This document shows, one piece after another, positions 1 to 64,000 of a stretch of DNA of 64,000 bases. The notes beneath the pieces were generated by a model. The model saw only the letters and a program-made list of their open reading frames with translations. It had not been told where the DNA came from and ran no database searches. Position 1 is the first letter of the stretch. Each line of letters starts with the position of its first letter. The position numbers and the translations under genes are program-made. The stretch comes from Catellatospora sp. IY07-71 (GTDB taxonomy: Bacteria > Actinomycetota > Actinomycetes > Mycobacteriales > Micromonosporaceae), in the NCBI RefSeq assembly GCF_018326265.1, contig NZ_AP023360.1:7809001-7873000 (forward strand). Reading direction: 5' to 3'.

Positions 1-1
1 G

Positions 2-295
2 CGCGACGCCGACCGCAAGCGCGTCGAGTTCGGCGCGCAGGACAGCACCGGCCGGGTCGCGGCGCGCCTGGTCGAGCTGGCCGAACGGTTCGGCCGGGCG
101 GAGGGCGGCGCGATCGCCATCGCGCTGCCGCTGTCGCAGGACGAGCTGGCGGGCTGGGTGGGCGCGTCGCGGGAGGCGGTGAGCAAGGCGCTGGGTGTGC
201 TGCGTACCAACGGCTGGGTCCGCACCAGCCGCATGCAGGTCACGGTCCTGGACCTGCCCGCCCTCCGCGCCCGCGCCGGGCTGCCCCGCGCATAG
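2..295 (+). CDS. Crp/Fnr family transcriptional regulator, C-terminal part
   Basis: The window opens inside this gene; 97 codons remain before a TAG stop. The visible part reads as the winged helix-turn-helix of Crp/Fnr regulators: a stretch starting RVAARLVELAERFG, then the turn LPLSQDELAGWVGASREAV, with the recognition helix around SREAVSKALGVLR and a wing ending in Val/Thr-rich strand residues. The Crp-type pattern of a dimer helix followed by QDELAxxxGxSREAVSKxL is clear. The cyclic-nucleotide-binding half lies upstream of the window, so the ligand cannot be judged. Partial because of the window edge, not because of damage. Confidence 0.8.
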   Translation, partial: RDADRKRVEFGAQDSTGRVAARLVELAERFGRAEGGAIAIALPLSQDELAGWVGASREAVSKALGVLRTNGWVRTSRMQVTVLDLPALRARAGLPRA

Positions 296-305
296 ACTGG
301 CGTTC

Positions 306-809
306 ATGGCTAATGCAGTACCGAACTCATCCGCCGTCGGGGCCGTGTTGCGCACTGCCGTGGTCGCGGCGCTGTTGCTGGTCGTCGCGGCGTGCGCGGG
401 CCCGGCCGATCCGCCCGGCGAGCCGCCCGTGGCGACCTCGGGCGCCGCGGTGATGCCGTCGGTGACGGTGGTCCGCAGCGGCGGCATCGCGGGGGTGAAC
501 GACACGTTCATCGTCAACCCGGACGGGAGTTGGACGGCCACCGACAAGGCCGGGACCACGAAGTCCGGCAAGCTGAACGCCCAGCAGGCGCACGAGCTGC
601 AGCGCCTGGCGACCGAGCCGGCGTTCGCCGCCGAGAGCAGGCAGCAGCGCGGGGAGACCAAGTGCGCGGACGCGTTCGCGTACAAGGTGACGGTGACCGG
701 GGACGCCGGGCCGGTCCTGGTCTCGTTCAGCGACTGCCCCAGTGACGAAAATCTGCCACAGACCGCGATGGCGATCGCCGTGCTGGTCAGCGGGGCTGCC
801 AGCAACTGA
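306..809 (+). CDS. lipoprotein with emfourin-like domain
   Basis: A 167-residue protein with a lipoprotein signal: a hydrophobic run ending in VVAAC, so Cys at about residue 31 would be lipidated and the protein anchored outside the membrane. The mature part has VTVVRSGGIAGVNDTFIVN followed by a helix-like segment (QQAHELQRLATEPAF) and late strands. The RSGG(I/F)AG motif resembles protealysin inhibitor emfourin domains, but I can only suggest this by eye. The ATG at 306 puts the hydrophobic stretch at the right distance; an upstream in-frame extension to 195 would run into the preceding regulator gene. The gene follows that regulator by 10 bases. Confidence 0.7.
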   Translation: MANAVPNSSAVGAVLRTAVVAALLLVVAACAGPADPPGEPPVATSGAAVMPSVTVVRSGGIAGVNDTFIVNPDGSWTATDKAGTTKSGKLNAQQAHELQRLATEPAFAAESRQQRGETKCADAFAYKVTVTGDAGPVLVSFSDCPSDENLPQTAMAIAVLVSGAASN

Positions 810-884
810 TCTTCATCCAGACGCGTCGAAGGACAGGGCGCGGAGGACGTTTGCGTGTCGCCGTAACTGGTTAGAGTCGCGGCG

Positions 885-2522
885 ATGATGCTGCTATTCC
901 GCTCCCTGCGCCTGCGCCGCGCCGCCCGTGACCACTTCGGCTGGAACCGGCTGCGCCCCGCGCAGTTGGACGCCATGCGCGCCCTGCTGCGCGGCCGCGA
1001 CGCGCTGGTGGTGCTGCCCACCGGTGGCGGAAAGTCGGCCGTCTACCAGGTCACCGCGTCCCTCCTGAAGGGACCGACCGTGGTGATCTCACCGCTGCTG
1101 GCCCTGCAGCACGACCAGATCGCCAACCTCAACGACCGCGGCAACCCGAAGCTGCGCGCGGTGCGCATCAGCTCCGTGGAGACCCCGGCCAAGCAGGCCG
1201 CGGCGCTGCAGGAGCTGCGCGAGGGGAAGGCGCGGTTCCTGTTCATCACCCCGGAGCAGCTCAGCTCGCCGGAGCGGCTGGCCGAGGTGAAGGCGCTGCG
1301 CCCGGCGCTGGTCGCGGTCGACGAGGCGCACTGCATCTCGTCGTGGGGCCACGACTTCCGCCCGGACTACCTGTCCATCGGGCACCTGATCCGGGGCCTG
1401 GGCCGCCCGCCGGTGGTGGCGCTGACCGCCACCGCGTCGCCGCCCATGCGCGACGACATCACCGCCCGGCTCGGCCTGCGCAAGCCGAAGATCGTGCTGA
1501 CCGGCCTGGACCGGCCCAACCTGTTCCTGGAGGCCACGCACTGCCCCAGCGAGGACTACCGCTGGCGGCGCCTGCTGAAGCTGCTGGAGGAGGCCACCCC
1601 GCCCGGCATCGTGTACGTGCCGACCCGCCGCGCCGCCGAGGAGCTGGCCCAGCGGCTCACCGACGCCGGCTACGAGGCGATGGCCTACCACGGCGGCATG
1701 GCCGCGGGCGTGCGCGCGAAGGCGCACGAGGCGTTCCTGTCCGACCGGGTGCCGATCATGGTGGCGACGTCGGCCTTCGGCATGGGCATCGACAAGCCGA
1801 ACATCCGGTTCGTGGTGCACATGGCGCTGCCCGACTCGCCCGACAGCTACCTGCAGGAGATCGGCCGGGCGGGCCGCGACGGCGAGCCCGCGCACGCGCT
1901 GCTGCTGCACCGCGCCGAGGACGTGGCGCTGCAGCGCTTCTTCAACGGCGGCGCGCCCGACCTGGCCGAGCTGCGCACCGTCGCCGCGGCCCTGCACAGC
2001 GGCCCGATCGGCAAGACCGCGCTGGCCAAGAACACCGGCTACGGCGCCCGCAAGCTCGCGGCATACCTCAGCCTGCTCGAACAGGTCGGCGCGGTGGCCA
2101 CCGGCGCCAAGGGCGAGCTGAGCGTGCCGCGCTACGCGCCGCTGCCCGACCAGGCCGCCCGCGAGGCGCTGGCCGAACACGGGCGCTACCAGGCGGGCCA
2201 GCGCTCGCGTACGGACATGATGCGCCGCTTCGCCGAGATGCGCGGCTGCCGGGTGCAGGCGCTGCTGGGCTACTTCGGCGAGCAGCTGAACAACCCGTGC
2301 GGGCACTGCGACAGCTGCCACGAGGGCACCTCCGAGGTGGTCCCCGACGACGTGCCGTTCCCGTTGCACAGCACGGTCCGCCACGCGGGCTGGGGCATGG
2401 GCATGGTGCTCGGCTACGAGAAGGACCGGATGACGGTGCTGTTCGACGACGTGGGTTACAAGACCCTGTCGGTCGCGGTGGTCACGGCACAGAACCTGCT
2501 GATCCCGGAGCAGCGCTCCTGA
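885..2522 (+). CDS. recQ: RecQ-family ATP-dependent DNA helicase
   Basis: A 545-residue superfamily 2 helicase. Visible motifs are Walker A LPTGGGKSAVYQ (Lys50), the DEAH box in AVDEAHCISSWGHDFRPDY (about 142-160), motif V/VI region FGMGIDKPNIRFVVH and QEIGRAGRDG (about 323-333), and the RecQ zinc site, one Cys in MRGCRV followed by CGHCDSC (about 454-478). There is no HRDC domain. The C-terminal 55 residues look like a DUF3553-type module (HAGWGMGMV...MTVLFDDVGYKTL). The protein would unwind forked or recombination-intermediate DNA in the 3'-5' direction. Two ATGs in tandem at 885 and 888 leave the exact start open by one residue. Confidence 0.93.
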   Translation: MMLLFRSLRLRRAARDHFGWNRLRPAQLDAMRALLRGRDALVVLPTGGGKSAVYQVTASLLKGPTVVISPLLALQHDQIANLNDRGNPKLRAVRISSVETPAKQAAALQELREGKARFLFITPEQLSSPERLAEVKALRPALVAVDEAHCISSWGHDFRPDYLSIGHLIRGLGRPPVVALTATASPPMRDDITARLGLRKPKIVLTGLDRPNLFLEATHCPSEDYRWRRLLKLLEEATPPGIVYVPTRRAAEELAQRLTDAGYEAMAYHGGMAAGVRAKAHEAFLSDRVPIMVATSAFGMGIDKPNIRFVVHMALPDSPDSYLQEIGRAGRDGEPAHALLLHRAEDVALQRFFNGGAPDLAELRTVAAALHSGPIGKTALAKNTGYGARKLAAYLSLLEQVGAVATGAKGELSVPRYAPLPDQAAREALAEHGRYQAGQRSRTDMMRRFAEMRGCRVQALLGYFGEQLNNPCGHCDSCHEGTSEVVPDDVPFPLHSTVRHAGWGMGMVLGYEKDRMTVLFDDVGYKTLSVAVVTAQNLLIPEQRS

Positions 2523-2526
2523 GCGG

Positions 2527-2622
2527 TCACTTCTTGCCGAACATCCACCGGATCGCGGCGACGATCAGGAGGATCCCGATCACGATGCCGAAGAGTCTGG
2601 TGAACACGTCCTCACTCGTCAC
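2527..2622 (-). CDS. 31-residue putative membrane peptide
   Basis: A GTG-started reading frame of 32 codons facing recQ, with its stop 5 bases after the recQ stop. The translation has a charged start (TSEDVFTRL), one hydrophobic segment of about 17 residues rich in Ile, Val and Ala, and a basic end (RWMFGKK), the classic layout of a single-pass small membrane protein with its C-terminus in the cytoplasm. No clear ribosome binding site is visible. I do not recognise a family. Support rests on composition only. Confidence 0.45.
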   Translation of the reverse strand: MTSEDVFTRLFGIVIGILLIVAAIRWMFGKK

Positions 2623-2732
2623 CGGCCCAGCCTAGCGGCCGGACCCCGGGCGGCGGGCATTGCGTATCCGCAAGCGTCAGTGTTTCATGACCACGGCGCA
2701 CGGAGATCGCTCCGGCCGCCGGGGAGGGCGCG

Positions 2733-4943
2733 ATGCTGGCACGGCTGGGCAGGGCGGCGGCGCGCGGGCGATACGTCGTCTGCGCGATCTGGACGGTGCT
2801 GGCGCTGGCCGGGGCGGTGCTCGGCGGCTCGGTGTACGACCGCACCGAGTCACCCGGCCGGCTGCGCCCGGACGCGCCCTCGACGCTGGCGCAGGCGCGG
2901 CTCGACGCGCTGGACCCGGAGGGCGAGACGGTCGTCGCGGTGATCGGCGGGCGGGATTTCCACGCCACCGCGCTGGTCGACAGCGCCACCCGGATCATGT
3001 TCGAGATCCGCGCCATCCCCGGCGTGGCCGAGGTGACTGACGCGTACACCGCGGGCTCCGGCATGATCGGACCCGAGCGGCAGAACTCCCTCGCGGTGAT
3101 CGAGCTGCAGCCTGAGCTGAGCGACGACGAGGCGCTGGCCGTGGCCGAGCGGGTCGCCGCCGCGCTGCACCGCATCGACTCCCCCGAGATCCTCGTCGGC
3201 GGAAAGCTGCTGGCCGAGCGGGACTTCAACGACCAGGCCGTCGCCGACGCCGCGTTCGGCGAGTCGGTCGCGCTGGTCGTCCTGTGCGCGGCGCTGATCG
3301 TGATGCTGGGCGGGCTGGCCGCCGGGCTGCTGCCGCTGGGCGCGGCGCTGGCCGTGGTCGCGGGCACGCTGCTGGCACTGACCGGGCTGGCCGGCACGAT
3401 GCCGGTCAGCGAGTACACCGTCAACGTGGTGACGCTGCTGGGCCTCGGCCTGGCCGTGGACTACAGCCTGCTGATCGTGGCCCGGTTCCGCGAGGAGCGG
3501 GCCGCCGATCCCGGCGCGCCCGTGCCCGAGCTGGTGGCCCGCACGGTCGCCACCGCCGGGCGCGCGGTGCTGGTGTCCGGGCTGGCCGTGGGCATCGCGC
3601 TGTCCGGGCTGTTCGTGTTCGCCGAGCCGCTGCTGGCCGCGATGGCGCTGGGCGGCGCGCTGGTGGTGGCCCTGGCCACGGCCGCCGGGCTGACCCTGGT
3701 GCCCGCGCTGGTCGCGATCGCGCACCGGCGCATCCCCGCGCCGGGCACACGCACCTGGGTGTGGCGTCGCGCGGCCCGCCGCGGCCCCGGGTTCCTGGCC
3801 CGATCCGCCGGGTACGCCCAGCGCCGTCCCGCCGTGGTGGCGCTCGCGGTCACCGTCGGCCTGCTGGTGCTCGCCCTGCCGCTGCTACGCGCGAACCTGG
3901 CCGACTCCGACGCCCGCTCCCTGCCCGCGACCAGCGCGGCGCGGCAGGCGTACGAGGTGGTCCAGCGCGACTTCGCCGACAGGTACCCGCAGCCGGTGCC
4001 GGTGCTGATCGAGGCGTCCGCGAGCGACCCGGCGACGGTCGCGCTGCTGGAGCGGATGCGCGCCGTGCCGGGGGTGACCGATGTGGACGTGCGGGAGGGC
4101 ATACCCCCGCAGGCCACCGTCGCCGAGGTCGAGCTGCCCGGCGGGGCATCGGGTCCACAGGCTCAGCAGCTCGTGCGCGACCTGCGCGCGCTCGACCCGT
4201 CGCTCCAGGTCACCGGCCCCGCCGCGGAACTCGTCGATGCCAAGGACGCCACCGCCGCGCGGCTGCCGGCCGCGCTCGCCGTGGTCGTGCTCGCCACCGG
4301 GCTGCTGCTGTTCCTGCTCACCGGCTCGCTCGTGGTGCCGGTGAAGGCGCTGCTGATGAACCTGCTGACGCTGGCCGCGACGCTCGGCGTGCTGGTCGCG
4401 GTGTTCCAGTGGGGCTGGGGCGCGGGGCTGCTCGGCTTCACCCCGTGGGGCGCCCTGGACCTGACCACGCCCCTGCTGCTGTTCGTCTTCATCTTCGGCC
4501 TGTCCATGGACTACGAGGTCTTCCTGCTGGCCCGCATCCGCGAGGAGTGGCAGCGCCACGGCGACAACGACCGCGCGGTCCTCGCGGGGATCACCGCCAC
4601 CGGCCCCGTGGTCACCGCCGCCGCCGTCTCGATCGGCATCGTCTTCCTCGGCTTCGCCCTCGGCGACCTGATCGCGGTCAAGGAGATCGGCGTCGGCATG
4701 GCGGTCGCCGTCCTGCTCGACGTCACCGTCGTCCGCGGCCTCCTCCTCCCCGCCCTCATGTCCCTCCTCGGCCGCACCAACTGGTGGCCCACCACCCACC
4801 CGTCCCCGTCCCCGCCCCCGCCTCCGCCCGCGCCCGCGCCCGCCCCAAGATCGTCCGACTTGCCTGGCAGACGGGCGAAAGCGCGCTCAAGATACGCCCA
4901 GGTGCCAGGCAAGTCGGACGATCTTGGGCGCGGTGACGGTTAG
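2733..4943 (+). CDS. MMPL/RND-family transporter
   Basis: A 736-residue membrane protein of the MMPL branch of the RND superfamily. It has an N-terminal transmembrane helix (about 18-38), a first extracytoplasmic domain, a membrane bundle at about 180-330 holding GLGLAVDYSLLIVARFREE, a second extracytoplasmic domain, and a second bundle at about 515-680 holding FIFGLSMDYEVFLLARIREEW. Both bundles carry the Gly/Asp-Tyr pair expected for proton coupling. Substrate unknown; relatives export lipids or drugs. After NWWP the protein runs through a Pro/Ser-rich linker and then about 29 residues (704-732) encoded by the palindromic repeat at 4844-4928, so the natural C-terminus has probably been extended. 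Confidence 0.9.
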   Translation: MLARLGRAAARGRYVVCAIWTVLALAGAVLGGSVYDRTESPGRLRPDAPSTLAQARLDALDPEGETVVAVIGGRDFHATALVDSATRIMFEIRAIPGVAEVTDAYTAGSGMIGPERQNSLAVIELQPELSDDEALAVAERVAAALHRIDSPEILVGGKLLAERDFNDQAVADAAFGESVALVVLCAALIVMLGGLAAGLLPLGAALAVVAGTLLALTGLAGTMPVSEYTVNVVTLLGLGLAVDYSLLIVARFREERAADPGAPVPELVARTVATAGRAVLVSGLAVGIALSGLFVFAEPLLAAMALGGALVVALATAAGLTLVPALVAIAHRRIPAPGTRTWVWRRAARRGPGFLARSAGYAQRRPAVVALAVTVGLLVLALPLLRANLADSDARSLPATSAARQAYEVVQRDFADRYPQPVPVLIEASASDPATVALLERMRAVPGVTDVDVREGIPPQATVAEVELPGGASGPQAQQLVRDLRALDPSLQVTGPAAELVDAKDATAARLPAALAVVVLATGLLLFLLTGSLVVPVKALLMNLLTLAATLGVLVAVFQWGWGAGLLGFTPWGALDLTTPLLLFVFIFGLSMDYEVFLLARIREEWQRHGDNDRAVLAGITATGPVVTAAAVSIGIVFLGFALGDLIAVKEIGVGMAVAVLLDVTVVRGLLLPALMSLLGRTNWWPTTHPSPSPPPPPPAPAPAPRSSDLPGRRAKARSRYAQVPGKSDDLGRGDG
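4844..4928. repeat. palindromic repeat family P1, copy A (inside MMPL gene)
   Basis: Two 26-base arms (4844-4869 and 4903-4928) are exact reverse complements; the core reads GACTTGCCTGGCA / TGCCAGGCAAGTC. The 33-base loop contains GGGCGAAAGCGCG and ends in AAGATACGCCC, so GGGCG/CGCCC can form a nested inner stem. The same arms and loop recur at 9479-9565 (same orientation) and, inverted, at 12779-12858 and 26354-26437. This copy is translated in frame as the end of the MMPL protein. Confidence 0.9.
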
Positions 4944-4985
4944 CGGCAGCGGCGGCCACGGCTCCGGAACACGCCTGCTGCCGCA

Positions 4986-5029
4986 GACCACAACTTCTGG
5001 GATGTAGCTACATCCCAGAAGTTGTGGTC
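4986..5029. repeat. perfect 44-bp palindrome
   Basis: Two 22-base arms meet with no loop: GACCACAACTTCTGGG at the left end is mirrored exactly at the right end, with centre GATGTAGCTACATC. It lies 42 bases after the MMPL stop and 100 bases before cbiZ. It may act as a terminator when transcribed, or be a palindromic repeat of another family. There is no U-tract. Confidence 0.85.
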
Positions 5030-5129
5030 CGGCGCGGATGACCTGCCGCTCGCGACCGGCGCTCGCCGGCACCCGCCGGGCGGCGCGCCTGCGGGCAGAG
5101 GGTCGTGACGCCGCCCGCGGCCGGGAGCC

Positions 5130-5855
5130 ATGAGCGGGTTAGGGTCCCGTGTGACCTCGCTGCCCTGCCCCGACCCGACCCCGCTGCTACCCGAGCTGGT
5201 CCGGCACGCGGACGGCGAGGGGACCCTGCCCGCGCTGCTGTGGCGGGCCGGACCGGGCTGGCGGATGATCTCCAGCGCGGTGCTGGGCGGCGGGCTGGGT
5301 GAGCGGGAGTGGGTGCTGAACGCGCAGGTCGGACACGGATACACCCGGCTGGATCCGGATCGGCACCTGGCGGAGATCGCGCGTGAGCACGGGCTGAGCG
5401 GGCCGGGGGTCGGCCTGATGACCGCCGCCCGGGTCGCGGAGGGCGCCCACGCGGCCGACGGCGGGGCGGAGGCCGTGGTGACGGCCGGGATCGGGGTGTG
5501 CGGGTGGGCCGCGGACCCCGCCGCCGTACCACCCGGCCCGGTCGCCGTGCCGCGCGAGGTCCTGGTGCCGGGGACGATCAACATCGTCGTGGCGGTGCCG
5601 GTGGCGCTGTCGGACGCGGCGCTGGTCAACGCGGTGGCCACGGCGACCGAGGCCAAGGTGCAGGCACTGCGGGACGCGGGCTTCGACGCCTCGGGCACAC
5701 CCACCGACGCGGTATGCGTGGCGGCCTGGCGGGCGGGGGAACCGACCACGTTCGCCGGGCCGCGCTCGGAGTGGGGATCGCGCCTGGCCAGAGCCGTGCA
5801 TGCGGCGACCTACGAGGCCGCGGCCCGCTACCGCGACCGGCGACTTTCGCAGTAG
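5130..5855 (+). CDS. cbiZ: adenosylcobinamide amidohydrolase
   Basis: A 241-residue CbiZ-family protein. These enzymes cut the amide bond of adenosylcobinamide to give adenosylcobyric acid, which lets a cell salvage cobinamide into B12. Family features I recognise are WRMISSAVLGGGLGE near residues 45-60, VGLMTAARV near 95, AVVTAGI, and the run PGTINIVVAVPVALSDAALVNAV around 150-170 followed by TEAKVQAL and PTDAVCVA. Length matches the family. The ATG at 5130 has a weak GGGA upstream. No other cobalamin gene or cobalamin riboswitch is visible nearby, so it is an isolated salvage gene here. Confidence 0.88.
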   Translation: MSGLGSRVTSLPCPDPTPLLPELVRHADGEGTLPALLWRAGPGWRMISSAVLGGGLGEREWVLNAQVGHGYTRLDPDRHLAEIAREHGLSGPGVGLMTAARVAEGAHAADGGAEAVVTAGIGVCGWAADPAAVPPGPVAVPREVLVPGTINIVVAVPVALSDAALVNAVATATEAKVQALRDAGFDASGTPTDAVCVAAWRAGEPTTFAGPRSEWGSRLARAVHAATYEAAARYRDRRLSQ

Positions 5856-5889
5856 CCACAAGAACTTTTGCCGATCTGTTCAGAAGATA

Positions 5890-5918
5890 TGGACAGCGCG
5901 ATCGAAAGCATCTAATGT
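5890..5918 (+). promoter_or_regulatory. candidate sigma-70-type promoter for the PA14/ricin gene
   Basis: TGGACA at 5890-5895 and TAATGT at 5913-5918 are separated by 17 bases in an AT-richer pocket of the 192-base gap before the gene at 6048. The -35 matches TTGACA at 5 of 6 positions; the -10 has the TANNNT form common in actinomycetes. It would give a leader of about 120 bases. Confidence 0.4.
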
Positions 5919-6047
5919 TCCGATCCACCGATGTTTCGGGTGCGTTAATCGTCGGCGTCGATGACCACCCGCGCACGGACCGACGGTCACCGCGCGGGCA
6001 ACGACCGCCGCGACCCGTCGGACACCCCCTCACCCCCGGGAGGAACG

Positions 6048-9000
6048 ATGGGCAGACGACTGCTACGCCGGCTCCGCGGTCCCGTCCTTGCCACGCTGAC
6101 CCTGGCCCTGGCCGGCGGCGTCTGGGCGGTCCCCGCCACCGCCGCGATACCCGCTCAGGAGCCCGGCGTCACGCTGCGCGTCTACGACCTGCAGGTGTCG
6201 CTGACCGAGCTGTGCACGCTCAAGGCCGCGCAGACCCCGAACGTCGACAAGCTCATGCCGACGGTCAACTGGACCACCGCCGCCGAGTTCGGATTCGAGG
6301 ACCGCTTCCTCGCCCAGGTCATCGGCAACGTCAACATCACCACCGCCGGCTCCTACGCGTTCCGGCTCACCAGCGACGACGGCTCCGAGCTGAAGATCGA
6401 CGGCGCCATGGTGATCGACCACGACGGGCTGCACGGCGCCACCGCCAAGGAGGGCGCGGTCACCCTGACCACCGGCTACCACGCCCTGAACGTCAACTTC
6501 TTCGAGGCGACCGGCGGCCAGCAGCTCACCCTGGAGTGGCGCCTGCCGGGCGCGAGCGCGTACACGCTGGTGCCGAACTCGGCGCTGAGCACGGACGCGG
6601 GTGTGGTGCGGGTGACCGCGCCCGGCCGCAAGGAGTGCGAGGGCGCGACCGACTCCGCCGGCGACGGGCTGCCGCTGACCGGCGTGCACCCCGGCTACAC
6701 GCTGACCAACCTGCGCCCCGGCACGTTCCAGCCCAAGGTCACCGGCATGGACTGGCTGCCCGACGGCCGCCTGGTGGTCTGCACCTGGGGCGGCAACGAC
6801 CAGTCCGGCACGTCCCAGGCCGGTGAGGTGTACATCCTCGGCGGCACGGGCGGGACCGGCGGTCCGTCCGGCGTCACCACCAAGAAGATCGCCGGCAACC
6901 TCAAGGAGCCGATGGGCCTCAAGGTGGTCGACGGCGTCGTCTACGTGTCCGAGAAGCAGCGGCTCACCCAGCTGCTGGACACCAACGGCGACGAGGTGGC
7001 CGACCAGTACAACACCATCGCGACCTGGCCGTGGGGCGGCAACTTCCACGAGTTCGCGTTCGGCCTGCTCTACGCCGACGGGTTCTTCTACCTGAACCTG
7101 TCCGTGTCGATCAACTACGGCGGCGCGACCACGGTCCCGCAGCCCGCGGTCAACCGGGGCACCTCCATCAAGGTGAACAAGGCGACCGGCGCGGTGTCCT
7201 ACGTGGCCGGTGGCCTGCGTACGCCGCACGGCATCGGCTGGGGCCCCGAGGGCGGCGTCTTCGTCACCGACAACCAGGGCGGCTGGCTGCCCGCGTCCAA
7301 GCTGGTGCACATCAAGCAGGGCCGCTTCTTCAACCACTACACCACCCCGGCCGGGCAGTTCGACGCCGCGCCGGTGACGCCGCCGGTGCTGTGGATGCCG
7401 CAGAACGAGATCGCCAACTCGCCCAGCACCCCGTTGCTGCTGCCCAGCGGCCCGTACGCAGGGCAGTTCGTGATAGGCGACGTCACCTACGGCGGCCTGC
7501 AGCGGGCGTACGTGGAGAAGGTCAACGGGGAGTACCAGGGCGCGCTGTTCCGGATGACGCAGGGCCTGGAGGCGGGCGTCTCCGAGGTGGCGCTCGGCCC
7601 CGACGGTGCGATCTACGTCGGCGGCCTGGGCGCGGGCGGCAACTGGGGCCAGTCCGGCAAGCTCACCTACGGCCTGCAGAAACTCACCCCGAACGGCGCC
7701 GCCGTGTTCGACATCCTCGCCATGCGGGCCACCGGGACCGGCTTCGAGCTGGAGTACACCCAGCCCCTGTCGGCCGCGACCGCGGCGAGCCTGCTGTCGA
7801 GCTACAAGGTCAAGCAGTGGCGCTACCAGCCCACCGCCGACTACGGCGGCCCGAAGATCGACGAGCAGACGCTGACGCCCAGCGCGGCGACCCTGTCCGC
7901 CGACGGCAAGAAGGTCACGCTCACCGTGCCGGGCCTGCTCGCGGGCCGGGTGGTGCACGTGCGCTCGCCGCGCCCGTTCACCTCGACCAGCGGCCAGTCG
8001 CTGTGGAGCACCGAGGCGTGGTACACGCTCAACGCCATCCCGGGGCAGACCCCGCCCCCGGCCGACGGCGTCTACCAGGCCGAGAACGCCGTGCGCGGCG
8101 GGACCGCCAGTGTCGCCACCGACCACACCGGCTACACCGGCAGCGGCTTCGTCGCCGGCTACGGCAGCGTGGGCGCGAGCACCACGTTCACCGTGACGAC
8201 CAGCTCGGCGGGGGTGTACCAGGCGGCCCTGCGCTACTCCAACGGGCCGAACCCGTCCGCCATGGCGAAGACGGTCAGCCTGTACGTCAACGGGACCAAG
8301 CTACGGCAGATCACCCTCGGCGCGACCCCGAACTGGGACACCTGGTCGGTGCACACCGAGAGCGTGGCGCTCAACGCCGGGGCCAACACCATCGCGTACA
8401 AGGTGGACACCGGCGACGTCGGGCACGTCAACCTGGACGCGCTGACCATCACCGGTGGCGCCGGGGCGATCGTCGGCACCGGCGGCAAGTGCCTCGACAT
8501 CGACAACGCCGGAACGGCCAACGGCACGAAGATCCAGCTCTGGACCTGCAACGGCTCCAACGCCCAGCGCTGGGCCCGGGTCGGCAGCACGTTCCAGGCG
8601 CTGGGCAAGTGCCTGGACGTCGACAACGCGGGCACCGCCAACGGCACCAAGGTGCAGCTGTGGACCTGCAACGGCACCGGCTCGCAGGTCTGGCAGCCGC
8701 AGGCCGACGGCACCATCCTCAACCCGCAGTCGGGCAAGGTGCTCGACGCCCTGTCCGGCAGCTCCGCCGACGGCACCCAGATCCACATCTGGCAGGCCGC
8801 CGGGGTGCTCAGCCAGCGCTGGGTGGTGTCCGGCAGCGGGCAGCGCATCCAGCTGTTCGACGGCGACGACGTGGCGCTGTGGCAGACCACCGGCGGCGCG
8901 AACGCCACCTGGCCCTTCTCCGGCGGGTCGATGGAGTCGCTGGGCGGGGACATCCGCACCCGCCAGGCGTTCGGCGACTTCAAGCTGCACGTCGAGTGGC

Positions 9001-9425
9001 TGGAGCCGACCTACCCGAGCAACGTCACCGGGCAGGCGCGCGGGAACAGCGGCATCTACCTGCAGGACCGCTACGAGCTGCAGGTGCTCGACTCGTACGG
9101 CGACACCACGCTCGCCAACGACGAGGCGGGCTCGATCTACAGCCGCCGCGCGCCCGACCGCAACGCGGCCACCGCACCGGAGACCTGGCAGTCCTACGAC
9201 ATCATGTACCGGGCCGCCCGCTTCGACGGGTCCGGGAACAAGATCGCCGAGGCCAGGGTGACCATCGTGTGGAACGGCTTCGTGGTCCACAACGACGTGA
9301 CCATCGCCGGGTCCACCGGCGGCGGCGCGGCCGAGAGCGCCGCTCCCGGCCCGATCCGCCTCCAGGACCACGGCGACGCGGGCGCCAACCCCCGCTTCCG
9401 CAACATCTGGCTCGAACCCCTCTGA
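6048..9425 (+). CDS. secreted PA14 / propeller / CBM / ricin / DUF1080 protein
   Basis: A 1125-residue secreted protein. The ATG at 6048 follows a strong GGGAGGA and gives a clean signal peptide (RRLLRRLRG, then a hydrophobic stretch, cleavage near VPATAA). Domains in order: PA14-type beta-barrel (about 39-171, SDDGSELKIDG); glucose/sorbosone-dehydrogenase-like beta-propeller (about 215-550, GMDWLPDGRLVV, EPMGLKVVDGVVYVSE); an Ig-like linker domain (about 552-665); CBM6/35-like domain (about 674-803, YQAENAVRGG to VNLDALTIT); ricin-type trefoil lectin (about 805-929, repeated GKCLD(I/V)DNAGTANGTK and QLWTCNG); and a C-terminal DUF1080 / 3-keto-disaccharide hydrolase domain (about 934-1125, LFDGDD, GNSGIYLQDRYELQVLDS). 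Probably binds and degrades or oxidises an extracellular glycan. The substrate is unknown. Confidence 0.9.
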   Translation: MGRRLLRRLRGPVLATLTLALAGGVWAVPATAAIPAQEPGVTLRVYDLQVSLTELCTLKAAQTPNVDKLMPTVNWTTAAEFGFEDRFLAQVIGNVNITTAGSYAFRLTSDDGSELKIDGAMVIDHDGLHGATAKEGAVTLTTGYHALNVNFFEATGGQQLTLEWRLPGASAYTLVPNSALSTDAGVVRVTAPGRKECEGATDSAGDGLPLTGVHPGYTLTNLRPGTFQPKVTGMDWLPDGRLVVCTWGGNDQSGTSQAGEVYILGGTGGTGGPSGVTTKKIAGNLKEPMGLKVVDGVVYVSEKQRLTQLLDTNGDEVADQYNTIATWPWGGNFHEFAFGLLYADGFFYLNLSVSINYGGATTVPQPAVNRGTSIKVNKATGAVSYVAGGLRTPHGIGWGPEGGVFVTDNQGGWLPASKLVHIKQGRFFNHYTTPAGQFDAAPVTPPVLWMPQNEIANSPSTPLLLPSGPYAGQFVIGDVTYGGLQRAYVEKVNGEYQGALFRMTQGLEAGVSEVALGPDGAIYVGGLGAGGNWGQSGKLTYGLQKLTPNGAAVFDILAMRATGTGFELEYTQPLSAATAASLLSSYKVKQWRYQPTADYGGPKIDEQTLTPSAATLSADGKKVTLTVPGLLAGRVVHVRSPRPFTSTSGQSLWSTEAWYTLNAIPGQTPPPADGVYQAENAVRGGTASVATDHTGYTGSGFVAGYGSVGASTTFTVTTSSAGVYQAALRYSNGPNPSAMAKTVSLYVNGTKLRQITLGATPNWDTWSVHTESVALNAGANTIAYKVDTGDVGHVNLDALTITGGAGAIVGTGGKCLDIDNAGTANGTKIQLWTCNGSNAQRWARVGSTFQALGKCLDVDNAGTANGTKVQLWTCNGTGSQVWQPQADGTILNPQSGKVLDALSGSSADGTQIHIWQAAGVLSQRWVVSGSGQRIQLFDGDDVALWQTTGGANATWPFSGGSMESLGGDIRTRQAFGDFKLHVEWLEPTYPSNVTGQARGNSGIYLQDRYELQVLDSYGDTTLANDEAGSIYSRRAPDRNAATAPETWQSYDIMYRAARFDGSGNKIAEARVTIVWNGFVVHNDVTIAGSTGGGAAESAAPGPIRLQDHGDAGANPRFRNIWLEPL

Positions 9426-9478
9426 CCCACCGATCGCGGCGCCCGGCCCACCCGCCGGGCGCCGCCCCCACGCGGCGG

Positions 9479-9565
9479 GCGCTTGATCACTCGACTTGCC
9501 AGGCACATGGGCGAAAGCGCGTCCAAGATACGCCCGGGTGCCAGGCAAGTCGGAGGATCAAGCGC
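9479..9565. repeat. palindromic repeat family P1, copy B
   Basis: Arms around GCTTGATC...CGACTTGCCAGGCA and TGCCAGGCAAGTCG...GATCAAGC flank a loop with GGGCGAAAGCGCG and CAAGATACGCCC, in the same orientation as copy A. The left arm has CCAGG where the other copies have CCTGG, so the arm is slightly imperfect. It sits between two convergent genes (stops at 9425 and 9603) and could serve both as a terminator. Confidence 0.88.
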
Positions 9566-9602
9566 CCGCCGCGCGGCGTTCCGGCGCTCGGCGCTCGGAT
9601 GG

Positions 9603-10844
<1,242 letters not shown>

Positions 10845-10853
10845 CTGCGGCAC

Positions 10854-11249
10854 CTACGCGTCGGCCGACGGGGCGCCGACGATCGGGCGCACCTCGATGG
10901 GGATGTTCAGCGGCGCCCCGCCCGCGCCGGGCGCGGCCGACGCGTGCGCGGCGATCGCGTACGCCCGCTCGGCCGAGTCCACGTCGACGATCCAGAAACC
11001 GATCAGGAACTCCTTGGCCTCGGCGAACGGCCCGTCGGTGACCACCGGCGCGCCCGCCTGCCCGGCCCGTACGATCCGGGCCTGGTCGGGGAACGTCAGG
11101 CCTTCGTTGAACACCATCTCGCCCGCGGCGCGCAGCTCGGCGTCGAACGCGTGCTGGAACTCGATGTGCGCCTTGACGTCCTCGGGCGACCAGCTCTCCA
11201 TCCCGGCCGAGGTGTCGGCGGGCGTGTGCATCATCAGCATGTACTTCAC
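10854..11249 (-). CDS. YCII-related DGPF-motif protein, ECF42 partner
   Basis: A 131-residue protein of the YCII/DGPF family. It starts KYMLMMHTPAD and carries VVTDGPFAEAKEFLIGFWIVDVDS, which includes the DGPF signature and the following FLIGFW strand. Start: a GTG at 11249 with GAGGAG seven bases upstream. Its stop lies directly against the sigma factor's first possible start codon, so the two genes form one unit with likely translational coupling. Family members are small dimeric ferredoxin-like-fold proteins; the biochemical role of those tied to ECF42 is unknown, and whether this one is target, sensor or enzyme is not shown by sequence. Confidence 0.88.
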   Translation of the reverse strand: MKYMLMMHTPADTSAGMESWSPEDVKAHIEFQHAFDAELRAAGEMVFNEGLTFPDQARIVRAGQAGAPVVTDGPFAEAKEFLIGFWIVDVDSAERAYAIAAHASAAPGAGGAPLNIPIEVRPIVGAPSADA

Positions 11250-11412
11250 GGTGGGGCTCCTCGTCTCCGGCGGCACCGTCGTGCGCCGCTCGCATCAGGT
11301 GGTCACAGCCGCCGCGCCGTTCTCGACACGCCTCGCGGAAAAATATCGCGGAATCTCGTCGCGGCCGTCCCGCACCGTCGTTGACCAGCATTGACCTGGG
11401 CGAACTCAATTC

Positions 11413-11440
11413 TCGACTAATCCTACCGGTGTTGTATAGA
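11413..11440 (+). promoter_or_regulatory. weak candidate promoter before the exporter pair
   Basis: TATAGA at 11435-11440 lies in an AT-rich pocket of a GC-rich gap, with TCGACT at 11413-11418, 16 bases upstream. It would transcribe the small membrane protein and the exporter gene, with a leader of about 35 bases. The -35 match is poor. Confidence 0.3.
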
Positions 11441-11481
11441 ATGAACGGCGTCGCCGCTCCCCCACCCGAAAGGCGTACGCC

Positions 11482-11637
11482 ATGAGTGACCTGACCCCGC
11501 AGCGCACCCCGTCCGGCCCCAGTGTCCCCCGCGCCCTGCGCGCCGCCCTCAGCGAGGACTGGCTCGCCACCGCCGTCGGCCTGCTGCTGCTCGCCCTCGT
11601 CCTGACCGGAGTCATCCCGACGGGCCTGGTGCCCTGA
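11482..11637 (+). CDS. 51-residue membrane protein coupled to the exporter
   Basis: A short gene starting ATG at 11482 with AAAGG upstream. The product has a polar N-terminus (SDLTPQRTPSG), then LSEDWLATAVGLLLLALVL, one transmembrane helix, and ends in VIPTGLVP. Its stop overlaps the exporter start as TGATG at 11635-11639, so translation is tightly coupled. The SEDWLA...GLLLL segment resembles the N-terminal first helix of longer YeiH/sulfate-exporter proteins, suggesting it supplies that helix as a separate chain. This is inference from position and motif. Confidence 0.7.
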   Translation: MSDLTPQRTPSGPSVPRALRAALSEDWLATAVGLLLLALVLTGVIPTGLVP

Positions 11638-12764
11638 TGGTCGCCACCACCCCCGACGTCGAGGCCGCGCCCCCCGCCGAGCGGCCCGCTCGCACCTGGC
11701 CGTGGCTGGTCCTCGGCCTGTTCATCGTGCTGCTTCTCGGCTCGCTCGCCCGCTGGCTGGAGGACGTGATCCCCGCCGCGGCCAAGGGCACCAGCCTGGA
11801 GAAGGTCGCCGCCGCGGTCGAATACCCGATCTACGCCATCGCGCTCGGCCTGATCGGCAACGTGATCGTCTACTACACCGGCCTGCGCGAGCGCATCGCC
11901 GACGCCGTACGCACCGAGTTCTTCATCAAGACCGGCCTGGTGCTGCTCGGCGCGTCGATCAACCTGAGCCTCATCGTCAAGGCGGCCGGTCCCGCGATCC
12001 TGCAGGCCCTGCTGCTGATCAGCAGCGTCTTCCTGATCGCGTGGTGGCTCGGCGGCCTGCTGGGCCTCGACGAGAAGCTGCGCGCGCTGCTGTCGGCGGC
12101 CGTGTCGATCTGCGGCGTGAGCGCCGCCATCGCCGCGGCGGGGGCCGTGCGGGCGCGGCGCGAGCAGCTCGCGTACGCCGCCAGCCTGGTCATCGTGTTC
12201 GCGCTGCCGTCGATCTTCCTGCTGCCGTGGCTGGCCGACGTGCTCCGGCTCGACCCCGCCGTCGCGGGCGCCTGGATCGGCGGCAACATCGACACCACAG
12301 CCGCGGTGACCGCCGCGGGCGCGCTGGCCGGCGAGCAGACCCTGCAGATCGCCACCATCGTCAAGGCCACCCAGAACGCGCTCATCGGCATCGTCGCGGT
12401 CGCGCTCACCGCGTACTTCGCGTTCAAGGTGGAGAAGACCGAGGACGCCGAGCGGCCGGGCCTGCGGCAGCTGTGGGACCGGTTCCCGAAGTTCGTGCTC
12501 GGCTTCATCGCCGCGTCGGCCACCGGCACCTGGTACGCCGGCACGGTCAGCGCGGCCGAGGCCAAGGCGACCATCGGCGTCGTCAACGACCTGCGCACCT
12601 GGTTCCTGATCCTCGCCTTCGTCAGCATCGGCCTGCAGCTGCGGGTCAGCGCCCTGCGCGAGGCGGGCTGGCGGCCGGTCGCCGTGTTCGGCGGGGCCGC
12701 CGTCGCCAACCTGGCCATCGGCCTCGCCCTCGCCGCCCTCCTCTTCACCGGCTTCACCGTCTGA
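11637..12764 (+). CDS. YeiH-type putative sulfate exporter family protein
   Basis: A 375-residue integral membrane protein with about ten hydrophobic segments, belonging to the family formerly called conserved hypothetical 698 (putative sulfate exporter). Recognisable pieces are FFIKTGLVLLGASINLSLI, SAAVSICGVSAAIAAAGAV, WIGGNIDTTAAVTAAGAL, VKATQNALIGIVAVALTAYF and VVNDLRTWFLILAFVSIGL. The repeated Gly-rich half-helices (CGVSAAIAA and NIDTTAAVTAAG) are the family's likely transport site. Real substrates are poorly known; sulfonates or sulfate are the usual suggestion. It is translated from an ATG overlapping the stop of the 51-residue gene. Confidence 0.88.
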   Translation: MVATTPDVEAAPPAERPARTWPWLVLGLFIVLLLGSLARWLEDVIPAAAKGTSLEKVAAAVEYPIYAIALGLIGNVIVYYTGLRERIADAVRTEFFIKTGLVLLGASINLSLIVKAAGPAILQALLLISSVFLIAWWLGGLLGLDEKLRALLSAAVSICGVSAAIAAAGAVRARREQLAYAASLVIVFALPSIFLLPWLADVLRLDPAVAGAWIGGNIDTTAAVTAAGALAGEQTLQIATIVKATQNALIGIVAVALTAYFAFKVEKTEDAERPGLRQLWDRFPKFVLGFIAASATGTWYAGTVSAAEAKATIGVVNDLRTWFLILAFVSIGLQLRVSALREAGWRPVAVFGGAAVANLAIGLALAALLFTGFTV

Positions 12765-12778
12765 TCCGCCCGACCCCG

Positions 12779-12858
12779 TCGATCGTCCGATTTGCCTGGC
12801 ACCTGGGCGTATCTTGCGCGTGGATTCGCCCATGTGCCAGGCAAGTCGGACGGTCTTG
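12779..12858. repeat. palindromic repeat family P1, copy C (inverted loop)
   Basis: Arms GATCGTCCGA..TTGCCTGGCA and TGCCAGGCAAGTCGGACGGTC flank a loop reading GGGCGTATCTTGCGCG then ATTCGCCC. The reverse complement of this loop matches that of copies A and B, so the element lies in the opposite orientation. It starts 15 bases after the exporter stop and ends 28 bases before the SnoaL-like gene. Confidence 0.88.
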
Positions 12859-12885
12859 CCGGGCGGTGGGGCTTATCGTCGGCCG

Positions 12886-13224
12886 ATGGACGTGCGAGCG
12901 CTGATCAGCGCCTTCAACGACGCCTGGAACGGGCACGATCTCAAGCACGCGCTCGAGCTGTGTACCGCGGACGTGGTCTTCGAGAGCACGAATCCCGCGC
13001 CGGACGGGCGGCGATTCGAGGGCCGCGACGAGGTCCGGGAGGCTTGGCGGCCGGTGTTCGAGCAGCTGGAAGGGCGGTTCGACATCGAGGAGCTGACCGT
13101 GGCCGAGGACCTGGCGGTGCAGCGGTGGCGGTATGACTGGGGCAGCGGGCACGTGCGCGGCGTCGACGTCATCCGCGTCCGGGACGGGCGGGTCGCCGAG
13201 AAGCTCTCGTACGTCAAGGGCTGA
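12886..13224 (+). CDS. SnoaL-like / NTF2-fold protein
   Basis: A 112-residue protein with the cone-shaped NTF2-like fold typical of SnoaL-domain proteins: DVRALISAFNDAWNGHDLKHALELCTADVVFES at the start, a G-R-D-E-V-R-E-AW helix in the middle, and strands VQRWRYDWGSGHVRGVDVIRVRDGRVAEKLSY. Members act as small polyketide cyclases, isomerases or hydrolases, or are non-catalytic; the sequence does not say which. ATG 12886 was chosen because an upstream in-frame extension would be made of palindrome sequence. Confidence 0.8.
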   Translation: MDVRALISAFNDAWNGHDLKHALELCTADVVFESTNPAPDGRRFEGRDEVREAWRPVFEQLEGRFDIEELTVAEDLAVQRWRYDWGSGHVRGVDVIRVRDGRVAEKLSYVKG

Positions 13225-13230
13225 CGCCTT

Positions 13231-13290
13231 GCACTTTCGGGGAAACTGCAGCACCGGTGGCCCGGTGGCGTGCAGTTTCCCCGAAAGTGC
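13231..13290. repeat. palindromic repeat family P2, copy 1
   Basis: Two exact 20-base arms, GCACTTTCGGGGAAACTGCA at 13231-13250 and its complement at 13271-13290, with a 20-base loop. A second copy with the same 20-20-20 plan and nearly the same arms is at 58703-58762. It lies 7 bases from each of two convergent stop codons (13224 and 13298), so it may also terminate both transcripts. Confidence 0.88.
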
Positions 13291-13297
13291 ATCCCGG

Positions 13298-14440
13298 TCA
13301 GCCGAGGGGAGCGTCGAGCTGGGCGGGGTCCAGGGTGGGGGGTGGTGACGCGGGGGCCGGGTCGACGGCCCGCAGGAGTTTCGTGGGCTGGGGCACGGGC
13401 TCGTGTACGGGCGGCGGCGGCAGCGCCGTCGGCGGCTCCAGCGCAGGGTTCACCAGTGGCACGGCCGACGCCGAGGCGCTCGGCGACGGACCCGCCGACC
13501 CCGACGGCCACGGCACCGGCGATCCCGACGGCCACGGCGACTCCGATGGCGATCCCGACGGCCGTGGCTCGACCGACACACCCGGCGCGGCCGAAGGAGG
13601 CCCGGCCACGGGCGATGCCTGCGGCGTGGAGGGATCGGGCGACGGAGCCACCCCACCCGAAGGTGCGGACGGTGTGGCCGCTGGGTTCGCCCCGCTCGCC
13701 GAGGCCGACGGGACCGCCGACGGGTGCAGCGCGCCGGGCGAGGCCGACGGCATGGCCGAGGCGACCGGGGCGACCGGGGCGATCGGGGCGGCTGCCGCCG
13801 ACGGGCCGGTGGACGGGCTCACGCTCTGGCTTGGCGACCGGCTCGGCGAGGCCGACGGTGCCGGGGAGGCCGCGGGCTTGGGCGAGGCGGAGGGCTTCGC
13901 CGAGGGGGACGGGACGAGATCCTTGTCGTCATCGTCGCCCCCGGAGCAGCCGCCGCAGCTGTAGTACAGGATGTCCCAGTGGTTGCCCTCGTCGGTGTAG
14001 ATGTTCCCGGAGGGAGCCTTGTACTGGTAGCCCCAGCCGCGGATGTAGCCGACGTACTTGAAGTAGCGCTTGATGTACTTCCCGATGCAGGTGTACTTGC
14101 TGATGTCGATCTTCCAGCCGTTCCAGTGCGAGTACGTGCCGGAGCCGTGGCCGGTCTCGGTGCCGCCGGTGATCCGCAGGTCGCACCTGCTGGCCTTGCG
14201 CAGGGTGAGGACCCCGTCGACCGTGCTGCGGCGGATGCGCTCGAACGAGGTGCAGCTCGGCTTGTTGCGGTTGGAGCAGTTGCCGCTGGACCAGATGGAG
14301 ATGCCGGCGTCGCGGAAGACGTCGACTGCCGAGCGGTGACTGAGGTACGCGGCGGCCTGGGCACCGGGGCCGGGCCAGCCGAGGATCAGGACGGTGGCGG
14401 TGGTCAGCAACAACAGACCACGTCGCACGGTGCGGCGCAT
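13298..14440 (-). CDS. secreted M15-like peptidase with long Pro/Ser/Ala tail
   Basis: A 380-residue exported protein. It has a signal peptide (RRTVRRG, hydrophobic core, cleavage near AQAAA at about 30). The folded part (about 33-166) includes GTETGHGSGTYSHWNGWKID and later TDEGNHWDILYY. His105, Asp112 and His154 with Glu151 are placed like the zinc ligands and base of M15-type D,D-peptidases (S-H-x-x-G-x-x-x-D and E-x-x-H-W). Several Cys suggest disulphides. The last 200 residues are low complexity, rich in Pro, Ser and Ala, a plausible wall-spanning tether. It may act on peptidoglycan. Start ATG 14440 has GGAG upstream. Confidence 0.72.
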   Translation of the reverse strand: MRRTVRRGLLLLTTATVLILGWPGPGAQAAAYLSHRSAVDVFRDAGISIWSSGNCSNRNKPSCTSFERIRRSTVDGVLTLRKASRCDLRITGGTETGHGSGTYSHWNGWKIDISKYTCIGKYIKRYFKYVGYIRGWGYQYKAPSGNIYTDEGNHWDILYYSCGGCSGGDDDDKDLVPSPSAKPSASPKPAASPAPSASPSRSPSQSVSPSTGPSAAAAPIAPVAPVASAMPSASPGALHPSAVPSASASGANPAATPSAPSGGVAPSPDPSTPQASPVAGPPSAAPGVSVEPRPSGSPSESPWPSGSPVPWPSGSAGPSPSASASAVPLVNPALEPPTALPPPPVHEPVPQPTKLLRAVDPAPASPPPTLDPAQLDAPLG

Positions 14441-14536
14441 GGCGACTCCGCTGGTAGGGGACGTGAACGGGTTGCCATGACGGTACCGAGATTCCCCACA
14501 AACCGGACAAGGTTTCGCAGAATCTACGAAATCTCC

Positions 14537-14983
14537 TCAGCCGAGCAGCCGGGCGACGGCGGTCGCGGCGGCCTCGTGCGCGTCCGCCGGCACCGAGGCG
14601 GCGTCGGGCCGCAGCAGTCCCGGACCACCGGCCAGCGCTCCGCCGGGATGGTGCGGGGCGAGGTTGAAGTGCAGGTGGGGCACCCGGTCGCCGAAGACGT
14701 ACACGTAGACCTTGTCGGCGCCGGTCGCCTCGCGCAGTGCGGCCGTGGCCCGCGCCAGGACCGGCCCGAGCGTCGCCGCCTCCGGCCCGGCCAGGTCGGT
14801 GACGTACGGGATGTGCCGCCACGGCTCCAGATGGGCGAACCCGGCCACCGGCCCCTGCAGCAGCACCGACAACCGCCACCGCGCGTCGGCCCACACCCGC
14901 CGCCGCCGGAAGTACGCGTCCGCCTCAGCCACCCGGCACAGCAGACACTCCCCGTCCACCGCCGGATCCCCCGTCACCGCCAT
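14537..14983 (-). CDS. HIT-superfamily protein
   Basis: A 148-residue protein with a zinc-like CLLC pair near the start (GECLLCRVAEADAYFRR) and the histidine-triad region DRVPHLHFNLAPHH. The canonical HIT motif is H-x-H-x-H; here the third His is replaced by Asn (HLHFN), although HLHF followed by PHH keeps several His nearby. Family members hydrolyse or transfer nucleotides (for example diadenosine tetraphosphate or nucleoside phosphoramidates). Activity is uncertain given the change. It is divergent from the HAD gene 56 bases away. Confidence 0.8.
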   Translation of the reverse strand: MAVTGDPAVDGECLLCRVAEADAYFRRRRVWADARWRLSVLLQGPVAGFAHLEPWRHIPYVTDLAGPEAATLGPVLARATAALREATGADKVYVYVFGDRVPHLHFNLAPHHPGGALAGGPGLLRPDAASVPADAHEAAATAVARLLG

Positions 14984-15039
14984 CCCGCCATTCTCCGCCC
15001 GCCCCGCGTGGCGTACCGCTCGCATGGCAGCCTGTACGG

Positions 15040-15690
15040 GTGATCAAAGCGGTGGTGTTCGACTGTGACGGCGTGCTGGTGGATTCCGAACGGATCAACA
15101 ACACGCTCTTCGCGGAGCTGGTCACCCGGGCCGGGCTGCCCACCACGCTGGAGCAGAGCATCGCCCGCTACATGGGCCGGTCCACCGTCGAGTCGCTCGC
15201 CGACGTCGAGCGTGAGCTGGGCCGCCCCGTCGGCTTCGACCTGCCCGCCGAGTACGAGCGGCTCGCCCTGGCCCGCCAGCGCGACGGGCTGACCGCGGTC
15301 GACGGCGTACGCGAGCTGCTCGACCTGCTGCGCGAGGCGGCCGTGCCGGTGTGCGTGGCGTCCAGCGGCACCCCGCCCGAGATCGCGTTCCGGCTCGACC
15401 GCACCGGCCTGGCCGGCTACTTCGGCCCGCACGTGTACAGCGCGTCCATGGTGGCCCGGGGCAAGCCGGAGCCGGACCTGTTCCTGCTGGCGGCGGAGCG
15501 GATCGGCGTCGACCCGGCGGACTGCGTGCTGCTGGAGGACAGCCCCTACGGCGTGCGCGGCGGCAAGACCGCCGGGATGACCGTGATCGGCCACGCCGCC
15601 CTGGCCTCCGCCGACACCCTGCGCGCCGCGGGCGCCGACCACGTCGTCACCGCGATGACGCAGGTCCCGTCCCTGCTCGGCCTGGGCTGA
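15040..15690 (+). CDS. HAD-IA family phosphatase / phosphoglucomutase-like
   Basis: A 216-residue HAD hydrolase. Motif I is FDCDGVLVDSE (Asp8, Asp10), motif II is VASSGT, motif III contains Lys in ARGKPEPDLF, and motif IV is LLEDSPYGV. A helical cap sits between about 17 and 85. The LEDSPYG sequence is typical of beta-phosphoglucomutase and related sugar-phosphate phosphatases, so a small phosphorylated sugar is a likely substrate. The GTG start is set by FDCDGV lying directly downstream. It converges with the next gene with only 4 bases between the stops. Confidence 0.88.
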   Translation: MIKAVVFDCDGVLVDSERINNTLFAELVTRAGLPTTLEQSIARYMGRSTVESLADVERELGRPVGFDLPAEYERLALARQRDGLTAVDGVRELLDLLREAAVPVCVASSGTPPEIAFRLDRTGLAGYFGPHVYSASMVARGKPEPDLFLLAAERIGVDPADCVLLEDSPYGVRGGKTAGMTVIGHAALASADTLRAAGADHVVTAMTQVPSLLGLG

Positions 15691-15694
15691 CCGG

Positions 15695-16588
15695 TCAGAG
15701 GGCGTGGACCGGGCCGGTGACGTGCTCGCCGACGCCGCGCAGGAAGGCCACCGGCTCGGCCAGGCCGGGCATCAGGTGCACGGCGGTCACGCCGAGCGCC
15801 GCGTAGGCGGCGAGCCGCTCGGCCAGCTCCGCGCCGCCCGCCGCGTCGGGGGTGATGGCGTCGCTCCAGGTCACCGTCTTGCGGATGCGGCCGTAGTCGG
15901 TGCCCTCACGCTCGCAGTGCACGGCCAGGATGTCCAGCTTCGCCTTGACCTGCTCCGGCGCGGAGTGCGGCCCGGCGAACAGGTTGCACGCGTCGGCGTA
16001 CTTCGCGACCAGGCGCAGCGTCTTCTTCTCGCCCCCGCCGCCGATCATGATCGGCGGGTGCGGGCGGGTCAGCGGCTGCGGTGAGTTGACCGTCTCGGCG
16101 AGCCGGTAGTGCCGCCCCTCGAACGGCCCGTCGTCGTCGCTCCACATCTGGCGCACGATGCGCAGCGTCTCCTCCAGCCGCTCGAAGCGCTCCGCCACGG
16201 GCGGGAACGGCACCCCGTACGCGGCGTGCTCGCGCTCGTACCAGGCGGCGCCGAGGCCGAGCACGGCGCGCCCGCCGGACAGCACGTCCACCGTGGACAC
16301 GATCTTCGCGAGCAGGGCGGGATGCCGGTAGGTGGCCCCGGTGACCAGCAGCTGCAGCCGCACGCCGGTGGTGTGCGCGGCGAGGAAGCCCAGCGTGGTG
16401 TAGCCCTCCAGCATCGGCGCGTCCGGCTCGCCCAGGCCCGCGCCCTCCATCTGGAGGTAGTGGTCCATCACCGACAGGTTGTCGATGCCCGCCTCCTCGG
16501 CCGCCCGCCCCGCCGCGGCAAGCGTCGGCGCGATCGCCGCGACGCCGCCCGGGTAGCTGAAGTTGACCAGGTGCACACCGATTTCCAT
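15695..16588 (-). CDS. LLM-class F420-dependent oxidoreductase
   Basis: A 297-residue luciferase-like TIM-barrel protein. Features include EIGVHLVNFSYPGG at the N-terminus, DNLSVMDHYLQ, TGVRLQLLVTGATYRHPALLAKIVSTVDVLSGGRAVLGLGAAW, and PPIMIGGGGEKKTLRLVAKYAD near 185-205, the usual phosphate-binding part of F420-linked enzymes of this class. It would reduce or oxidise a small molecule with deazaflavin F420, cofactor preference inferred from the family. ATG 16588 follows GGAG with good spacing. Confidence 0.88.
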   Translation of the reverse strand: MEIGVHLVNFSYPGGVAAIAPTLAAAGRAAEEAGIDNLSVMDHYLQMEGAGLGEPDAPMLEGYTTLGFLAAHTTGVRLQLLVTGATYRHPALLAKIVSTVDVLSGGRAVLGLGAAWYEREHAAYGVPFPPVAERFERLEETLRIVRQMWSDDDGPFEGRHYRLAETVNSPQPLTRPHPPIMIGGGGEKKTLRLVAKYADACNLFAGPHSAPEQVKAKLDILAVHCEREGTDYGRIRKTVTWSDAITPDAAGGAELAERLAAYAALGVTAVHLMPGLAEPVAFLRGVGEHVTGPVHAL

Positions 16589-16714
16589 GAGCTGCTCCGG
16601 GATCGCGACCGACTTGCGCGGACGGTCGATTTTATGCCGCACCGGGCGTTCCCGTGGGCGGTCGCCGGGATCGGCCCGCAGACGCCGGGCCGCTTCCGGT
16701 GGCACAATCGCCCG

Positions 16715-17452
16715 GTGCATCTCGACGACGTGTGGCTGCGCTACCGCCGCGGCGGCCCCTGGGTGCTGCAGCAGGTGACGGCCGAGCTGTCCGCCGGCGA
16801 GATCGCGGTGGTGCTCGGCCGCAACGGCGCCGGCAAGTCCACGCTGCTCCAGCTCATCGCGGGGGTGCTGCGCCCGTCGCGGGGCCGGGTGACCGGCCGT
16901 CCCGCCGCCGTCGGCTGGGTGCCCGAACGCTTCCCCGCCGACCAGCCGCACACCGTCTCGGCGTACCTGCATGCCATGGCCGCGGTCCGCGGCCTGCGCG
17001 GGGCCGCCGCCGGGCGGGCCGTGGACGGCTGGGTCGAGCGGCTCGGCCTCGGCGGGTTCCGCGACGTGAAGCTGCCGGAGCTGTCCAAGGGCACCGCGCA
17101 GAAGGTCGGCCTGGCCCAGGCCCTGCTCGTGCCGCCGGGGCTGCTGATCCTCGACGAGCCGTGGGAGGGCCTGGACGCCGCCACCCGCGAGCTGGTGCCC
17201 GCGATCGTGCTGGAGGTCGCCGCCGCCGGTGGCCGCGTGCTGGTCAGCGACCACCGCGGCGAGACGGTGCGGCTGCCGGGCGCGGCCCGGTGGACCGTCG
17301 CGGACGGCCGCCTGGCCGTCGCGCGCGCCGACGCCGCGCAGCACTGCGTGGTGGAGGTCGCGGTCAGCGCCGCCGACCTCGCGGGCGCGGTGGCGCTCCT
17401 GCGCGAGCAGGGACACCGCGTGCTGCGGGTACGCGAGGAGGTCGGCTCGTGA
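16715..17452 (+). CDS. ABC transporter ATP-binding protein
   Basis: A 245-residue ATPase subunit. Walker A is GRNGAGKST (35-43), the signature is the variant LSKGTAQKVGLAQAL, Walker B is LLILDEPWEGLD, and the switch His is in VSDHRGE. After the nucleotide-binding domain there is a C-terminal segment of about 50 residues (VEVAVSAADLAGAVALLREQGHRVLRVREE), as in multidrug-type exporters. It overlaps the permease gene as GTGA at 17449-17452. GTG 16715 places the first beta strand properly. Confidence 0.87.
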   Translation: MHLDDVWLRYRRGGPWVLQQVTAELSAGEIAVVLGRNGAGKSTLLQLIAGVLRPSRGRVTGRPAAVGWVPERFPADQPHTVSAYLHAMAAVRGLRGAAAGRAVDGWVERLGLGGFRDVKLPELSKGTAQKVGLAQALLVPPGLLILDEPWEGLDAATRELVPAIVLEVAAAGGRVLVSDHRGETVRLPGAARWTVADGRLAVARADAAQHCVVEVAVSAADLAGAVALLREQGHRVLRVREEVGS

Positions 17453-18138
17453 TCGCACTGACCGGGATGCGGCTGCGCGCCTTCGTTCGCACCGGCCGGT
17501 CCGTGGCACCCCTGATCGCCGCCCTGGCCGTGCTGTCCGTCCTGTACGGCGGGGGCCGGGCCGAGGCCGGTGAGGCGTACGGTGCCTCCGCTCTGATCCT
17601 GTTCCCGGTGCTCGCCTGGCAGACGAAGATCCTGCTGGACGTGGAGCCGGACGTGCAGCGCCGCCTGGCCCGTGTCGCCGCCGGCTCGGCGGCCCGCGAG
17701 ATCACGGCCGGGCTGCTCGCCGCCGCCGTCGCCGGGCTGGGCACCATCGTGATCGCGCTGGCCCTGCCGTGGCTGGTGCAGGGCGTCAAGCCCGACCCGG
17801 CCGGTCTCGGGGGCGACGTGGCCGCGGTCGCCCTCGGGTTCGGCGTGCACCTGCTGGCCCTGCTCCCGGCGGTGGCGCTGGGCGGGCTGGCCTGTCGCGC
17901 GGTCACCCGCAGCGCGGGCAACGGTGTCGCGGTGCTGGTCACCGGCTCGGTGCTGGCGATCGTGCTGGGGCTGCAGGGCTCCCCCGTCCCGTGGCTCGTG
18001 CCGCCGCTGATGGCCACCGCCCGCTTCACCGCCTCCGGCAGCGGCGCCGCCACCGCCCTGTGGCTGACCGCCCACGCCCTCCTGTGGTCGGCGGCGGCGC
18101 TCGCCCTGTACTCCCGCCTGCGCCGCACCCGCGCCTGA
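17449..18138 (+). CDS. ABC exporter membrane subunit
   Basis: A 229-residue membrane protein with six or so hydrophobic segments (SVAPLIAALAVLSVLYGGG, ALILFPVLAWQTK, EITAGLLAAAVAGLGTIVIALALPWLV, AVALGFGVHLLALLPAVALGGL, GVAVLVTGSVLAIVLGL, ATALWLTAHALLWSAAALALYS). It is translated from a GTG overlapping the stop of the ATPase gene, so the two form one exporter. No substrate hint is present. A terminator-like stem follows at 18154-18184. Confidence 0.8.
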   Translation: MIALTGMRLRAFVRTGRSVAPLIAALAVLSVLYGGGRAEAGEAYGASALILFPVLAWQTKILLDVEPDVQRRLARVAAGSAAREITAGLLAAAVAGLGTIVIALALPWLVQGVKPDPAGLGGDVAAVALGFGVHLLALLPAVALGGLACRAVTRSAGNGVAVLVTGSVLAIVLGLQGSPVPWLVPPLMATARFTASGSGAATALWLTAHALLWSAAALALYSRLRRTRA

Positions 18139-18153
18139 CCGCTGCCCGTGCTG

Positions 18154-18184
18154 AGGGCTGCCGCCGCGCAAAGGCGGGAGCCCT
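18154..18184 (+). terminator. stem-loop after ABC operon
   Basis: AGGGCTGCCGCC (18154-18165) pairs with GGCGGGAGCCCT (18173-18184) around a 7-base loop, 16 bases past the permease stop. No U-tract, which is usual in high-GC actinomycetes. Confidence 0.55.
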
Positions 18185-18210
18185 GATCCTGGGTGGTTCC
18201 GGCTGGCAGA

Positions 18211-19068
18211 ATGACCCGGGTGGCGCGCTTTCGATCATGGGACGGGACCGAGCTGGCCTACCGGGTGACCGGGGACGGACCGCACCTGGTGTGCGTGCCG
18301 GGCGGGCCCGGCCAGGCCGTGGCGTACCTCGGCGACCTGGGCGGCCTGTCCGCCACCCGCACGCTGATCCTGCTGGACAACCGCGGCACCGGCGACTCCG
18401 CGATCCCCGCCGACCCGGCGACGTACCGGGTGGACCGGATCGCCGACGACGTCGAGGCGCTGCGCGCCCACCTCGGCCTGGACACCATGGACCTGCTCGG
18501 CCACTCCGCCGGCGGCGGGACCTGCATGCTGTACGCCGCCGCCCACCCCGCCCGCCTGCGCCGCCTGGTCCTGGTCGCCCCGTCGCTGCGGGTGCTCGGC
18601 CTGCAGTCCGACGTGGACCTGGCGCACGTGCTCGCCGAACGTTCGCACGAGCCGTGGATCGACGAGGCCGCCGCCGCGCTCACCGCCGAGGCCGCCGACG
18701 AGCAGGACCTCGAACGGCTGCGCATGCTCGCGGCCCCGCTGCTGTACGGCCGGTGGGACGACGCCGCTCGCGCCCAGGCCGCCGCCGAGCCCGCCCAGTT
18801 CGCCCGCGCCGCCACCGACGGCTTCTACGCGGGCTTCGACCCGGACCCGACGCTGCCCGAGCGGCTGGCCGCGCTCGCCGTGCCGACCCTGCTGGTGGCC
18901 GGCGAGCACGACATCTGGCCCACCCGGCACGCGATGCGGCAGCTAGCCGCGCTGCTCACCGCGTCGCGGCTGACGGTGCAACCGGGCGCGGGTCACTTTC
19001 CGTGGGTGGACGATCCGCGGGCGTTCGCGGCGTCGGTGGAGGGGTTCCTCGCCGCAGCGCCAGCATGA
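18211..19068 (+). CDS. alpha/beta hydrolase, proline-iminopeptidase-like
   Basis: A 285-residue alpha/beta hydrolase. The oxyanion-hole segment is HLVCVPGGPGQA, the nucleophile elbow is LLGHSAGGGTC, a late acid sits in VAGEHDIWP and the catalytic His in QPGAGHFPW. DNRGTGDS is typical of the proline iminopeptidase / S33 branch. The substrate is unknown. Its last 113 bases overlap the oppositely oriented benE gene, an unusually long coding overlap at 3' ends. Confidence 0.87.
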   Translation: MTRVARFRSWDGTELAYRVTGDGPHLVCVPGGPGQAVAYLGDLGGLSATRTLILLDNRGTGDSAIPADPATYRVDRIADDVEALRAHLGLDTMDLLGHSAGGGTCMLYAAAHPARLRRLVLVAPSLRVLGLQSDVDLAHVLAERSHEPWIDEAAAALTAEAADEQDLERLRMLAAPLLYGRWDDAARAQAAAEPAQFARAATDGFYAGFDPDPTLPERLAALAVPTLLVAGEHDIWPTRHAMRQLAALLTASRLTVQPGAGHFPWVDDPRAFAASVEGFLAAAPA

Positions 19069-20188
19069 GCCCGCCCGCGAGCAGGCCCCAGAACGCGGCG
19101 CCCACGCCCAGCAGCACCACCCCGGACGCGGTCACCGCGAAGGTGACCACGGCGGCCTCCCGCCCGCGCTCCTCGGCCACGGCCGAGGCCAGCGCCGAAC
19201 CCAGCGCCCCGAGCAGCGCCAGACCCGCCACCGCCTCGACGAGCACCGGCGGCGAGCCGAGCACGAACGCGGTCGCCGCGCCCGCGCCCAGCCCCAGCGT
19301 GATCATGCCGATGCCCGCGGTCACCGACGCGATCCAGCGGCGGCGCGGGTCCGGGTGCGCGTCGGGGCCCGCGGCCAGCGCGGCCGTGATCGCGGCGAGG
19401 TTCACCGCGTGTGAGCCGAACGGCGCGGCGACCGCGGTGGCCACGCCGGTGCCGAGCAGGATGCCGCGCAGCGGCGGGGTGTAGCCGTACCCCTGCAGCA
19501 CCGCCATGCCGGGCACGTTCTGCGAGGCCATGGTGACCAGGAACAGCGGCAGCGCCAGGCTGACCAGCGCCTGCCAGGTGAACACCGGCGCGGTCAGGGC
19601 CGGCTCGGGCACGGCGGCCGCGCCCCGCAGCGCCTCCGGCGCGTCCAGCGCGATCACCACCACGGCCGTGATCAGCGCGGCGGGCACGGCCCAGGAGCGG
19701 GCGAAACGGCTCAGCACCGCCCACACCAGCACCACCGGGATCGCCAGCAGCGGCACGTCCACCAGCGCCCGGACCGGGGCCAGGCACAGGTTCAGCAGCA
19801 CGCCCGCCAGCATGGCCGCCGCGATCGGGCGCGGGATGGCCGCGATCGCCCGGCCCAGCGCCGGGAACAGCCCCGCCGCGATGATCAGCGCTCCGGTGAC
19901 CAGGAACGCGCCGACCGCCGCGGCGAACCCGCCGTCGACGGCACCCGTCGCGGCCAGCAGCGCCGCACCCGGGGTCGACCAGGCGATGCTGATCGGGATG
20001 CGGTGCCGCAGGCCCAGCACGAGCGCGGTGACGCCGGACGCGACGCATACGGCGAGCAGGCCGGACGCGGCCTGGCGCTCGTCGGCGCCCACCGCCCGCA
20101 GCCCGGCCAGCACCACGGCGAACGTGCTCGCGAACCCGACCACGGCCGTCACCACGCCGGCCAGCACCGGCTGCACCACCCTGCCCAC
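18956..20188 (-). CDS. benE: BenE-family benzoate/H+ symporter
   Basis: A 410-residue transporter with about 12 hydrophobic segments. Recognisable parts include VVQPVLAGVVTAVVGFASTF, LRHRIPISIAWSTPGAALL, QNVPGMAVLQGYGYTPPLRG and APFGSHAVNLAAITAA. The AWSTPG and NxPGxAVL motifs are characteristic of BenE. It would import benzoate or another aromatic acid with protons. GTG 20188 has GGAGG six bases upstream. The gene is divergent from an XRE-cupin regulator, a common pairing, but no benzoate catabolic genes are in the window, so the true substrate is open. The C-terminal 38 residues are Pro-rich and lie over the neighbouring hydrolase gene. Confidence 0.9.
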   Translation of the reverse strand: MGRVVQPVLAGVVTAVVGFASTFAVVLAGLRAVGADERQAASGLLAVCVASGVTALVLGLRHRIPISIAWSTPGAALLAATGAVDGGFAAAVGAFLVTGALIIAAGLFPALGRAIAAIPRPIAAAMLAGVLLNLCLAPVRALVDVPLLAIPVVLVWAVLSRFARSWAVPAALITAVVVIALDAPEALRGAAAVPEPALTAPVFTWQALVSLALPLFLVTMASQNVPGMAVLQGYGYTPPLRGILLGTGVATAVAAPFGSHAVNLAAITAALAAGPDAHPDPRRRWIASVTAGIGMITLGLGAGAATAFVLGSPPVLVEAVAGLALLGALGSALASAVAEERGREAAVVTFAVTASGVVLLGVGAAFWGLLAGGLMLALRRGTPPPTPRTPADRPPTESDPRPVAPSAATR

Positions 20189-20269
20189 GGCACCCTCCGC
20201 CTTTCCAGCCCGCCAAGCCCAGCCCGCGCGCGACGGTGCGCGGCGGCCCGTGATCGGCGGTGCGGGTGC

Positions 20270-20285
20270 GTTCCGCAAACGGAAC
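20270..20285. promoter_or_regulatory. candidate operator GTTCCG-N4-CGGAAC
   Basis: A 16-base inverted repeat GTTCCGCAAACGGAAC in the 123-base gap between divergent benE and the XRE-cupin regulator. Position and symmetry suit the dimeric helix-turn-helix protein encoded next door. No binding data can be inferred. Confidence 0.45.
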
Positions 20286-20311
20286 GGCCCTTCGTGGTGC
20301 ACGATAGCCGG

Positions 20312-20884
20312 GTGAGTTCGCGTGCGGCAAGCGGTCGGCCGGCCCTGGAGCCCGGCGCGGAAGGGGTCGGCGCACGCCTGCGCAGGCTGCGCGAGCAGGC
20401 CGGCGTCTCGCTGTCCGAGCTGGCGCGGCGGGCGAACGTGGGCAAGGCCACGCTGTCCGGCCTGGAGAACGGCACCCGCAACCCGACCCTGGAGACGCTG
20501 TGGTCGGTGACCGCCGCGCTCGGCGTGCCGATCACGACCCTGCTCGCCGGTCAGCGGTCGGGGGTGGTGCGCGGCACCGCGGTCGAGGCGACGCTGCTGC
20601 AGGTCTTCGACGACGGGCCGGTGACGTACGAGCTCTACCGCATGGTCGTGCCGCCCGGCCCGGCGCAGGCCTCCCCCGCCCACCACACCGGCGTGACCGA
20701 GCACGTCACCGTGTTCAGCGGCGTGCTCCAGGCGGGCCCGGCCGACGCCCCGCTGCTGGCCGGTCCGGGCGAGCACATCTCGTGGACCTCGGACGTGCCG
20801 CACCGCTACGCCGCCGTCGGCGACGAGCCGGTCCAGGCGAGCCTGCTCATCCGCTACCCCCGGACGGCGAATCCGCAGCCCTGA
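20312..20884 (+). CDS. XRE-family regulator with cupin sensor domain
   Basis: A 190-residue regulator with an N-terminal helix-turn-helix (about 18-73: GARLRRLREQAGVSLSELARRANVGKATLSGLENGTRNPTLETLW) and a C-terminal cupin (about 95-185: PGPAQASPAHHTGVTEHVTVFSGVLQAG, PGEHISWTSDVPHRYAAVG). This class binds a small ligand in the cupin and controls an adjacent transporter. Its divergent neighbour is benE, so it most likely regulates that gene, perhaps through the palindrome at 20270-20285. Start GTG 20312 was chosen as the closest in-frame start before the HTH. Confidence 0.88.
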   Translation: MSSRAASGRPALEPGAEGVGARLRRLREQAGVSLSELARRANVGKATLSGLENGTRNPTLETLWSVTAALGVPITTLLAGQRSGVVRGTAVEATLLQVFDDGPVTYELYRMVVPPGPAQASPAHHTGVTEHVTVFSGVLQAGPADAPLLAGPGEHISWTSDVPHRYAAVGDEPVQASLLIRYPRTANPQP

Positions 20885-21012
20885 CCAGGTGCGCGAGGGG
20901 GTCCGCATTGGAGTGGGGCGGCCCGCCGATCCGTGGTCGGGCAAAGGTTTCCGACAGTTCGGTACCTTTCCCGGGCGTACGCCGTTAAGCGGGGTGACGG
21001 CAGGAGAACGCT

Positions 21013-21318
21013 ATGTCACGGCCGCAACCACGACCCCGATCCGGCACCGACGTACGGCACCTATCCCGCGGCACCACCTATGTCGGGCGCACGGCGATCC
21101 AGAGCCGCGCCCTGGCCATGGTGACCGAGGGCAGAACCCGCTGGAGCGAGCACCACATGCAGGTCCACGGCGTGTGCGACCGCTGCGGGCACACCTATCC
21201 GTGCGAGGACGCGCTGCAGGCGGCCTGGCAGATCGTGTACTGGGAGCCCTACCTGCCCGAGCCGGGGCTGGTGCGGCCGTACGTCGTCGCGGAGTGGGAC
21301 CCCGGCGACCTTCCCTAG
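21013..21318 (+). CDS. hypothetical protein with short Cys motif
   Basis: A 101-residue protein starting ATG 21013 with AGGAG at 21002-21006. It is basic at the start (SRPQPRPRSG), followed by SRALAMVTEGRTRWSEHHMQVHGVCDRCGHTYPCEDA, which includes CDRC and a third Cys seven residues later, resembling a small zinc knuckle. The C-terminal third is acidic and aromatic (WQIVYWEPYLPEPG). I do not recognise the family. It stands alone, with a palindrome 40 bases after its stop. Confidence 0.7.
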   Translation: MSRPQPRPRSGTDVRHLSRGTTYVGRTAIQSRALAMVTEGRTRWSEHHMQVHGVCDRCGHTYPCEDALQAAWQIVYWEPYLPEPGLVRPYVVAEWDPGDLP

Positions 21319-21358
21319 CGCCGCGCCCACGTCCCGGTCCCGGACGAACCCATCAGTC

Positions 21359-21413
21359 GATCATGAAGTTAGGGCAGCGACACACCGCCGAACACGCCCC
21401 TAAGTTCATGATC
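21359..21413. repeat. palindromic repeat family P4
   Basis: GATCATGAAGTTAGGGC (21359-21375) pairs with CCCCTAAGTTCATGATC (21397-21413), two mismatches, around a 21-base loop. It lies between tandem genes, 40 bases past the stop of the CDRC protein. It shows the same arm length as the other palindromes in the window but unrelated sequence. Confidence 0.8.
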
Positions 21414-21530
21414 AACGGGGTGGTGTTGCGCCCCGGATATGCGCACATTTCCTAGAATGGGCATCGACTTGGTGACGGGTTCACACTAGCATCCATGTAG
21501 TTGAATTCGTGCGCATTCGAGGGGGCGACG

Positions 21531-22739
21531 ATGGCGACCGGGCATGACGTGGTGCAGGCGCGGACCTACCCGTTCGGTGATCCGGATCGGCTCAATCTGA
21601 ATCCGATGTATGCGCAGCTGCGCCGCGACGAGCCGCTGACCAGGGTGCGGCTGCCGTTCGGGGAGGAGGCGTGGCTGGCGACGCGGTATGACGACGTGCG
21701 GATGGTGCTCGGAGACGCCCGGTTCAGCCGGGCGGCGAGCGTCGGGCGCGACGAGCCGCGCACCCACCCGCACCAGAACGACTCCGGCATGCTCGCCATG
21801 GACCCGCCCGAGCACACCCGGCTGCGCAAGCTCATCGCGAAGGCGTTCACGGCACGCCGCGTCGAGCTGCTGCGCCCGCGCACCCAGGAGATCGCGAACG
21901 GCCTGCTCGACGACATGGAGCGGCACGGCTCCCCCGCCGACCTGGTCGAGCACTTCGCCGACGTGCTGCCCGTCGCCGTCATCTGCGAGCTGCTCGGGGT
22001 GCCCTTCGCCGACCGGGCGAAGTTCCAGACCTGGTCCGAGGCGATCATCTCGACCACCTCGCTGACCCCGCAGCAGATCATGGAGTACCTCGGCAACCTG
22101 CACGGCTACATCGCGGGCCTGATCGCCCAGCGCCGCATCCAGGAGACCGACGACCTGCTCAGTGCCATGGTCAAGGCCCGGGACGAGGACGAGGACCGGC
22201 TCACCGAGCAGGAGCTGGTGCAGCTGTCCGCCGGCCTGCTCGCGGCCGGGCACGAGACCACCGTGACCCAACTACCCAACTTCATGTACGTGCTGCTCAC
22301 CAACCCCGACCGGCTCGCCGAGCTGCGCGACGACCCCTCGCTCATCCCGGCCGCCGTGGACGAGCTGATGCGCTACATCCCGCTCGGCACCGCCGCCGCG
22401 TTCGCCCGCTACGCCACCGAGGACATCGAGGTGGGCGGGGTGCTGGTGCGGGCCGGGGAGCCGGTGTTGGGCGCGCTCGCCTCCGCCAACCGCGACGAGC
22501 GCGTCTTCAGCGACCCCGACGAGCTGGATTTCCACCGCGAGAGCAACCCGCACCTCGGCTTCGGCCACGGCCCGCACCACTGCGTCGGCGCCCAGCTCGC
22601 CCGGCTGGAGCTGCAGGTCGCGCTGCACGCGCTGATCACCCGTTTCCCGAAGCTGCACCTGGCGGTCGCCGAGGAGGAGCTGCCGTGGAAGAAGGGCATG
22701 CTGGTGCGTGGTCTCAAGAAGCTGCCGGTGGCCTGGTGA
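21531..22739 (+). CDS. cytochrome P450
   Basis: A 402-residue bacterial class I P450. The I-helix oxygen-binding motif is LLAAGHETT, the K-helix ExxR is VDELMRYIP, and the haem loop is FGHGPHHCVGAQLAR with the axial Cys. DPPEHTRLRKLIAKAFT is the usual C-helix region. Such enzymes hydroxylate or otherwise oxidise small molecules; substrate cannot be inferred. The ATG at 21531 follows GAGGGG. It overlaps the ferredoxin gene by GTGA, so electrons probably come from that partner. Confidence 0.93.
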   Translation: MATGHDVVQARTYPFGDPDRLNLNPMYAQLRRDEPLTRVRLPFGEEAWLATRYDDVRMVLGDARFSRAASVGRDEPRTHPHQNDSGMLAMDPPEHTRLRKLIAKAFTARRVELLRPRTQEIANGLLDDMERHGSPADLVEHFADVLPVAVICELLGVPFADRAKFQTWSEAIISTTSLTPQQIMEYLGNLHGYIAGLIAQRRIQETDDLLSAMVKARDEDEDRLTEQELVQLSAGLLAAGHETTVTQLPNFMYVLLTNPDRLAELRDDPSLIPAAVDELMRYIPLGTAAAFARYATEDIEVGGVLVRAGEPVLGALASANRDERVFSDPDELDFHRESNPHLGFGHGPHHCVGAQLARLELQVALHALITRFPKLHLAVAEEELPWKKGMLVRGLKKLPVAW

Positions 22740-22960
22740 GCGGCCAGTGGCGGGTCTCCGTCGACCGCGACCGCTGCATCGGCTCCGGCCTGTGCGCCGG
22801 CACCGCGCCCGAGCACTTCCAGCTCGTCGACAAGAAGTCCACCCCGCTGCGTGAGCTGGTCGAGCCCGACGAGGCGGTCAGCGATGCCGCCGACTGCTGC
22901 CCCGTCGAGGCCATCCTCGTCACCGACGCCGCCACCGGCGACACCGTCGCGCCCGGCTGA
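22736..22960 (+). CDS. 3Fe-4S ferredoxin partner of P450
   Basis: A 74-residue ferredoxin with the three-Cys pattern of actinomycete P450 partners: Cys14 and Cys20 in DRCIGSGLC and Cys55 in the CCPVEAI motif. The single cluster is most likely 3Fe-4S. It begins at a GTG overlapping the P450 stop, which ties their expression. No ferredoxin reductase gene is visible in the window. Confidence 0.92.
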   Translation: MSGQWRVSVDRDRCIGSGLCAGTAPEHFQLVDKKSTPLRELVEPDEAVSDAADCCPVEAILVTDAATGDTVAPG

Positions 22961-23083
22961 GCCCGGTGGGTGAGATGGGCGACAGTGCGCGGGGGTGCGG
23001 ACGCGGCTGATTCGGTCATCGTGCTTCCGGCTGCGTACAGTTTCCGGGCGAGGTTGGCAGGCGAGCACGGAACGGGCACCGGG

Positions 23084-24535
23084 ATGACGATCAGCGAGCA
23101 CGAGGGCACGGGCATCGACCCTGCGCGCCTGGAGGACTGCCTGAACGTGCTGGCGGAGATCGACAAGCTGCCCACCGAGCACCCGGACGCGATCGCGGTG
23201 CGCCGGGCCGTCGGGCGCATGTTCAAGCACGTCAAGCAGCAGCGCCGCCGGGACAAGCGGGCCGAGGTGCTGGCCGCGGACGACGCGGTGACCGCGGCGA
23301 CGGCGACGGCCGCGCCGGGCCGCATCGACGACGAGACGGCGGGCGCGTTCGGGCTGACCTCGCCCACGAAGGGCGACATCGCCGGGCACCTGCGCCAGGC
23401 GCGCGCCTGCTACATCTGCAAGGTCCGCTACACCCAGGTCGACGCGTTCTACCACCAGCTGTGCCCGGAGTGCGCGGAGCTGAACCACGCCCGCCGCGAC
23501 GCCCGCGCCGACCTGACCGGCCGCCGCGCGCTGCTCACCGGCGGCCGCGCCAAGATCGGCATGTACATCGCGCTGCGGCTGCTGCGCGACGGCGCGCACA
23601 CCACGATCACCACCCGCTTCCCCAGCGACGCGGTGCGCCGGTTCAAGGCGCAGCCGGACAGCCACGAGTGGCTGGACCGGCTGACCATCGTGGGCATCGA
23701 CCTGCGTGACCCGGCGCAGGTGGTGGCGCTGGCCGACTCCGTCGCCGGGCAGGGCCCGCTGGACATCCTGATCAACAACGCGGCGCAGACGGTGCGCCGC
23801 TCGCCGCAGGCGTACGCGCAGCTGGTGGCGGCCGAGTCGGCGCCGCTGCCGGACGGGCCGCTGCCCGAGCTGATCAGCTTCGGCCACTACAGCGGGTCGA
23901 GCCCGGCCGCCGCCGCGATCCAGGCCATGCCGCACCAGCAGCTCAGCCCGGAGCTGGTCACCTCGCTGGCGCTGAGCACCGGCGGAGCGAGCCTGGCCCG
24001 CATCGCCGACGGCACCGCGATCGACGCGGGCGGCCTGGTGCCCGACCTCGACGCCTCCAACAGCTGGGTGCAGGTGGTGCAGGAGGTCGACCCGATCGAG
24101 CTGCTGGAAGTGCAGCTGTGCAACGTCACCGCCCCGTTCGTGCTGGTCAGCCGCCTGCGGGCGGCCATGGCCGCGTCACCGGCGCGCCGCAAGTACGTGG
24201 TGAACGTGTCGGCGATGGAGGGGCAGTTCAGCCGCCGGTACAAGGGGCCGGGCCACCCGCACACGAACATGGCCAAGGCCGCGCTGAACATGCTGACCCG
24301 CACCAGCGCCGGGGAGATGCTCACCGACGGCATCCTGATGACGGCCGTGGACACCGGCTGGATCACCGACGAGCGCCCGCACCCCACCAAGATCCGCCTG
24401 GCGGACGCGGGTTTCCACGCCCCGCTCGATCTGGTCGACGGCGCCGCGCGGGTGTACGACCCGATCGTGCGCGGCGAGCTGGGCGAGGACCTCTACGGCT
24501 GCTTCCTCAAGGACTACAAGCCCTCACCCTGGTGA
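23084..24535 (+). CDS. SDR-fold protein with N-terminal zinc-ribbon-like domain
   Basis: A 483-residue protein. The N-terminal 150 residues are helical and basic and end in ACYICKVRYTQ...CPECAEL, two CxxC pairs that look like a zinc ribbon. The rest is a Rossmann SDR domain: LLTGGRAKIGMYIALRLL is the dinucleotide loop, ILINNAAQT the NNAG-like motif, and YVVNVSAMEGQFSRR the catalytic Ser strand. Where SDRs have YxxxK, this protein has TNMAKAALNM, so the catalytic Tyr is Thr. It may bind NAD(P) without classical dehydrogenase chemistry, or use another residue. ATG 23084 follows 123 bases after the ferredoxin stop. Function unknown. Confidence 0.8.
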   Translation: MTISEHEGTGIDPARLEDCLNVLAEIDKLPTEHPDAIAVRRAVGRMFKHVKQQRRRDKRAEVLAADDAVTAATATAAPGRIDDETAGAFGLTSPTKGDIAGHLRQARACYICKVRYTQVDAFYHQLCPECAELNHARRDARADLTGRRALLTGGRAKIGMYIALRLLRDGAHTTITTRFPSDAVRRFKAQPDSHEWLDRLTIVGIDLRDPAQVVALADSVAGQGPLDILINNAAQTVRRSPQAYAQLVAAESAPLPDGPLPELISFGHYSGSSPAAAAIQAMPHQQLSPELVTSLALSTGGASLARIADGTAIDAGGLVPDLDASNSWVQVVQEVDPIELLEVQLCNVTAPFVLVSRLRAAMAASPARRKYVVNVSAMEGQFSRRYKGPGHPHTNMAKAALNMLTRTSAGEMLTDGILMTAVDTGWITDERPHPTKIRLADAGFHAPLDLVDGAARVYDPIVRGELGEDLYGCFLKDYKPSPW

Positions 24536-24539
24536 GCCG

Positions 24540-25259
24540 TCAGGCGGCGTGGGTGTCGTCGGCGAGCAGCGCGGCCGCGTCGTGTTCGGTGATCTCCAGC
24601 GCGGGCCCGAGCACCGTCAGCGCGCCCTGATAGCCGTCGCCCGGCGCGAGCGTGAACATGCGCGCCGAGGCGACCACCTCCGGGCGGCCGTCGTAGCGGT
24701 GCAGCCGGGGCAGCTCTGCCGGGAGCGACACCTCGATCTTGGTCATGGCCGTGCGCAGGCCGTCGCCGGTCGCCTTGAGCACGGACTCCTTGCGCGTCCA
24801 GTACGTGTAGAAGCCGTGCTGGTCCAGCGGCGCCGACGCGGCGATCTCCGCCTCGCACAGCGCGAGCCGGGCCACCCCGAGGATGTCGCGCTGGTCCTGG
24901 CAGTGCTCCACGTCGACGCCGAGCGGCCCGGCCAGGCCCACCGCGACCGCGATCCGGTCCGCCGAGTGCGACACCGACACCTCCAGCCCGGCGGGCAGGG
25001 TCGGCCGCCCGTGCGGGACGGCGCACGTGGTGCAGGAGCGGTCGATGCGCACCGCGGCCGGCTTCTCGCCCAGGTGGCGGCCCGCCACCACGCGCAGCAG
25101 CGCGGCCGCGACGGTCTGCCGGGCCTTGTCCTCGTCGCGGCGCAGCGACTCCCGGCGCTCCCGCTCCCCGGCGCTGAGCAGCCGCTGGTGCCAGGGCCGC
25201 TCGTCGGCGGGGCGGGCCCAGTAGACCCGGCACTCACCGGGACGCAGGTCGTCGCTCAC
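24540..25259 (-). CDS. 4'-phosphopantetheinyl transferase, Sfp type
   Basis: A 239-residue Sfp-type transferase, which moves phosphopantetheine from CoA to a carrier-protein Ser. Motifs include SVSHSADRIAVAVG, GVDVEHCQDQRDIL (metal-binding Asp and Glu) and YTYWTRKESVLKATGDGL (the WxxKES motif). A CTTC pair (RSCTTCAVPHGRPTLP) precedes the fold core. It overlaps the upstream lipoprotein hydrolase gene as GTGA at 25256-25259. No NRPS, PKS or carrier protein is in the window, so it probably serves carriers elsewhere. Confidence 0.92.
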   Translation of the reverse strand: MSDDLRPGECRVYWARPADERPWHQRLLSAGERERRESLRRDEDKARQTVAAALLRVVAGRHLGEKPAAVRIDRSCTTCAVPHGRPTLPAGLEVSVSHSADRIAVAVGLAGPLGVDVEHCQDQRDILGVARLALCEAEIAASAPLDQHGFYTYWTRKESVLKATGDGLRTAMTKIEVSLPAELPRLHRYDGRPEVVASARMFTLAPGDGYQGALTVLGPALEITEHDAAALLADDTHAA

Positions 25260-26257
25260 AGCTTTGCCTCGAATCTCGACACGCCCGAGCGGGTGCCGTC
25301 CTTGGCGAGACGGCCCTTGGCCGCCGCGTCCGCGTACAGCGTCCAGCGCAGGAAATCGGTCACGGTCTTCATCATCGGGTCGAAGCCCCGAGCGCCCGGC
25401 GCGAGGAACTCGCTGTGCCCGCCGCCGAGCACGGTCAGGAACGCCCGCGGCCAGGACGTCGCGTCGTACGCGCTGCGCCCCGTCTCGTACTTGACCACCG
25501 CGTCCCGGTCGCCGTGCACGAACAGCACCGGCGTACGCGAGCCGCGGAAGCCGCCCAGCGAGCCGCCCGCGATCACCACCGCCGCCCGCACCCGGTCGTC
25601 ACGCTTGTTCGCCAGCATGCCCGCCGAGGTGAACCCGCCCGCGGAGTGCCCGGCCACCGCGATCCGGCCCCCGTCCAGCCGCCCGGCGAACCGGTCCCCC
25701 GCCGTCGTATTCAGCTTCAGCAGCGCGGTGAGCACCGCCGACCCGTCCGCGGGCTGGTTGATCACGTCCGCGCCCTGGAACGGCGACGCGTCGCGGTTCG
25801 TGAACGGGTACGCCGGTGCGGCCACCACGAAGCCCGCCGCCGCCAGCCGTGTGGTGACCTGCTGGTAGTACGCGGGCAGGCCGCGCAGGCCGTGGCTGAA
25901 CAGCACGATCGGGAACCGTCCGGCGGCGGCCGCGGCGTCCTTGCGCGGCGAGCCGCCCGCCTTTCCGGCGGCCGGATACCAGACGGTGGTCGGCAGCGCG
26001 CGGTCCGCGCCCCGGCTGAGCTTCAGCGTGCGTACGCCCACCGCCAGCGCCGCCTTGGGCGCCCCCGCCACCACGGGCGGCGCGGCTGCACTCGGCGCTG
26101 CCGAAGCCGACACGGCCGCCGACGGCACGACAACGGCGCTGCTCGATGCACTGGGAGTGGGTGGGGTGGCACCGGGCGCCACGGGCGCGGCGCACGCGGT
26201 CACGCTCAGCAGCAGCGACACCGCCAGCAGACGCAGGCGCACCCGGGGCTCCGACAC
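25256..26257 (-). CDS. lipoprotein alpha/beta hydrolase (chlorophyllase/PAF-AH-like)
   Basis: A 333-residue lipoprotein. The signal is [19 protein letters not shown] with a lipobox Cys, followed by an Ala/Ser/Pro linker to about residue 65. The hydrolase part has VLFSHGLRG, the nucleophile elbow [25 protein letters not shown] and a terminal GGGHSEF His. Layout and the FSHGLRG segment resemble dienelactone-hydrolase, platelet-activating-factor acetylhydrolase and chlorophyllase-like esterases. GTG 26257 was chosen because the upstream in-frame extension is repeat P1 copy D. Confidence 0.84.
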
Positions 26258-26353
26258 GCCGCCGACTCTACCGGGAGCACCCACCCGCCGGCTCTCCTCA
26301 CACCCCACCCCACCGGCCGCCCCGTCCCGCGCGCGGCGCGGCGTCCCGCCCCG

Positions 26354-26437
26354 TCCAAGATCGACCGACTTGCCTGGCAACCGGGCGTATCTTGGGCGCG
26401 CATTCGCCCATGTGCCAGGCAAGTCGGCGGATCTTGG
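26354..26437. repeat. palindromic repeat family P1, copy D (inverted loop)
   Basis: TCCAAGATC..CCGACTTGCCTGGCA and TGCCAGGCAAGTCGG..GATCTTGG flank a loop with GGGCGTATCTTGGGCGCG and ATTCGCCC, the same orientation as copy C. It starts 35 bases past the amidase stop on the minus strand and lies before the lipoprotein hydrolase start. Confidence 0.88.
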
Positions 26438-26471
26438 GGCGGCCGCCCGGGGCGGCGCGGGGGTGGGTGGG

Positions 26472-27533
26472 TCAGACGCGGGTGATGCGGACGGCGTCGG
26501 CGATGACGAGGCCGGCGGCGCTGGTCCAGCGGCTGACGCCGACCAGGTTGCGGTCGCCCGCGGCCAGGTTGAACGTGCCCAGCGAGCGCCAGGCGCCGCC
26601 GCCGGTGCGCTGGTCGACGTTGACGGTCTGGTTGCCGCCCGAGGTGACCACGATGTGCGGGGCGGAGGCGCTGTAGCCGGGGTCGGCGGCGTGCCACACG
26701 TCGACGCGGTAGTTGGCCGTCGCCGGGATGTTCACCTTGAACCAGGCGGCGTCGCTGGCCAGCACCGGGCTGGCGTACCGGTAGTCGGTGCCGTAGCGCT
26801 GGCCGGAGTAGGTGGAGGTGCCCCAGTTCGCGCTGGCGGTGAAGCGCCCGGCGGTGAGGTTGTCCACGATGGTGCTGAACGAGGGCGGCGGCGCGGACAG
26901 GCCGAGGTAGCCGGCGATGCCGTTGACGTGGCCCTGCGCGGTCGCGGTGAGGAACGCGGCGCTCTTGAGCAGGTTCGCGTCGGCGACGGTGTCGATGAAC
27001 AGGTTCTCGGTCAGCACGGCGGGCATCGCGCTCTCGCGCAGCACGTGGAAGTTGGCGGTCTTCTGGCCGCGGTCGGTGACCGAGCCGACGCTGCGCATCC
27101 CGGCCAGCACCCGCGGGTGCAGCGCGTTGTGCAGGGCGAGGGTGGCCGCGTCGGTGGTCGGGTAGCGGTAGCTCTCGAACCCGGTGCCGCCGCCGGAGTT
27201 GATGTGCACGCTGACGAAGATGTCGGCGCCCCAGGCGTTGGCGTCGTCGGTGCGCTGGGCCAGGCTGACGGTGGCGTCGGTGGTGCGCGACATGCGGATG
27301 TCGACCGCGTAGTTCGCCTGCAGGATGTTGCGGATCTGCAGCGCGATGTCGAGGGTCAGCGCCTTCTCCTGCAGGCCGTTGGCGACCGCGCCGGGGTCGG
27401 TGCCGCCGTGGCCGGGGTCGAGGTAGACGCGGGGGTTGGCGGCGAACGCCGGGCGGGCGAGGAACGGGGCGGCCGCGAGGCCTGCCGCGCCGGCCAGCAG
27501 CGTGCGCCGGCGCACGGAGGGGTTGCCGAGCAT
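26472..27533 (-). CDS. secreted N-acetylmuramoyl-L-alanine amidase with golvesin-like domain
   Basis: A 353-residue exported protein with a twin-arginine-like signal ([25 protein letters not shown]). Residues about 33-205 form an Amidase_3 zinc domain: [14 protein letters not shown] (zinc His), a downstream Glu in [24 protein letters not shown] (second His) and [10 protein letters not shown] (catalytic Glu). The C-terminal third ([30 protein letters not shown]) resembles the golvesin C-terminal-like beta domain, a possible binding module. It would cut the amide bond between muramic acid and peptide in cell wall. ATG 27533 follows GAGAGG. Confidence 0.9.
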
Positions 27534-27659
27534 GAGCACCTCTCAGGGGTGGGGGGTCGGGCTCGGCGCGACTATAACGATGCTCGATAGATCAATGAAA
27601 GATGTCTACAACAGAATTAAGGTGTCCCGAAGGATTCCTTCCATCCCCGCGCATGAACG

Positions 27660-27695
27660 CCGGCCGGCCCCGTCGGAGTCGACGGAACCGGCCGG
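27660..27695 (-). terminator. GC-rich stem-loop after propeller gene
   Basis: CCGGCCGGCCCCGTCG (27660-27675) and CGACGGAACCGGCCGG (27680-27695) form a 16-base stem, two positions pairing only as G-U in RNA, with a 4-base loop. It is 18 bases past the minus-strand stop at 27713. Confidence 0.6.
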
Positions 27696-27712
27696 TGGCG
27701 GAAAGCGTGCGG

Positions 27713-29788
27713 CTACTTGAGCCTGATGGAGACCTTGGCGCTGCGGTCGGTCCCGACACGGGCGAAGAGCTGGTACGAGCCGGGTTCGGGCACCGGCCCG
27801 GTGGAGACTCTGACCTGGGACTTGTCGCACGACGAGCTGGACTTGCCGTTCCACGTCACGCTGAACACCATCTCCCGGCCCGCCTGCAGCGAGGTGACCT
27901 GCTTGCCCTTGGGCGCGCCGCAGTGGTCGGAGGACCACACCTGGTCGGTGCCGTGCATGAGGAACAGCTCCTGCGCGTCGGCGCCGATGTCGCGGCTGCA
28001 GGTGTGCTTGGCCAGGTTCTTGACGACCAGCGTGAACGTCAGCGGCGTGCCGCGCTTCACCTCGGTCTTCGACGAGCGGGCGGTGACCTGCAGGTCGCCG
28101 TCGGAGCACTGCTCCTTCGCGGTGACCGGCTTGGTCTTGCCGGGCGGTGCGGGCGCGTAGCGCACCCGGTAGATCTTGGCGCCCGCCGCGGTGGCGTTGT
28201 ACCCCTGGTCGGGGTAGAGGCCGGAGAAGTAGAGGCCGTCGGGTCCGGCCGCGATCCCGGCGACGGTCGTCTTGCCGTACCCGTTGTACTCGACCAGGGT
28301 CTTGGGCTTGGAGACCGAGCCGTCCTTGTTGAACGTGAACTCGACGATGCGCTTGCCGCGCACCTGCGGCCCGGTGCCGTAGGTGGGGCCGCTCTCCGAG
28401 ACGAACGCGTTGCCGTACTTGCTCTCCGGGAACCCCGCGGTCTGGTTGCCCTCCTTCTGCACGAAGGTGATGCCGACCGGCGCGTGCGTCGGAGCCCAGC
28501 TGTACAGGGCGCGCTTCTTCAGGCTGGAGGTGTGGGAGTTCCAGCCGTAGTCGGCGCCCTTGACCACCCGGGCGAACCGGTCGTTGTTGACCGTGCCGTT
28601 CTCCACCGAGTAGTGCTGGCCGTCGGCCGCCCGCCAGGCCCCGCCGAACGGGTTGCGGAAGCCTGACGCCCAGACCAGGTCCTTGGTCTCGCTCTTGTCG
28701 GCCGGGTCGTAGTACGGGTTGTCGGCGGGCGCGGTGCCGTCGAGGTTGACCCGCAGCACCTTGCCCCGGCTGTCGGTGAGGTCCCGGGCGGACTCCGGGA
28801 CGAACCCGTCGCCCATGTGCACGTAGAGCATGCCGTCGGGCCCGATGGTCAGGTTCGAGATCTGGTGCGAGGCGACCTGCGGGTCGTTCTTGAGGTCGAG
28901 GACCGTGGTGACGGTCTTGCCGGTCATGCCGCCGTCCTCGCTGTGGATGCGCACGACCTTGGGGAAGAACTCGGCGCCCTTCTGGTAGAGCATGCTGGCG
29001 AACACGTCGCCGGTCTGCGGCTCGACCACGATCCCGGTCAGCCCGATCTCGCCGGTGCCGGGGAACTTCGCGTACGGGTCCCAGTTGAGCAGGTTCTTGG
29101 CGTACACACTGACCTTGAGGTCGCCGCGCACCACCTTGATCGTGCCGTACAGCTCGGTGACGTAGAACATCGGCTTGTCCGGGGCGATGGCGTGCGAGGG
29201 CACCATGGCGAGGTTGACCGGCAGCTCGAAGCCGGACGCGACCTCCTCGACGCGGTAGCCGGCCTGCGCGACCACCCACTGCGGCGCGCCGGGCAGCGGC
29301 TTGCGCTCCTTGTCCGTCTTGAACGGCCGCGCCGTGAACGGGCTCCACTCGGTGGCCGGGTTGCCGCTGCTGTCCTTGTGCCGCACCCGCAGCTCGAACT
29401 GCCGGTCGCCGGGCAGGTCGCGGCGCTGGGCGAAGCTGTTCTCGAACACGCCGTCGCCGAGGTGGGTGTGCGACTTCAGCACTCCCCCGGCGCAGCCCTC
29501 GAACCAGACCCGCTCGCGCGGCTGCACGGTCCAGATCTCCCAGTCGGTGCACACGTGCTCGGAGCCGGCGTCCACGTCCTGCATGGGGCCGGTCTCCATG
29601 TGCACGTCGGCGCCGCTGAGCAGCTGGCCGTCCACTTCGGGCTCGGTGATGACCGGGCCGAGCGGCGCGGACGAGGCGGGCAGCACGGGACCGCCGACGT
29701 GCTGGCAGGCCGAGACGATGCCGAAGAGGCTGAGCAGTATCGCGACCAGGATCGTTTCGCCGGCGAGCGCCACCTTGCGAGCGGTCAT
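27713..29788 (-). CDS. secreted sugar-dehydrogenase-like propeller protein, paralog 1
   Basis: A 691-residue exported protein. The N-terminus has a hydrophobic run ending IVSAC, a possible lipobox. An N-terminal beta domain (ITEPEVDGQLLSGADVHMET...VCTDWEIW...GVFENSF) is followed by a PQQ-type glucose/sorbosone dehydrogenase propeller (about 165-555): NLTIGPDGMLYVHMGDGF, RGKVLRVNLDGTAP, GFRNPFGGAWRA and GPDGLYFSGLYPD. The C-terminal 120 residues have an immunoglobulin-like fold with Cys pairs. A close paralog is at 47296-50073. ATG 29788 has GGGGGAAG upstream. It would act on sugars outside the cell; cofactor and substrate are not shown. Confidence 0.88.
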   Translation of the reverse strand: MTARKVALAGETILVAILLSLFGIVSACQHVGGPVLPASSAPLGPVITEPEVDGQLLSGADVHMETGPMQDVDAGSEHVCTDWEIWTVQPRERVWFEGCAGGVLKSHTHLGDGVFENSFAQRRDLPGDRQFELRVRHKDSSGNPATEWSPFTARPFKTDKERKPLPGAPQWVVAQAGYRVEEVASGFELPVNLAMVPSHAIAPDKPMFYVTELYGTIKVVRGDLKVSVYAKNLLNWDPYAKFPGTGEIGLTGIVVEPQTGDVFASMLYQKGAEFFPKVVRIHSEDGGMTGKTVTTVLDLKNDPQVASHQISNLTIGPDGMLYVHMGDGFVPESARDLTDSRGKVLRVNLDGTAPADNPYYDPADKSETKDLVWASGFRNPFGGAWRAADGQHYSVENGTVNNDRFARVVKGADYGWNSHTSSLKKRALYSWAPTHAPVGITFVQKEGNQTAGFPESKYGNAFVSESGPTYGTGPQVRGKRIVEFTFNKDGSVSKPKTLVEYNGYGKTTVAGIAAGPDGLYFSGLYPDQGYNATAAGAKIYRVRYAPAPPGKTKPVTAKEQCSDGDLQVTARSSKTEVKRGTPLTFTLVVKNLAKHTCSRDIGADAQELFLMHGTDQVWSSDHCGAPKGKQVTSLQAGREMVFSVTWNGKSSSSCDKSQVRVSTGPVPEPGSYQLFARVGTDRSAKVSIRLK

Positions 29789-29982
29789 GCTGGCTTCCCC
29801 CGGATCGTCGTGCCTCATCGCAACTCGGGCGAGGGTACCGACATGGTAGGGGGATTTCATGCCTTACACGCTCATACGCGTGTTTCAGTAGCGTTTGCCC
29901 GATTCATATTGTATCAGTGCTCTCTAGGCATGTTTCGGCGGTTTGGTGACACACATCCGTTCCGACCGGCAGAATTTCGAGC

Positions 29983-31344
29983 ATGTGGGAGCCCGTGCTG
30001 GATCGGGACGCGCGGGCCGCCGCCGCGCGCGCCGCCGCCGCCGAACTCGCCGCCGTCGGAGTCCACGGCGTGGCGCTGACCTGGGTGGACAACACCGGCG
30101 TGACCCGGGTGAAGGCGGTGCCGACCGGCCGCCTGGAGCACGCCGCGGCCTGGGGCGTGGGCATGTCCAAGGTGCACGACGTGTTCTGCGTCGACGACTC
30201 CATCACCGCCGGGGACCTGATCGGCGGGCCGGTCGGCGACCTGCGCCTGCACCCGGACCTCGGCGCGCTCACCGTGCTGGCCGCGGCGCCGGGCTGGGCC
30301 TGGGCGCCGGTGGACCGGTGGACCCAGGACGGCGAGCCGTACCCGCCGGACCAGCGGCTGTTCGCGCAGCGGCTGGTGGAGCGGGCGCGGGCGGCCGGGC
30401 TCACCTTCCGCATGGCGTTCGAGATCGAGTGGTATCTGGGCAGGCCGGACGGCTCTCCCGCCGCCGACGGGCCCGCGTACGGCATGACCCGGCTGACCCA
30501 GCTCGCGGACTTCGGCCGGGATCTGCTCGCGGCGCTGGCCGCACAGGCGGTGCCGGTGGAGCAGTTCCATCCCGAGTACGGCCACAGCCAGTTCGAGCTG
30601 TCCACGGCCGCCGCCGACCCGGTGGGCGCCGCCGACCGGGTGGTGCTGGTGCGGGAGACGATCCGGGCGCTCGCGCTGTCGCACGGGCTGCGCGCCTCGT
30701 TCGCGCCGGTGTCCGTCGCCGAGCACGTCGGCAACGGCATGCACCTGCACTTCTCACCCTGGGCCGGGGGCGCCAACCTGCTGGCCGGCGGCGACGGGCC
30801 GTACGGCATGACCCGGCGCGGCGAGTCGGTGCTGGCCGGGGTGCTGGACCGGCTGCCCGCGCTGGCCGGGCTGGGCGCGCCGAGCTGGGGCAGCGCGCTG
30901 CGCCAGGCCCCGCAGCGCTGGGCGGGTGCCTACCAGTGCTGGGGGCACGAGAACCGGGAGGCCGGGCTGCGCTTCGTCACCGGGGCGGCCGGCGCCCGCG
31001 AGCAGACCGCGAACGCCGAGGTGAAGTGCGTGGACGGCTCGGCCAACCCGTACCTGGTGGTCGGGGCGGTGTGCGCGCTGGCCGCCGACGCGGCCGACAC
31101 CGGGCTGCGCCTGCCCGCCGAGGTGACGGCGGACCCGTTCACGCTGGCCGAGGACCGCCGCCCGCCCCGCCTGCCGGACACCCCGGCGCTGGCCGCCGAT
31201 GCCCTGCACGCCGACGCGGGTCTGTGCGCCGCCCTGGGCGAGGGCCTGCTCGACGCCTTCACGGCCGTCCATCGCACCGAAGCCGACACCCTGGGCCGCC
31301 TCGACCCCGAACACCTGGTGGAGACCGTCCGATGGCGCTACTGA
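29983..31344 (+). CDS. glutamine-synthetase-like enzyme (FluG-type GS half)
   Basis: A 453-residue protein of the glutamine synthetase superfamily. The N-terminal beta-grasp part (VALTWVDNTGVTRVKAVP) precedes the catalytic domain with FRMAFEIEWYL (metal Glu residues), EQFHPEYGHSQFEL, VGNGMHLHFSPW (the GS His/Asn loop) and NAEVKCVDGSANPYLVVGAV. It is shorter at the adenylylation region than GlnA and belongs with gamma-glutamyl-amide ligases of the GlnA3/GlnA4/FluG type. The next gene encodes an amidohydrolase, matching the two halves of FluG. ATG 29983 follows a 194-base gap divergent from the propeller gene. Confidence 0.88.
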   Translation: MWEPVLDRDARAAAARAAAAELAAVGVHGVALTWVDNTGVTRVKAVPTGRLEHAAAWGVGMSKVHDVFCVDDSITAGDLIGGPVGDLRLHPDLGALTVLAAAPGWAWAPVDRWTQDGEPYPPDQRLFAQRLVERARAAGLTFRMAFEIEWYLGRPDGSPAADGPAYGMTRLTQLADFGRDLLAALAAQAVPVEQFHPEYGHSQFELSTAAADPVGAADRVVLVRETIRALALSHGLRASFAPVSVAEHVGNGMHLHFSPWAGGANLLAGGDGPYGMTRRGESVLAGVLDRLPALAGLGAPSWGSALRQAPQRWAGAYQCWGHENREAGLRFVTGAAGAREQTANAEVKCVDGSANPYLVVGAVCALAADAADTGLRLPAEVTADPFTLAEDRRPPRLPDTPALAADALHADAGLCAALGEGLLDAFTAVHRTEADTLGRLDPEHLVETVRWRY

Positions 31345-31390
31345 CCGCCCCACCGGACCCCGCTCCCCCGCAGAGCGCGGGACCGCGGTG

Positions 31391-32509
31391 GTGAGCGCGG
31401 GCGGGCTGGTGGAGCTGTCCGCGCTGCCGCTGGTCGATGCGCACTGCCATGCGATCACCACGGCGCCGCTGGACGACGCGGCCTTCGAGCTGTGGTGCAC
31501 CGAGGCGGACGACCCCGCGCCGGAGGGCGTGTCGTACCTGGACGGGCAGCTGGGGTGGGCGCTGCGGCGGTGGTGCGCGCCGGTGCTGGACCTGCCGCCG
31601 CACGCGCCGGTCACCGAATACCTGCGGCGCAGGCGGCGGCTGGGCGCGGACGAGGCCGCCGCGCGGCTGCTGCGCGCGGCGAACCTGTCCGCCCTGCTGG
31701 TGGACACCGGGCCGGTGCTGGGCGGGCTGGCCGATCACGCCGTGCTCGGCACGCTCGCGCAGGCGCCGACGCGCTGGGTGATCCGCCTGGAGCTGCTGGC
31801 CGAGCAGATCGCGCCGGGCGCCGACGCGGCCGGGTTCGCCCCCGCGTTCGCCACGGCGCTGCGGGAGGCGCTGCCCGGCGCGGTCGCGGTGAAGTCGATC
31901 GCCGCGTACCGGCACGGCCTGCACCTGGACCCGGCTCGCCCGCAGCCGCACGAGGTGACCGCGGCGGCGGCCCGCTGGCTGCGCGACGGCGGGCGGCTCA
32001 GCGACCCGGTGCTGCTGCGCCACCTGCTGTGGACCGCCGTGGACGCCGGGCTGCCGATCCAGCTGCACACCGGCTGGGGCGACCGGGACCAGCCGCTGGC
32101 CCGCGCCGACCCGGCGCTGCTGCAGCCGTTCTGCGAGGCGACGCTGGGCGCGGGCGTGCCGCTGGTGCTGCTGCACTGCTACCCGTACCACCGCCAGGCG
32201 GGCTGGCTGGCGCAGGTGTATCCGCACGTGTACGCCGACGTCGGGCTGACCGTGACCCACCTGGGCGGCCGCGCCGCAGCGGTGCTCGGCGAGTTCCTGG
32301 AGCTGGCGCCGTTCGGCAAGCTGCTCTACTCCTCCGACGCGATCGGCCTGCCGGAGCTGTACCTGATCGGCGCCGCGCAGTTCCGGCACGGTCTGGGCCG
32401 GGTGCTGGGTGAGCTGGTCGCCGACGGCGCGGTGACGGCGGCCGACGCGCACCGGGCCGCGGCGCGGATCGGCGCGGGCAACGCGGCCCGGCTCTACCAC
32501 CTGAGCTGA
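31391..32509 (+). CDS. amidohydrolase, FluG/NodGS-type partner
   Basis: A 372-residue amidohydrolase-superfamily protein. The metal motif is PLVDAHCHAI near the N-terminus, followed by QLHTGWGDRD, LLHCYPYHRQAGWLAQVYPHVYADVG and LYSSDAIGLPEL with the late Asp. The set VDAHCH, HTG, LHCYP, SSDA matches the amidohydrolase domain fused to glutamine synthetase in fungal FluG and plant NodGS. It lies 46 bases after the GS-like gene. The pair may make and break a gamma-glutamylated amine. GTG 31391 is chosen; GTG 31388 is equally possible. Confidence 0.86.
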   Translation: MSAGGLVELSALPLVDAHCHAITTAPLDDAAFELWCTEADDPAPEGVSYLDGQLGWALRRWCAPVLDLPPHAPVTEYLRRRRRLGADEAAARLLRAANLSALLVDTGPVLGGLADHAVLGTLAQAPTRWVIRLELLAEQIAPGADAAGFAPAFATALREALPGAVAVKSIAAYRHGLHLDPARPQPHEVTAAAARWLRDGGRLSDPVLLRHLLWTAVDAGLPIQLHTGWGDRDQPLARADPALLQPFCEATLGAGVPLVLLHCYPYHRQAGWLAQVYPHVYADVGLTVTHLGGRAAAVLGEFLELAPFGKLLYSSDAIGLPELYLIGAAQFRHGLGRVLGELVADGAVTAADAHRAAARIGAGNAARLYHLS

Positions 32510-32626
32510 TCTTTCCCCCTGGTCGCGGCGGGCTGTCGCGGCTACGGTCGTCGAGAGGCGATCAAAAGGGCGGTGCGCGGGTATGGGAGTGGTGTCAGCG
32601 GTACCCCACCCCGATCGAGGTCGCTC

Positions 32627-33182
32627 ATGAACCCCGCCGCCAGGATCCGCCTCGGCACCGCCGGGCCGTCCCGGCGTGCCCGGCGCAGCGTGTTCCCGCC
32701 GGGCACCCCGGGCACCGTGTCCCCGCTGCGCCGCCCCGAGCCCGGAGAATCCGACGCCAACGGGCCCGAGCTGCCCGCGGTGACGCCCTACCGGCAGCTG
32801 CTCGTCGAGGGCCCGTTCAGCTCGGCCGACCTGCGCGGCATCCGGCAGCGCCTGGACGAGCTGGCCGAGCACTGGCGGATGCCCGAACCGGTGGCCTCCG
32901 CGCTGGAGCTGGTCGCCACCGAGCTGGTGGTGAACGTGGTCATGCACGCGCACGGTGACGGCCGGATGCGCGTCGCGAAGTACCCCGGCTGGCTGTTCTG
33001 CCAGGTCAGCGACCACGGCGACGGGGTGGCCCGGCCGTACACCGCGGGCTGGCAGCCGCCGACCGCCGAGCAGCAGTCCGGGCGCGGGCTGTGGATCGCC
33101 CGCTGCTTCTCCGAGCGGCTGACCATCGACTCCAGCCCGCTCGGCACCACCGTCACCGCCAAGCTGCGCCTGGACGGCGCGC

Positions 33183-33193
<11 letters not shown>
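32627..33193 (+). CDS. ATP-binding anti-sigma/serine-kinase-fold protein
   Basis: A 188-residue GHKL ATPase-fold protein. The N-box is LELVATELVVNVVMHA, G1 is VSDHGDG and G2 is SGRGLWIARCF. Such single-domain proteins in actinomycetes act as anti-sigma factors or regulators binding anti-anti-sigma partners. The first 60 residues are basic and low complexity. ATG 32627 follows GAGG. It converges with the methyltransferase gene, sharing 11 bases. No partner gene is nearby. Confidence 0.83.
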
Positions 33194-34414
<1,221 letters not shown>

Positions 34415-34423
34415 GGACACACC

Positions 34424-35785
34424 TCACCGAACGCATTTGTCGTACAGGTCGGGTAGCCGCCCGTCCGGGTCGTACTCGCGTTTCACCGCGGCGTACGCGG
34501 GTCCGTTGTAGAGCTCCCAGAACTCCTCGGGCGGGTAGTGCACGGTGGAGTAGAGCGACTTGTGCCCGCCCAGCTCGTCCACCCGGGCCTCGATGAGCCG
34601 GTTGTGGTGGTCCTCGGGCTGGCCCGGGCGGCGGGCCACGCTGGACCAGAAGCCGAAGTTGACGTACAGCCCGCCGGGCTTGAGCGGGTAGAGCGGCCAC
34701 GGTTCGGGGTGGCGCAGCCGCAGCGGGCACAGCCACACCGGCGTGATGCCGACCTCGTCGAGGAAGAACTCCAGGAACTCCGGGGCCTGCCCGACCGGCA
34801 CCTCGACGTCCTGCACCACCGCCTCCTGCGGCGGGCGGCCGCGCAGCCGGTCCAGCCGGGCGCTGACCCGGTGCCGCCGGTCGAAGCCGACGATGCGGTG
34901 GTACACGTCGGAGCGGCGGTAGCGGCGCGGCCACAGCCGGCGCACCACCGGGTGCTGGGCGCCGAACGCGCGCGAGCACCAGAACCAGTCCGTATCCCAG
35001 CGCCACAGGTAGTCGCGCACGGGCAGGTAGTCGACGGGCAGGCGCAGCGGCGACCGGTAATAGATCTCCTGGCCGGTGTAGTCGCTGGTCCACGGTGCGA
35101 GGTCGGTGAACGAGGCGATGGTCAGGTACATCTGGCGGGGCCCGAACACGGTGCCGTCGAGGAAGTCGACCCGGGCGTCGCCGTCGTGGCCGGTCGTGCA
35201 GATCTCGTCGAGCGCGGCGCAGCAGGCCGCGGCGTCGTCGAAGCGGCGGTGGCGCAGCTTCACGTACGACCGCACCGGCTCCAGCTCGATGGTCAGCCGC
35301 AGCGCGTAGCCGAGCGTGCCGTACGAGTTCGGGAACGCGCGGAACAGCGCCGCGTGCTCGTTGTCCGGCCGGGCGGTCACCACCCGGCCGTCGCCGGTCA
35401 TGATCTCCAGCTCCAGCACCGACTCGTGCGGCAGGCCGTTGCGGAACGACGCGGACTCGATGCCGAGCCCCGCCACCGCGCCGCCCAGCGTGATCGTCTT
35501 GAGCTGCGGCACGACCAGCGGCATCAGCCCGTGGCGCAGCGTGGCGTCGACCAGCCGCTCGTACGTCACCATGCCCTGCACCCGCGCGGTGCGGGTGGCG
35601 GGGTCCACCTCGATCACCCGGTCGAAGCCGCTGACGTCGAGCCCCGGCCCGGTGGTCGCGCGCCCGAAGCGGAACAGGTTGGACGTTCTCTTCGCGAGCC
35701 GTACGGTCTCCCCGCGGGGCAGCGACTCGTACTGCGCCCGCAGGGCGCGTACGGCGCCGGCATGGTCCTCAGCGGATGGCCCCAC
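34424..35785 (-). CDS. bfaA: FAD-binding oxidoreductase, 10-methyl fatty-acid reductase type
   Basis: A 453-residue flavoprotein of the DHCR24-like FAD-binding family. VDPATRTARVQGMVTYERLVDATL and TITLGGAVAGLGIESASFRNGLPHESVLELEIMTGDG are the p-cresol-methylhydroxylase-type FAD-binding parts, followed by a C-terminal substrate domain (about 230-453, GGLYVNFGFWSSV, HKSLYSTVHYPPEEFW). Next to a CFA-like methyltransferase it corresponds to BfaA/TmsA, which reduces the 10-methylene intermediate to a 10-methyl acyl chain. Its stop is 9 bases before the methyltransferase ATG, within that gene's ribosome binding region. The gene itself is intact. Confidence 0.86.
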   Translation of the reverse strand: MGPSAEDHAGAVRALRAQYESLPRGETVRLAKRTSNLFRFGRATTGPGLDVSGFDRVIEVDPATRTARVQGMVTYERLVDATLRHGLMPLVVPQLKTITLGGAVAGLGIESASFRNGLPHESVLELEIMTGDGRVVTARPDNEHAALFRAFPNSYGTLGYALRLTIELEPVRSYVKLRHRRFDDAAACCAALDEICTTGHDGDARVDFLDGTVFGPRQMYLTIASFTDLAPWTSDYTGQEIYYRSPLRLPVDYLPVRDYLWRWDTDWFWCSRAFGAQHPVVRRLWPRRYRRSDVYHRIVGFDRRHRVSARLDRLRGRPPQEAVVQDVEVPVGQAPEFLEFFLDEVGITPVWLCPLRLRHPEPWPLYPLKPGGLYVNFGFWSSVARRPGQPEDHHNRLIEARVDELGGHKSLYSTVHYPPEEFWELYNGPAYAAVKREYDPDGRLPDLYDKCVR

Positions 35786-35866
35786 GTTCGCAACCTACTC
35801 CCGCAAAGGGCCCCGAGCGGAACAAATCACTCGTTGCCGATACCACTGGCGTGAAAGGATCGGTTC

Positions 35867-36532
35867 GTGCGCAAGTACGTGATCATGGGAATCCAGGGCA
35901 GCGGCAAGGGCACCCAGGCCAAGCAGCTCGCCGCGGAGTTCGACCTGGTGCACATCGCGGTCGGGGACATCTACCGCTGGCACGTGCAGTACCACACCAA
36001 GCTCGGGGCGCAGGTGCGCCGGGCGATGAGCGCCGGGGAGCTGGTCGACGACGCGCTCACCGAGTCCGTGGTGCGCGACCGGCTCGCCCTGCACGACTGG
36101 AACTACGGCTTCATCCTCGACGGCTTCCCCCGCAACCGGCGCCAGGCCCAGTTCTTCATGGAGGGGTACGACGTCGACGCCGTCATCCACCTCGACCTGC
36201 CCGACAGCGAGGTGCGCCGCCGGGTGCTGGCCCGCCGCCTGTGCTCGAACTGCGGCATGGACTACAACCTGATCGAGCATCGGCCGGTCCGCGAGGGCCG
36301 CTGCGACGCCTGCGGCGGCGAGCTGGTCAGCCGCGAGGACGACACCGAGGAGGCGCTCGCCGCCCGGCTGGCCGACTACCACGCGAAGACCGACCCGGCG
36401 CTGGAGCTGTTCCGGGCCAAGGAGCTGGTGGTGAGCGTGGACGCCACCGCGAGCAAGCCCGCCGTGCAGCGCGCCATCCGCGAGCAGCTCGGCCTGCCCC
36501 TCCCGGCCCGTAAGCAGTCCCGCGCGAGTTGA
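35867..36532 (+). CDS. adenylate-kinase-family nucleotide kinase
   Basis: A 221-residue P-loop nucleoside monophosphate kinase. The P-loop is MGIQGSGKGTQAKQL, the NMP-binding part is HIAVGDIYRW, FILDGFPRNRRQAQFF is the classic adenylate kinase motif, and the lid has a four-Cys zinc site (CSNC and CDAC). DDTEEALAARLADYHAKT follows as usual. It would convert AMP and ATP to 2 ADP. A Gly-to-Gln change in the P-loop (GIQGSGKG rather than GPPGAGKG) and GDIYR for GD(I/M)LR mark it as a divergent paralog of the housekeeping adk. GTG 35867 follows AAAGGA. It is divergent from bfaA across 81 bases. Confidence 0.86.
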   Translation: MRKYVIMGIQGSGKGTQAKQLAAEFDLVHIAVGDIYRWHVQYHTKLGAQVRRAMSAGELVDDALTESVVRDRLALHDWNYGFILDGFPRNRRQAQFFMEGYDVDAVIHLDLPDSEVRRRVLARRLCSNCGMDYNLIEHRPVREGRCDACGGELVSREDDTEEALAARLADYHAKTDPALELFRAKELVVSVDATASKPAVQRAIREQLGLPLPARKQSRAS

Positions 36533-36534
36533 CC

Positions 36535-37899
36535 TCAGCGCGCGTCGTCGCGGTCGGCGGGCAGGAAGCCGGCCGGGACGGGCGGGGCGGGGGCGGCGTG
36601 GCGGGCCGCGGAGGCGAGCGGTTCGCTGCTCAGCTGCAGGTCGGCGGCCTGCGGCGGGACCAGGCCGAGGCGTACGGCGGACGTCGGCAGCAGCGCGTCG
36701 AGCAGCCAGTCGGCCGCGACCCGGCCGCGGTTGCCGGGCAGCGACAGCAGGTGGTAGCCGCGGGTGACCACGGCCGCGGGCAGGCCGGACAGCGGCACGC
36801 CGAGCGGGTTGGCGGCCGCGTCCCAGCCGCCGAGGTCGACCAGGAACCCGAGATCGTGGTGGCGGTACGCCTTGCGCCTGCCCACCCCGCACGAGGCCGC
36901 GACGTTCTGCGCGAGCACCCGGCCCTGGCGCACCGCGTGCTGGGCGGTCATCGGGGTGCACTGGCCGGGGCGGGTCAGGTCGGGCACGGCCGCGGCGTCG
37001 CCGCAGGCGAACAGCTCGGGGTGACCGGGCACGGTGAGGTACTCGTCGACGACCAGCCGGCCCTGCACCGTGGGCAGCTCGAGGCTCTCCACGAGCGGGT
37101 CGGGGCGGACGCCGACGCACCAGACCAGCGAGCGGGTCGGCACGTACGAGTCGTCGGTGAGGCGCACCCCGTCGGCCTGGGCCTCCACCACGGAGGTCCC
37201 CATGCGCACGTCGACGCCGCGGCGGGCGAGCACCCGGGCGGCGGTGCGGGACAGGCGGGGGTCCAGCTCGGGCAGCACCCGCTCGGCGGTGTCGAGCAGC
37301 AGCCAGCGGGGCCGTTCCCGCAGCCGGGGCAGGGCCTGCGCGAGCGCGTCGGTGAACAGCTGCCCGTGCGCGGCGACCTCGGTGCCGGTGTACCCCGCGC
37401 CGACCACGACGAACGTGCAGCGGGCGCGGCGCTCCTCGGGGTCGGTGGTGTTGGCGGCGAGTTCGAGCTGCAGGGTGATGTGGTCGCGCAGGAACATCGC
37501 CTCGGCGAGGCCGCGCAGGCCGTGCGCGTACCTGCCGACGCCGGGGATGGGCAGCAGCCGGTTGACGCTGCCGGGCGTGAGCACCAGGCGGTCGTACTCG
37601 ACGACGGCGCTGCCGCCCTCCGGGCCGAGGCAGAGCAGGCGGCGCCGGTCCAGGTCGATGCTCTGCACCTCGCCGGGCACGAGCCGCACCTGCGGCAGCG
37701 CGCGGGCCAGCGACACGGCGATGCGCCGCGGCTCCAGCAATCCGGCCATGACCTCGGGCAGCAGCGGCACGTAGAGCAGGTAGTCGGTGGGATTGAGCAC
37801 CAGGATGTCGGCGTTGCCGCGTGCGGAGCGGGCCAGGGCGCGGGCCGCGTGGTAGCCCGCGAACCCCGCCCCGACGACGACGATGCGAGGGCGCGCCAT
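36535..37899 (-). CDS. NDH-2-like NAD(P)/FAD-dependent oxidoreductase
   Basis: A 454-residue two-dinucleotide flavoprotein. The first Rossmann motif is RIVVVGAGFAGYHAARAL (5-22), the second FVVVGAGYTGTEVAAHG (about 160), and the FAD-binding C-terminal motif is HPELFACGDAAAVPD. The fold and SLVWCVGVRPDPLV resemble type II NADH dehydrogenases, which pass electrons from NADH to quinone at the membrane; the C-terminal amphipathic segment for membrane contact is plausible (VAADWLLDALLPTSAVRLGL). It stops 2 bases from the convergent kinase gene. Confidence 0.88.
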   Translation of the reverse strand: MARPRIVVVGAGFAGYHAARALARSARGNADILVLNPTDYLLYVPLLPEVMAGLLEPRRIAVSLARALPQVRLVPGEVQSIDLDRRRLLCLGPEGGSAVVEYDRLVLTPGSVNRLLPIPGVGRYAHGLRGLAEAMFLRDHITLQLELAANTTDPEERRARCTFVVVGAGYTGTEVAAHGQLFTDALAQALPRLRERPRWLLLDTAERVLPELDPRLSRTAARVLARRGVDVRMGTSVVEAQADGVRLTDDSYVPTRSLVWCVGVRPDPLVESLELPTVQGRLVVDEYLTVPGHPELFACGDAAAVPDLTRPGQCTPMTAQHAVRQGRVLAQNVAASCGVGRRKAYRHHDLGFLVDLGGWDAAANPLGVPLSGLPAAVVTRGYHLLSLPGNRGRVAADWLLDALLPTSAVRLGLVPPQAADLQLSSEPLASAARHAAPAPPVPAGFLPADRDDAR

Positions 37900-38107
37900 A
37901 CGGGCCTGTATTCCCCCGGGCCGCAGATGGCAAACGCGCCGCCGCGCCGACCGCACACTCTGTGTAACAGAACGGCAACGAGGCGTCGCCGGTTCGCGGC
38001 GCTTGGTAATGTCCAGTCAGGCCTCGGGTTCCGCGGCTGACGGGTTCCCATCATGAGGCCACCGGTTTCCGTACGGCGTCACGCCGGCAGAGCAGGGGGT
38101 GCGACAC

Positions 38108-38641
38108 ATGTTGGACGTTCGGAGCGAGCGGCTCGCACGGCGGTTCCGGCTGTGGGACACCGACGGCAACGGGCACGTGGACCGCTCGGACTTCGAGAAC
38201 GAGGGCCGTCGCATCGTGGCCGCGTTCGGCGAGGACGAGCGTTCCCCGCGGGCCCGCGCGGTCATGGACGCGTACCTGGCCATGTGGGAGTACCTGGCCG
38301 CCAAGGCGCACGTGGACCCCGACGGCACGCTGTCGGCCAAGCAGTTCGACCGGGTGGCGCAGACCGAGATCATCCTGATGGGCGACACCGGCTTCAGCGC
38401 CGTGCTGCGCCCGACCCTCAGCGCGACCCTCGACCTGTGCGACACCGACGGCGACCGCCAGATCAACCCCGTCGAGTTCCGCAACTGGATCGAGGCGATC
38501 GGCGTCACCAAGCCGCACGCCGAGGAGGCGTTCTACCAGATCGACGAGAACCACGACGGCCAGCTCAGCATCGACGAGCTGTCCCAGGCCGTCCGCGACT
38601 ACCACGCCGGCATCCTCGACATCCCCCTCCTGGGCAGGTAA
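38108..38641 (+). CDS. EF-hand calcium-binding protein, calerythrin-like
   Basis: A 177-residue protein with four EF-hand units. Loop 1 is DTDGNGHVDRSD (17-28), loop 2 near 74 is degenerate (DPDGTLSAKQFD), loop 3 is DTDGDRQINPVE and loop 4 is DENHDGQLSIDE. Length and repeats fit the actinomycete calerythrin group of calcium buffers or sensors. ATG 38108 follows GGGGG; GTG 38099 is an alternative. Loops 1, 3 and 4 have the acidic residues needed for calcium; loop 2 probably does not bind. Confidence 0.9.
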   Translation: MLDVRSERLARRFRLWDTDGNGHVDRSDFENEGRRIVAAFGEDERSPRARAVMDAYLAMWEYLAAKAHVDPDGTLSAKQFDRVAQTEIILMGDTGFSAVLRPTLSATLDLCDTDGDRQINPVEFRNWIEAIGVTKPHAEEAFYQIDENHDGQLSIDELSQAVRDYHAGILDIPLLGR

Positions 38642-38660
38642 GGAAGGGCACCTTCTTAAC
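38638..38660. terminator. bidirectional stem-loop between convergent genes
   Basis: AAGGAAGG (38640-38647) pairs with CCTTCTTAA (38651-38659), one mismatch, around GCA. It overlaps the TAA of the EF-hand gene and lies 4 bases from the ligase stop at 38664. AAGG/CCTT flanked by TTAAC gives a partial U-tract on the plus strand. Confidence 0.55.
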
Positions 38661-38663
38661 GTC

Positions 38664-39671
38664 TCAGGACTCGCGGACGACGTCCCAAGGGGACCTGTCC
38701 GGGCGCAGGCCGCGCCAGGCGGGTTGGCGCAGGCGGCCGTCGCGCGTCCACTCGGTGAAGCGCACCTCGCCGACCAGCTCCGGGCTCACCCAGCGCGCGT
38801 CGCGGGCGTCCCGGGCGGGCGGCGGCGCGGCCAGCGGTGAGTCCTCCCGCTCCAGTCTCGACAGCCGCGTACGCAGCTCGCCGAGCATCTGCCGGGTGAA
38901 GCCGGTGCCGACCGACCCGGCGTACACCAGGCCGCCCGGACCGGGGATGCCGAGCAGCAGCGAGCCGATGGTGTCGGCGCGGTTGCCCTGGCCGGGCCGC
39001 CAGCCGACGATCACGGCCTCCTGGGTACGCAGATTCTTGATCTTCACCCAGGCACGGGAGCGGCGGCCGGGCTCGTAGGGCGCGTCGAGCAGCTTCGCCA
39101 TGACGCCCTCCAGGCCCTGCTCGCGCGAGGTCGCCAGCAGGCGCGGCCCGCCGCCCTCGGTGTAGGGCGGCGTGTCCCAGTGCGGCCCGGACAGCCCCAG
39201 CCCTTCCAGCAGCTCCCGGCGCTGCCGGTACGGCAGCGCCGTGGTGTCGCACCCGTTCAGGTGGAGCAGGTCGAACAGGACATAGGTGACCGGGGTCGCC
39301 GCGGCCAGCCGCCGCACCCGCGCCGCGTCCTGCACGTGCATCCGCGGCTGCAGCGCCCCGAACGAGACCCGGCCGGCGGCGTCGAACGCGATCAGCTCCC
39401 CGTCGAAGACCGCGCTCGTCGTGCCCAGCGCCGCGCCGAAGGCAAGCAGCTCCGGGTATGCCGCGGTGACGTCGAGGTCGTTGCGGGTCAGCACGCGCAC
39501 CCGGCCGCCCTCGGCGTACCCGATCGCGCGCACACCGTCCCATTTGAGCTCGTAGCCGTAGCAGCCGTCCTGCGCGGGCGGGGGCAGCTCGCCGAGGGTG
39601 GCGAGCATGGGCCGGACCAGCTCCGGCAGCGGGACGTGCCCTGCGGGCACCGGCGGGAGCTTGTCGGCCAC
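38664..39671 (-). CDS. ATP-dependent DNA ligase (LigD-type ligase domain alone)
   Basis: A 335-residue ATP-dependent DNA ligase. Motif I is YELKWDGVRAIG with the adenylated Lys43; motif III is VFDGELIAFD; motif IV is EGVMAKLLDAPYEPGRRSRAWVKIKN, and the OB domain follows with EAVIVGWRPGQG and EVRFTEWTRDGRLRQPAWRGLRPD. The C-terminus is the LigD ligase-domain signature (FTEWTxxGxLRxPxFxGLRxD). Only the ligase domain is present; the polymerase and nuclease domains of LigD and Ku are absent here. It may be a LigC-like repair ligase. The start is GTG 39671. Confidence 0.9.
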   Translation of the reverse strand: MADKLPPVPAGHVPLPELVRPMLATLGELPPPAQDGCYGYELKWDGVRAIGYAEGGRVRVLTRNDLDVTAAYPELLAFGAALGTTSAVFDGELIAFDAAGRVSFGALQPRMHVQDAARVRRLAAATPVTYVLFDLLHLNGCDTTALPYRQRRELLEGLGLSGPHWDTPPYTEGGGPRLLATSREQGLEGVMAKLLDAPYEPGRRSRAWVKIKNLRTQEAVIVGWRPGQGNRADTIGSLLLGIPGPGGLVYAGSVGTGFTRQMLGELRTRLSRLEREDSPLAAPPPARDARDARWVSPELVGEVRFTEWTRDGRLRQPAWRGLRPDRSPWDVVRES

Positions 39672-39862
39672 AGCCCAGTTCTACCGCCTACGGCACGCCG
39701 GCCGACCCGAATCGGGCAGAAGGGGAACCGTGACACGGCCGTGACAACCGGACCAGCCAATCGAATGATTTAGATACCCGACGATCATCTCTAACGTCCC
39801 TCCCACATGCATGTGAACGGCGCGGACAACCCCACCGCGCCGGGGGCAGGAGAGGTGATTCG

Positions 39863-40816
39863 ATGAACCTGAGGCGCTCCCTCAGCACGCTCGGGCTGAC
39901 CGCGCTCGTCGCGGCGTCCACTCTCACCGGAGGGGCGGCGGTCGGTGTGGCCGCGGCGCCCGCGCCGGTCTGCGTGGAACCCGCCGCCGACGCGCACGCG
40001 AAGGCCAAGCCCGGCGGCGCCGCCAAGCACGAACCCAACGAGCTGACCGCCGACGAGGTCGCCGCCAACGAGAAGGCCCTGCAGGCCGCGCTCAAGGCCC
40101 GCGGCAAGGCGCCCGCCCAGGCGGGCACGGCGGCCGCGGCCACCGTCACCATCCCGGTGGTGGTGCACGTGATCTCCGAGGACGGCACCCGCGCCAACGG
40201 CAACATCCCCGACTCGATGATCACCAGCCAGATCAACGTCCTCAACCAGGCGTACTCCGGCGCCACCGGCGGGGCCGCGACCGCGTTCGCGTTCCAGCTG
40301 CAGTCGATCAACCGGGTCACCAACGCGTCCTGGTACCCGATCGTCTACAACTCCAACACGGAGAAGGCGATGAAGGCGGCGCTGCGCGTCGGCGGCGCGG
40401 GCACGCTCAACATCTACACCGGCCTGCTCAGCCAGGACCTGCTCGGCTGGGCGACCTTCCCGCAGTCGAACATCACGTCGTACGACGGCGCGGTCCTCCT
40501 CGCCGAGTCGCTGCCCGGCGGCAACGCCAGCCCGTACAACCTGGGCGACACCGCCACCCACGAGATCGGCCACTGGCTGAACCTCTACCACACCTTCCAG
40601 GGCGGCTGTAACGGCCAGGGCGACCAGGTCGCCGACACCCCCGCCGAGAAGACGGCCGCCTTCGGCTGCCCGACCAACCTCGACACCTGCAAGAGCAAGC
40701 CGGGCCTCGACCCGATCCACAACTTCATGGACTACACCGACGACGCCTGCATGTACGAGTTCACGGCCGGCCAGGCCACTCGCATGCTCGACGCCTGGAA
40801 CGCCTACCGCGCGTGA
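39863..40816 (+). CDS. secreted M43-family zinc metalloprotease
   Basis: A 317-residue exported metalloprotease. A signal peptide (NLRRSLSTLGLTALVAASTL to about 32) and propeptide-like region (about 33-92) precede the catalytic part. The zinc motif is HEIGHWLNLYHTF: His233, Glu234, His237 and His243 with Asn in place of the usual Gly of HExxHxxGxxH. GGCNGQGDQVADTP follows, and the Met-turn is NFMDYTDDACMYEF. These match the cytophagalysin/pappalysin (M43) family. ATG 39863 has GAGAGGTG upstream. Likely a general extracellular protease. Confidence 0.9.
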   Translation: MNLRRSLSTLGLTALVAASTLTGGAAVGVAAAPAPVCVEPAADAHAKAKPGGAAKHEPNELTADEVAANEKALQAALKARGKAPAQAGTAAAATVTIPVVVHVISEDGTRANGNIPDSMITSQINVLNQAYSGATGGAATAFAFQLQSINRVTNASWYPIVYNSNTEKAMKAALRVGGAGTLNIYTGLLSQDLLGWATFPQSNITSYDGAVLLAESLPGGNASPYNLGDTATHEIGHWLNLYHTFQGGCNGQGDQVADTPAEKTAAFGCPTNLDTCKSKPGLDPIHNFMDYTDDACMYEFTAGQATRMLDAWNAYRA

Positions 40817-40826
40817 CGCCCCCTGC

Positions 40827-40899
40827 GGCGATCTTGCGCGAACTGTGGGGACGACACGCCCGCAACGGGCATATCCCTAACAGTTCGTGCAAGATCGCC
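40827..40899. repeat. palindromic repeat family P3
   Basis: GGCGATCTTGCGCGAACTGT (40827-40846) pairs with ACAGTTCGTGCAAGATCGCC (40880-40899), one mismatch, around a 33-base loop. Inside the loop GCCCG-CAA-CGGGC can form a nested stem, as in family P1. It is 11 bases past the protease stop and 16 bases from the convergent GH18-like stop. Confidence 0.85.
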
Positions 40900-40915
40900 G
40901 CGATCTTGTGGGCGG

Positions 40916-42019
40916 TCAGCTCTGGCGGAGTGGGGGCATCGGGATGGGGATGGAGAGGGCGGTGGCGGCGGTGCCCATGCCGTTCTCGCAGGTGTTGGGT
41001 GGGGCGGTGCCGATGCCGCGGGTGGAGGGCTTCTCGGCGGCCCAGAACATGAAGCCGAGCATGCCCGCCGTGGTGCCCGCGCCGTTGGGCGCCACCGACT
41101 GCACGTACGGCGCGAGCGCCTTCTGCAGCGACGCCGCGTAGTTGTTGCACTCGGGGCGGACCTTGGCGCCCTCGGCGACATAGAGACCGCCGGTGAACTT
41201 GGCCGGGGCCAGCGGCGGCACCGGCGGGCTGTACTGCGGCTTGCCGTCCACATGCTCCTGCCAGTTGGCCTGCGCCGAGGACACCGACGGCTGCCGCGCG
41301 GGCACCATCGCGTTGGCCCAGTCCAGCACCGGGTTGTCGGTGCGCAGCCAGTCCGCGGTAGCCTTTCGGTTCAGCTCGATCAGCCACCGGTCCCCGGCCG
41401 CGACGTCGATGGTCAGCCGCGCCCGCGGGTTGGCGCCCGAGGCGTCGTACGGGTGCACCGCCCGGTACGCGGTGATGAAGTTCTGCAGCGCGGCCGTGTT
41501 CGGGTTCGTGTTCTGCTCGTAGTCGATCTCGATGCCGACCCCGAACTGGGTGGCCACCGCCGCGGCGCGCTGGCCCAGCAGCGTCCCGTCGGCGGCGAGC
41601 GCCGCGTCCCAGTCGTCGGTGTAGGTGATGCCGCCGATGGAGAACATCACCCGGATGCCGCGCGAGGTGAAGTGGTTGACGATCTCCTGGGTCATGCCGC
41701 GCGGCACGCCGTTGAGGGTCGCCGCGTCGGTGGTCTGATTCAGCAGCTTCAGCGGGTTGACGAAGCTGAGCACGACCAGGTTGACCGACGGCCGGCCGTC
41801 GCCGCGGTCGACCAGCCAGTGGTTCTGGCTGTCGAACTCGGCGACCGAGCGCACCGTGCCCCACAGGCAGAAGTCGTTGCTGCAGTGCCACGCGCCGTAG
41901 ATCTGGATCGGCGTCGCGGCCGCCGCCAGCGGCACCGCAGCGGGGGCGGGTGCGGCCGTCGCGGGCAATGGCCCGGCCAGCCCGATCATTACGGCGATGA
42001 GGAGCGCCAGGCGTCTCAT
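40916..42019 (-). CDS. secreted GH18-like glycoside hydrolase
   Basis: A 367-residue exported protein. After a signal peptide (MRRLALLIAVMIGLAG, cleavage near ATAA) comes a TIM-barrel-like region: IQIYGAWHCSNDFCLW, VNLVVLSFVNPL, GIRVMFSIGGITYTDDW (the GH18 SxGG strand), and FGVGIEIDYEQN, which stands in place of the DGxDxDxE catalytic motif and keeps Asp and the proton-donor Glu. MLGFMFWAAEKPST is a late GH18-type strand. It probably cuts chitin-like or peptidoglycan glycan. ATG 42019 has GGAGG six bases upstream. Confidence 0.8.
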   Translation of the reverse strand: MRRLALLIAVMIGLAGPLPATAAPAPAAVPLAAAATPIQIYGAWHCSNDFCLWGTVRSVAEFDSQNHWLVDRGDGRPSVNLVVLSFVNPLKLLNQTTDAATLNGVPRGMTQEIVNHFTSRGIRVMFSIGGITYTDDWDAALAADGTLLGQRAAAVATQFGVGIEIDYEQNTNPNTAALQNFITAYRAVHPYDASGANPRARLTIDVAAGDRWLIELNRKATADWLRTDNPVLDWANAMVPARQPSVSSAQANWQEHVDGKPQYSPPVPPLAPAKFTGGLYVAEGAKVRPECNNYAASLQKALAPYVQSVAPNGAGTTAGMLGFMFWAAEKPSTRGIGTAPPNTCENGMGTAATALSIPIPMPPLRQS

Positions 42020-42125
42020 GAGGACCTCCACTGGGGTGTCGCCCGACAGGAAACAAGGTTCACTGTTAGAGCGCACATCGATGTCCATGTGTCACTGCCC
42101 GGTTGGCGATCAATGACTTCATCGC

Positions 42126-42143
42126 CATAGCATCGATGCTATG
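42126..42143. promoter_or_regulatory. 18-bp perfect palindrome at toxin start, candidate HigA operator
   Basis: CATAGCATCGATGCTATG is exactly self-complementary and its last three bases are part of the toxin ATG codon (42141-42143). A palindrome overlapping the start of a toxin-antitoxin operon is the expected place for antitoxin autorepression. Confidence 0.6.
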
Positions 42144-42497
42144 ACCTGGGGTACCGTCGAGCTGGAGCCGGAGGTCCGGCAATGACTGGAAGAACTACCG
42201 ACGACGCTGTTCGCGAGAGCCGCGTTCTACATCGACCTGCTTGCCGAACAGGGAACGCTGCTCAGCGAGCCGTACACGAAGCAACTGGACGGGAAGTTGC
42301 GGGAGTTGCGCTTCCATCTGGACGGCGTGCCGATGCGGGTGACCTACTGGATCGCCGGCGACAGGCGCGTCATCCTGCTGACCGTGTTCCGCAAGACACG
42401 CTGGCGGGAGAGCCGCGAAGTGGCACGAGCACAGCGCGCGCTGGCCGCCTGCATCGCCGAAGCCCATACCCTGGACGACGAGGAGGTGGCCCGATGA
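42141..42497 (+). pseudogene. HigB/RelE-type toxin with in-frame TGA at codon 15
   Basis: The frame from ATG 42141 reads MTWGTVELEPEVRQ, then TGA at 42183-42185, then LEELPTTLFARAAFYIDLLA, GKLRELRFHLDGVPMRVTYW, and RRVILLTVFRKTRWRESREVARAQRA to TGA at 42495. The whole matches the DUF891/HigB-like toxin family (118 codons); at the TGA, homologs commonly have Trp (TGG), one base different. The conserved LRELRF and VFRKTR blocks are intact. The region downstream has only a TTG (42297) as a late start, which would omit the first half. It overlaps the antitoxin gene as ATGA. Probably inactivated or expressed only by readthrough. Confidence 0.72.
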
Positions 42498-42811
42498 CCG
42501 GACGTGGTGACTGGCGGTCGCTGCGGGACCGGCGCATGGCCGAGCCTGGCGCGGTCGAGGAGTACGAGGCGACCCGCCTGGCCTATGAACTCGGCAAGGC
42601 GGTTCGCGAACGTCGTGAGCAGCGCGGCTGGAGCCAGTCAGAACTGGCCAAGGCCGCGGGCATGACACAGTCCGCGGTGGCCCGCTTCGAGGCGGGCGGC
42701 ACCGTGCCCACCCTGAACGTGCTGGAACGCATCGCCCGAGCGCTGGATGCCGAGCTCAGCGTCCAGTTCGTGCCCAAGCCCGCGACCCCGCCCCGCCCGG
42801 CGACGGCCTGA
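42494..42811 (+). CDS. XRE-family antitoxin, HigA-like
   Basis: A 105-residue helix-turn-helix protein. The N-terminal 35 residues are acidic-basic (DWRSLRDRRMAEPGAVEEYEATRLAYELG), and the HTH is VRERREQRGWSQSELAKAAGMTQSAVARFEAGGTVPTLNVLERIARAL. Start ATG 42494 has GGAGGTGG upstream and overlaps the toxin stop. It would repress the operon through the palindrome at 42126-42143 and neutralise HigB. It is intact although the toxin frame is broken. Confidence 0.88.
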   Translation: MTGRGDWRSLRDRRMAEPGAVEEYEATRLAYELGKAVRERREQRGWSQSELAKAAGMTQSAVARFEAGGTVPTLNVLERIARALDAELSVQFVPKPATPPRPATA

Positions 42812-42834
42812 GGATCCGGCCCGCACCCGCCCCG

Positions 42835-44952
42835 TCAGGCGTGGGTGCGGGCGTGGGCGGTGGCGGCGCCCGTGCGGACCATGCGGTGCCAGCGCAGCCG
42901 GTCGCCGATAAGGGCCATCACCGTGGACTGGATGACGACCAGGTACATCAGCTGCCGGTACACGATCTGCTGCAGCGGCAGGCTCCAGATCGGGCCGTAG
43001 CGCTCGCGGTCCAGCCGCAACGCGTACGCCGCCGTCAGCGCCTGCAGCGCGGTGAAGCCCAGCCAGACCGCGGCGGTCTGCAGCGGCGGCAGGAAGATCG
43101 CGCCGTACACGCCGTAGATGTCCACCATCGGCGCGGCCAGCGGGAGCAGCACCTGGAACATGGTGAGGTAGGCCAGCCCGCGCCGCCCCAGCCGCCCGGA
43201 CGCCCCTGACTCGACGACGGCCCGCCGGTGCTTCCACATCGCCTGCATGGTGCCGTAACACCAGCGGTATCGCTGCCGCCACAGCTGCCGCAGCGAGGCG
43301 GGTGCCTCGGTCCACGCGATGGCGTCGGGGGCGTACACCACGCGCCACCCGGCCCGGATGATCGCCATGGTGAAGTCGGTGTCCTCGGCCAGTGTCTGGG
43401 TGGACACGCCGCCGACGTCGACCACGGCCTCGCGCCGGAACGCGCCGATCGCGCCGGGCACGGTCGGCATGCACTGCAGGATGTCGAACATGCGCCGGTC
43501 GAGGTTGAAGCCGATCACGTATTCGAGGTGCTGCCAGCGGCCGAGCAGCCCGCCCCGGTTGGCCACCTTGGTGTTGCCGGAGACGGCGCCGACGGCCGGG
43601 TCGGCCAGCGGCTGCACCAGCGCGCCGATCGCGTCGGGCTCGAAGACGGTGTCGCCGTCGACCATGACCAGGATGTCGCCGCGGGCGAACATGACGCCGG
43701 TGTTCAGCGCGGTGGGCTTGCCCGCGTTCTCCTGCTCGACGACGTACACGTTGGGCAGGCGCAGGCGGCGCACGATCTCGGCGGTGCCGTCGCTGGAGCC
43801 GTCGTCGACGACGATGACCTCGACGTTCGGGTAGTCGTTGGCGAGCAGCGAGCGTACGGTCGCCTCGATGTTGGCGGCCTCGTTGTAGGCGGGCACGATC
43901 ACCGACACCGTCCCGACGTAGCGCTTGCGCCTGCGGGCGGCCTTGCGCACCCGGCGCACGTGCACCCGGGCGCACCAGATCTGCACGATCAGGCGCAGCA
44001 GGGCGAGCACCACGGCGGCGAGCATGAGCCAGGTCATCGCCCCGGCCAGCCAGCCCGAGCCGAGCTGCGCCCAGCGCAGGGCGTGCCCGCGCAGCCGCAG
44101 GCCCGCCCCGGCGGCCGGGGCCGCGGGCAGTTCGAGGGCCTGGGAGACGGTGGTGAAGCGGTAGCCCTGCTCCTGCAGCCGCGGGATGAGCACGTCGAGC
44201 GCGGCCACGGTCTGCGACCGGTCGCCGCCGGAGTCGTGCATCATGACGATGGCGCCCGCCCCGCCCTCCGGGGTGGCGGCGGCGACGATCTCCTCGACGC
44301 CGGGCCGCGCCCAGTCGCGCGTGTCGAGGTCGGTGAGCACGGTCAGGTAACCCTCGTCGGCGGCCTGGCGCATGGCGTCGTACGCGGCGACGGTCACCGC
44401 GTCGGGGGTCGCCGAGTACGGCGGGCGCATCAGGGTGGCACGCACACCCGTGGCGGCGGCCACGGCGTTGCCGGTCAGGTTCAGCTCGATGCTGCGCTGC
44501 CAGGCCGGTGTCGAGGACAGGTCGACGTGGGTGAAGGTGTGCGCGGCGACCTCGCTGCCCTCGTCGACGATGCGCCGGGCCAGCTCGGGGTGCCGGTTGA
44601 CCTGGGCGCCGACCACGAAGAAGGTCGCGGCGGCGTCATGCCGGGCGAGCACGTCGAGGATCTTCGGGGTCCACTGCGGGTCCGGTCCGTCGTCGAAGGT
44701 GAGCGCGATGGTCTTGGCCGGCATCGCGCTGGTGGTGACGGTGCCGTCGGCGGCGGGCCGCTGCACGGGACCGCCTTCGAGCACGTCGGCGGCGGCGGGG
44801 CGGTCGTCGGTGATCGGGTGCGGGCCGCTGCCCTCCGCGCCGACGTGCTCGACGTAGCCGTTGAGGCACAGCCCGGCCAGGGCGACGGTGAGGAACAGCG
44901 CCAGCAGCAGCCAGTGGGCCCGGGGCTCGCGCCGCTTCAGGTGACGGGTCAT
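42835..44952 (-). CDS. fused polysaccharide deacetylase / GT2 glycosyltransferase
   Basis: A 705-residue membrane protein with two enzymes. After an N-terminal membrane helix (15-31), residues about 80-275 form a NodB domain: IALTFDDGPDPQWTPKIL (catalytic Asp), HTFTHVDLSS, RPPYSA and DLDTRDW. A second membrane helix at about 305-325 leads to a GT2 domain (about 348-570): VSVIVPAYNEAANIEATV, VVDDGSSDGT, MVDGDTVFEP and RQRYRWCYGTMQ (QxxRW). Three or four C-terminal helices follow. It resembles MatB of Streptomyces and PgaC/NodC enzymes that make poly-beta-1,6-GlcNAc or chitin-like glycan and deacetylate it. It starts 2 bases after the stop of the small gene upstream. Confidence 0.92.
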   Translation of the reverse strand: MTRHLKRREPRAHWLLLALFLTVALAGLCLNGYVEHVGAEGSGPHPITDDRPAAADVLEGGPVQRPAADGTVTTSAMPAKTIALTFDDGPDPQWTPKILDVLARHDAAATFFVVGAQVNRHPELARRIVDEGSEVAAHTFTHVDLSSTPAWQRSIELNLTGNAVAAATGVRATLMRPPYSATPDAVTVAAYDAMRQAADEGYLTVLTDLDTRDWARPGVEEIVAAATPEGGAGAIVMMHDSGGDRSQTVAALDVLIPRLQEQGYRFTTVSQALELPAAPAAGAGLRLRGHALRWAQLGSGWLAGAMTWLMLAAVVLALLRLIVQIWCARVHVRRVRKAARRRKRYVGTVSVIVPAYNEAANIEATVRSLLANDYPNVEVIVVDDGSSDGTAEIVRRLRLPNVYVVEQENAGKPTALNTGVMFARGDILVMVDGDTVFEPDAIGALVQPLADPAVGAVSGNTKVANRGGLLGRWQHLEYVIGFNLDRRMFDILQCMPTVPGAIGAFRREAVVDVGGVSTQTLAEDTDFTMAIIRAGWRVVYAPDAIAWTEAPASLRQLWRQRYRWCYGTMQAMWKHRRAVVESGASGRLGRRGLAYLTMFQVLLPLAAPMVDIYGVYGAIFLPPLQTAAVWLGFTALQALTAAYALRLDRERYGPIWSLPLQQIVYRQLMYLVVIQSTVMALIGDRLRWHRMVRTGAATAHARTHA

Positions 44953-44954
44953 CG

Positions 44955-45347
44955 TTACGGATTCTTCTTCGACTGCGTGGGGTGCGGGCGGTCGCTGGGC
45001 CGGTTGCCCCGGGTGGTCGACGAGGGCTCGGGCGTCGGCTTGCCGGTCTGCTTCACGGGGGTGGGCGTCACCGATCCGGGTCCGGGGGCGGGCGACGGCT
45101 GCGTCTGTCCGTCAGGGCTGGTGGACGGCTCGGCCGTCGGCGACAGTTCGGCGACCGGCCGGTCGGGCAGCAACTGGGGCAGACCGGGCAGCTGAGCCGG
45201 GTCCACGCCGAGGAAGCCGGCCGCCACGACGCCGATCATCAGGGTGAGCAGCACCCCGCCACCCGCGGCCAACAGTGTGAACATCCGCCGGCGACGCCCC
45301 GTGCGGTCGACGAAGACCGGTCGGTTGGCGCCTTTTTTTCTGCTCAT
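44955..45347 (-). CDS. membrane-anchored Pro/Ser/Thr-rich protein
   Basis: A 130-residue protein: a basic cytoplasmic start (SRKKGANRPVFVDRTGRRRR), one transmembrane helix (FTLLAAGGGVLLTLMIGVVAAGFL), then an extracellular tail rich in Pro, Ser and Thr. Translation of the deacetylase/glycosyltransferase follows directly (TAA, two bases, ATG), so it likely assists that enzyme. I do not know a biochemical role. Codons 3-5 contain a run of seven A residues (positions 45335-45341), unusual at this base composition and a possible slippage site. Confidence 0.7.
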   Translation of the reverse strand: MSRKKGANRPVFVDRTGRRRRMFTLLAAGGGVLLTLMIGVVAAGFLGVDPAQLPGLPQLLPDRPVAELSPTAEPSTSPDGQTQPSPAPGPGSVTPTPVKQTGKPTPEPSSTTRGNRPSDRPHPTQSKKNP

Positions 45348-45548
45348 CTCCGCTGCCCTGATCTCGTACTCGCCGCGGCCGGAGCCGGCGGCGGGCACGT
45401 GCGCACGTGCCACCGATAGAGCGTCGCGGCCCCCTCGTCCGTCACACCGTATGCGGCGAATCTCCGGCGCGTACCGGACCGGTTCGCACAGACGGGTGGT
45501 ATGTGTGCACAATCAATCGCTCAGGGTCGCGTGCGAGGGGAGCTGCCG

Positions 45549-46127
45549 GTGACCGACGTGCGTCCGCACGCTGCCGTCGATCTGTCGGCAGCGGTGGAAT
45601 CGGCCCGGCATGGTGACGAGGCCGCGTTCAACCGGCTCTACCTCGCGGTGCAGCCCGGCCTGCTGCGCTACCTGCGGCTGCTCGTCGGCTCCGACGCCGA
45701 GGACGTGGCCTCCGAGACGTGGCTGCAGATCGTGCGTGACCTGCGCACCTTCCGGGGCGACGAGAACGGGTTCCGGCGCTGGGCCGCGACCATCGCCCGG
45801 CACCGCGCCATGGACCACCTGCGGCACCACCAGCGCCGCCCGTCCGTGCCGCTGCCGGTGGAGGCGATGGCCGATCTGCCCGCCGCCGACGACACGGCGG
45901 TCGCGGTGGAGCAGCTGATGACGACCGACGGCGCGCTGGCCCTGATCGCGTCGCTGCCGCGGGACCAGGCCGAGGCGGTCCTGCTACGCGCGGTGATGGG
46001 GCTGGACGCGCAGTCCGCGGCCGACGTGCTGGGCAAGCGGTCGGGCGCGGTGCGGATGGCGGCACACCGCGGCCTGCGGCGGCTGGCCGACGTGCTCGGC
46101 GGAGAGCGGAATCGGGGCGCCGAGTGA
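45549..46127 (+). CDS. ECF-type RNA polymerase sigma factor
   Basis: A 192-residue sigma factor. Region 2: FNRLYLAVQPGLLRYLRLLVGSDAEDVASETWLQIVRDLRTF and FRRWAATIARHRAMDHLRHHQRRP. Region 4: LALIASLPRDQAEAVLLRAVMGLDAQSAADVLGKRSGAVRMAAHRGLRRL. GTG 45549 has GAGGGGAG at a good distance. Downstream lie a possible 22-residue ORF and a membrane protein that is a candidate anti-sigma factor. It is divergent from the membrane-anchored protein gene. Confidence 0.92.
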   Translation: MTDVRPHAAVDLSAAVESARHGDEAAFNRLYLAVQPGLLRYLRLLVGSDAEDVASETWLQIVRDLRTFRGDENGFRRWAATIARHRAMDHLRHHQRRPSVPLPVEAMADLPAADDTAVAVEQLMTTDGALALIASLPRDQAEAVLLRAVMGLDAQSAADVLGKRSGAVRMAAHRGLRRLADVLGGERNRGAE

Positions 46128-46161
46128 CACCGGGCGGGCGCTCGGCGCTGAAGAAGGTGAT

Positions 46162-46230
46162 ATGAGCAAGCGATTCATACCGGTGACAGCGGCTCAGATG
46201 GCTGGCGGGCGAAGCGAGGAGGGGGCATGA
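46162..46230 (+). CDS. 22-residue candidate leader or micropeptide
   Basis: ATG 46162 is preceded by GAAGGTGAT, and the frame runs 22 codons to a TGA (46228-46230) that overlaps the next gene's ATG as ATGA. The sequence is basic at the start (SKRFIPVTAAQM) and ends GGRSEEGA. The last codons also form the ribosome binding site of the next gene. It may be a translational-coupling leader rather than a functional peptide. Confidence 0.4.
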   Translation: MSKRFIPVTAAQMAGGRSEEGA

Positions 46231-47039
46231 CCGAACCGTTCGACGCGCACGACCAGGCTGCCTCCGAGCGGCGGCTGAACGACGCCTTCGCCCAGCGCGC
46301 CACCGGTGACCCCCTCGCCGACCTGCTGATGCGCGCGGCCGCGCCGGGCCGCCCCGAGGAGTACGCCGGCGCGGAGACGGTGCTGGCGGCGTTCCGCGCG
46401 GCGTACCCGGCACCCGTCGGCCGGCCCGGGCGCACGCTGCGCCGGGCGCTCACGCTCAAGGTGGCCGCGCTGGTCGCCGCGCTGACCGTGGGCGGTGTCG
46501 CGTTCGCCACCGGCACCGGCGTGCTGCCGAACCCGTTCCCGATCGGCCCGCAGCAGGACCCGGGGGACTCCCCGTCGGCGGCGGGTTCGCGCGGGACGGT
46601 GCCGTCGGCGACCTCCACGCCCGCGCCCTCGCCCAGCCTGTCCGCGTCGGTGGCGCCCGGAACGTCGCTGCCCGCCAACGCGCAAGGTCTGTGCCGCAGC
46701 TTCCTGGCGACCGCGGAGAAGGACAAGCCGAAGGCCACCGACAGTCCCGAGTACGCCGCGCTGATGGCGGCCGCGGGTGGCCAGGACCTGACCGCGTTCT
46801 GCGAGGCGCTGCTGGCCGACGCCGACCAGCCGGTCGGGGAGCCCGGCACGTCGCCGGACCCGAGCAAGATCCAGCCGAGCCAGGTCCAGCCCTCCAAGGC
46901 GCATCCGTCGAGGTCGCCGAAGGAGAACGGGGCGCCCGGCCGGGCGAGCCAGACGCCCCGGGCGTCTGAACGCGGTTACGCGATGCCCGGCGCCCCCGCC
47001 GACACGGCCGTCTCCGGCCAGGTGCGCCCGGTGCAGTGA
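46227..47039 (+). CDS. single-pass membrane protein, candidate anti-sigma factor
   Basis: A 270-residue protein. The cytoplasmic N-terminal part (about 1-72) is helical and includes ADLLMRAAAPGRPEEYAGAETVLAAFRAAY; one transmembrane helix follows (LKVAALVAALTVGGVAFA, about 76-93); the extracytoplasmic part is Pro/Ser/Lys-rich with two Cys (LCRSFLATAEKD and FCEALLAD) that could form a disulphide. Position after an ECF sigma gene with GAGGAGG upstream suggests it restrains that sigma factor, but no ZAS zinc motif is present. I do not recognise a precise family. Confidence 0.7.
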   Translation: MTEPFDAHDQAASERRLNDAFAQRATGDPLADLLMRAAAPGRPEEYAGAETVLAAFRAAYPAPVGRPGRTLRRALTLKVAALVAALTVGGVAFATGTGVLPNPFPIGPQQDPGDSPSAAGSRGTVPSATSTPAPSPSLSASVAPGTSLPANAQGLCRSFLATAEKDKPKATDSPEYAALMAAAGGQDLTAFCEALLADADQPVGEPGTSPDPSKIQPSQVQPSKAHPSRSPKENGAPGRASQTPRASERGYAMPGAPADTAVSGQVRPVQ

Positions 47040-47257
47040 CGCCGCCGCCCCGGGCGGCGCTCTACGGGGTGGGAGCGTCTCCGGCCTATCCGGGGCGGTC
47101 CCGGTCCCACAGTTCCACTGTCCGGACCCGGTGCGCGGCCCACGGCAATCCTCCCGCAGGTGTGTCGCGCACCGGTTGGCCCGGTCGCGCACAGCCGCCG
47201 GCGGCTCCGGCGCGTGCGCTTCATACCGATCTTCACTCTGGGTAGCCTGACCTGGTT

Positions 47258-47274
47258 TGTCACATTTGGTGACA
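47258..47274. promoter_or_regulatory. candidate operator TGTCAC-N5-GTGACA
   Basis: A 6-5-6 inverted repeat 21 bases before the ATG at 47296. It lies in an AT-richer pocket and is placed to control the propeller/crystallin gene. No regulator can be assigned. Confidence 0.3.
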
Positions 47275-47295
47275 TATTCGGGGGGCTTATCCAGC

Positions 47296-50073
47296 ATGAA
47301 TAGTGAGTTCAGGGTGGGGGCGTTCGGCACGGCCCTGCTGTCCGGCGTCCTGATGTTCGCCACCGCCGCGGCGCCCGCGCCGTCGGCCGCGCGGGCCGCC
47401 GCCCCGTCGGCGCCCGTCATCACCGAACCAGAGAAGGACAACCGCCTGCTCAGCGCAGCGGACGTGCACATGGAGACGCGTCCGCTGCAGGGCGGCGACG
47501 GCGGCGACCTGCACCTGTGCACCGACTGGGAGATCTGGGCGGGCAGCCCCGGCGGCGGCGAGCGGGTCTGGTTCGACTCCTGCGCCAGCGGCACCGGCCG
47601 GGTCCACGTGCACCTCGGCGACGGCGTGTTCGAGAACTCCTTCGCCGGCCGGGCCGACCTGCTGCCGGACAAGCAGTACACGCTGCGGGTCCGCCACCGC
47701 GACACGTCCGGCGCGTGGACCGCGTACTCCTCGCGGCCGTTCAAGACGGATGTGGAGCGCAAGCCGCTGCCCGGCGAGGGCGACTGGAAGGTGCACCAGC
47801 CCGGCTTCGTGGTCGAGGAGGTGGCCGAGGACTTCGCGCTGCCGGTCAACATCGCGATGGTGCCGAAGCACCCGAGCGACCCGAGCAGGCCGCTGTTCTA
47901 CGTCACCGAGCTGTACGGCAAGATCATCACGGTCACCGGGGACTTCAAGAAGAAGACCTACGCCGCGGACCTGCTCGACTTCGACCCCAGCGCCCAGTTC
48001 CCGGGCACCGGCGAGATGGGCGTGACCGGCATCGTGGTCGAGCCGAAGACCGGCGACGTCATCGCGGCCATGCTGTACCAGGACGACGGCGACCTGCTGG
48101 CGAAGATCGTGCGTTTCCAGAGCACCGACGGCGGCATGACCGCCGCCAAGCAGAGCACGATCATCAAGTTCCCGGACGAGGAGCAGTCGACCTCGCACCA
48201 GATCTCGAACCTGACCATCGGCCCGGACGGCAAGCTCTACGTGCACATGGGCGACGGCTTCGTCGCCGACACCGCCGAGGACATGGACTCCTTCCGCGGC
48301 AAGGTCCTGCGGATGAACCTGGACGGCACCGCGCCCAGCGACAACCCGTTCTACAAGGGCACCGGCAAGCTCCAGGCGAAGGACTACATCTGGGCGTACG
48401 GGCTGCGCAACCCCTTCGGCGGCGCCTGGCGCGCGGCCGACGGCCAGCACTACTCGGTCGAGAACGGGCCCTCGGTCAACGACCGCCTCGCCCGCATCAC
48501 CAAGGGCGGCCGCTACCACTGGACCGGCGGCGCCAGCGGGCTGACCAAGAACGCGCTCTACAACTGGAAGGAGACCCAGGGCCCGGTCAACATCACCTTC
48601 ACCGAGCCGGAGGTCTACCACGCGGCAGGCTTCCCGCAGGAGAAGTACGGCAACGCGTTCGTCACGCTCAGCGGCCCGACCTACGCCAGCGGCCCGCAGC
48701 GGCGCGGCAAGAAGATCGTCGAGTTCGAGTTCGACAAGGACGGCTCGGTCGACGACCCGAAGACCCTGATCGAGTACACCGGCAGCGGCAAGACCAGCGT
48801 CGCCGCGCTCGCCCCGGGACCTGACGGGCTCTACTTCTCCACGCTGTACACCAAGATCGGCGATGCCACCGACTCCGGCGCGAAGATCCTGCGCGTGCGG
48901 TACGCGCCCAAGGGCACCAGCTCGCCGGTGACGCTGTACTCCGACAGCGGCTTCAAGGGCGAGTCCCGCGGCCTCGGCACCGGCGTCTTCGACGCCGCGT
49001 CCGGCGCGTTCGGCAAGCTCAAGGACAACACGGCCAGCTCGCTGAAGGTGGCCGGCGGCTACCGCGTCGTCGCCTGCGACGGCTCGGCCGGCGCGCCCGG
49101 CCTCGGCACCTGCCGCTATTTCGGGGCCGGGTCGCACGGCACCCTCGGCGAGTTCAACGACAAGATCTCGTCGATCGCCGTGTTCGGCGGGCCGGTCGAG
49201 GGCAAGGGCGTCGTCGGATACCGCGAGACGAACCTGAAGGGAGCGAGCCAGCCGCTGGGTGCGGGCATGCACGAGTCGGTGGCCGGGGAACTGGCCGGCG
49301 GCGACAGCACGCCGATCAGCTCGCTCAAGGTCGGCGCCGGATACCGGCTCATCGCCTGCGACCGGGACCGCGCGGGCGGCACCGACCTCGGCGTGTGCCG
49401 CATCCTCGGCAGCGGCGAGCACGCCACGCTGGGCGAGCTCAACGGCAGGATCTCGCTGCTCGGCGTGGTCGGCCCGCCGGTCACCGTGTTCAGCGAGCCC
49501 AAGGCCAAGGGCAAGGCGCAGAGCCTGGAGGCCGGGGTGTACGAGGGCCGTGGCAAGGAACTGGCGGAGGTCGGCGACAACGCGATCAGCTCGCTGCGGG
49601 TCGAGCCCGGCAACCGGGTCGTGGCGTGCGCGAACGACGGCGGCACGGGCGGCGGCACCGGCAACCTCGGCCGCTGCCGCGCGTTCCCGGCCGGCGAGCA
49701 CACGCTCACCGGCACCGATCTCGACGACGCGATCTCGCTGCTGCTGGTCTCCGGTGACACGGCGAAGGGCGCCGGTGTGACCGCGTACGCCGACCGGGAC
49801 TTCAAGGGCGGCAGGTCGGCGCTCGGCCCGGGCCTCCACGAGGACGCGCAGGGCGGGCTCGGGGACGCGGGCAACGACGACATCAGCTCGCTGAAGGTCG
49901 CCGCCGGGCACCGGGCCGTCGCCTGCCAGCACGGCACCAAGCCGGCCGTGTTCGACGTGGGGCTGTGCCGCTACTACGCCGCGGGCGACTACGCCTACCT
50001 CGGCACGGACCTCAACGACCTGATCACCCTGGTCGCGGTGGACACGCTGGCCGCTGGGCCGAACAAGGGCTGA
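47296..50073 (+). CDS. secreted sugar-dehydrogenase-like propeller with crystallin-like repeats, paralog 2
   Basis: A 925-residue exported protein. The N-terminal beta domain and propeller (about 35-540) are closely similar to the protein at 27713-29788: ITEPEKDNRLLSAADVHMET, NLTIGPDGKLYVHMGDGF, RGKVLRMNLDGTAP, GLRNPFGGAWRAADGQHYS and PGPDGLYFSTLY. Instead of the Ig-like end it has four beta/gamma-crystallin-like units (about 545-925), each starting with a VTLYSDSGFKGES-type strand and ending in CRYFGAGSHGTLGEFNDKIS-type segments. These units often bind calcium. Signal peptide: hydrophobic run to about residue 34. A terminator-like stem follows at 50104-50137. Confidence 0.9.
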   Translation: MNSEFRVGAFGTALLSGVLMFATAAAPAPSAARAAAPSAPVITEPEKDNRLLSAADVHMETRPLQGGDGGDLHLCTDWEIWAGSPGGGERVWFDSCASGTGRVHVHLGDGVFENSFAGRADLLPDKQYTLRVRHRDTSGAWTAYSSRPFKTDVERKPLPGEGDWKVHQPGFVVEEVAEDFALPVNIAMVPKHPSDPSRPLFYVTELYGKIITVTGDFKKKTYAADLLDFDPSAQFPGTGEMGVTGIVVEPKTGDVIAAMLYQDDGDLLAKIVRFQSTDGGMTAAKQSTIIKFPDEEQSTSHQISNLTIGPDGKLYVHMGDGFVADTAEDMDSFRGKVLRMNLDGTAPSDNPFYKGTGKLQAKDYIWAYGLRNPFGGAWRAADGQHYSVENGPSVNDRLARITKGGRYHWTGGASGLTKNALYNWKETQGPVNITFTEPEVYHAAGFPQEKYGNAFVTLSGPTYASGPQRRGKKIVEFEFDKDGSVDDPKTLIEYTGSGKTSVAALAPGPDGLYFSTLYTKIGDATDSGAKILRVRYAPKGTSSPVTLYSDSGFKGESRGLGTGVFDAASGAFGKLKDNTASSLKVAGGYRVVACDGSAGAPGLGTCRYFGAGSHGTLGEFNDKISSIAVFGGPVEGKGVVGYRETNLKGASQPLGAGMHESVAGELAGGDSTPISSLKVGAGYRLIACDRDRAGGTDLGVCRILGSGEHATLGELNGRISLLGVVGPPVTVFSEPKAKGKAQSLEAGVYEGRGKELAEVGDNAISSLRVEPGNRVVACANDGGTGGGTGNLGRCRAFPAGEHTLTGTDLDDAISLLLVSGDTAKGAGVTAYADRDFKGGRSALGPGLHEDAQGGLGDAGNDDISSLKVAAGHRAVACQHGTKPAVFDVGLCRYYAAGDYAYLGTDLNDLITLVAVDTLAAGPNKG

Positions 50074-50103
50074 CGGTTGCGGCCGGCCTCCCGCCGGCAT
50101 GAC

Positions 50104-50137
50104 GAAGGCCCCGTCCGCGCCTGCGGCCGGGGCCTTC
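50104..50137 (+). terminator. stem-loop after crystallin-repeat gene
   Basis: GAAGGCCCCG (50104-50113) and CGGGGCCTTC (50128-50137) form an exact 10-base stem with a 14-base loop, 31 bases past the stop at 50073. It has the GC-rich form common for high-GC terminators. Confidence 0.65.
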
Positions 50138-50188
50138 CGCGTCAGGTCGTTCGTCGTCATCTGCCGCGGCCGCGGCCTGCCCTCGGCG

Positions 50189-50236
50189 GATCTAGATGAT
50201 TTGTCGTCGTCCCAGCGACCACAAATCATCTAGATC
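50189..50236. repeat. palindromic repeat family P5
   Basis: GATCTAGATGATTTGT (50189-50204) is exactly mirrored by ACAAATCATCTAGATC (50221-50236) around a 16-base loop. It is AT-rich for this genome and lies between convergent genes ending at 50073 and 50276. Confidence 0.85.
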
Positions 50237-50275
50237 GCGAGCTTGGCCGGGGGTTGTGTGCTGGGTCGGGTGGGG

Positions 50276-50683
50276 TCAGAAGCTGCTGCTGGAGCTGCCC
50301 GAGTCGCTGCTGCCGCTGGAGGAGCTGCCGGAGTCGCCACCGGACCAGCCGCCGCTCGACGAGCTGCCCGAATCCCCGCTCGACCAGCCGCTCGAACCCG
50401 AGCTGCCCGAGTCGCCACCGGACCAGCCACGGGAGCTGTCGTGGCCGCCTGACCAGCCACGAGACCCGTCCGGGTCGCTGCCCTGCCAGGCCGGGTCGGG
50501 GTAGGACGGATCCGCGCCGGTGCCCGTGTGGTGGTGGTAGAGGGGATGGCTGCCGCCCCGTTTGTGCAGCTGTCGCTGCTTGCCCTTGCCGCTCGCCGCC
50601 GCCGCGACCGCCGCGATCACGATGACCAGCGCCACCACGACCAGACAGACGAACCCGAGCACCATCAACGTCATCATCTCCAC
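50276..50683 (-). CDS. membrane protein with Ser/Gly/Trp-rich repeat tail
   Basis: A 135-residue protein: one N-terminal membrane helix (MTLMVLGFVCLVVVALVIVIAAVAAAA), a basic patch (GKGKQRQLHKRGG), a His/Pro segment, then a repetitive tail of GWSGGDSGSS-like units with polyserine to the C-terminus. The tail is probably unstructured and extracytoplasmic or cytosolic depending on topology. No known family. Start is GTG 50683 or ATG 50677, with no distinct ribosome binding site. Confidence 0.65.
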   Translation of the reverse strand: MEMMTLMVLGFVCLVVVALVIVIAAVAAAASGKGKQRQLHKRGGSHPLYHHHTGTGADPSYPDPAWQGSDPDGSRGWSGGHDSSRGWSGGDSGSSGSSGWSSGDSGSSSSGGWSGGDSGSSSSGSSDSGSSSSSF

Positions 50684-50803
50684 GGGCCCAAGCTAACCGA
50701 CCCGCGCACCTTCAAACCGGGCCACGATCCACGGGCCTCCCCCACCGCCGCCCGGCCGCCCGGCCCGCCGCCGCCGCCGCTGCCGCTGCCGCTGCCGCTG
50801 GGC

Positions 50804-50868
50804 AAGATCGCTGTCTCGTGTCCAAACCTGTGCTCTGACCACACTTTTCGACACGAAGCCGCGATCAT
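50804..50868. repeat. palindromic repeat family P6, intact copy
   Basis: AAGATCGCTGTCTCGTGTC (50804-50822) pairs with GACACGAAGCCGCGATCAT (about 50850-50868) with a few mismatches. The loop includes CTGTGCTCTGACCACACTTTTC. The second copy (50898-50921 joined to 52454-52493) has related arms and a related loop (CTGCGGTCTCACCGCACTTTC), and is split by the IS element. Confidence 0.75.
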
Positions 50869-50981
50869 CTCCCGGCTCCAGCCCCCGGAAACGGGCGAAG
50901 ATCGCGGCTTCGTGTCAAGATCAACGCCGTTGACTTAAGGATTTGATCGCCGCGTCAAGGCCGTCTCGGCTGGCGATATGG

Positions 50982-51034
50982 AACGGGACTCCTCAATATC
51001 AGTTCGACCAAGAATTGACCCGAGGAGTCCCGTT
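50982..51034 (+). promoter_or_regulatory. start-masking stem before transposase gene
   Basis: AACGGGACTCCTC (50982-50994) is exactly complementary to GAGGAGTCCCGTT (51022-51034). The right arm contains the ribosome binding site GAGGAG and the first two bases of the TTG start (51033-51035). A transcript reading in from outside would fold and hide the start, limiting transposase made by readthrough. Confidence 0.75.
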
Positions 51035-52430
51035 GCAGCAGCAGTCTGCCATCACGCGCACGATCACGGTAGCGGCCGGGGCGTTCGCGCCGGGCCATCT
51101 GGGCGAGCTGACCCAGGTTCTCGACTTCGACCTGGTCGATGCCGTGGCAGCCGAGACCGGCACCACGCAGCGGCGGGTCAGGCTGTTGCCGACCCGGGTG
51201 CTGATCTTCTTCGTGCTGGCGCTGGCGCTGTTCGAGCCGTGCGCCTACCGGCAGGTGTGGGCGAAACTGGTCGCCGGTCTGCGCGGGCTCGCGGTGGCCT
51301 GCCCGAGCGCGTCGGCGCTGACCCGCGCCCGCCGCCGCGTCGGCCCCAAACCGCTGCGCGCGCTGTTCGAGGCGGTCTGCGGCCCGGTGGCCTGGCCCAC
51401 GACGGGGCCGGCGTTCTGGCGCGGGTTTCGCACCGTCGCCGTGGACGCCACCACCCTGCACGTGCCCGACCGGCCCGGCACCAGGACGCGCTACCCCAAA
51501 CGCCAGGGTCCGGCGATGACGTTCAGCTACCCGTACCTGCGGCTGGTCGTGCTGGTCGAGTGCGGCACCCGCGCCCTGCTCGGGGCGGCGTTCGGGCCCG
51601 AAAGCGCCGGTGAGCATGTCTACGCCCGCCGGCTGCTGGACAAACTCGACGCCGGGATGCTGCTGCTGGCCGACGCCTACTACGACAGCTGGAAGCTACT
51701 GGCCGACATCGCGGCCACCCGCGTGCAGTATCTGTGCCGCTCCGGTGCCGGCCGCGTCCCGCTGATCCTGACCCGGCTATCCGACGGCTCCTACCTGTCC
51801 GTTCTCGGCCACGGCCGGCTGAAGGTCCGCGTCATCGAGACCTGGGTCGAGATCACCCACGCCGACGGCGTCGTGCGCACGGAGCAGTGGCGGCTGATCA
51901 CCAGCCTGCTCGACCACACCCGCTACCCCGCGGCCGACCTCGTGCAGCTCTACCACCAGCGCTGGCAGGTCGAGACGACCTACCTGTCGATCAAGTCCAC
52001 GATCCTGGACGAGCGGGTCCTGCGCTCCCACCACCCCGCCGACATCGACCAGGAACTCTGGGCCCTGCTGACCGTCTACCAGACGATCATCCGGATCACC
52101 GTCGACGCGGTCGACGCCCTGCCAGACGTCGACTACCACCGGGCCAGCTTCACCGTCGCCCTCGAAACCGCACGCGACCAGGTCGTCACCGCCGAAGCCG
52201 TCATACCACCACCCGGCCACGCCGTACTGGTCGGCGCCATCGGACAGGCCGTGCAGGACAACCTGCTACCCGCCCGACGACGCCAACGCGCCAAAGCCCG
52301 CAGCCGCAAGAACCCGACCAGCAAATACGGCCCCAACGCCGGCAAACACCCGCAGCAGACCCAGACCTACACCTTCCACGCCACCGTCACCATCTTCGAA
52401 GAAGGCTTGACAGCCCGCTCAAATCCTTAA
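51033..52430 (+). CDS. IS4-family DDE transposase
   Basis: A 465-residue transposase starting at TTG 51033, five bases after GAGGAG. An N-terminal IS4-type helical domain (about 10-110, LTQVLDFDLVDAVAAETGTTQRRVRLLPTR) precedes the RNase H-like catalytic domain. Catalytic residues are Asp138 in TVAVDATT, Asp214 in LLLADAYYD and Glu314 in YHQRWQVETTYLSIK, which also shows the YREK signature (Y-x2-R-x3-E-x6-K). A strand-rich insertion lies between the second Asp and the Glu. The C-terminus is basic and Gln/Lys-rich. A longer in-frame start at TTG 50943 lies in the terminal repeat and lacks a ribosome binding site. Confidence 0.93.
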   Translation: MQQQSAITRTITVAAGAFAPGHLGELTQVLDFDLVDAVAAETGTTQRRVRLLPTRVLIFFVLALALFEPCAYRQVWAKLVAGLRGLAVACPSASALTRARRRVGPKPLRALFEAVCGPVAWPTTGPAFWRGFRTVAVDATTLHVPDRPGTRTRYPKRQGPAMTFSYPYLRLVVLVECGTRALLGAAFGPESAGEHVYARRLLDKLDAGMLLLADAYYDSWKLLADIAATRVQYLCRSGAGRVPLILTRLSDGSYLSVLGHGRLKVRVIETWVEITHADGVVRTEQWRLITSLLDHTRYPAADLVQLYHQRWQVETTYLSIKSTILDERVLRSHHPADIDQELWALLTVYQTIIRITVDAVDALPDVDYHRASFTVALETARDQVVTAEAVIPPPGHAVLVGAIGQAVQDNLLPARRRQRAKARSRKNPTSKYGPNAGKHPQQTQTYTFHATVTIFEEGLTARSNP

Positions 52431-52564
52431 GTCAACGGCGTTGGTGTCAAGATCTGCGGTCTCACCGCACTTTCTGACACGAAGCAGCGATCTTCGCGAG
52501 GTCCGATACCCAACCGGCGCCAAGCCAGGCGGCACGCCCGGCCGCCCGACCGGGGCGGGGCAGG

Positions 52565-54010
52565 TCAGCCCAGGTCGATGGTCGGGTAGAGCGGGAAGCC
52601 GGCGAGCAGGTCGGTGGTCTGCCCCGCGACCCGGTCGGCGACGCCGTCGGCCATCACGTACGCGGCCTTGGACGGCTTGCCGTCGTTGCCGGTGCCGGGC
52701 GTGGTGCCGGACAGCACGGTGTGGATCAGCTCGGCGATCTGGTCCATCTCGGCCGTGCCCAGGCCGCGCGTGGTCAGCGCGGGGGTGCCGAAGCGGATGC
52801 CGGAGGTGTACCAGGCGCCGTTGCGGTCCTGCGGCACCGCGTTGCGGTTGGTGACGATGTTGGAGTCCAGCAGCGCCGACTCGGCCTGCCGGCCGGTGAG
52901 GCCGTACGACGACACGTCCAGCAGCACCAGGTGGTTGTCGGTGCCGCCGGTGACCAGGGTCGCGCCGCGCCGCAGCAGGCCCTCGGCCAGCGCGTTGGCG
53001 TTGTCGACGATGCGCTGGGCGTAGTCGCGGAACTCCGGCCGCTTCGCCTCGGCGAGCGCGACCGCCTTGGCCGCCATGACGTGCGGCAGCGGGCCGCCGA
53101 GCACCATCGGGCAGCCACGGTCGACCTGGTCGGCCAGCTCGTTCTGGCACAGCACCATGCCGCCGCGCGGGCCGCGCAGCGACTTGTGCGTGGTGGTGGT
53201 GACGATCTGCGCGTGCGGGATCGGGTCGAAGTCGCCGGTGAGCACCTTGCCCGCGACCAGGCCCGCGAAGTGCGCCATGTCGACCATCAGGGTCGCGCCG
53301 ACCTCGTCGGCGATCTCCCGCATGATCCGGAAGTTCACCAGGCGGGGGTACGCCGAGTAGCCCGCGACGATGATCAGCGGCCGGAACTCGCGCGCCGTCT
53401 TGGCGAGCGCGTCGTAGTCGAGCAGGCCCGTCGCCGGGTCGGTGCCGTAGCTGCGCTGCTCGAACATCTTGCCGGAGATGTTGGGGCGGAAGCCGTGGGT
53501 GAGGTGACCGCCCGCGTCCAGCGACATGCCCAGCATGCGCTGGTCGCCGAGGTCCCGGCGCAGCTGCGCCCAGTCGGCCTCGGACAGGTCGTTGACGTGG
53601 CGGGCCTGCGCCTTGGCCAGCGCCGGGGCCTCGACCCGCTGGGCGAGCACGGCCCAGAAGGCGACCAGGTTGGCGTCGATGCCGGAGTGCGGCTGCACGT
53701 ACGCGTGCTGCGCGCCGAACAGCTCGCGGGCGTGCTGCGCGGCGAGCGCCTCGACGGTGTCGACGTTCTTGCAGCCGGCGTAGAAGCGGCGGCCGACGGT
53801 GCCCTCGGCGTACTTGTCGCTGAACCAGTTGCCCATGGCCAGCAGGGTCGCGGGCGAGGCGTAGTTCTCGCTGGCGATCAGCTTGAGGGAGTCGCGCTGG
53901 TCGGCGATCTCGGCGCCGATGGCGGCGGCGACGGTCGGCTCGACCGCGGCGATGACGTCCAGCGCGTGCCGGTAGGCAAGGGACTCGCTGGACAGGGACG
54001 CGTCAGACAT
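52565..54010 (-). CDS. glyA: serine hydroxymethyltransferase
   Basis: A 481-residue PLP enzyme that converts serine and tetrahydrofolate to glycine and 5,10-methylene-tetrahydrofolate. Recognisable parts: [71 protein letters not shown] (cofactor Asp), [17 protein letters not shown] (Schiff-base Lys), and [16 protein letters not shown]. It is longer than common bacterial GlyA (about 420) by an insertion around 120-170 ([24 protein letters not shown]), seen in an actinobacterial subgroup. ATG 54010 follows AGGAGG. A ZTP riboswitch lies upstream. Confidence 0.95.
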
Positions 54011-54033
54011 CGGACCTCCTTGACGTGATGGAA

Positions 54034-54120
54034 GAGGCCCAGGCGCACGGCACAGCGTCACGGTGACGGAGCCGCTCCCCGATGGTGACCCATCCCAGCG
54101 CGCCAGTCACGGCCCACCGC
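54034..54120 (-). ncRNA. ZMP/ZTP riboswitch (pfl motif) upstream of glyA
   Basis: Read on the minus strand, the leader of glyA contains the conserved pfl-motif blocks in order: GGGCCGTGACTGGCG, then GGGATGGGTCACCATCGGGG followed by AGCG, a variable stem, then CCG and CGCCTGGGCC at the 3' end. These match the ZTP riboswitch consensus, including the CGCCUGGGC pseudoknot strand. Such riboswitches sense ZMP/ZTP, signals of low 10-formyl-folate, and turn on folate one-carbon genes; glyA is a standard target. The aptamer ends about 25 bases before the ATG. Confidence 0.85.
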
Positions 54121-54180
54121 CCAGCCTAACAAGCCGCCCACCCGCACCGCCCCGCCGCGCCCACATGTTGACCGGCTCCC

Positions 54181-55995
54181 TCAGCCGAGGGCGCGGTCGA
54201 GGTTGACGGCGGCGGAGATGAGGGACAGGTGGGTGAAGGCCTGGGGGAAGTTGCCGAGCTGCTCGCCGGTGTGGCCGATCTGCTCGGCGAACAGGCCCAC
54301 GTGGTTGGCGTAGGTGAGCATCTTCTCGAAGGCCAGGCGGGCGTCGTCGAGGCGGCCGGCGCGGGCGAGCGCCTCGACGTACCAGAAGGAGCAGATGGAG
54401 AAGGTGCCCTCGACACCGCGCAGGCCGTCGGGGCTGACCGCGGGGTCGTAGCGGTAGACGAGGGAGTCCGAGACCAGATCGTGGGTGAGGGCGTCCAGCG
54501 TGGACAGCCACTTGGGGTCCGACGGGGACATGAACTTCGCCATCGGCATCATCAGCACCGCGGCGTCGAGCACGTCGGCGTCCTCGTGCTGGGTGAACGC
54601 CTGGCGGTCGGTGGAGAAGCCCTTGCGCATGATCTGGTAGTAGATGTCGTCGCGGGTCTGCCGCCAGTGCGGCAGGTCGGCGGGCAGGCCCCGGCGCACG
54701 GCCATGCGGATGGCGCGTTCGATGGCGACCCAGCACATCAGGCGGGAGTAGAGGAAATTGTGGCGGCCGCCGCGGGTCTCCCAGATGCCCTCGTCGGGCT
54801 GATTCCAGTTGCCGCAGACCCAGTCGACGATCGCGATCACCTCCTCCCAGCGGTCGCTGGAGATCGGGTGCGCCCACTTGTCGTACAGGTAGATCGAGTC
54901 GATCAGCGCGCCGTAGATGTCCAGCTGGAGCTGGCCCACCGCGTTGTTGCCGATGCGCACCGGCGCCGAGCAGCGGTAGCCCTCCAGGTGCGGCAGCTCC
55001 TGCTCGGCGAGGTCGGTGCGGCCGTCGATGCCGTACAGGATCTGCAGCGGGCCGTCGGGGCCGTCGCCGCGCATCGCCACGTGCCGGTCCAGGAAGTCCA
55101 TGAACGCCGCGGCCTCCTCGGAGAAGCCCAGCCGCAGCATCGCGTACAGGCAGAACGCCGCGTCGCGGATCCACACGTAGCGGTAGTCCCAGTTGCGCTC
55201 GCCGCCGATCTGCTCCGGCAGGCTGGTGGTCGCGGCGGCGACGATCGCGCCGGTCGGGGCGTAGGTGAGCAGCTTGAGGGTGAGCGCCGAGCGGTGCACC
55301 ATCTCCCGCCACCGGCCCCGGTAGCGCGAGGTGGACAGCCAGCGCCGCCAGTAGCGCACGGTCTCCTCGAACTGCTCCTCCGCCTCGGCCAGCGGGCAGG
55401 ACCGGGGGCGCACCTGGTCGGAGACCCGGTCCAGCGCGAACACCGCCGTCTCGCCCTCGGCGAGGGTGAACTCGGCCCGCGCGTCGCCGCCGTCGACGGT
55501 GACCTCAACGCTGCTGGTCAGCGCCAGCGTCAGCATGTGGCAGTCGAACACCGTCCGGTCGCCGTCGCGGTGCACCTCGTGCCGCGCCCGGCCGTAGTCG
55601 AACCGGGGCGCGACCAGCGCGGCGAAGGGCAGCTTGCCGCGTACGCAGAGCACGCGGCGGATCAGCCGGTGCCGCCCCGCCTCGGTGGGGTCGCCCACGA
55701 TGGGCATGAAGTCCTGGATCTCCCCCACGCCGTCGTACGCGAAGAAGCGCGTGATCAGGACGTTGGTGTCCGGGAAGTAGAACTGCTTGGTCTCCGCCGG
55801 CACGGTCGGGGCCAGCTCGAACTTCCCGCCCCGGTCGGCGTCCAGCAGCGAGGCGAAGACGCTGGGCGAGTCGAAACGCGGGCAGCAGTACCAGTCGATG
55901 GTGCCGTTCACCCCGACCAGGGCCACGCTGCGCAGGTCGCCGATCAGCCCGTGATCGGCGATCGCGAGGTAGCGACCCGCGGCCCCGTCCGCCAC
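54181..55995 (-). CDS. GH15-family glucoamylase/trehalase-like enzyme
   Basis: A 604-residue protein with the two-part GH15 layout: an N-terminal beta-sandwich (about 1-215, IADHGLIGDLRSVALVGVNGTIDWYCCPRFDSPSVFASLLD) and an (alpha/alpha)6 barrel (about 235-600, NWDYRYVWIRDAAFCLYAMLRLGF, WEEVIAIVDWVCGNWNQPDEGIWETRGG, EGTFSICSFWYVEALARAGR). Glu in DEGIWE and in EGTFSICSFW are placed as the acid/base pair. Actinobacterial members include trehalases and glucoamylases; no signal peptide is present, so it acts in the cytoplasm. Start GTG 55995. Confidence 0.9.
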   Translation of the reverse strand: MADGAAGRYLAIADHGLIGDLRSVALVGVNGTIDWYCCPRFDSPSVFASLLDADRGGKFELAPTVPAETKQFYFPDTNVLITRFFAYDGVGEIQDFMPIVGDPTEAGRHRLIRRVLCVRGKLPFAALVAPRFDYGRARHEVHRDGDRTVFDCHMLTLALTSSVEVTVDGGDARAEFTLAEGETAVFALDRVSDQVRPRSCPLAEAEEQFEETVRYWRRWLSTSRYRGRWREMVHRSALTLKLLTYAPTGAIVAAATTSLPEQIGGERNWDYRYVWIRDAAFCLYAMLRLGFSEEAAAFMDFLDRHVAMRGDGPDGPLQILYGIDGRTDLAEQELPHLEGYRCSAPVRIGNNAVGQLQLDIYGALIDSIYLYDKWAHPISSDRWEEVIAIVDWVCGNWNQPDEGIWETRGGRHNFLYSRLMCWVAIERAIRMAVRRGLPADLPHWRQTRDDIYYQIMRKGFSTDRQAFTQHEDADVLDAAVLMMPMAKFMSPSDPKWLSTLDALTHDLVSDSLVYRYDPAVSPDGLRGVEGTFSICSFWYVEALARAGRLDDARLAFEKMLTYANHVGLFAEQIGHTGEQLGNFPQAFTHLSLISAAVNLDRALG

Positions 55996-56023
55996 ACGGC
56001 CAGCATATGCCCAGCTCAGCCAC

Positions 56024-56413
56024 TCAGGAGGGGCGTGCCGGGTCCTCGGCGTCGACGCGCCGCAGGGCCTGCAGCGCGCCGTCGAGGCTGACGCCCAGCT
56101 CGCGGGCGGCGGCCCGGTAGGCCCGCGCGGCCGCGTCGAGGCGGGTCAGCACCTCGCCGGGCGGCAGGCCGGGGCGGCGCTCGGCGACCGTGGTGCCGTG
56201 CCTCGGCCGGGTCGTCACCAGCCCGGCCGCCTCCAGCTCGCGGTACGAGCGGGCCACCGTGTTCACGGCCAGGCCCAGGTCGGCGGCGAGCTGCCGGATG
56301 GTGGGCAGGTGCGCGCCCACAGGCAGGCGCCCGCTCCCGATCAGCTCGGCGATGCCCAGCCGGACCTGCTCGTACGGCGGGACCGCGCTGTCGTGGTCGA
56401 TGGTGAGCTGCAC
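56024..56413 (-). CDS. GntR-family regulator, YtrA-type
   Basis: A 129-residue regulator with an N-terminal winged HTH: IDHDSAVPPYEQVRLGIAELIGSGRLPVGAHLPTIRQLAADLGLAVNTVARSYRELEAAGLVTTRPRHGTTV. The C-terminal part is short and helical (about 82-125), as in the YtrA subfamily. GTG 56413 follows GAGGAG. It lies 10 bases after the MDMPI gene's stop on the same strand, so they form an operon. It may control that gene and its own. Confidence 0.9.
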   Translation of the reverse strand: MQLTIDHDSAVPPYEQVRLGIAELIGSGRLPVGAHLPTIRQLAADLGLAVNTVARSYRELEAAGLVTTRPRHGTTVAERRPGLPPGEVLTRLDAAARAYRAAARELGVSLDGALQALRRVDAEDPARPS

Positions 56414-56423
56414 GTACGGCTCC

Positions 56424-57062
56424 TCAGAACGCGGTCACGGACGCGGGGGCGCGCTCGGCACGGCTCAGCGCGCGGAGCACCGCGGCCTGCCCGTGCCGGC
56501 GTACGGCGAGGCCGCTGAGCAGCGCGAGCACCGGCTCCAGCACCGCGCCGGGCAGCTGCGGGGCGGGCACGCCGACGCTGTACGCCAGGTCGTCGGAGTG
56601 CACGGCGATCTCCATCATCCGGGTCACCAGGAAGTCGTCCAGCCGCAGCGCCCACGGCCCGGCGGGCGGGCTGATCAGCCGCTCGCCCGGCGCCTCGGCG
56701 AGCAGCCCGGCCAGCTCCCGTGCCGCCTCGGCGGTCTGCGCCGCCAGCGCCGGGGCGCCGATCGACGCGGCCTTCTCGCCGCCGTCGCGGATCTGCACGT
56801 TGATGTCGGCGTCCAGGTCCGCGCCGATCCAGCGCACCTTGGTGTAGTGGTCCAGCAGCGCGACCGGCGGGCCGTCCGGGACGGGCGCGGCCAGCACCCG
56901 GGGCAGCGCGACGACCTGGCCGGCCAGGTGCCCGGCGAGCCCGCTGACGGTGAACCCGGCCAGCGCGCTGGGCCGCTCCCACGCGGCCGCCACGGCCGGG
57001 TCGCCGAGCAGCGCCGCGGCCGACCGTGCCGCCTGCAGGTACGCCTCACGCAACGGGTGCAT
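56424..57062 (-). CDS. DinB/MDMPI-like maleylpyruvate isomerase N-domain protein
   Basis: A 212-residue four-helix-bundle protein of the mycothiol-dependent maleylpyruvate isomerase N-domain (TIGR03083-like) type. AGFTVSGLAGHLAGQVVALPRVL contains the first metal His, and FLVTRMMEIAVHSDDLAYSVG the second region (His in VHSDDLA). Such proteins often use mycothiol in thiol transfer or isomerisation, but most have no tested substrate. It is upstream of the GntR gene. Confidence 0.82.
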   Translation of the reverse strand: MHPLREAYLQAARSAAALLGDPAVAAAWERPSALAGFTVSGLAGHLAGQVVALPRVLAAPVPDGPPVALLDHYTKVRWIGADLDADINVQIRDGGEKAASIGAPALAAQTAEAARELAGLLAEAPGERLISPPAGPWALRLDDFLVTRMMEIAVHSDDLAYSVGVPAPQLPGAVLEPVLALLSGLAVRRHGQAAVLRALSRAERAPASVTAF

Positions 57063-57263
57063 CGCCGCCTCCGGGGATCTCGGGGTCCGCCGACCACCCT
57101 AAGTCCTGTCCCATCGCGCCGCGGCCGACCGTCCCGGCCGGGCACCGGCTGACCGTGTCACGCAGCGGGCCGTATCCGGGTCGGGATTGCTCCGTTGCTT
57201 GTGTCGCGTGCCTGACTCCCCCGGGCAGGCTGCTTTTCCATACCCACGTGGAAGGACCCGCTC

Positions 57264-58676
57264 GTGCCGGACAGCCCACTGCTCACCGTCGAACGGCCCC
57301 CCGCTGCGACGCCCGTGCCGGTGGCGGTGGCGGACCGTACGCCGCGCGCCGTCACCGCCGTGGTGCTGGCCGGGGCCGGGCTGACCCTGGTCGCCGCCGT
57401 GCTGGCGGCGCTGCGGCTGCTGCCCGCCGGCTCGCGCGCGGGCGCCTGGCGCTACCGCTACGTGGGCGTCTTCTCGTGGGAGATGCTGCTGCCGTTCGCG
57501 GGCGCGGCGGCGGCCGTGCTGGCGCTGCTGTGGCTGACCCACCGGGTGCTGGCGGGCGGCCGCGAGCGCCTGGCCGTGGGCATGTGGCTGGCCACGGCGG
57601 TGCCGCTGCAGCTGCTGCTGCGGGCCCAGGACGAGGTGTCGCTGGGCGCGATCGTCGCCAGCGACAAGGCGAACTCGTTCTACACCCCGTCGCTGCGCTT
57701 CGGCGCGTACGAGTACCTGACCCGCTTCACCGAGATCGTGCACGAGCTGCCGCAGCACGCCCGGTCCAACATGCCCGGCAAGACGCTGCTCTACCACCTG
57801 CTCAGCACGGTCAGCACGTCGCCCGCGGCGCTCGGGGTGCTGATCACGGCGCTGTCCAGCCTGGCCGCGCTGCTGATCTACCTGATCGTGCGGGAGGTGC
57901 TCGGCGACGGCCGGGTCGCGGTGTACGCCATGATCCTGTGCCTGCTGGTGCCGGGCCGGCTGTTCTTCCTGCCGATCCTGAACACCGTGTCGCCGCTGCC
58001 CATCCTGCTGGCGCTGTGGCTGTTCGTGCGCTTCCTGCGCAACCCGCACTGGGGCTGGGCGGTCGGCCTGGGCGCCTCGCTGTACCTGGTGTTCTTCTTC
58101 GAGCCGCTGCCGCTGGTGATGGGGCTGACCTTCGCCGGGCTGGCCGCGCTCGCGCTCTACCGGCGCGAGCTGTCCGGGTTCGACCTGCTGCGGCTGGTGT
58201 CGCTGACGCTGGGCGCGTTCGCCGCGGCGTACCTGGGCATGCGGGCCGTGTTCGGCTACGACCTGTTCGTGAACCTCGCCGAGGTGCTGGCCGACGCCAC
58301 CGACTTCAACGAGCGCGCGCACCGGCCGTACGACGTCTGGGTGGTGCGCAACCTGGGCGACTTCGCGCTGTGCGCGGGTATCGCCGGGTGCGTCGCGCTG
58401 GGCTGGGCGGCCTGGGACGCGGTGCGCCGGGGCGTCACCCGGACTGCGGCCGTGCTCACCCTGTCCGGGCTGGCCGTGCTCGCCTTCCTGGACCTGGTCG
58501 GCATCAACCGCGGCGAGACCACCCGGCTGTGGATCTTCCTCGCGGTGTTCGTGCAGATCTCCGTGGCCTGGGTCTGCGCCCGCTCGTCCCGGACCTGGCC
58601 GATCGCGGTGATCGCCACCGCCATGGTCCTGCAGACCGCCGCCCTCACCCCCATGATCGCCTTCATCCGCCCCTGA
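57264..58676 (+). CDS. multi-pass membrane protein, GT-C-glycosyltransferase-like
   Basis: A 470-residue integral membrane protein with about 11 hydrophobic segments. An early loop contains YEYLTRFTEIVHELPQHARSNMPGKTLLYHLL, where acidic residues followed by PGK suggest the catalytic loop of GT-C transferases; LNTVSPLPILLALWLFVRFLR and INRGETTRLWIFLAVF follow. It may move a sugar from a polyprenyl carrier to an extracellular acceptor. No acceptor can be inferred. GTG 57264 follows GAAGGA. Repeat P2 copy 2 lies 27 bases past its stop. Confidence 0.75.
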   Translation: MPDSPLLTVERPPAATPVPVAVADRTPRAVTAVVLAGAGLTLVAAVLAALRLLPAGSRAGAWRYRYVGVFSWEMLLPFAGAAAAVLALLWLTHRVLAGGRERLAVGMWLATAVPLQLLLRAQDEVSLGAIVASDKANSFYTPSLRFGAYEYLTRFTEIVHELPQHARSNMPGKTLLYHLLSTVSTSPAALGVLITALSSLAALLIYLIVREVLGDGRVAVYAMILCLLVPGRLFFLPILNTVSPLPILLALWLFVRFLRNPHWGWAVGLGASLYLVFFFEPLPLVMGLTFAGLAALALYRRELSGFDLLRLVSLTLGAFAAAYLGMRAVFGYDLFVNLAEVLADATDFNERAHRPYDVWVVRNLGDFALCAGIAGCVALGWAAWDAVRRGVTRTAAVLTLSGLAVLAFLDLVGINRGETTRLWIFLAVFVQISVAWVCARSSRTWPIAVIATAMVLQTAALTPMIAFIRP

Positions 58677-58702
58677 TCCGCCCCACGCCCGTCCCGCTGG
58701 AC

Positions 58703-58762
58703 GCAGTTTCGGGGAAAGTGCAGGAAACGCGAGAGGCGAACGTGCAGTTTCCCCGAAACTGC
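58703..58762. repeat. palindromic repeat family P2, copy 2
   Basis: GCAGTTTCGGGGAAAGTGCA (58703-58722) and TGCAGTTTCCCCGAAACTGC (58743-58762) pair with one mismatch around a 20-base loop. Arm length, loop length and arm sequence match the copy at 13231-13290. Confidence 0.88.
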
Positions 58763-58837
58763 AGCCGCCCAATCGGACGGGGGGAACGGTGCGTGCCGGG
58801 TTGCCGGGCCGGTGGGCGGGTTCGGCAGACTGGGCGG

Positions 58838-61441
58838 GTGCTTCCCGACTCGGCTGAGACCGACCTCCCGGTCCGCGCGGCGCTGCCCGCGCTGCTGGAC
58901 GCGCTGGCCGGGCCGGGCACCGCGGTGCTGGTCGCGCCGCCGGGCTCCGGCAAGACCACGCTGGCGCCGCTCGCGCTCGCGGGCGCGTACGAGGGCCGGA
59001 TCGTGGTGGCCGAGCCGCGCCGGGTGGCCGCCCGCGCCGCCGCCCGGCGCATGGCCGAGCTGACCGGCACCCCGCTGGGCGGCCCGATCGGCTACAGCGT
59101 GCGCGGCGACAGCCGCACCGGCCGCGACACCCGGGTCGAGGTGGTCACCACCGGCCTGCTCGTACAGCGGCTCCAGCACGACCCCGAACTGGCCGGGGTG
59201 GGCGCGATCCTGCTCGACGAGGTGCACGAGCGCCAGCTCGACACGGATCTGGCCCTGGCCTTCACCACCGACGTGCGCGCCGCGCTGCGCCCCGACCTGC
59301 GGCTGGTCGCCGCCTCCGCGACCGCGCAGGCCGCCCGCCTGTCCGCCGCCCTGGGGCCGGGCACGCCGGTGGTCACCGCCACCGGCAGCCCGTATCCGGT
59401 CGAGGAGCGCTGGCGCCCGCCCACCGGGCCGGTGGACGCGCCGTACGGCCTGCGCGTCGATCCGCGCCTGCTCGACCACGTCGCCGCCGTGACCCGCGAG
59501 GCGCTGCGCGACACCGAGGGTGACCTGCTCGTCTTCCTGCCCGGCGCCGGTGAGCTGGACGGCGTCGCGGCCCGGCTGGGCGGCCTGCCCGGCATCGACC
59601 TGCTCAGACTGCACGGACGGCAGGCCGCGGGCACCCAGGACGCCGCGCTGCGGCCGGGCCCGCGCCGCCGCGTCGTGCTGGCCACCGCGGTCGCCGAGAG
59701 CAGCCTCACCGTGCCCGGGGTACGCGTCGTCGTCGACGCGGGGCTGGCCCGGGTGCCGCGCACCGACCTCGGGCGCGGGCTGGGCGCGCTGGTCACGGTG
59801 CGGGCCTCGCGCGCCGCGGCGCACCAGCGGGCCGGGCGGGCCGGGCGGCAGGGGCCGGGCGTCGCGTACCGGTGCTGGTCGCAGGCCGAGCACCCGCGGC
59901 TGCCGGAGCACCCCGACCCCGAGATCGCGTCGGCCGACCTGACCGCGTTCGTGCTCCAGCTCGCCTGCTGGTCCAGCGCGGACGGGTCCGGGCTGGCGCT
60001 GCTCGACCCGCCCCCGGCCGCCGCCGCGCAGGTGGCCCGGGAGACGCTGACCGCGCTCGGGGCGCTCGACGCCGAAGCCCGGGTCACCGCACGCGGCCGC
60101 GCGATCGCCGCCGTGGGCGCGCACCCGCGCCTGGCCCGCGCCCTGCTCGACGCGTCGGCGGAACTCGGCGCGCACCGCGCCGCCGAGGTGGTCGCGCTGC
60201 TGGCCGCAGACACTCCGATCCCGACCGACGACCTGTCCGCCGCCTGGCGCCGCCTGCGCGACGGCGTGGACCCGGCCGCGAGCGCCGCCTGGCGCACCGA
60301 GGTCCGCCGCCTCACCCCCGCCTCCAGGAGTGGAGCGGCCGCGGGGCCGCCGGACCAGCGTGGAGAGTGCACCGCACCGCCGGATCAGCATGGCGGCGGC
60401 CGGGATCGCGCGACGGCGAACCCCGACCGCGCGCCCGGCCGGCCGGGCGGTGGACGGCTGCCGGACGACCTGGCCGCGGCGCTGGTGGTCGGGCTGGCCT
60501 ACCCGGAGCGGGTGGCGCGGCTGCGTACGCCCGGCGGGCGGACCTACCTGATGGCCGGAGGCACCGCGGCGGAGCTGGCGCCCGGTTCGCCGCTGACCGG
60601 GGTGCCGTGGCTGGCCGTGGCGGCCGCCGACCGGCAGCCGGGCAGCAGCTCCGCCCGCATCCGGCTGGCCGCGGCCACCGACGAGGCGACCGCGCGGCAG
60701 TCCGCCGCCGCGCTGCTGGCCACCGCAGACGAGATCGTCTGGGCCGACGGGGACGTGGTGGCCCGCCAGGTCACCCGGCTCGGCGCGATCACGCTGACCG
60801 AGCGGCCCCTGACCAGGCCGGACCGGGAGCTGGTCGCGGCCGCCCTCGCCGAGGGCCTGCGCCGGGAGGGGCTGCGGCTGCTGCGCTGGACGCCCGAGGC
60901 CACGGCGCTGCGCGAGCGTATGGCGTTCTGCGCGCACGCGCTCGGCGACCCGTGGCCCGCCGTCGACGACGAGGCGCTGCTGGCGCGGGCCGGGCAGTGG
61001 CTCGGCGGTGCGCTGGGCACCGCCCGCCGCCGCGACGACCTGCAGCGGATCGACGTGGCGGCGGCGCTGCGCACGCTGCTGCCCTGGCCGCAGGCCGCGC
61101 AGCTGGACCAGCTCGCGCCGGAGCGGCTGGAGGTGCCCAGCGGTTCGCGCGTCCGCGTCGACTACACCGACCCGGCCGCACCGGTGCTGGCGGTGAAGGT
61201 GCAGGAGGTGTTCGGCTGGACCCGTACGCCCCGGCTGGCCGGGGACCGGGTGCCGGTGGTGCTGCACCTGCTCTCCCCTGCCGGGCGGCCGGCCGCCGTC
61301 ACCGGTGACCTGGTCTCGTTCTGGCGCAACGGATACCCGCAGGTCCGGGCCGAGCTGCGCGGCCGCTACCCGCGCCACCCGTGGCCGGAGGACCCGACCG
61401 CGGCCGAGCCCACCCGCCGCGCCAAGCCCCGCGGCACCTGA
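58838..61441 (+). CDS. hrpB: ATP-dependent helicase HrpB
   Basis: An 867-residue DEAH-box helicase of the HrpB family. Walker A is VLVAPPGSGKTTLAP, motif Ib follows EPRRVAARAAARRMA, the DEAH-type box is LLDEVHERQLDTD, motif III is AASATAQA, and motif VI is HQRAGRAGRQGPG. The C-terminal third has HrpB-specific parts (LARALLDASAELG, ERLEVPSGSRVRVDYTD, VKVQEVFGWTRTPRL, FWRNGYPQVRAELRGRYPRHPWPEDP). A low-complexity linker with repeated PPDQ sits at about 500-540. GTG 58838 is selected; no strong ribosome binding site is seen. Its cellular role is not well known. Confidence 0.92.
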   Translation: MLPDSAETDLPVRAALPALLDALAGPGTAVLVAPPGSGKTTLAPLALAGAYEGRIVVAEPRRVAARAAARRMAELTGTPLGGPIGYSVRGDSRTGRDTRVEVVTTGLLVQRLQHDPELAGVGAILLDEVHERQLDTDLALAFTTDVRAALRPDLRLVAASATAQAARLSAALGPGTPVVTATGSPYPVEERWRPPTGPVDAPYGLRVDPRLLDHVAAVTREALRDTEGDLLVFLPGAGELDGVAARLGGLPGIDLLRLHGRQAAGTQDAALRPGPRRRVVLATAVAESSLTVPGVRVVVDAGLARVPRTDLGRGLGALVTVRASRAAAHQRAGRAGRQGPGVAYRCWSQAEHPRLPEHPDPEIASADLTAFVLQLACWSSADGSGLALLDPPPAAAAQVARETLTALGALDAEARVTARGRAIAAVGAHPRLARALLDASAELGAHRAAEVVALLAADTPIPTDDLSAAWRRLRDGVDPAASAAWRTEVRRLTPASRSGAAAGPPDQRGECTAPPDQHGGGRDRATANPDRAPGRPGGGRLPDDLAAALVVGLAYPERVARLRTPGGRTYLMAGGTAAELAPGSPLTGVPWLAVAAADRQPGSSSARIRLAAATDEATARQSAAALLATADEIVWADGDVVARQVTRLGAITLTERPLTRPDRELVAAALAEGLRREGLRLLRWTPEATALRERMAFCAHALGDPWPAVDDEALLARAGQWLGGALGTARRRDDLQRIDVAAALRTLLPWPQAAQLDQLAPERLEVPSGSRVRVDYTDPAAPVLAVKVQEVFGWTRTPRLAGDRVPVVLHLLSPAGRPAAVTGDLVSFWRNGYPQVRAELRGRYPRHPWPEDPTAAEPTRRAKPRGT

Positions 61442-61472
61442 CCCCGCCCGCGCATCGCCACCTGCGGGGCGG

Positions 61473-61501
61473 TTGACGGCATATACCGGTCGCCGTACTG
61501 T
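61473..61501 (+). promoter_or_regulatory. candidate promoter giving a leaderless padR mRNA
   Basis: TTGACG (61473-61478) and TACTGT (61496-61501) are 17 bases apart. The expected transcription start, about 7 bases past the -10, falls on the GTG start at 61508, so the transcript would be leaderless. Confidence 0.45.
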
Positions 61502-61507
61502 CGAGGG

Positions 61508-61846
61508 GTGACCGCACCGCTGCAGGAGCCGACCTTTCTCATCCTGTCCGCGCTGGCCACAGGCCCGATGCACGGGTACGGCGTGATCCAGGAGGTGGCC
61601 GCGCTCTCCGGCGGCCGGGTGACGCTGCGCCCCGGCACGCTCTACGGCGCGCTGGACCGGCTCAGCGAGCAGGGCCTGGTGGCGCAGGAGGGCGAGGAGG
61701 TCGTCGACGGCCGGCTGCGCCGCTACTACCGGCTGACCGACCCGGGCGCCGACCTGCTGGCGGCCGAGGTGGACCGGATGGCGGACAACGCGCGCGCGGC
61801 GGCGGCGCGGCTGCGGCAGCACGTGCGCGGCCCGGCCACGACATGA
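61508..61846 (+). CDS. PadR-family transcriptional regulator
   Basis: A 112-residue winged-helix regulator: EPTFLILSALATGPMHGYGVIQEVAALSGGRVTLRPGTLYGALDRLSEQGLV is the PadR signature (MHGYGV, GTLYGAL), followed by a wing and a C-terminal dimer helix. These repressors sense small ligands and usually sit with a membrane protein, as here: the stop overlaps the next start as ATGA at 61843-61846. GTG 61508 lies next to a promoter with no room for a leader. Confidence 0.92.
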   Translation: MTAPLQEPTFLILSALATGPMHGYGVIQEVAALSGGRVTLRPGTLYGALDRLSEQGLVAQEGEEVVDGRLRRYYRLTDPGADLLAAEVDRMADNARAAAARLRQHVRGPATT

Positions 61847-63396
61847 GCCCGCTGGAGCGCCGCTATCGCCAGGTGCTGCGGTGCTACCCGCAGTCCTATC
61901 GCGACGCCCGTGGGGACGAGCTGCTCACCACCCTGCTCGACCTGGCCCCGCCGGGCCGGACCCGGCCCACCGTGGGCGACCTGGCCGACCTGGTCGAGGG
62001 CGGCCTGCGGACCCGGCTGGGCCTGGCCACCGTCGACGGCCTGGCCGACGGCCTCACCCGGGCCGCGCCCGTCGCGCTGGCACTGACCGGCGGGCTGAGC
62101 GCGTTCCTGTGGGGGCGGGTGGAGCCGCTGGGACCGCCGACGCTCGGGCCGGTCGCGTACGCCGCATGGCTGGCCGCGGGTGCCGTGGCGCTGCTGGCTC
62201 CGGCCCGGCTCCTCCGGCCGGCGCTGGCCGGGGCGCTGGCCGTCACGGCGGTGCTGCCCCTGGTCGCACCGATGACGGTGTACGACCGGCCGCCGCTCTG
62301 GGTGCTCATGGCGCTCGCGGTGTTCGGGCTGCTCGCGCTGGCGGGCACGGACGGGTTCCGGCGCGGCGCCGAACGGCGGGCCGCTCCGGCGCTCGGCGCG
62401 GTCGCCGTGGCCTGCGGCGCGGACGTGGTCACCCACCTGTGGCGCGACGGCACGCCCGGCCACCCGCACACCGGTTACTACCAGCCCGCCGTGGCGCAGG
62501 CCGGGCTCGTGGTCGCGGCGGCGGTCGCGGTGCTCGCGTGCCTGGCCCTGGCCGATCTCCGGCGCGGCGGGGCCGCCCGGCCCTGGCTGTGGGCGACGCT
62601 GCTGATCGCGCTGCCGGGCGCCTGGCTCGGGCCGTTCGACGCCGCGAGCTGGCCGGTGACGGGCGAGCTGCCGCGCTTCGGCCGCCTGGCGCAGGTGCTG
62701 CTCGGCACCTGCGTGGTCGTGGGCGCCATGGCCCACTTGCGCACGTCCCGCCGTGCCGCAGGCGTATCCGCTGCTGCACGACCGGCCGCGGTTCGCGGCT
62801 GCCGCCCGGCGAGTGCCGCGGGCGCGAAGGCAGGCCCGAGTCCGGCAGGTGGCGTGGAGGCCGGTGGTCCGGTCGGCGTCGGCCCGGCCGGGACTCCGGC
62901 GCGCGCGGCGGCCGGGTCGCTGCTGGCCGGATACGCGGGCGGGCTGCTGGTGTTCGCGGGGCTGCTGGACGCGGTCACCGGGCACGTGGCGGCCACGGTC
63001 ACGGTGTGCGTCGGTGCGGGACTGCTGCTCGGGCCGAGCGCGACGCGCCGGGTGCTCGCACAGGCCGGGGCCGCGGCGGCGGGCACGCTGGCGGCGGCGT
63101 ACGCGGTAGGGGTCTACAGCAACGACTGGGCCATCGGCGGTTGGGTGCCGGTGCGCACCGCGGGCCTCGCCGTGATGCTGGCCGTGGTGCCGCTGGCCTG
63201 CGGCGCGTACACCGCGTTCCGGCGTCCCCGGCGCGGGACCGCACCGGCGGCGGGGCTGCTCTGCCTGGGCTGGCTGGCCTGGCTGACGCTGCCGGGCCTG
63301 CCCGCGTGGGGTCCGGTGCTGCCGGTGCTGCTGGCCGTCCCGGCGGTCTGGGCGGCGCTGCCCAAAGCCGCCGGACCGGGGCATGCCGGACCGTAG
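61843..63396 (+). CDS. PadR-coupled membrane protein
   Basis: A 517-residue membrane protein with a short cytoplasmic start (SPLERRYRQVLRCYPQSYRDARGDELLTTLLDL), which is the recurring N-terminal motif of PadR-operon membrane proteins, and about 12 hydrophobic segments. A hydrophilic Ala/Pro/Gly linker at about 305-350 divides two halves. Its function is unknown; the operon layout suggests the PadR protein controls it in response to a membrane-active signal. Confidence 0.8.
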   Translation: MSPLERRYRQVLRCYPQSYRDARGDELLTTLLDLAPPGRTRPTVGDLADLVEGGLRTRLGLATVDGLADGLTRAAPVALALTGGLSAFLWGRVEPLGPPTLGPVAYAAWLAAGAVALLAPARLLRPALAGALAVTAVLPLVAPMTVYDRPPLWVLMALAVFGLLALAGTDGFRRGAERRAAPALGAVAVACGADVVTHLWRDGTPGHPHTGYYQPAVAQAGLVVAAAVAVLACLALADLRRGGAARPWLWATLLIALPGAWLGPFDAASWPVTGELPRFGRLAQVLLGTCVVVGAMAHLRTSRRAAGVSAAARPAAVRGCRPASAAGAKAGPSPAGGVEAGGPVGVGPAGTPARAAAGSLLAGYAGGLLVFAGLLDAVTGHVAATVTVCVGAGLLLGPSATRRVLAQAGAAAAGTLAAAYAVGVYSNDWAIGGWVPVRTAGLAVMLAVVPLACGAYTAFRRPRRGTAPAAGLLCLGWLAWLTLPGLPAWGPVLPVLLAVPAVWAALPKAAGPGHAGP

Positions 63397-63405
63397 AGTG
63401 GCAGC

Positions 63406-64000
63406 GTGGGCCTGGTACGAACGGTCGGGCTGGTGCTGCATCCGGAGCGTGACTCCGCGCCCGCCATCAGGACGATCACCGACTGGGCCCGCCGCCGTGA
63501 CGTGACCGTGCTCGGCCTGCCCGACGAGGTGGGCCGGATCGCGTGCGAGGCGGTCGCGGTCGGCCCGGCGGAGCTGGCCGAGCGGTCCAGCCTGCTGGTC
63601 AGCCTGGGCGGCGACGGGACGATGCTGCGCACCATGCGGCTGGGCGCGGGGCGGGCGACGCCCGTGCTCGGGGTCAACCTGGGGCGGCTCGGCTTCCTGC
63701 CCGAGATCGATGTGGAGGGCCTGCCCACGGCGCTGTCCGCGATCGACAACCACCACTACTCGGTGGAGTCGCGGCTGGCGGTGCGCACCACCCTGCCCGA
63801 CGGGCGGGAGGTGACCGCGTTCAACGACATCGCGCTGTGCCGTATCCCCGGGGACGGCCTGGCCGCGGTGGCGATCCGGGTCGAGGACCACGCGTTCGTG
63901 CGGTACGCCGCCGACGCCGTCATCGTGGCCACGCCGACCGGCTCGACCGCGTACAGCTTCTCCAGCGGCGGCCCGATCGTCTCGCCGACGGTGCGGGCGG
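63406..64000 (+). CDS. nadK: NAD kinase, N-terminal part
   Basis: The gene runs off the window after 198 codons. It starts GTG 63406 (GLVRTVGLVLHPERDSAPAI) and shows the NAD kinase motifs LLVSLGGDGTMLRTMRLGAG (GGDGT, with the catalytic Asp), VLGVNLGRLGFLPEID, VTAFNDIALCRIPGDG (NE/D motif) and VIVATPTGSTAYSFSSGGPIVSP. It phosphorylates NAD to NADP. It starts 9 bases past the preceding stop, so it may belong to a larger operon continuing outside the window. Confidence 0.93.
   Translation, partial: MGLVRTVGLVLHPERDSAPAIRTITDWARRRDVTVLGLPDEVGRIACEAVAVGPAELAERSSLLVSLGGDGTMLRTMRLGAGRATPVLGVNLGRLGFLPEIDVEGLPTALSAIDNHHYSVESRLAVRTTLPDGREVTAFNDIALCRIPGDGLAAVAIRVEDHAFVRYAADAVIVATPTGSTAYSFSSGGPIVSPTVRA

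What the first reader, a model, noticed from the sequence alone, without database searches (positions are those of the whole stretch)
4844..26437. A four-copy family of nested palindromes (P1) in both orientations
At 4844-4928, 9479-9565, 12779-12858 and 26354-26437 the same element recurs: arms with core GACTTGCCTGGCA and a loop whose GGGCG/CGCCC ends form an inner stem around a conserved TATCTTG..GCGCG tip. Copies A/B and C/D have opposite loop orientations. Conservation of the unpaired loop, not just pairing, means selection or recent spread of a discrete unit. Each copy lies just after a stop codon. Possible roles are a processing or attenuation structure, a REP-like element copied by a tyrosine-type transposase acting in trans, or a MITE.
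Basis: partly seen in the sequence, partly recalled or inferred. Interest (0 to 1): 0.72.

Follow-up and report, generated by a model that had tools for sequence, protein, structure and literature searches.

The report
Genus-wide palindromic DNA repeat in Catellatospora
A soil bacterium carries roughly 150 near-identical 83-base palindromes, mostly where genes end; the copies are kept almost letter-perfect at their key positions, which suggests that something reads them, but what it is remains unknown.

Summary
The four palindromes are real and belong to a genome-wide family, about 150 copies by estimate. The genome is a Catellatospora; all 11 held genomes of the genus carry the family. The unit is 83 bp in fixed register: GATC, three variable bases, a 14-bp arm, three variable bases, GGGCG, an asymmetric centre, then the mirror image. 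Copies favour gene 3' ends, especially convergent pairs; copy A, however, is read in frame as an MMPL gene's tail.

Presence differs between species, but own and C. bangladeshensis copies are mostly shared. Their conserved columns change 6-8 times more slowly than adjacent DNA. In 864 kb no copy scores 20-60 bits. Arms show no significant covariation, no T-tract follows, loop orientation ignores transcription. One base changed in parallel at 13 of 16 orthologous loci, unpairing a stem position. A second genus has the same centre with different arms. No RAYT link was found.

Against: at several sites where relatives lack the element, another strong hairpin sits instead, which favours a structural role.

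Best reading: a REPIN/ERIC-like repeat whose copies are kept as sequence-specific DNA sites, partner unknown. Rivals: selfish DNA homogenised by conversion, or an RNA hairpin.

The parts
4845..4927 (+). Copy A, 83-column element; in-frame tail of the MMPL reading frame
9481..9563 (+). Copy B; between convergent genes 5961-9425(+) and 9603-10844(-); absent from the C. bangladeshensis orthologous site
12777..12859 (-). Copy C; about 13 bp after the stop of 11637-12764(+); present in C. bangladeshensis, replaced by another hairpin in five other relatives
26355..26437 (-). Copy D; just past the stop of 26472-27539(-); identical over 83 of 83 bases in C. bangladeshensis
2733..4943 (+). MMPL-family reading frame that runs through copy A to a TGA at 4941-4943
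   Evidence: Pfam MMPL; frame GC plot; orthologue tail
5961..9425 (+). PA14/CBM35/ricin-lectin/3-keto-disaccharide hydrolase-domain gene upstream of B
9603..10844 (-). Sigma-70-like/DUF6596 gene converging on B
11637..12764 (+). Cons_hypoth698 gene upstream of C
26472..27539 (-). Amidase_3/Golvesin_C gene whose stop adjoins D

Best explanation
An 83-bp palindromic repeat, REPIN/ERIC-like in form, that spread by copying within Catellatospora and whose copies are now individually maintained as sequence-specific DNA sites, mostly at gene 3' ends. Each element is two mirror-image half-sites (GATC-N3-CGACTTGCCWGGCA-NNY-GGGCG) around an asymmetric centre. In a second genus of the family that centre is close to a full dyad, CGAATCWTG-N3-CAAGATTCG. 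I infer that a DNA-binding protein reads these sites and that the sites change in step with it. Shown: copy family, placement, presence/absence polymorphism, slow change at conserved columns of orthologous copies, lack of significant covariation, parallel change of column 54, loop inversion. Inferred: the copying, the protein, and its job (chromosome organisation or gene-end insulation).
For: In 24 own-C. bangladeshensis orthologous copies, conserved columns differ in 17 of 1200 cells (1.4%) and variable columns in 72 of 432, against 115 of 1033 (11.1%) in 25-bp and 224 of 2578 (8.7%) in 60-bp flanks (conserved against 25-bp flank P 8e-24). In 864 kb of own DNA, 64 hits score at least 60 bits and none 20-60. 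Standard pairs fill 84.7% of stem cells against 84.1% in shuffles, 45 of 500 shuffles as high. Column 54 is C in 64 of 64 own copies but A in 15 of 16 C. coxensis copies, with C against A at 13 of 16 distinct orthologous loci (counted), mostly facing an unchanged G30. Loop orientation is 13:10 in tandem contexts. A second genus, g61, has the same centre and different arms. One anecdote: the copy beside which an IS605-type tnpB has inserted is the most decayed of 65 (6 deviations).
Against: No partner protein was identified. Slow change by selection and by copy-to-copy conversion leave similar footprints, and variable columns change faster than 25-bp flanks (16.7% against 11.1%, P 0.005). At window C and the L013 site, relatives without the element carry a different strong hairpin; overall 34 of 83 absence entries have a stem score of at least 12, against 103 of 336 element-free gene-end gaps (entries repeat a few loci). 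This suits a structural role. In g61, arms within a copy pair more than shuffled arms (417 against 391.8 of 528, P 0.0095). One column pair here, 21/63, also pairs more than expected (0.52 against 0.40). About 150 sites cover only a small share of gene ends.
Confidence: 0.38

Rival explanations
1. A selfish palindromic replicator (REPIN/MITE-like) with an unidentified non-RAYT recombinase. Hairpin copies insert rarely and also overwrite existing copies, so the family stays uniform without host benefit.
For: Presence/absence polymorphism; loop inversion in 1 of 27 own-C. bangladeshensis pairs and parallel column-54 change; variable columns faster than 25-bp flanks; arms differ between genera.
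Against: No recombinase found; no graveyard of decayed copies in the sample, unlike the REP singlets described for P. fluorescens (passages of PMC3116915); own-C. bangladeshensis orthologues differ by 5.6 of 83 bases on average against 16.4 for own paralogues, so wholesale overwriting is not frequent.
Confidence: 0.3
2. Bidirectional RNA hairpin that helps to terminate, process or stabilise convergent and tandem transcripts, interchangeable with other gene-end hairpins.
For: Very stable folds; 30 of 59 placed copies between convergent genes against a 14% share of intergenic length, P 5e-11; same preference in genus g61, 12 of 22; other hairpins occupy several orthologous sites that lack the element; some excess pairing in g61.
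Against: No significant covariation in 65 own copies; the C54/A54 difference leaves the facing G30 mostly unpaired; T is 8% of the 15 bases after the element; orientation unbiased in tandem contexts; conserved unpaired loop columns; 31% of element-free gene-end gaps also hold such stems, so replacement may be chance.
Confidence: 0.24
3. REP/REPIN mobilised by a RAYT in trans.
For: Size, inverted doublet layout and 3'-end placement resemble REPINs.
Against: PF01797 found in 6 of 11 genus genomes and absent from C. bangladeshensis, which has 87+81 arm matches; the own-genome match is IS200/IS605-type tnpA beside tnpB; no element in any of 9 fetched Y1 loci. No conserved GTAG/CGTC tag in the consensus.
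Confidence: 0.04

Closest known systems
REPINs (REP doublets forming hairpins) with RAYT
   Same: About 80 bp, inverted doublet with conserved ends, extragenic, many copies, lineage-specific families.
   Different: No RAYT link found, no GTAG tag, no decayed singlets in the sample, no significant compensatory changes in Catellatospora, conserved asymmetric centre.
CGTC-tagged REPs
   Same: Palindromic repeats mainly between convergent or tandem genes, reported to lack a dedicated transposase (PMC3733652, abstract and passages).
   Different: 20-40 bp units; the CGTC-like bases here (columns 8-11) are variable.
ERIC and other MITEs
   Same: Imperfect intergenic palindromes; mobiliser unclear here.
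   Different: No clear target-site duplication seen; per-copy conservation. ERIC's sequence and size are recalled and were not compared by a tool.
Bidirectional intrinsic terminators
   Same: Strong hairpin at convergent gene ends.
   Different: No T-tract, conserved sequence more than conserved pairing, genus-restricted.

Membership tests
REP/REPIN | Associated RAYT (Y1 tyrosine transposase of the REP type) | tested here: not met
   own match is IS200/IS605-type tnpA beside tnpB; none in C. bangladeshensis; no element in 9 fetched Y1 loci. The Y1 genes of the other five genomes were not classified one by one
REP/REPIN | Terminal GTAG or CGTC tag | tested here: not met
   no GTAG; columns 9-11 variable
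REP/REPIN | Inverted doublet of a conserved short repeat, extragenic, high copy | tested here: met
MITE | Terminal inverted repeats without coding capacity | tested here: met
   copy A is read through by a host gene
MITE | Target-site duplication and a parental IS with the same ends | tested here: inconclusive
   no clear duplication in eight comparisons, but junctions have diverged; no systematic IS-end search was made
MITE | Mobility (filled and empty orthologous sites) | tested here: inconclusive
   presence differs between species, but two of the three own-C. bangladeshensis differences look like losses in the own genome, and copy B is unpolarised
Intrinsic terminator | Hairpin followed by T-tract | tested here: not met
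   T 8% in the 15 bases after 62 copies
Structured RNA element | Compensatory base changes in stems | tested here: not met
   65 own copies, no measure beyond shuffles (whole-arm shuffle P 0.07); weak excess pairing in 22 g61 copies (P 0.0095)
Structured RNA element | Match to an Rfam family | tested here: not met
   only a ZMP-ZTP riboswitch elsewhere in the window, five other loci: over the elements only below-threshold microRNA hairpin matches
Protein-binding site family | A protein that binds it specifically | not testable with these tools
   needs pull-down or DAP-seq

The most novel reading that the evidence does not exclude
A lineage-specific chromosomal site system in two Micromonosporaceae genera: over a hundred palindromic docking sites per genome, each under purifying selection, read by one unknown DNA-binding protein. 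Sites are seeded by copying into gene ends and shift together when the protein's specificity shifts, keeping a common central dyad (CGAATCWTG-N3-CAAGATTCG) and outer GATC while the arms are replaced between genera.
Probability: 0.3. Interest if true: 0.8.

Novelty: new variant of a known kind. Interest (0 to 1): 0.6.

Why it matters
Palindromic repeats are usually treated as drifting mobile debris or as RNA hairpins. This family helps to tell the possibilities apart: orthologous copies in close species change slowly at fixed columns, without significant compensatory pairing, and one base shifted in parallel across loci. That makes an old question testable: does the host keep dispersed bacterial palindromes as sites on its DNA? 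Close species with and without a given copy, other hairpins standing in at the same gene ends, and a second genus with new arms around the same centre are natural experiments. My full-text searches (open-licence PMC only) listed no paper that, from titles and abstract starts, describes this repeat.

Tried and rejected
RAYT: PF01797 searched in own genome and genus; not supported. Target palindrome: B's flanks looked like a stem extension and one empty site (L002) is a short palindrome. A shuffle test over 62 copies showed flank complementarity not above chance (4.42 against 4.66 pairs of 12), so dropped. Replication-strand bias: the 100 listed copies show no consistent orientation by megabase. 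Regular spacing: not seen (CV 1.20 against 0.98 for uniform, 79 copies below 4.9 Mb). Autoregulated partner gene: 9 of the 12 genes flanking the six own copies called divergent, plus one g61 gene, scanned; no DNA-binding family except an IS605-type tnpB. G028 and G143 model hits were not pursued: G143 looks like chance tandem palindromes; the G028 hit has the arms with another loop on a 5-kb contig. Virus collection: 0 contigs for the arm-loop pattern, 3 for the central dyad, not examined.

I therefore lowered the best explanation (0.45 to 0.38), the selfish rival (0.32 to 0.30) and the novel case (0.35 to 0.30), and raised the RNA rival (0.15 to 0.24).

Limits: gene calls are from a home-made codon-usage finder. 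Own-genome loci (40 stretches of 20 kb) were chosen around good matches. Copies were cut to 83 columns by a profile, so indels near the ends may be hidden (174 of 178 hits had no internal indel, printed before the script crashed). Column rates leave out four pairs with indels, flipped pairs and repeats of one locus; the pairs for A and D are not in them. The absence entries count some sites more than once. Genus g61 is unnamed here.
Full report
What is there. The four window copies are real. The window is G000:C1:7809001-7873000 of one 8.6 Mb contig. A loop-plus-arm pattern matched 37 stretches in named genomes, all Catellatospora, five species, so the genus is Catellatospora, family Micromonosporaceae (family recalled). 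The arm pattern has 88+89 matches in the own genome against 0 for the control. It matches 11 of 61 genomes, which are all 11 of the genus and 0 of 50 others (control: one match, in one of the 61). A two-arm pattern has 73 matches on each strand of the own genome, so at least 73 elements. Two overlapping patterns (71 and 63 elements, 54 shared) suggest 83 copies in the first 4.04 Mb. Scaled by arm matches (177 genome-wide, 100 listed in that stretch) this gives about 147, an estimate. A covariance model hits the scoring cap (37) in all 8 genus genomes drawn.

Anatomy. Sixty-five own copies align in 83 columns with one single-base gap. Column i mirrors 84-i: GATC (5-8/76-79), arm 12-25/59-72, inner GGGCG/CGCCC (29-33/51-55), an asymmetric centre with CAAGAT at 44-49, and variable spacers 9-11, 26-28, 56-58, 73-75. 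Pairing at mirrored columns is close to what independent columns would give, except 21/63 (0.52 against 0.40). Over the whole stem 84.7% of cells pair against 84.1% in shuffles, 45 of 500 as high, and 10 pairs change on both sides against 11.2. Whole-arm shuffles give P 0.07. The palindrome is thus conserved mainly as sequence.

Placement. With a home-made gene finder, 64 own copies fall as 30 convergent, 23 tandem, 6 divergent, 1 inside a frame (A), 4 at stretch edges. Convergent gaps are 14% of intergenic length (P 5e-11). In tandem contexts loop orientation is 13 same, 10 opposite to transcription (counted). T is scarce after the element (8%). Copy A is read as the tail of an MMPL frame in this genome and in C. 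bangladeshensis.

Presence and absence. Of 29 own entries with a mapped G002 site, 28 are present (one entry is a half-arm beside an intact copy) and copy B is absent; of 34 G002 entries with a mapped own site, 31 are present, some counted twice, and the 3 absences are two copies. Both of those copies also occur at the orthologous place in C. coxensis, one also in C. sichuanensis, so they were probably lost here. B is not polarised. Copy C is shared with G002, while five other relatives have another palindrome at that spot. No clear target duplication is visible. One loop is inverted among 27 own-G002 pairs.

Conservation in place. In 24 own-G002 pairs the 50 columns that are at least 90% conserved differ at 17 of 1200 cells, middle columns at 43 of 360, variable columns at 72 of 432. 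Flanks differ at 115 of 1033 (25 bp) and 224 of 2578 (60 bp). Copy D is identical over 83 bases. Orthologues differ by 5.6 bases on average (26 pairs, range 1-10), own paralogues by 16.4. A maximum-sensitivity scan of 864 kb gives 64 hits of at least 60 bits, none of 20-60, three of 10-20 (one cut by a stretch end, one a half-arm beside an intact copy) and 16 under 10, against 13 under 10 in reversed sequence. Thirty-six of 65 copies have no deviation at the conserved columns. The copy with six deviations, L007:12972, is the one beside which an IS605-type tnpB has inserted; its C. bangladeshensis orthologue is closer to consensus. That is one case, and it may simply mark a relaxed site.

Parallel change. 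Column 54 is C in 64 of 64 own and 59 of 63 C. bangladeshensis copies, but A in 15 of 16 C. coxensis, 10 of 11 C. paridis, 9 of 11 C. sichuanensis and 2 of 4 C. vulcania. Of 16 distinct orthologous loci, 13 show C in one clade and A in the other, 3 do not (counted). G30, the facing base, mostly stays G. Either the sites followed a changed reader or copies were converted.

Other hairpins at the same sites. Where relatives lack the element, the gap often holds a different palindrome, as at window C and at L013:10012. A stem score of at least 12 occurs in 34 of 83 absence entries and in 103 of 336 element-free gene-end gaps of the own genome. By gap length the contrast is 21 of 24 against 46 of 118 at 140-260 bp, but 11 of 23 against 38 of 121 at 80-140 bp and 2 of 35 against 2 of 61 below 80 bp. 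The entries repeat a few loci, so this is suggestive only.

Relatives. The central pattern CGAAWN7CAAGATWCG occurs in 11 of 11 Catellatospora and 4 of 4 genomes of another genus of the family (g61, 87-256 strand matches each), and once each in 9 of the other 339 genomes; the reversed control matches 2 of 354. In g61 the element spans about 67 bp with other arms (GCGCTGGATCAGGG...), keeps GATC, has the centre CGAATCWTG-N3-CAAGATTCG, and sits convergent in 12 of 22 cases. There, arms within a copy pair more than shuffled arms (417 against 391.8 of 528 cells, P 0.0095). The two-arm Catellatospora pattern hit 10 of 354 family genomes: 9 Catellatospora and one match in G028.

What it is not. No RAYT link: the own genome's only PF01797 hit is a 138-aa tnpA beside tnpB, G002 has none, and 9 fetched Y1 loci hold no element. 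Rfam has no match to the elements at threshold. Papers: search listings, plus passages of PMC3116915 and PMC10969869, and of PMC3733652 passages, abstract, background and the start of results.

Judgement. Form and spread are REPIN/ERIC-like, but two defining REP features fail. Conservation of each copy without significant covariation favours sequence-specific DNA recognition with host benefit (0.38) over a homogenised selfish element (0.30) and an RNA hairpin (0.24). The partner protein and the copying enzyme are unknown.

Noticed in passing
window 4987-5028: A perfect 42-nt palindrome of another type (centre TGTAGCTACA) lies about 60 bp after copy A. A similar one with other outer bases is at L015:9826, also near an element. 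It was not seen just after A in C. bangladeshensis.
   Followed up: partly
L099, L118, L109, L108, L111, L002 and others at orthologous sites lacking the element: Several further palindromes occur at gene ends in the genus (for example ones with arms ATCATGAACTT, AAGAGTCGCGG or TTTCGGGGAAA), possibly other repeat families that take the same place.
   Followed up: partly
window 54030-54120 (-): ZMP/ZTP riboswitch match above the Rfam gathering score.
   Followed up: no
L007:13058-14573: An IS605-type tnpB, no tnpA noted beside it, has inserted about 10 bp from an element; C. bangladeshensis has the site without it.
   Followed up: partly
L008:15899-17140: A second tnpB, 99% identical at protein level to the one at L021, ends about 95 bp from another element.
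   Followed up: no
G000:C1:4868983-6749285: Element-poor stretch: 3 of 100 listed copies in 22% of the chromosome, possibly an accessory-gene region.
   Followed up: no
L225 (G028 contig 292): One palindrome with Catellatospora-type arms but a different loop in another genus, on a 5-kb contig; could be real or contamination.
   Followed up: no
L277, L278, L279: Three viral-collection contigs carry the central dyad CGAATCNTGNNNCAAGATTCG at one place each.
   Followed up: no
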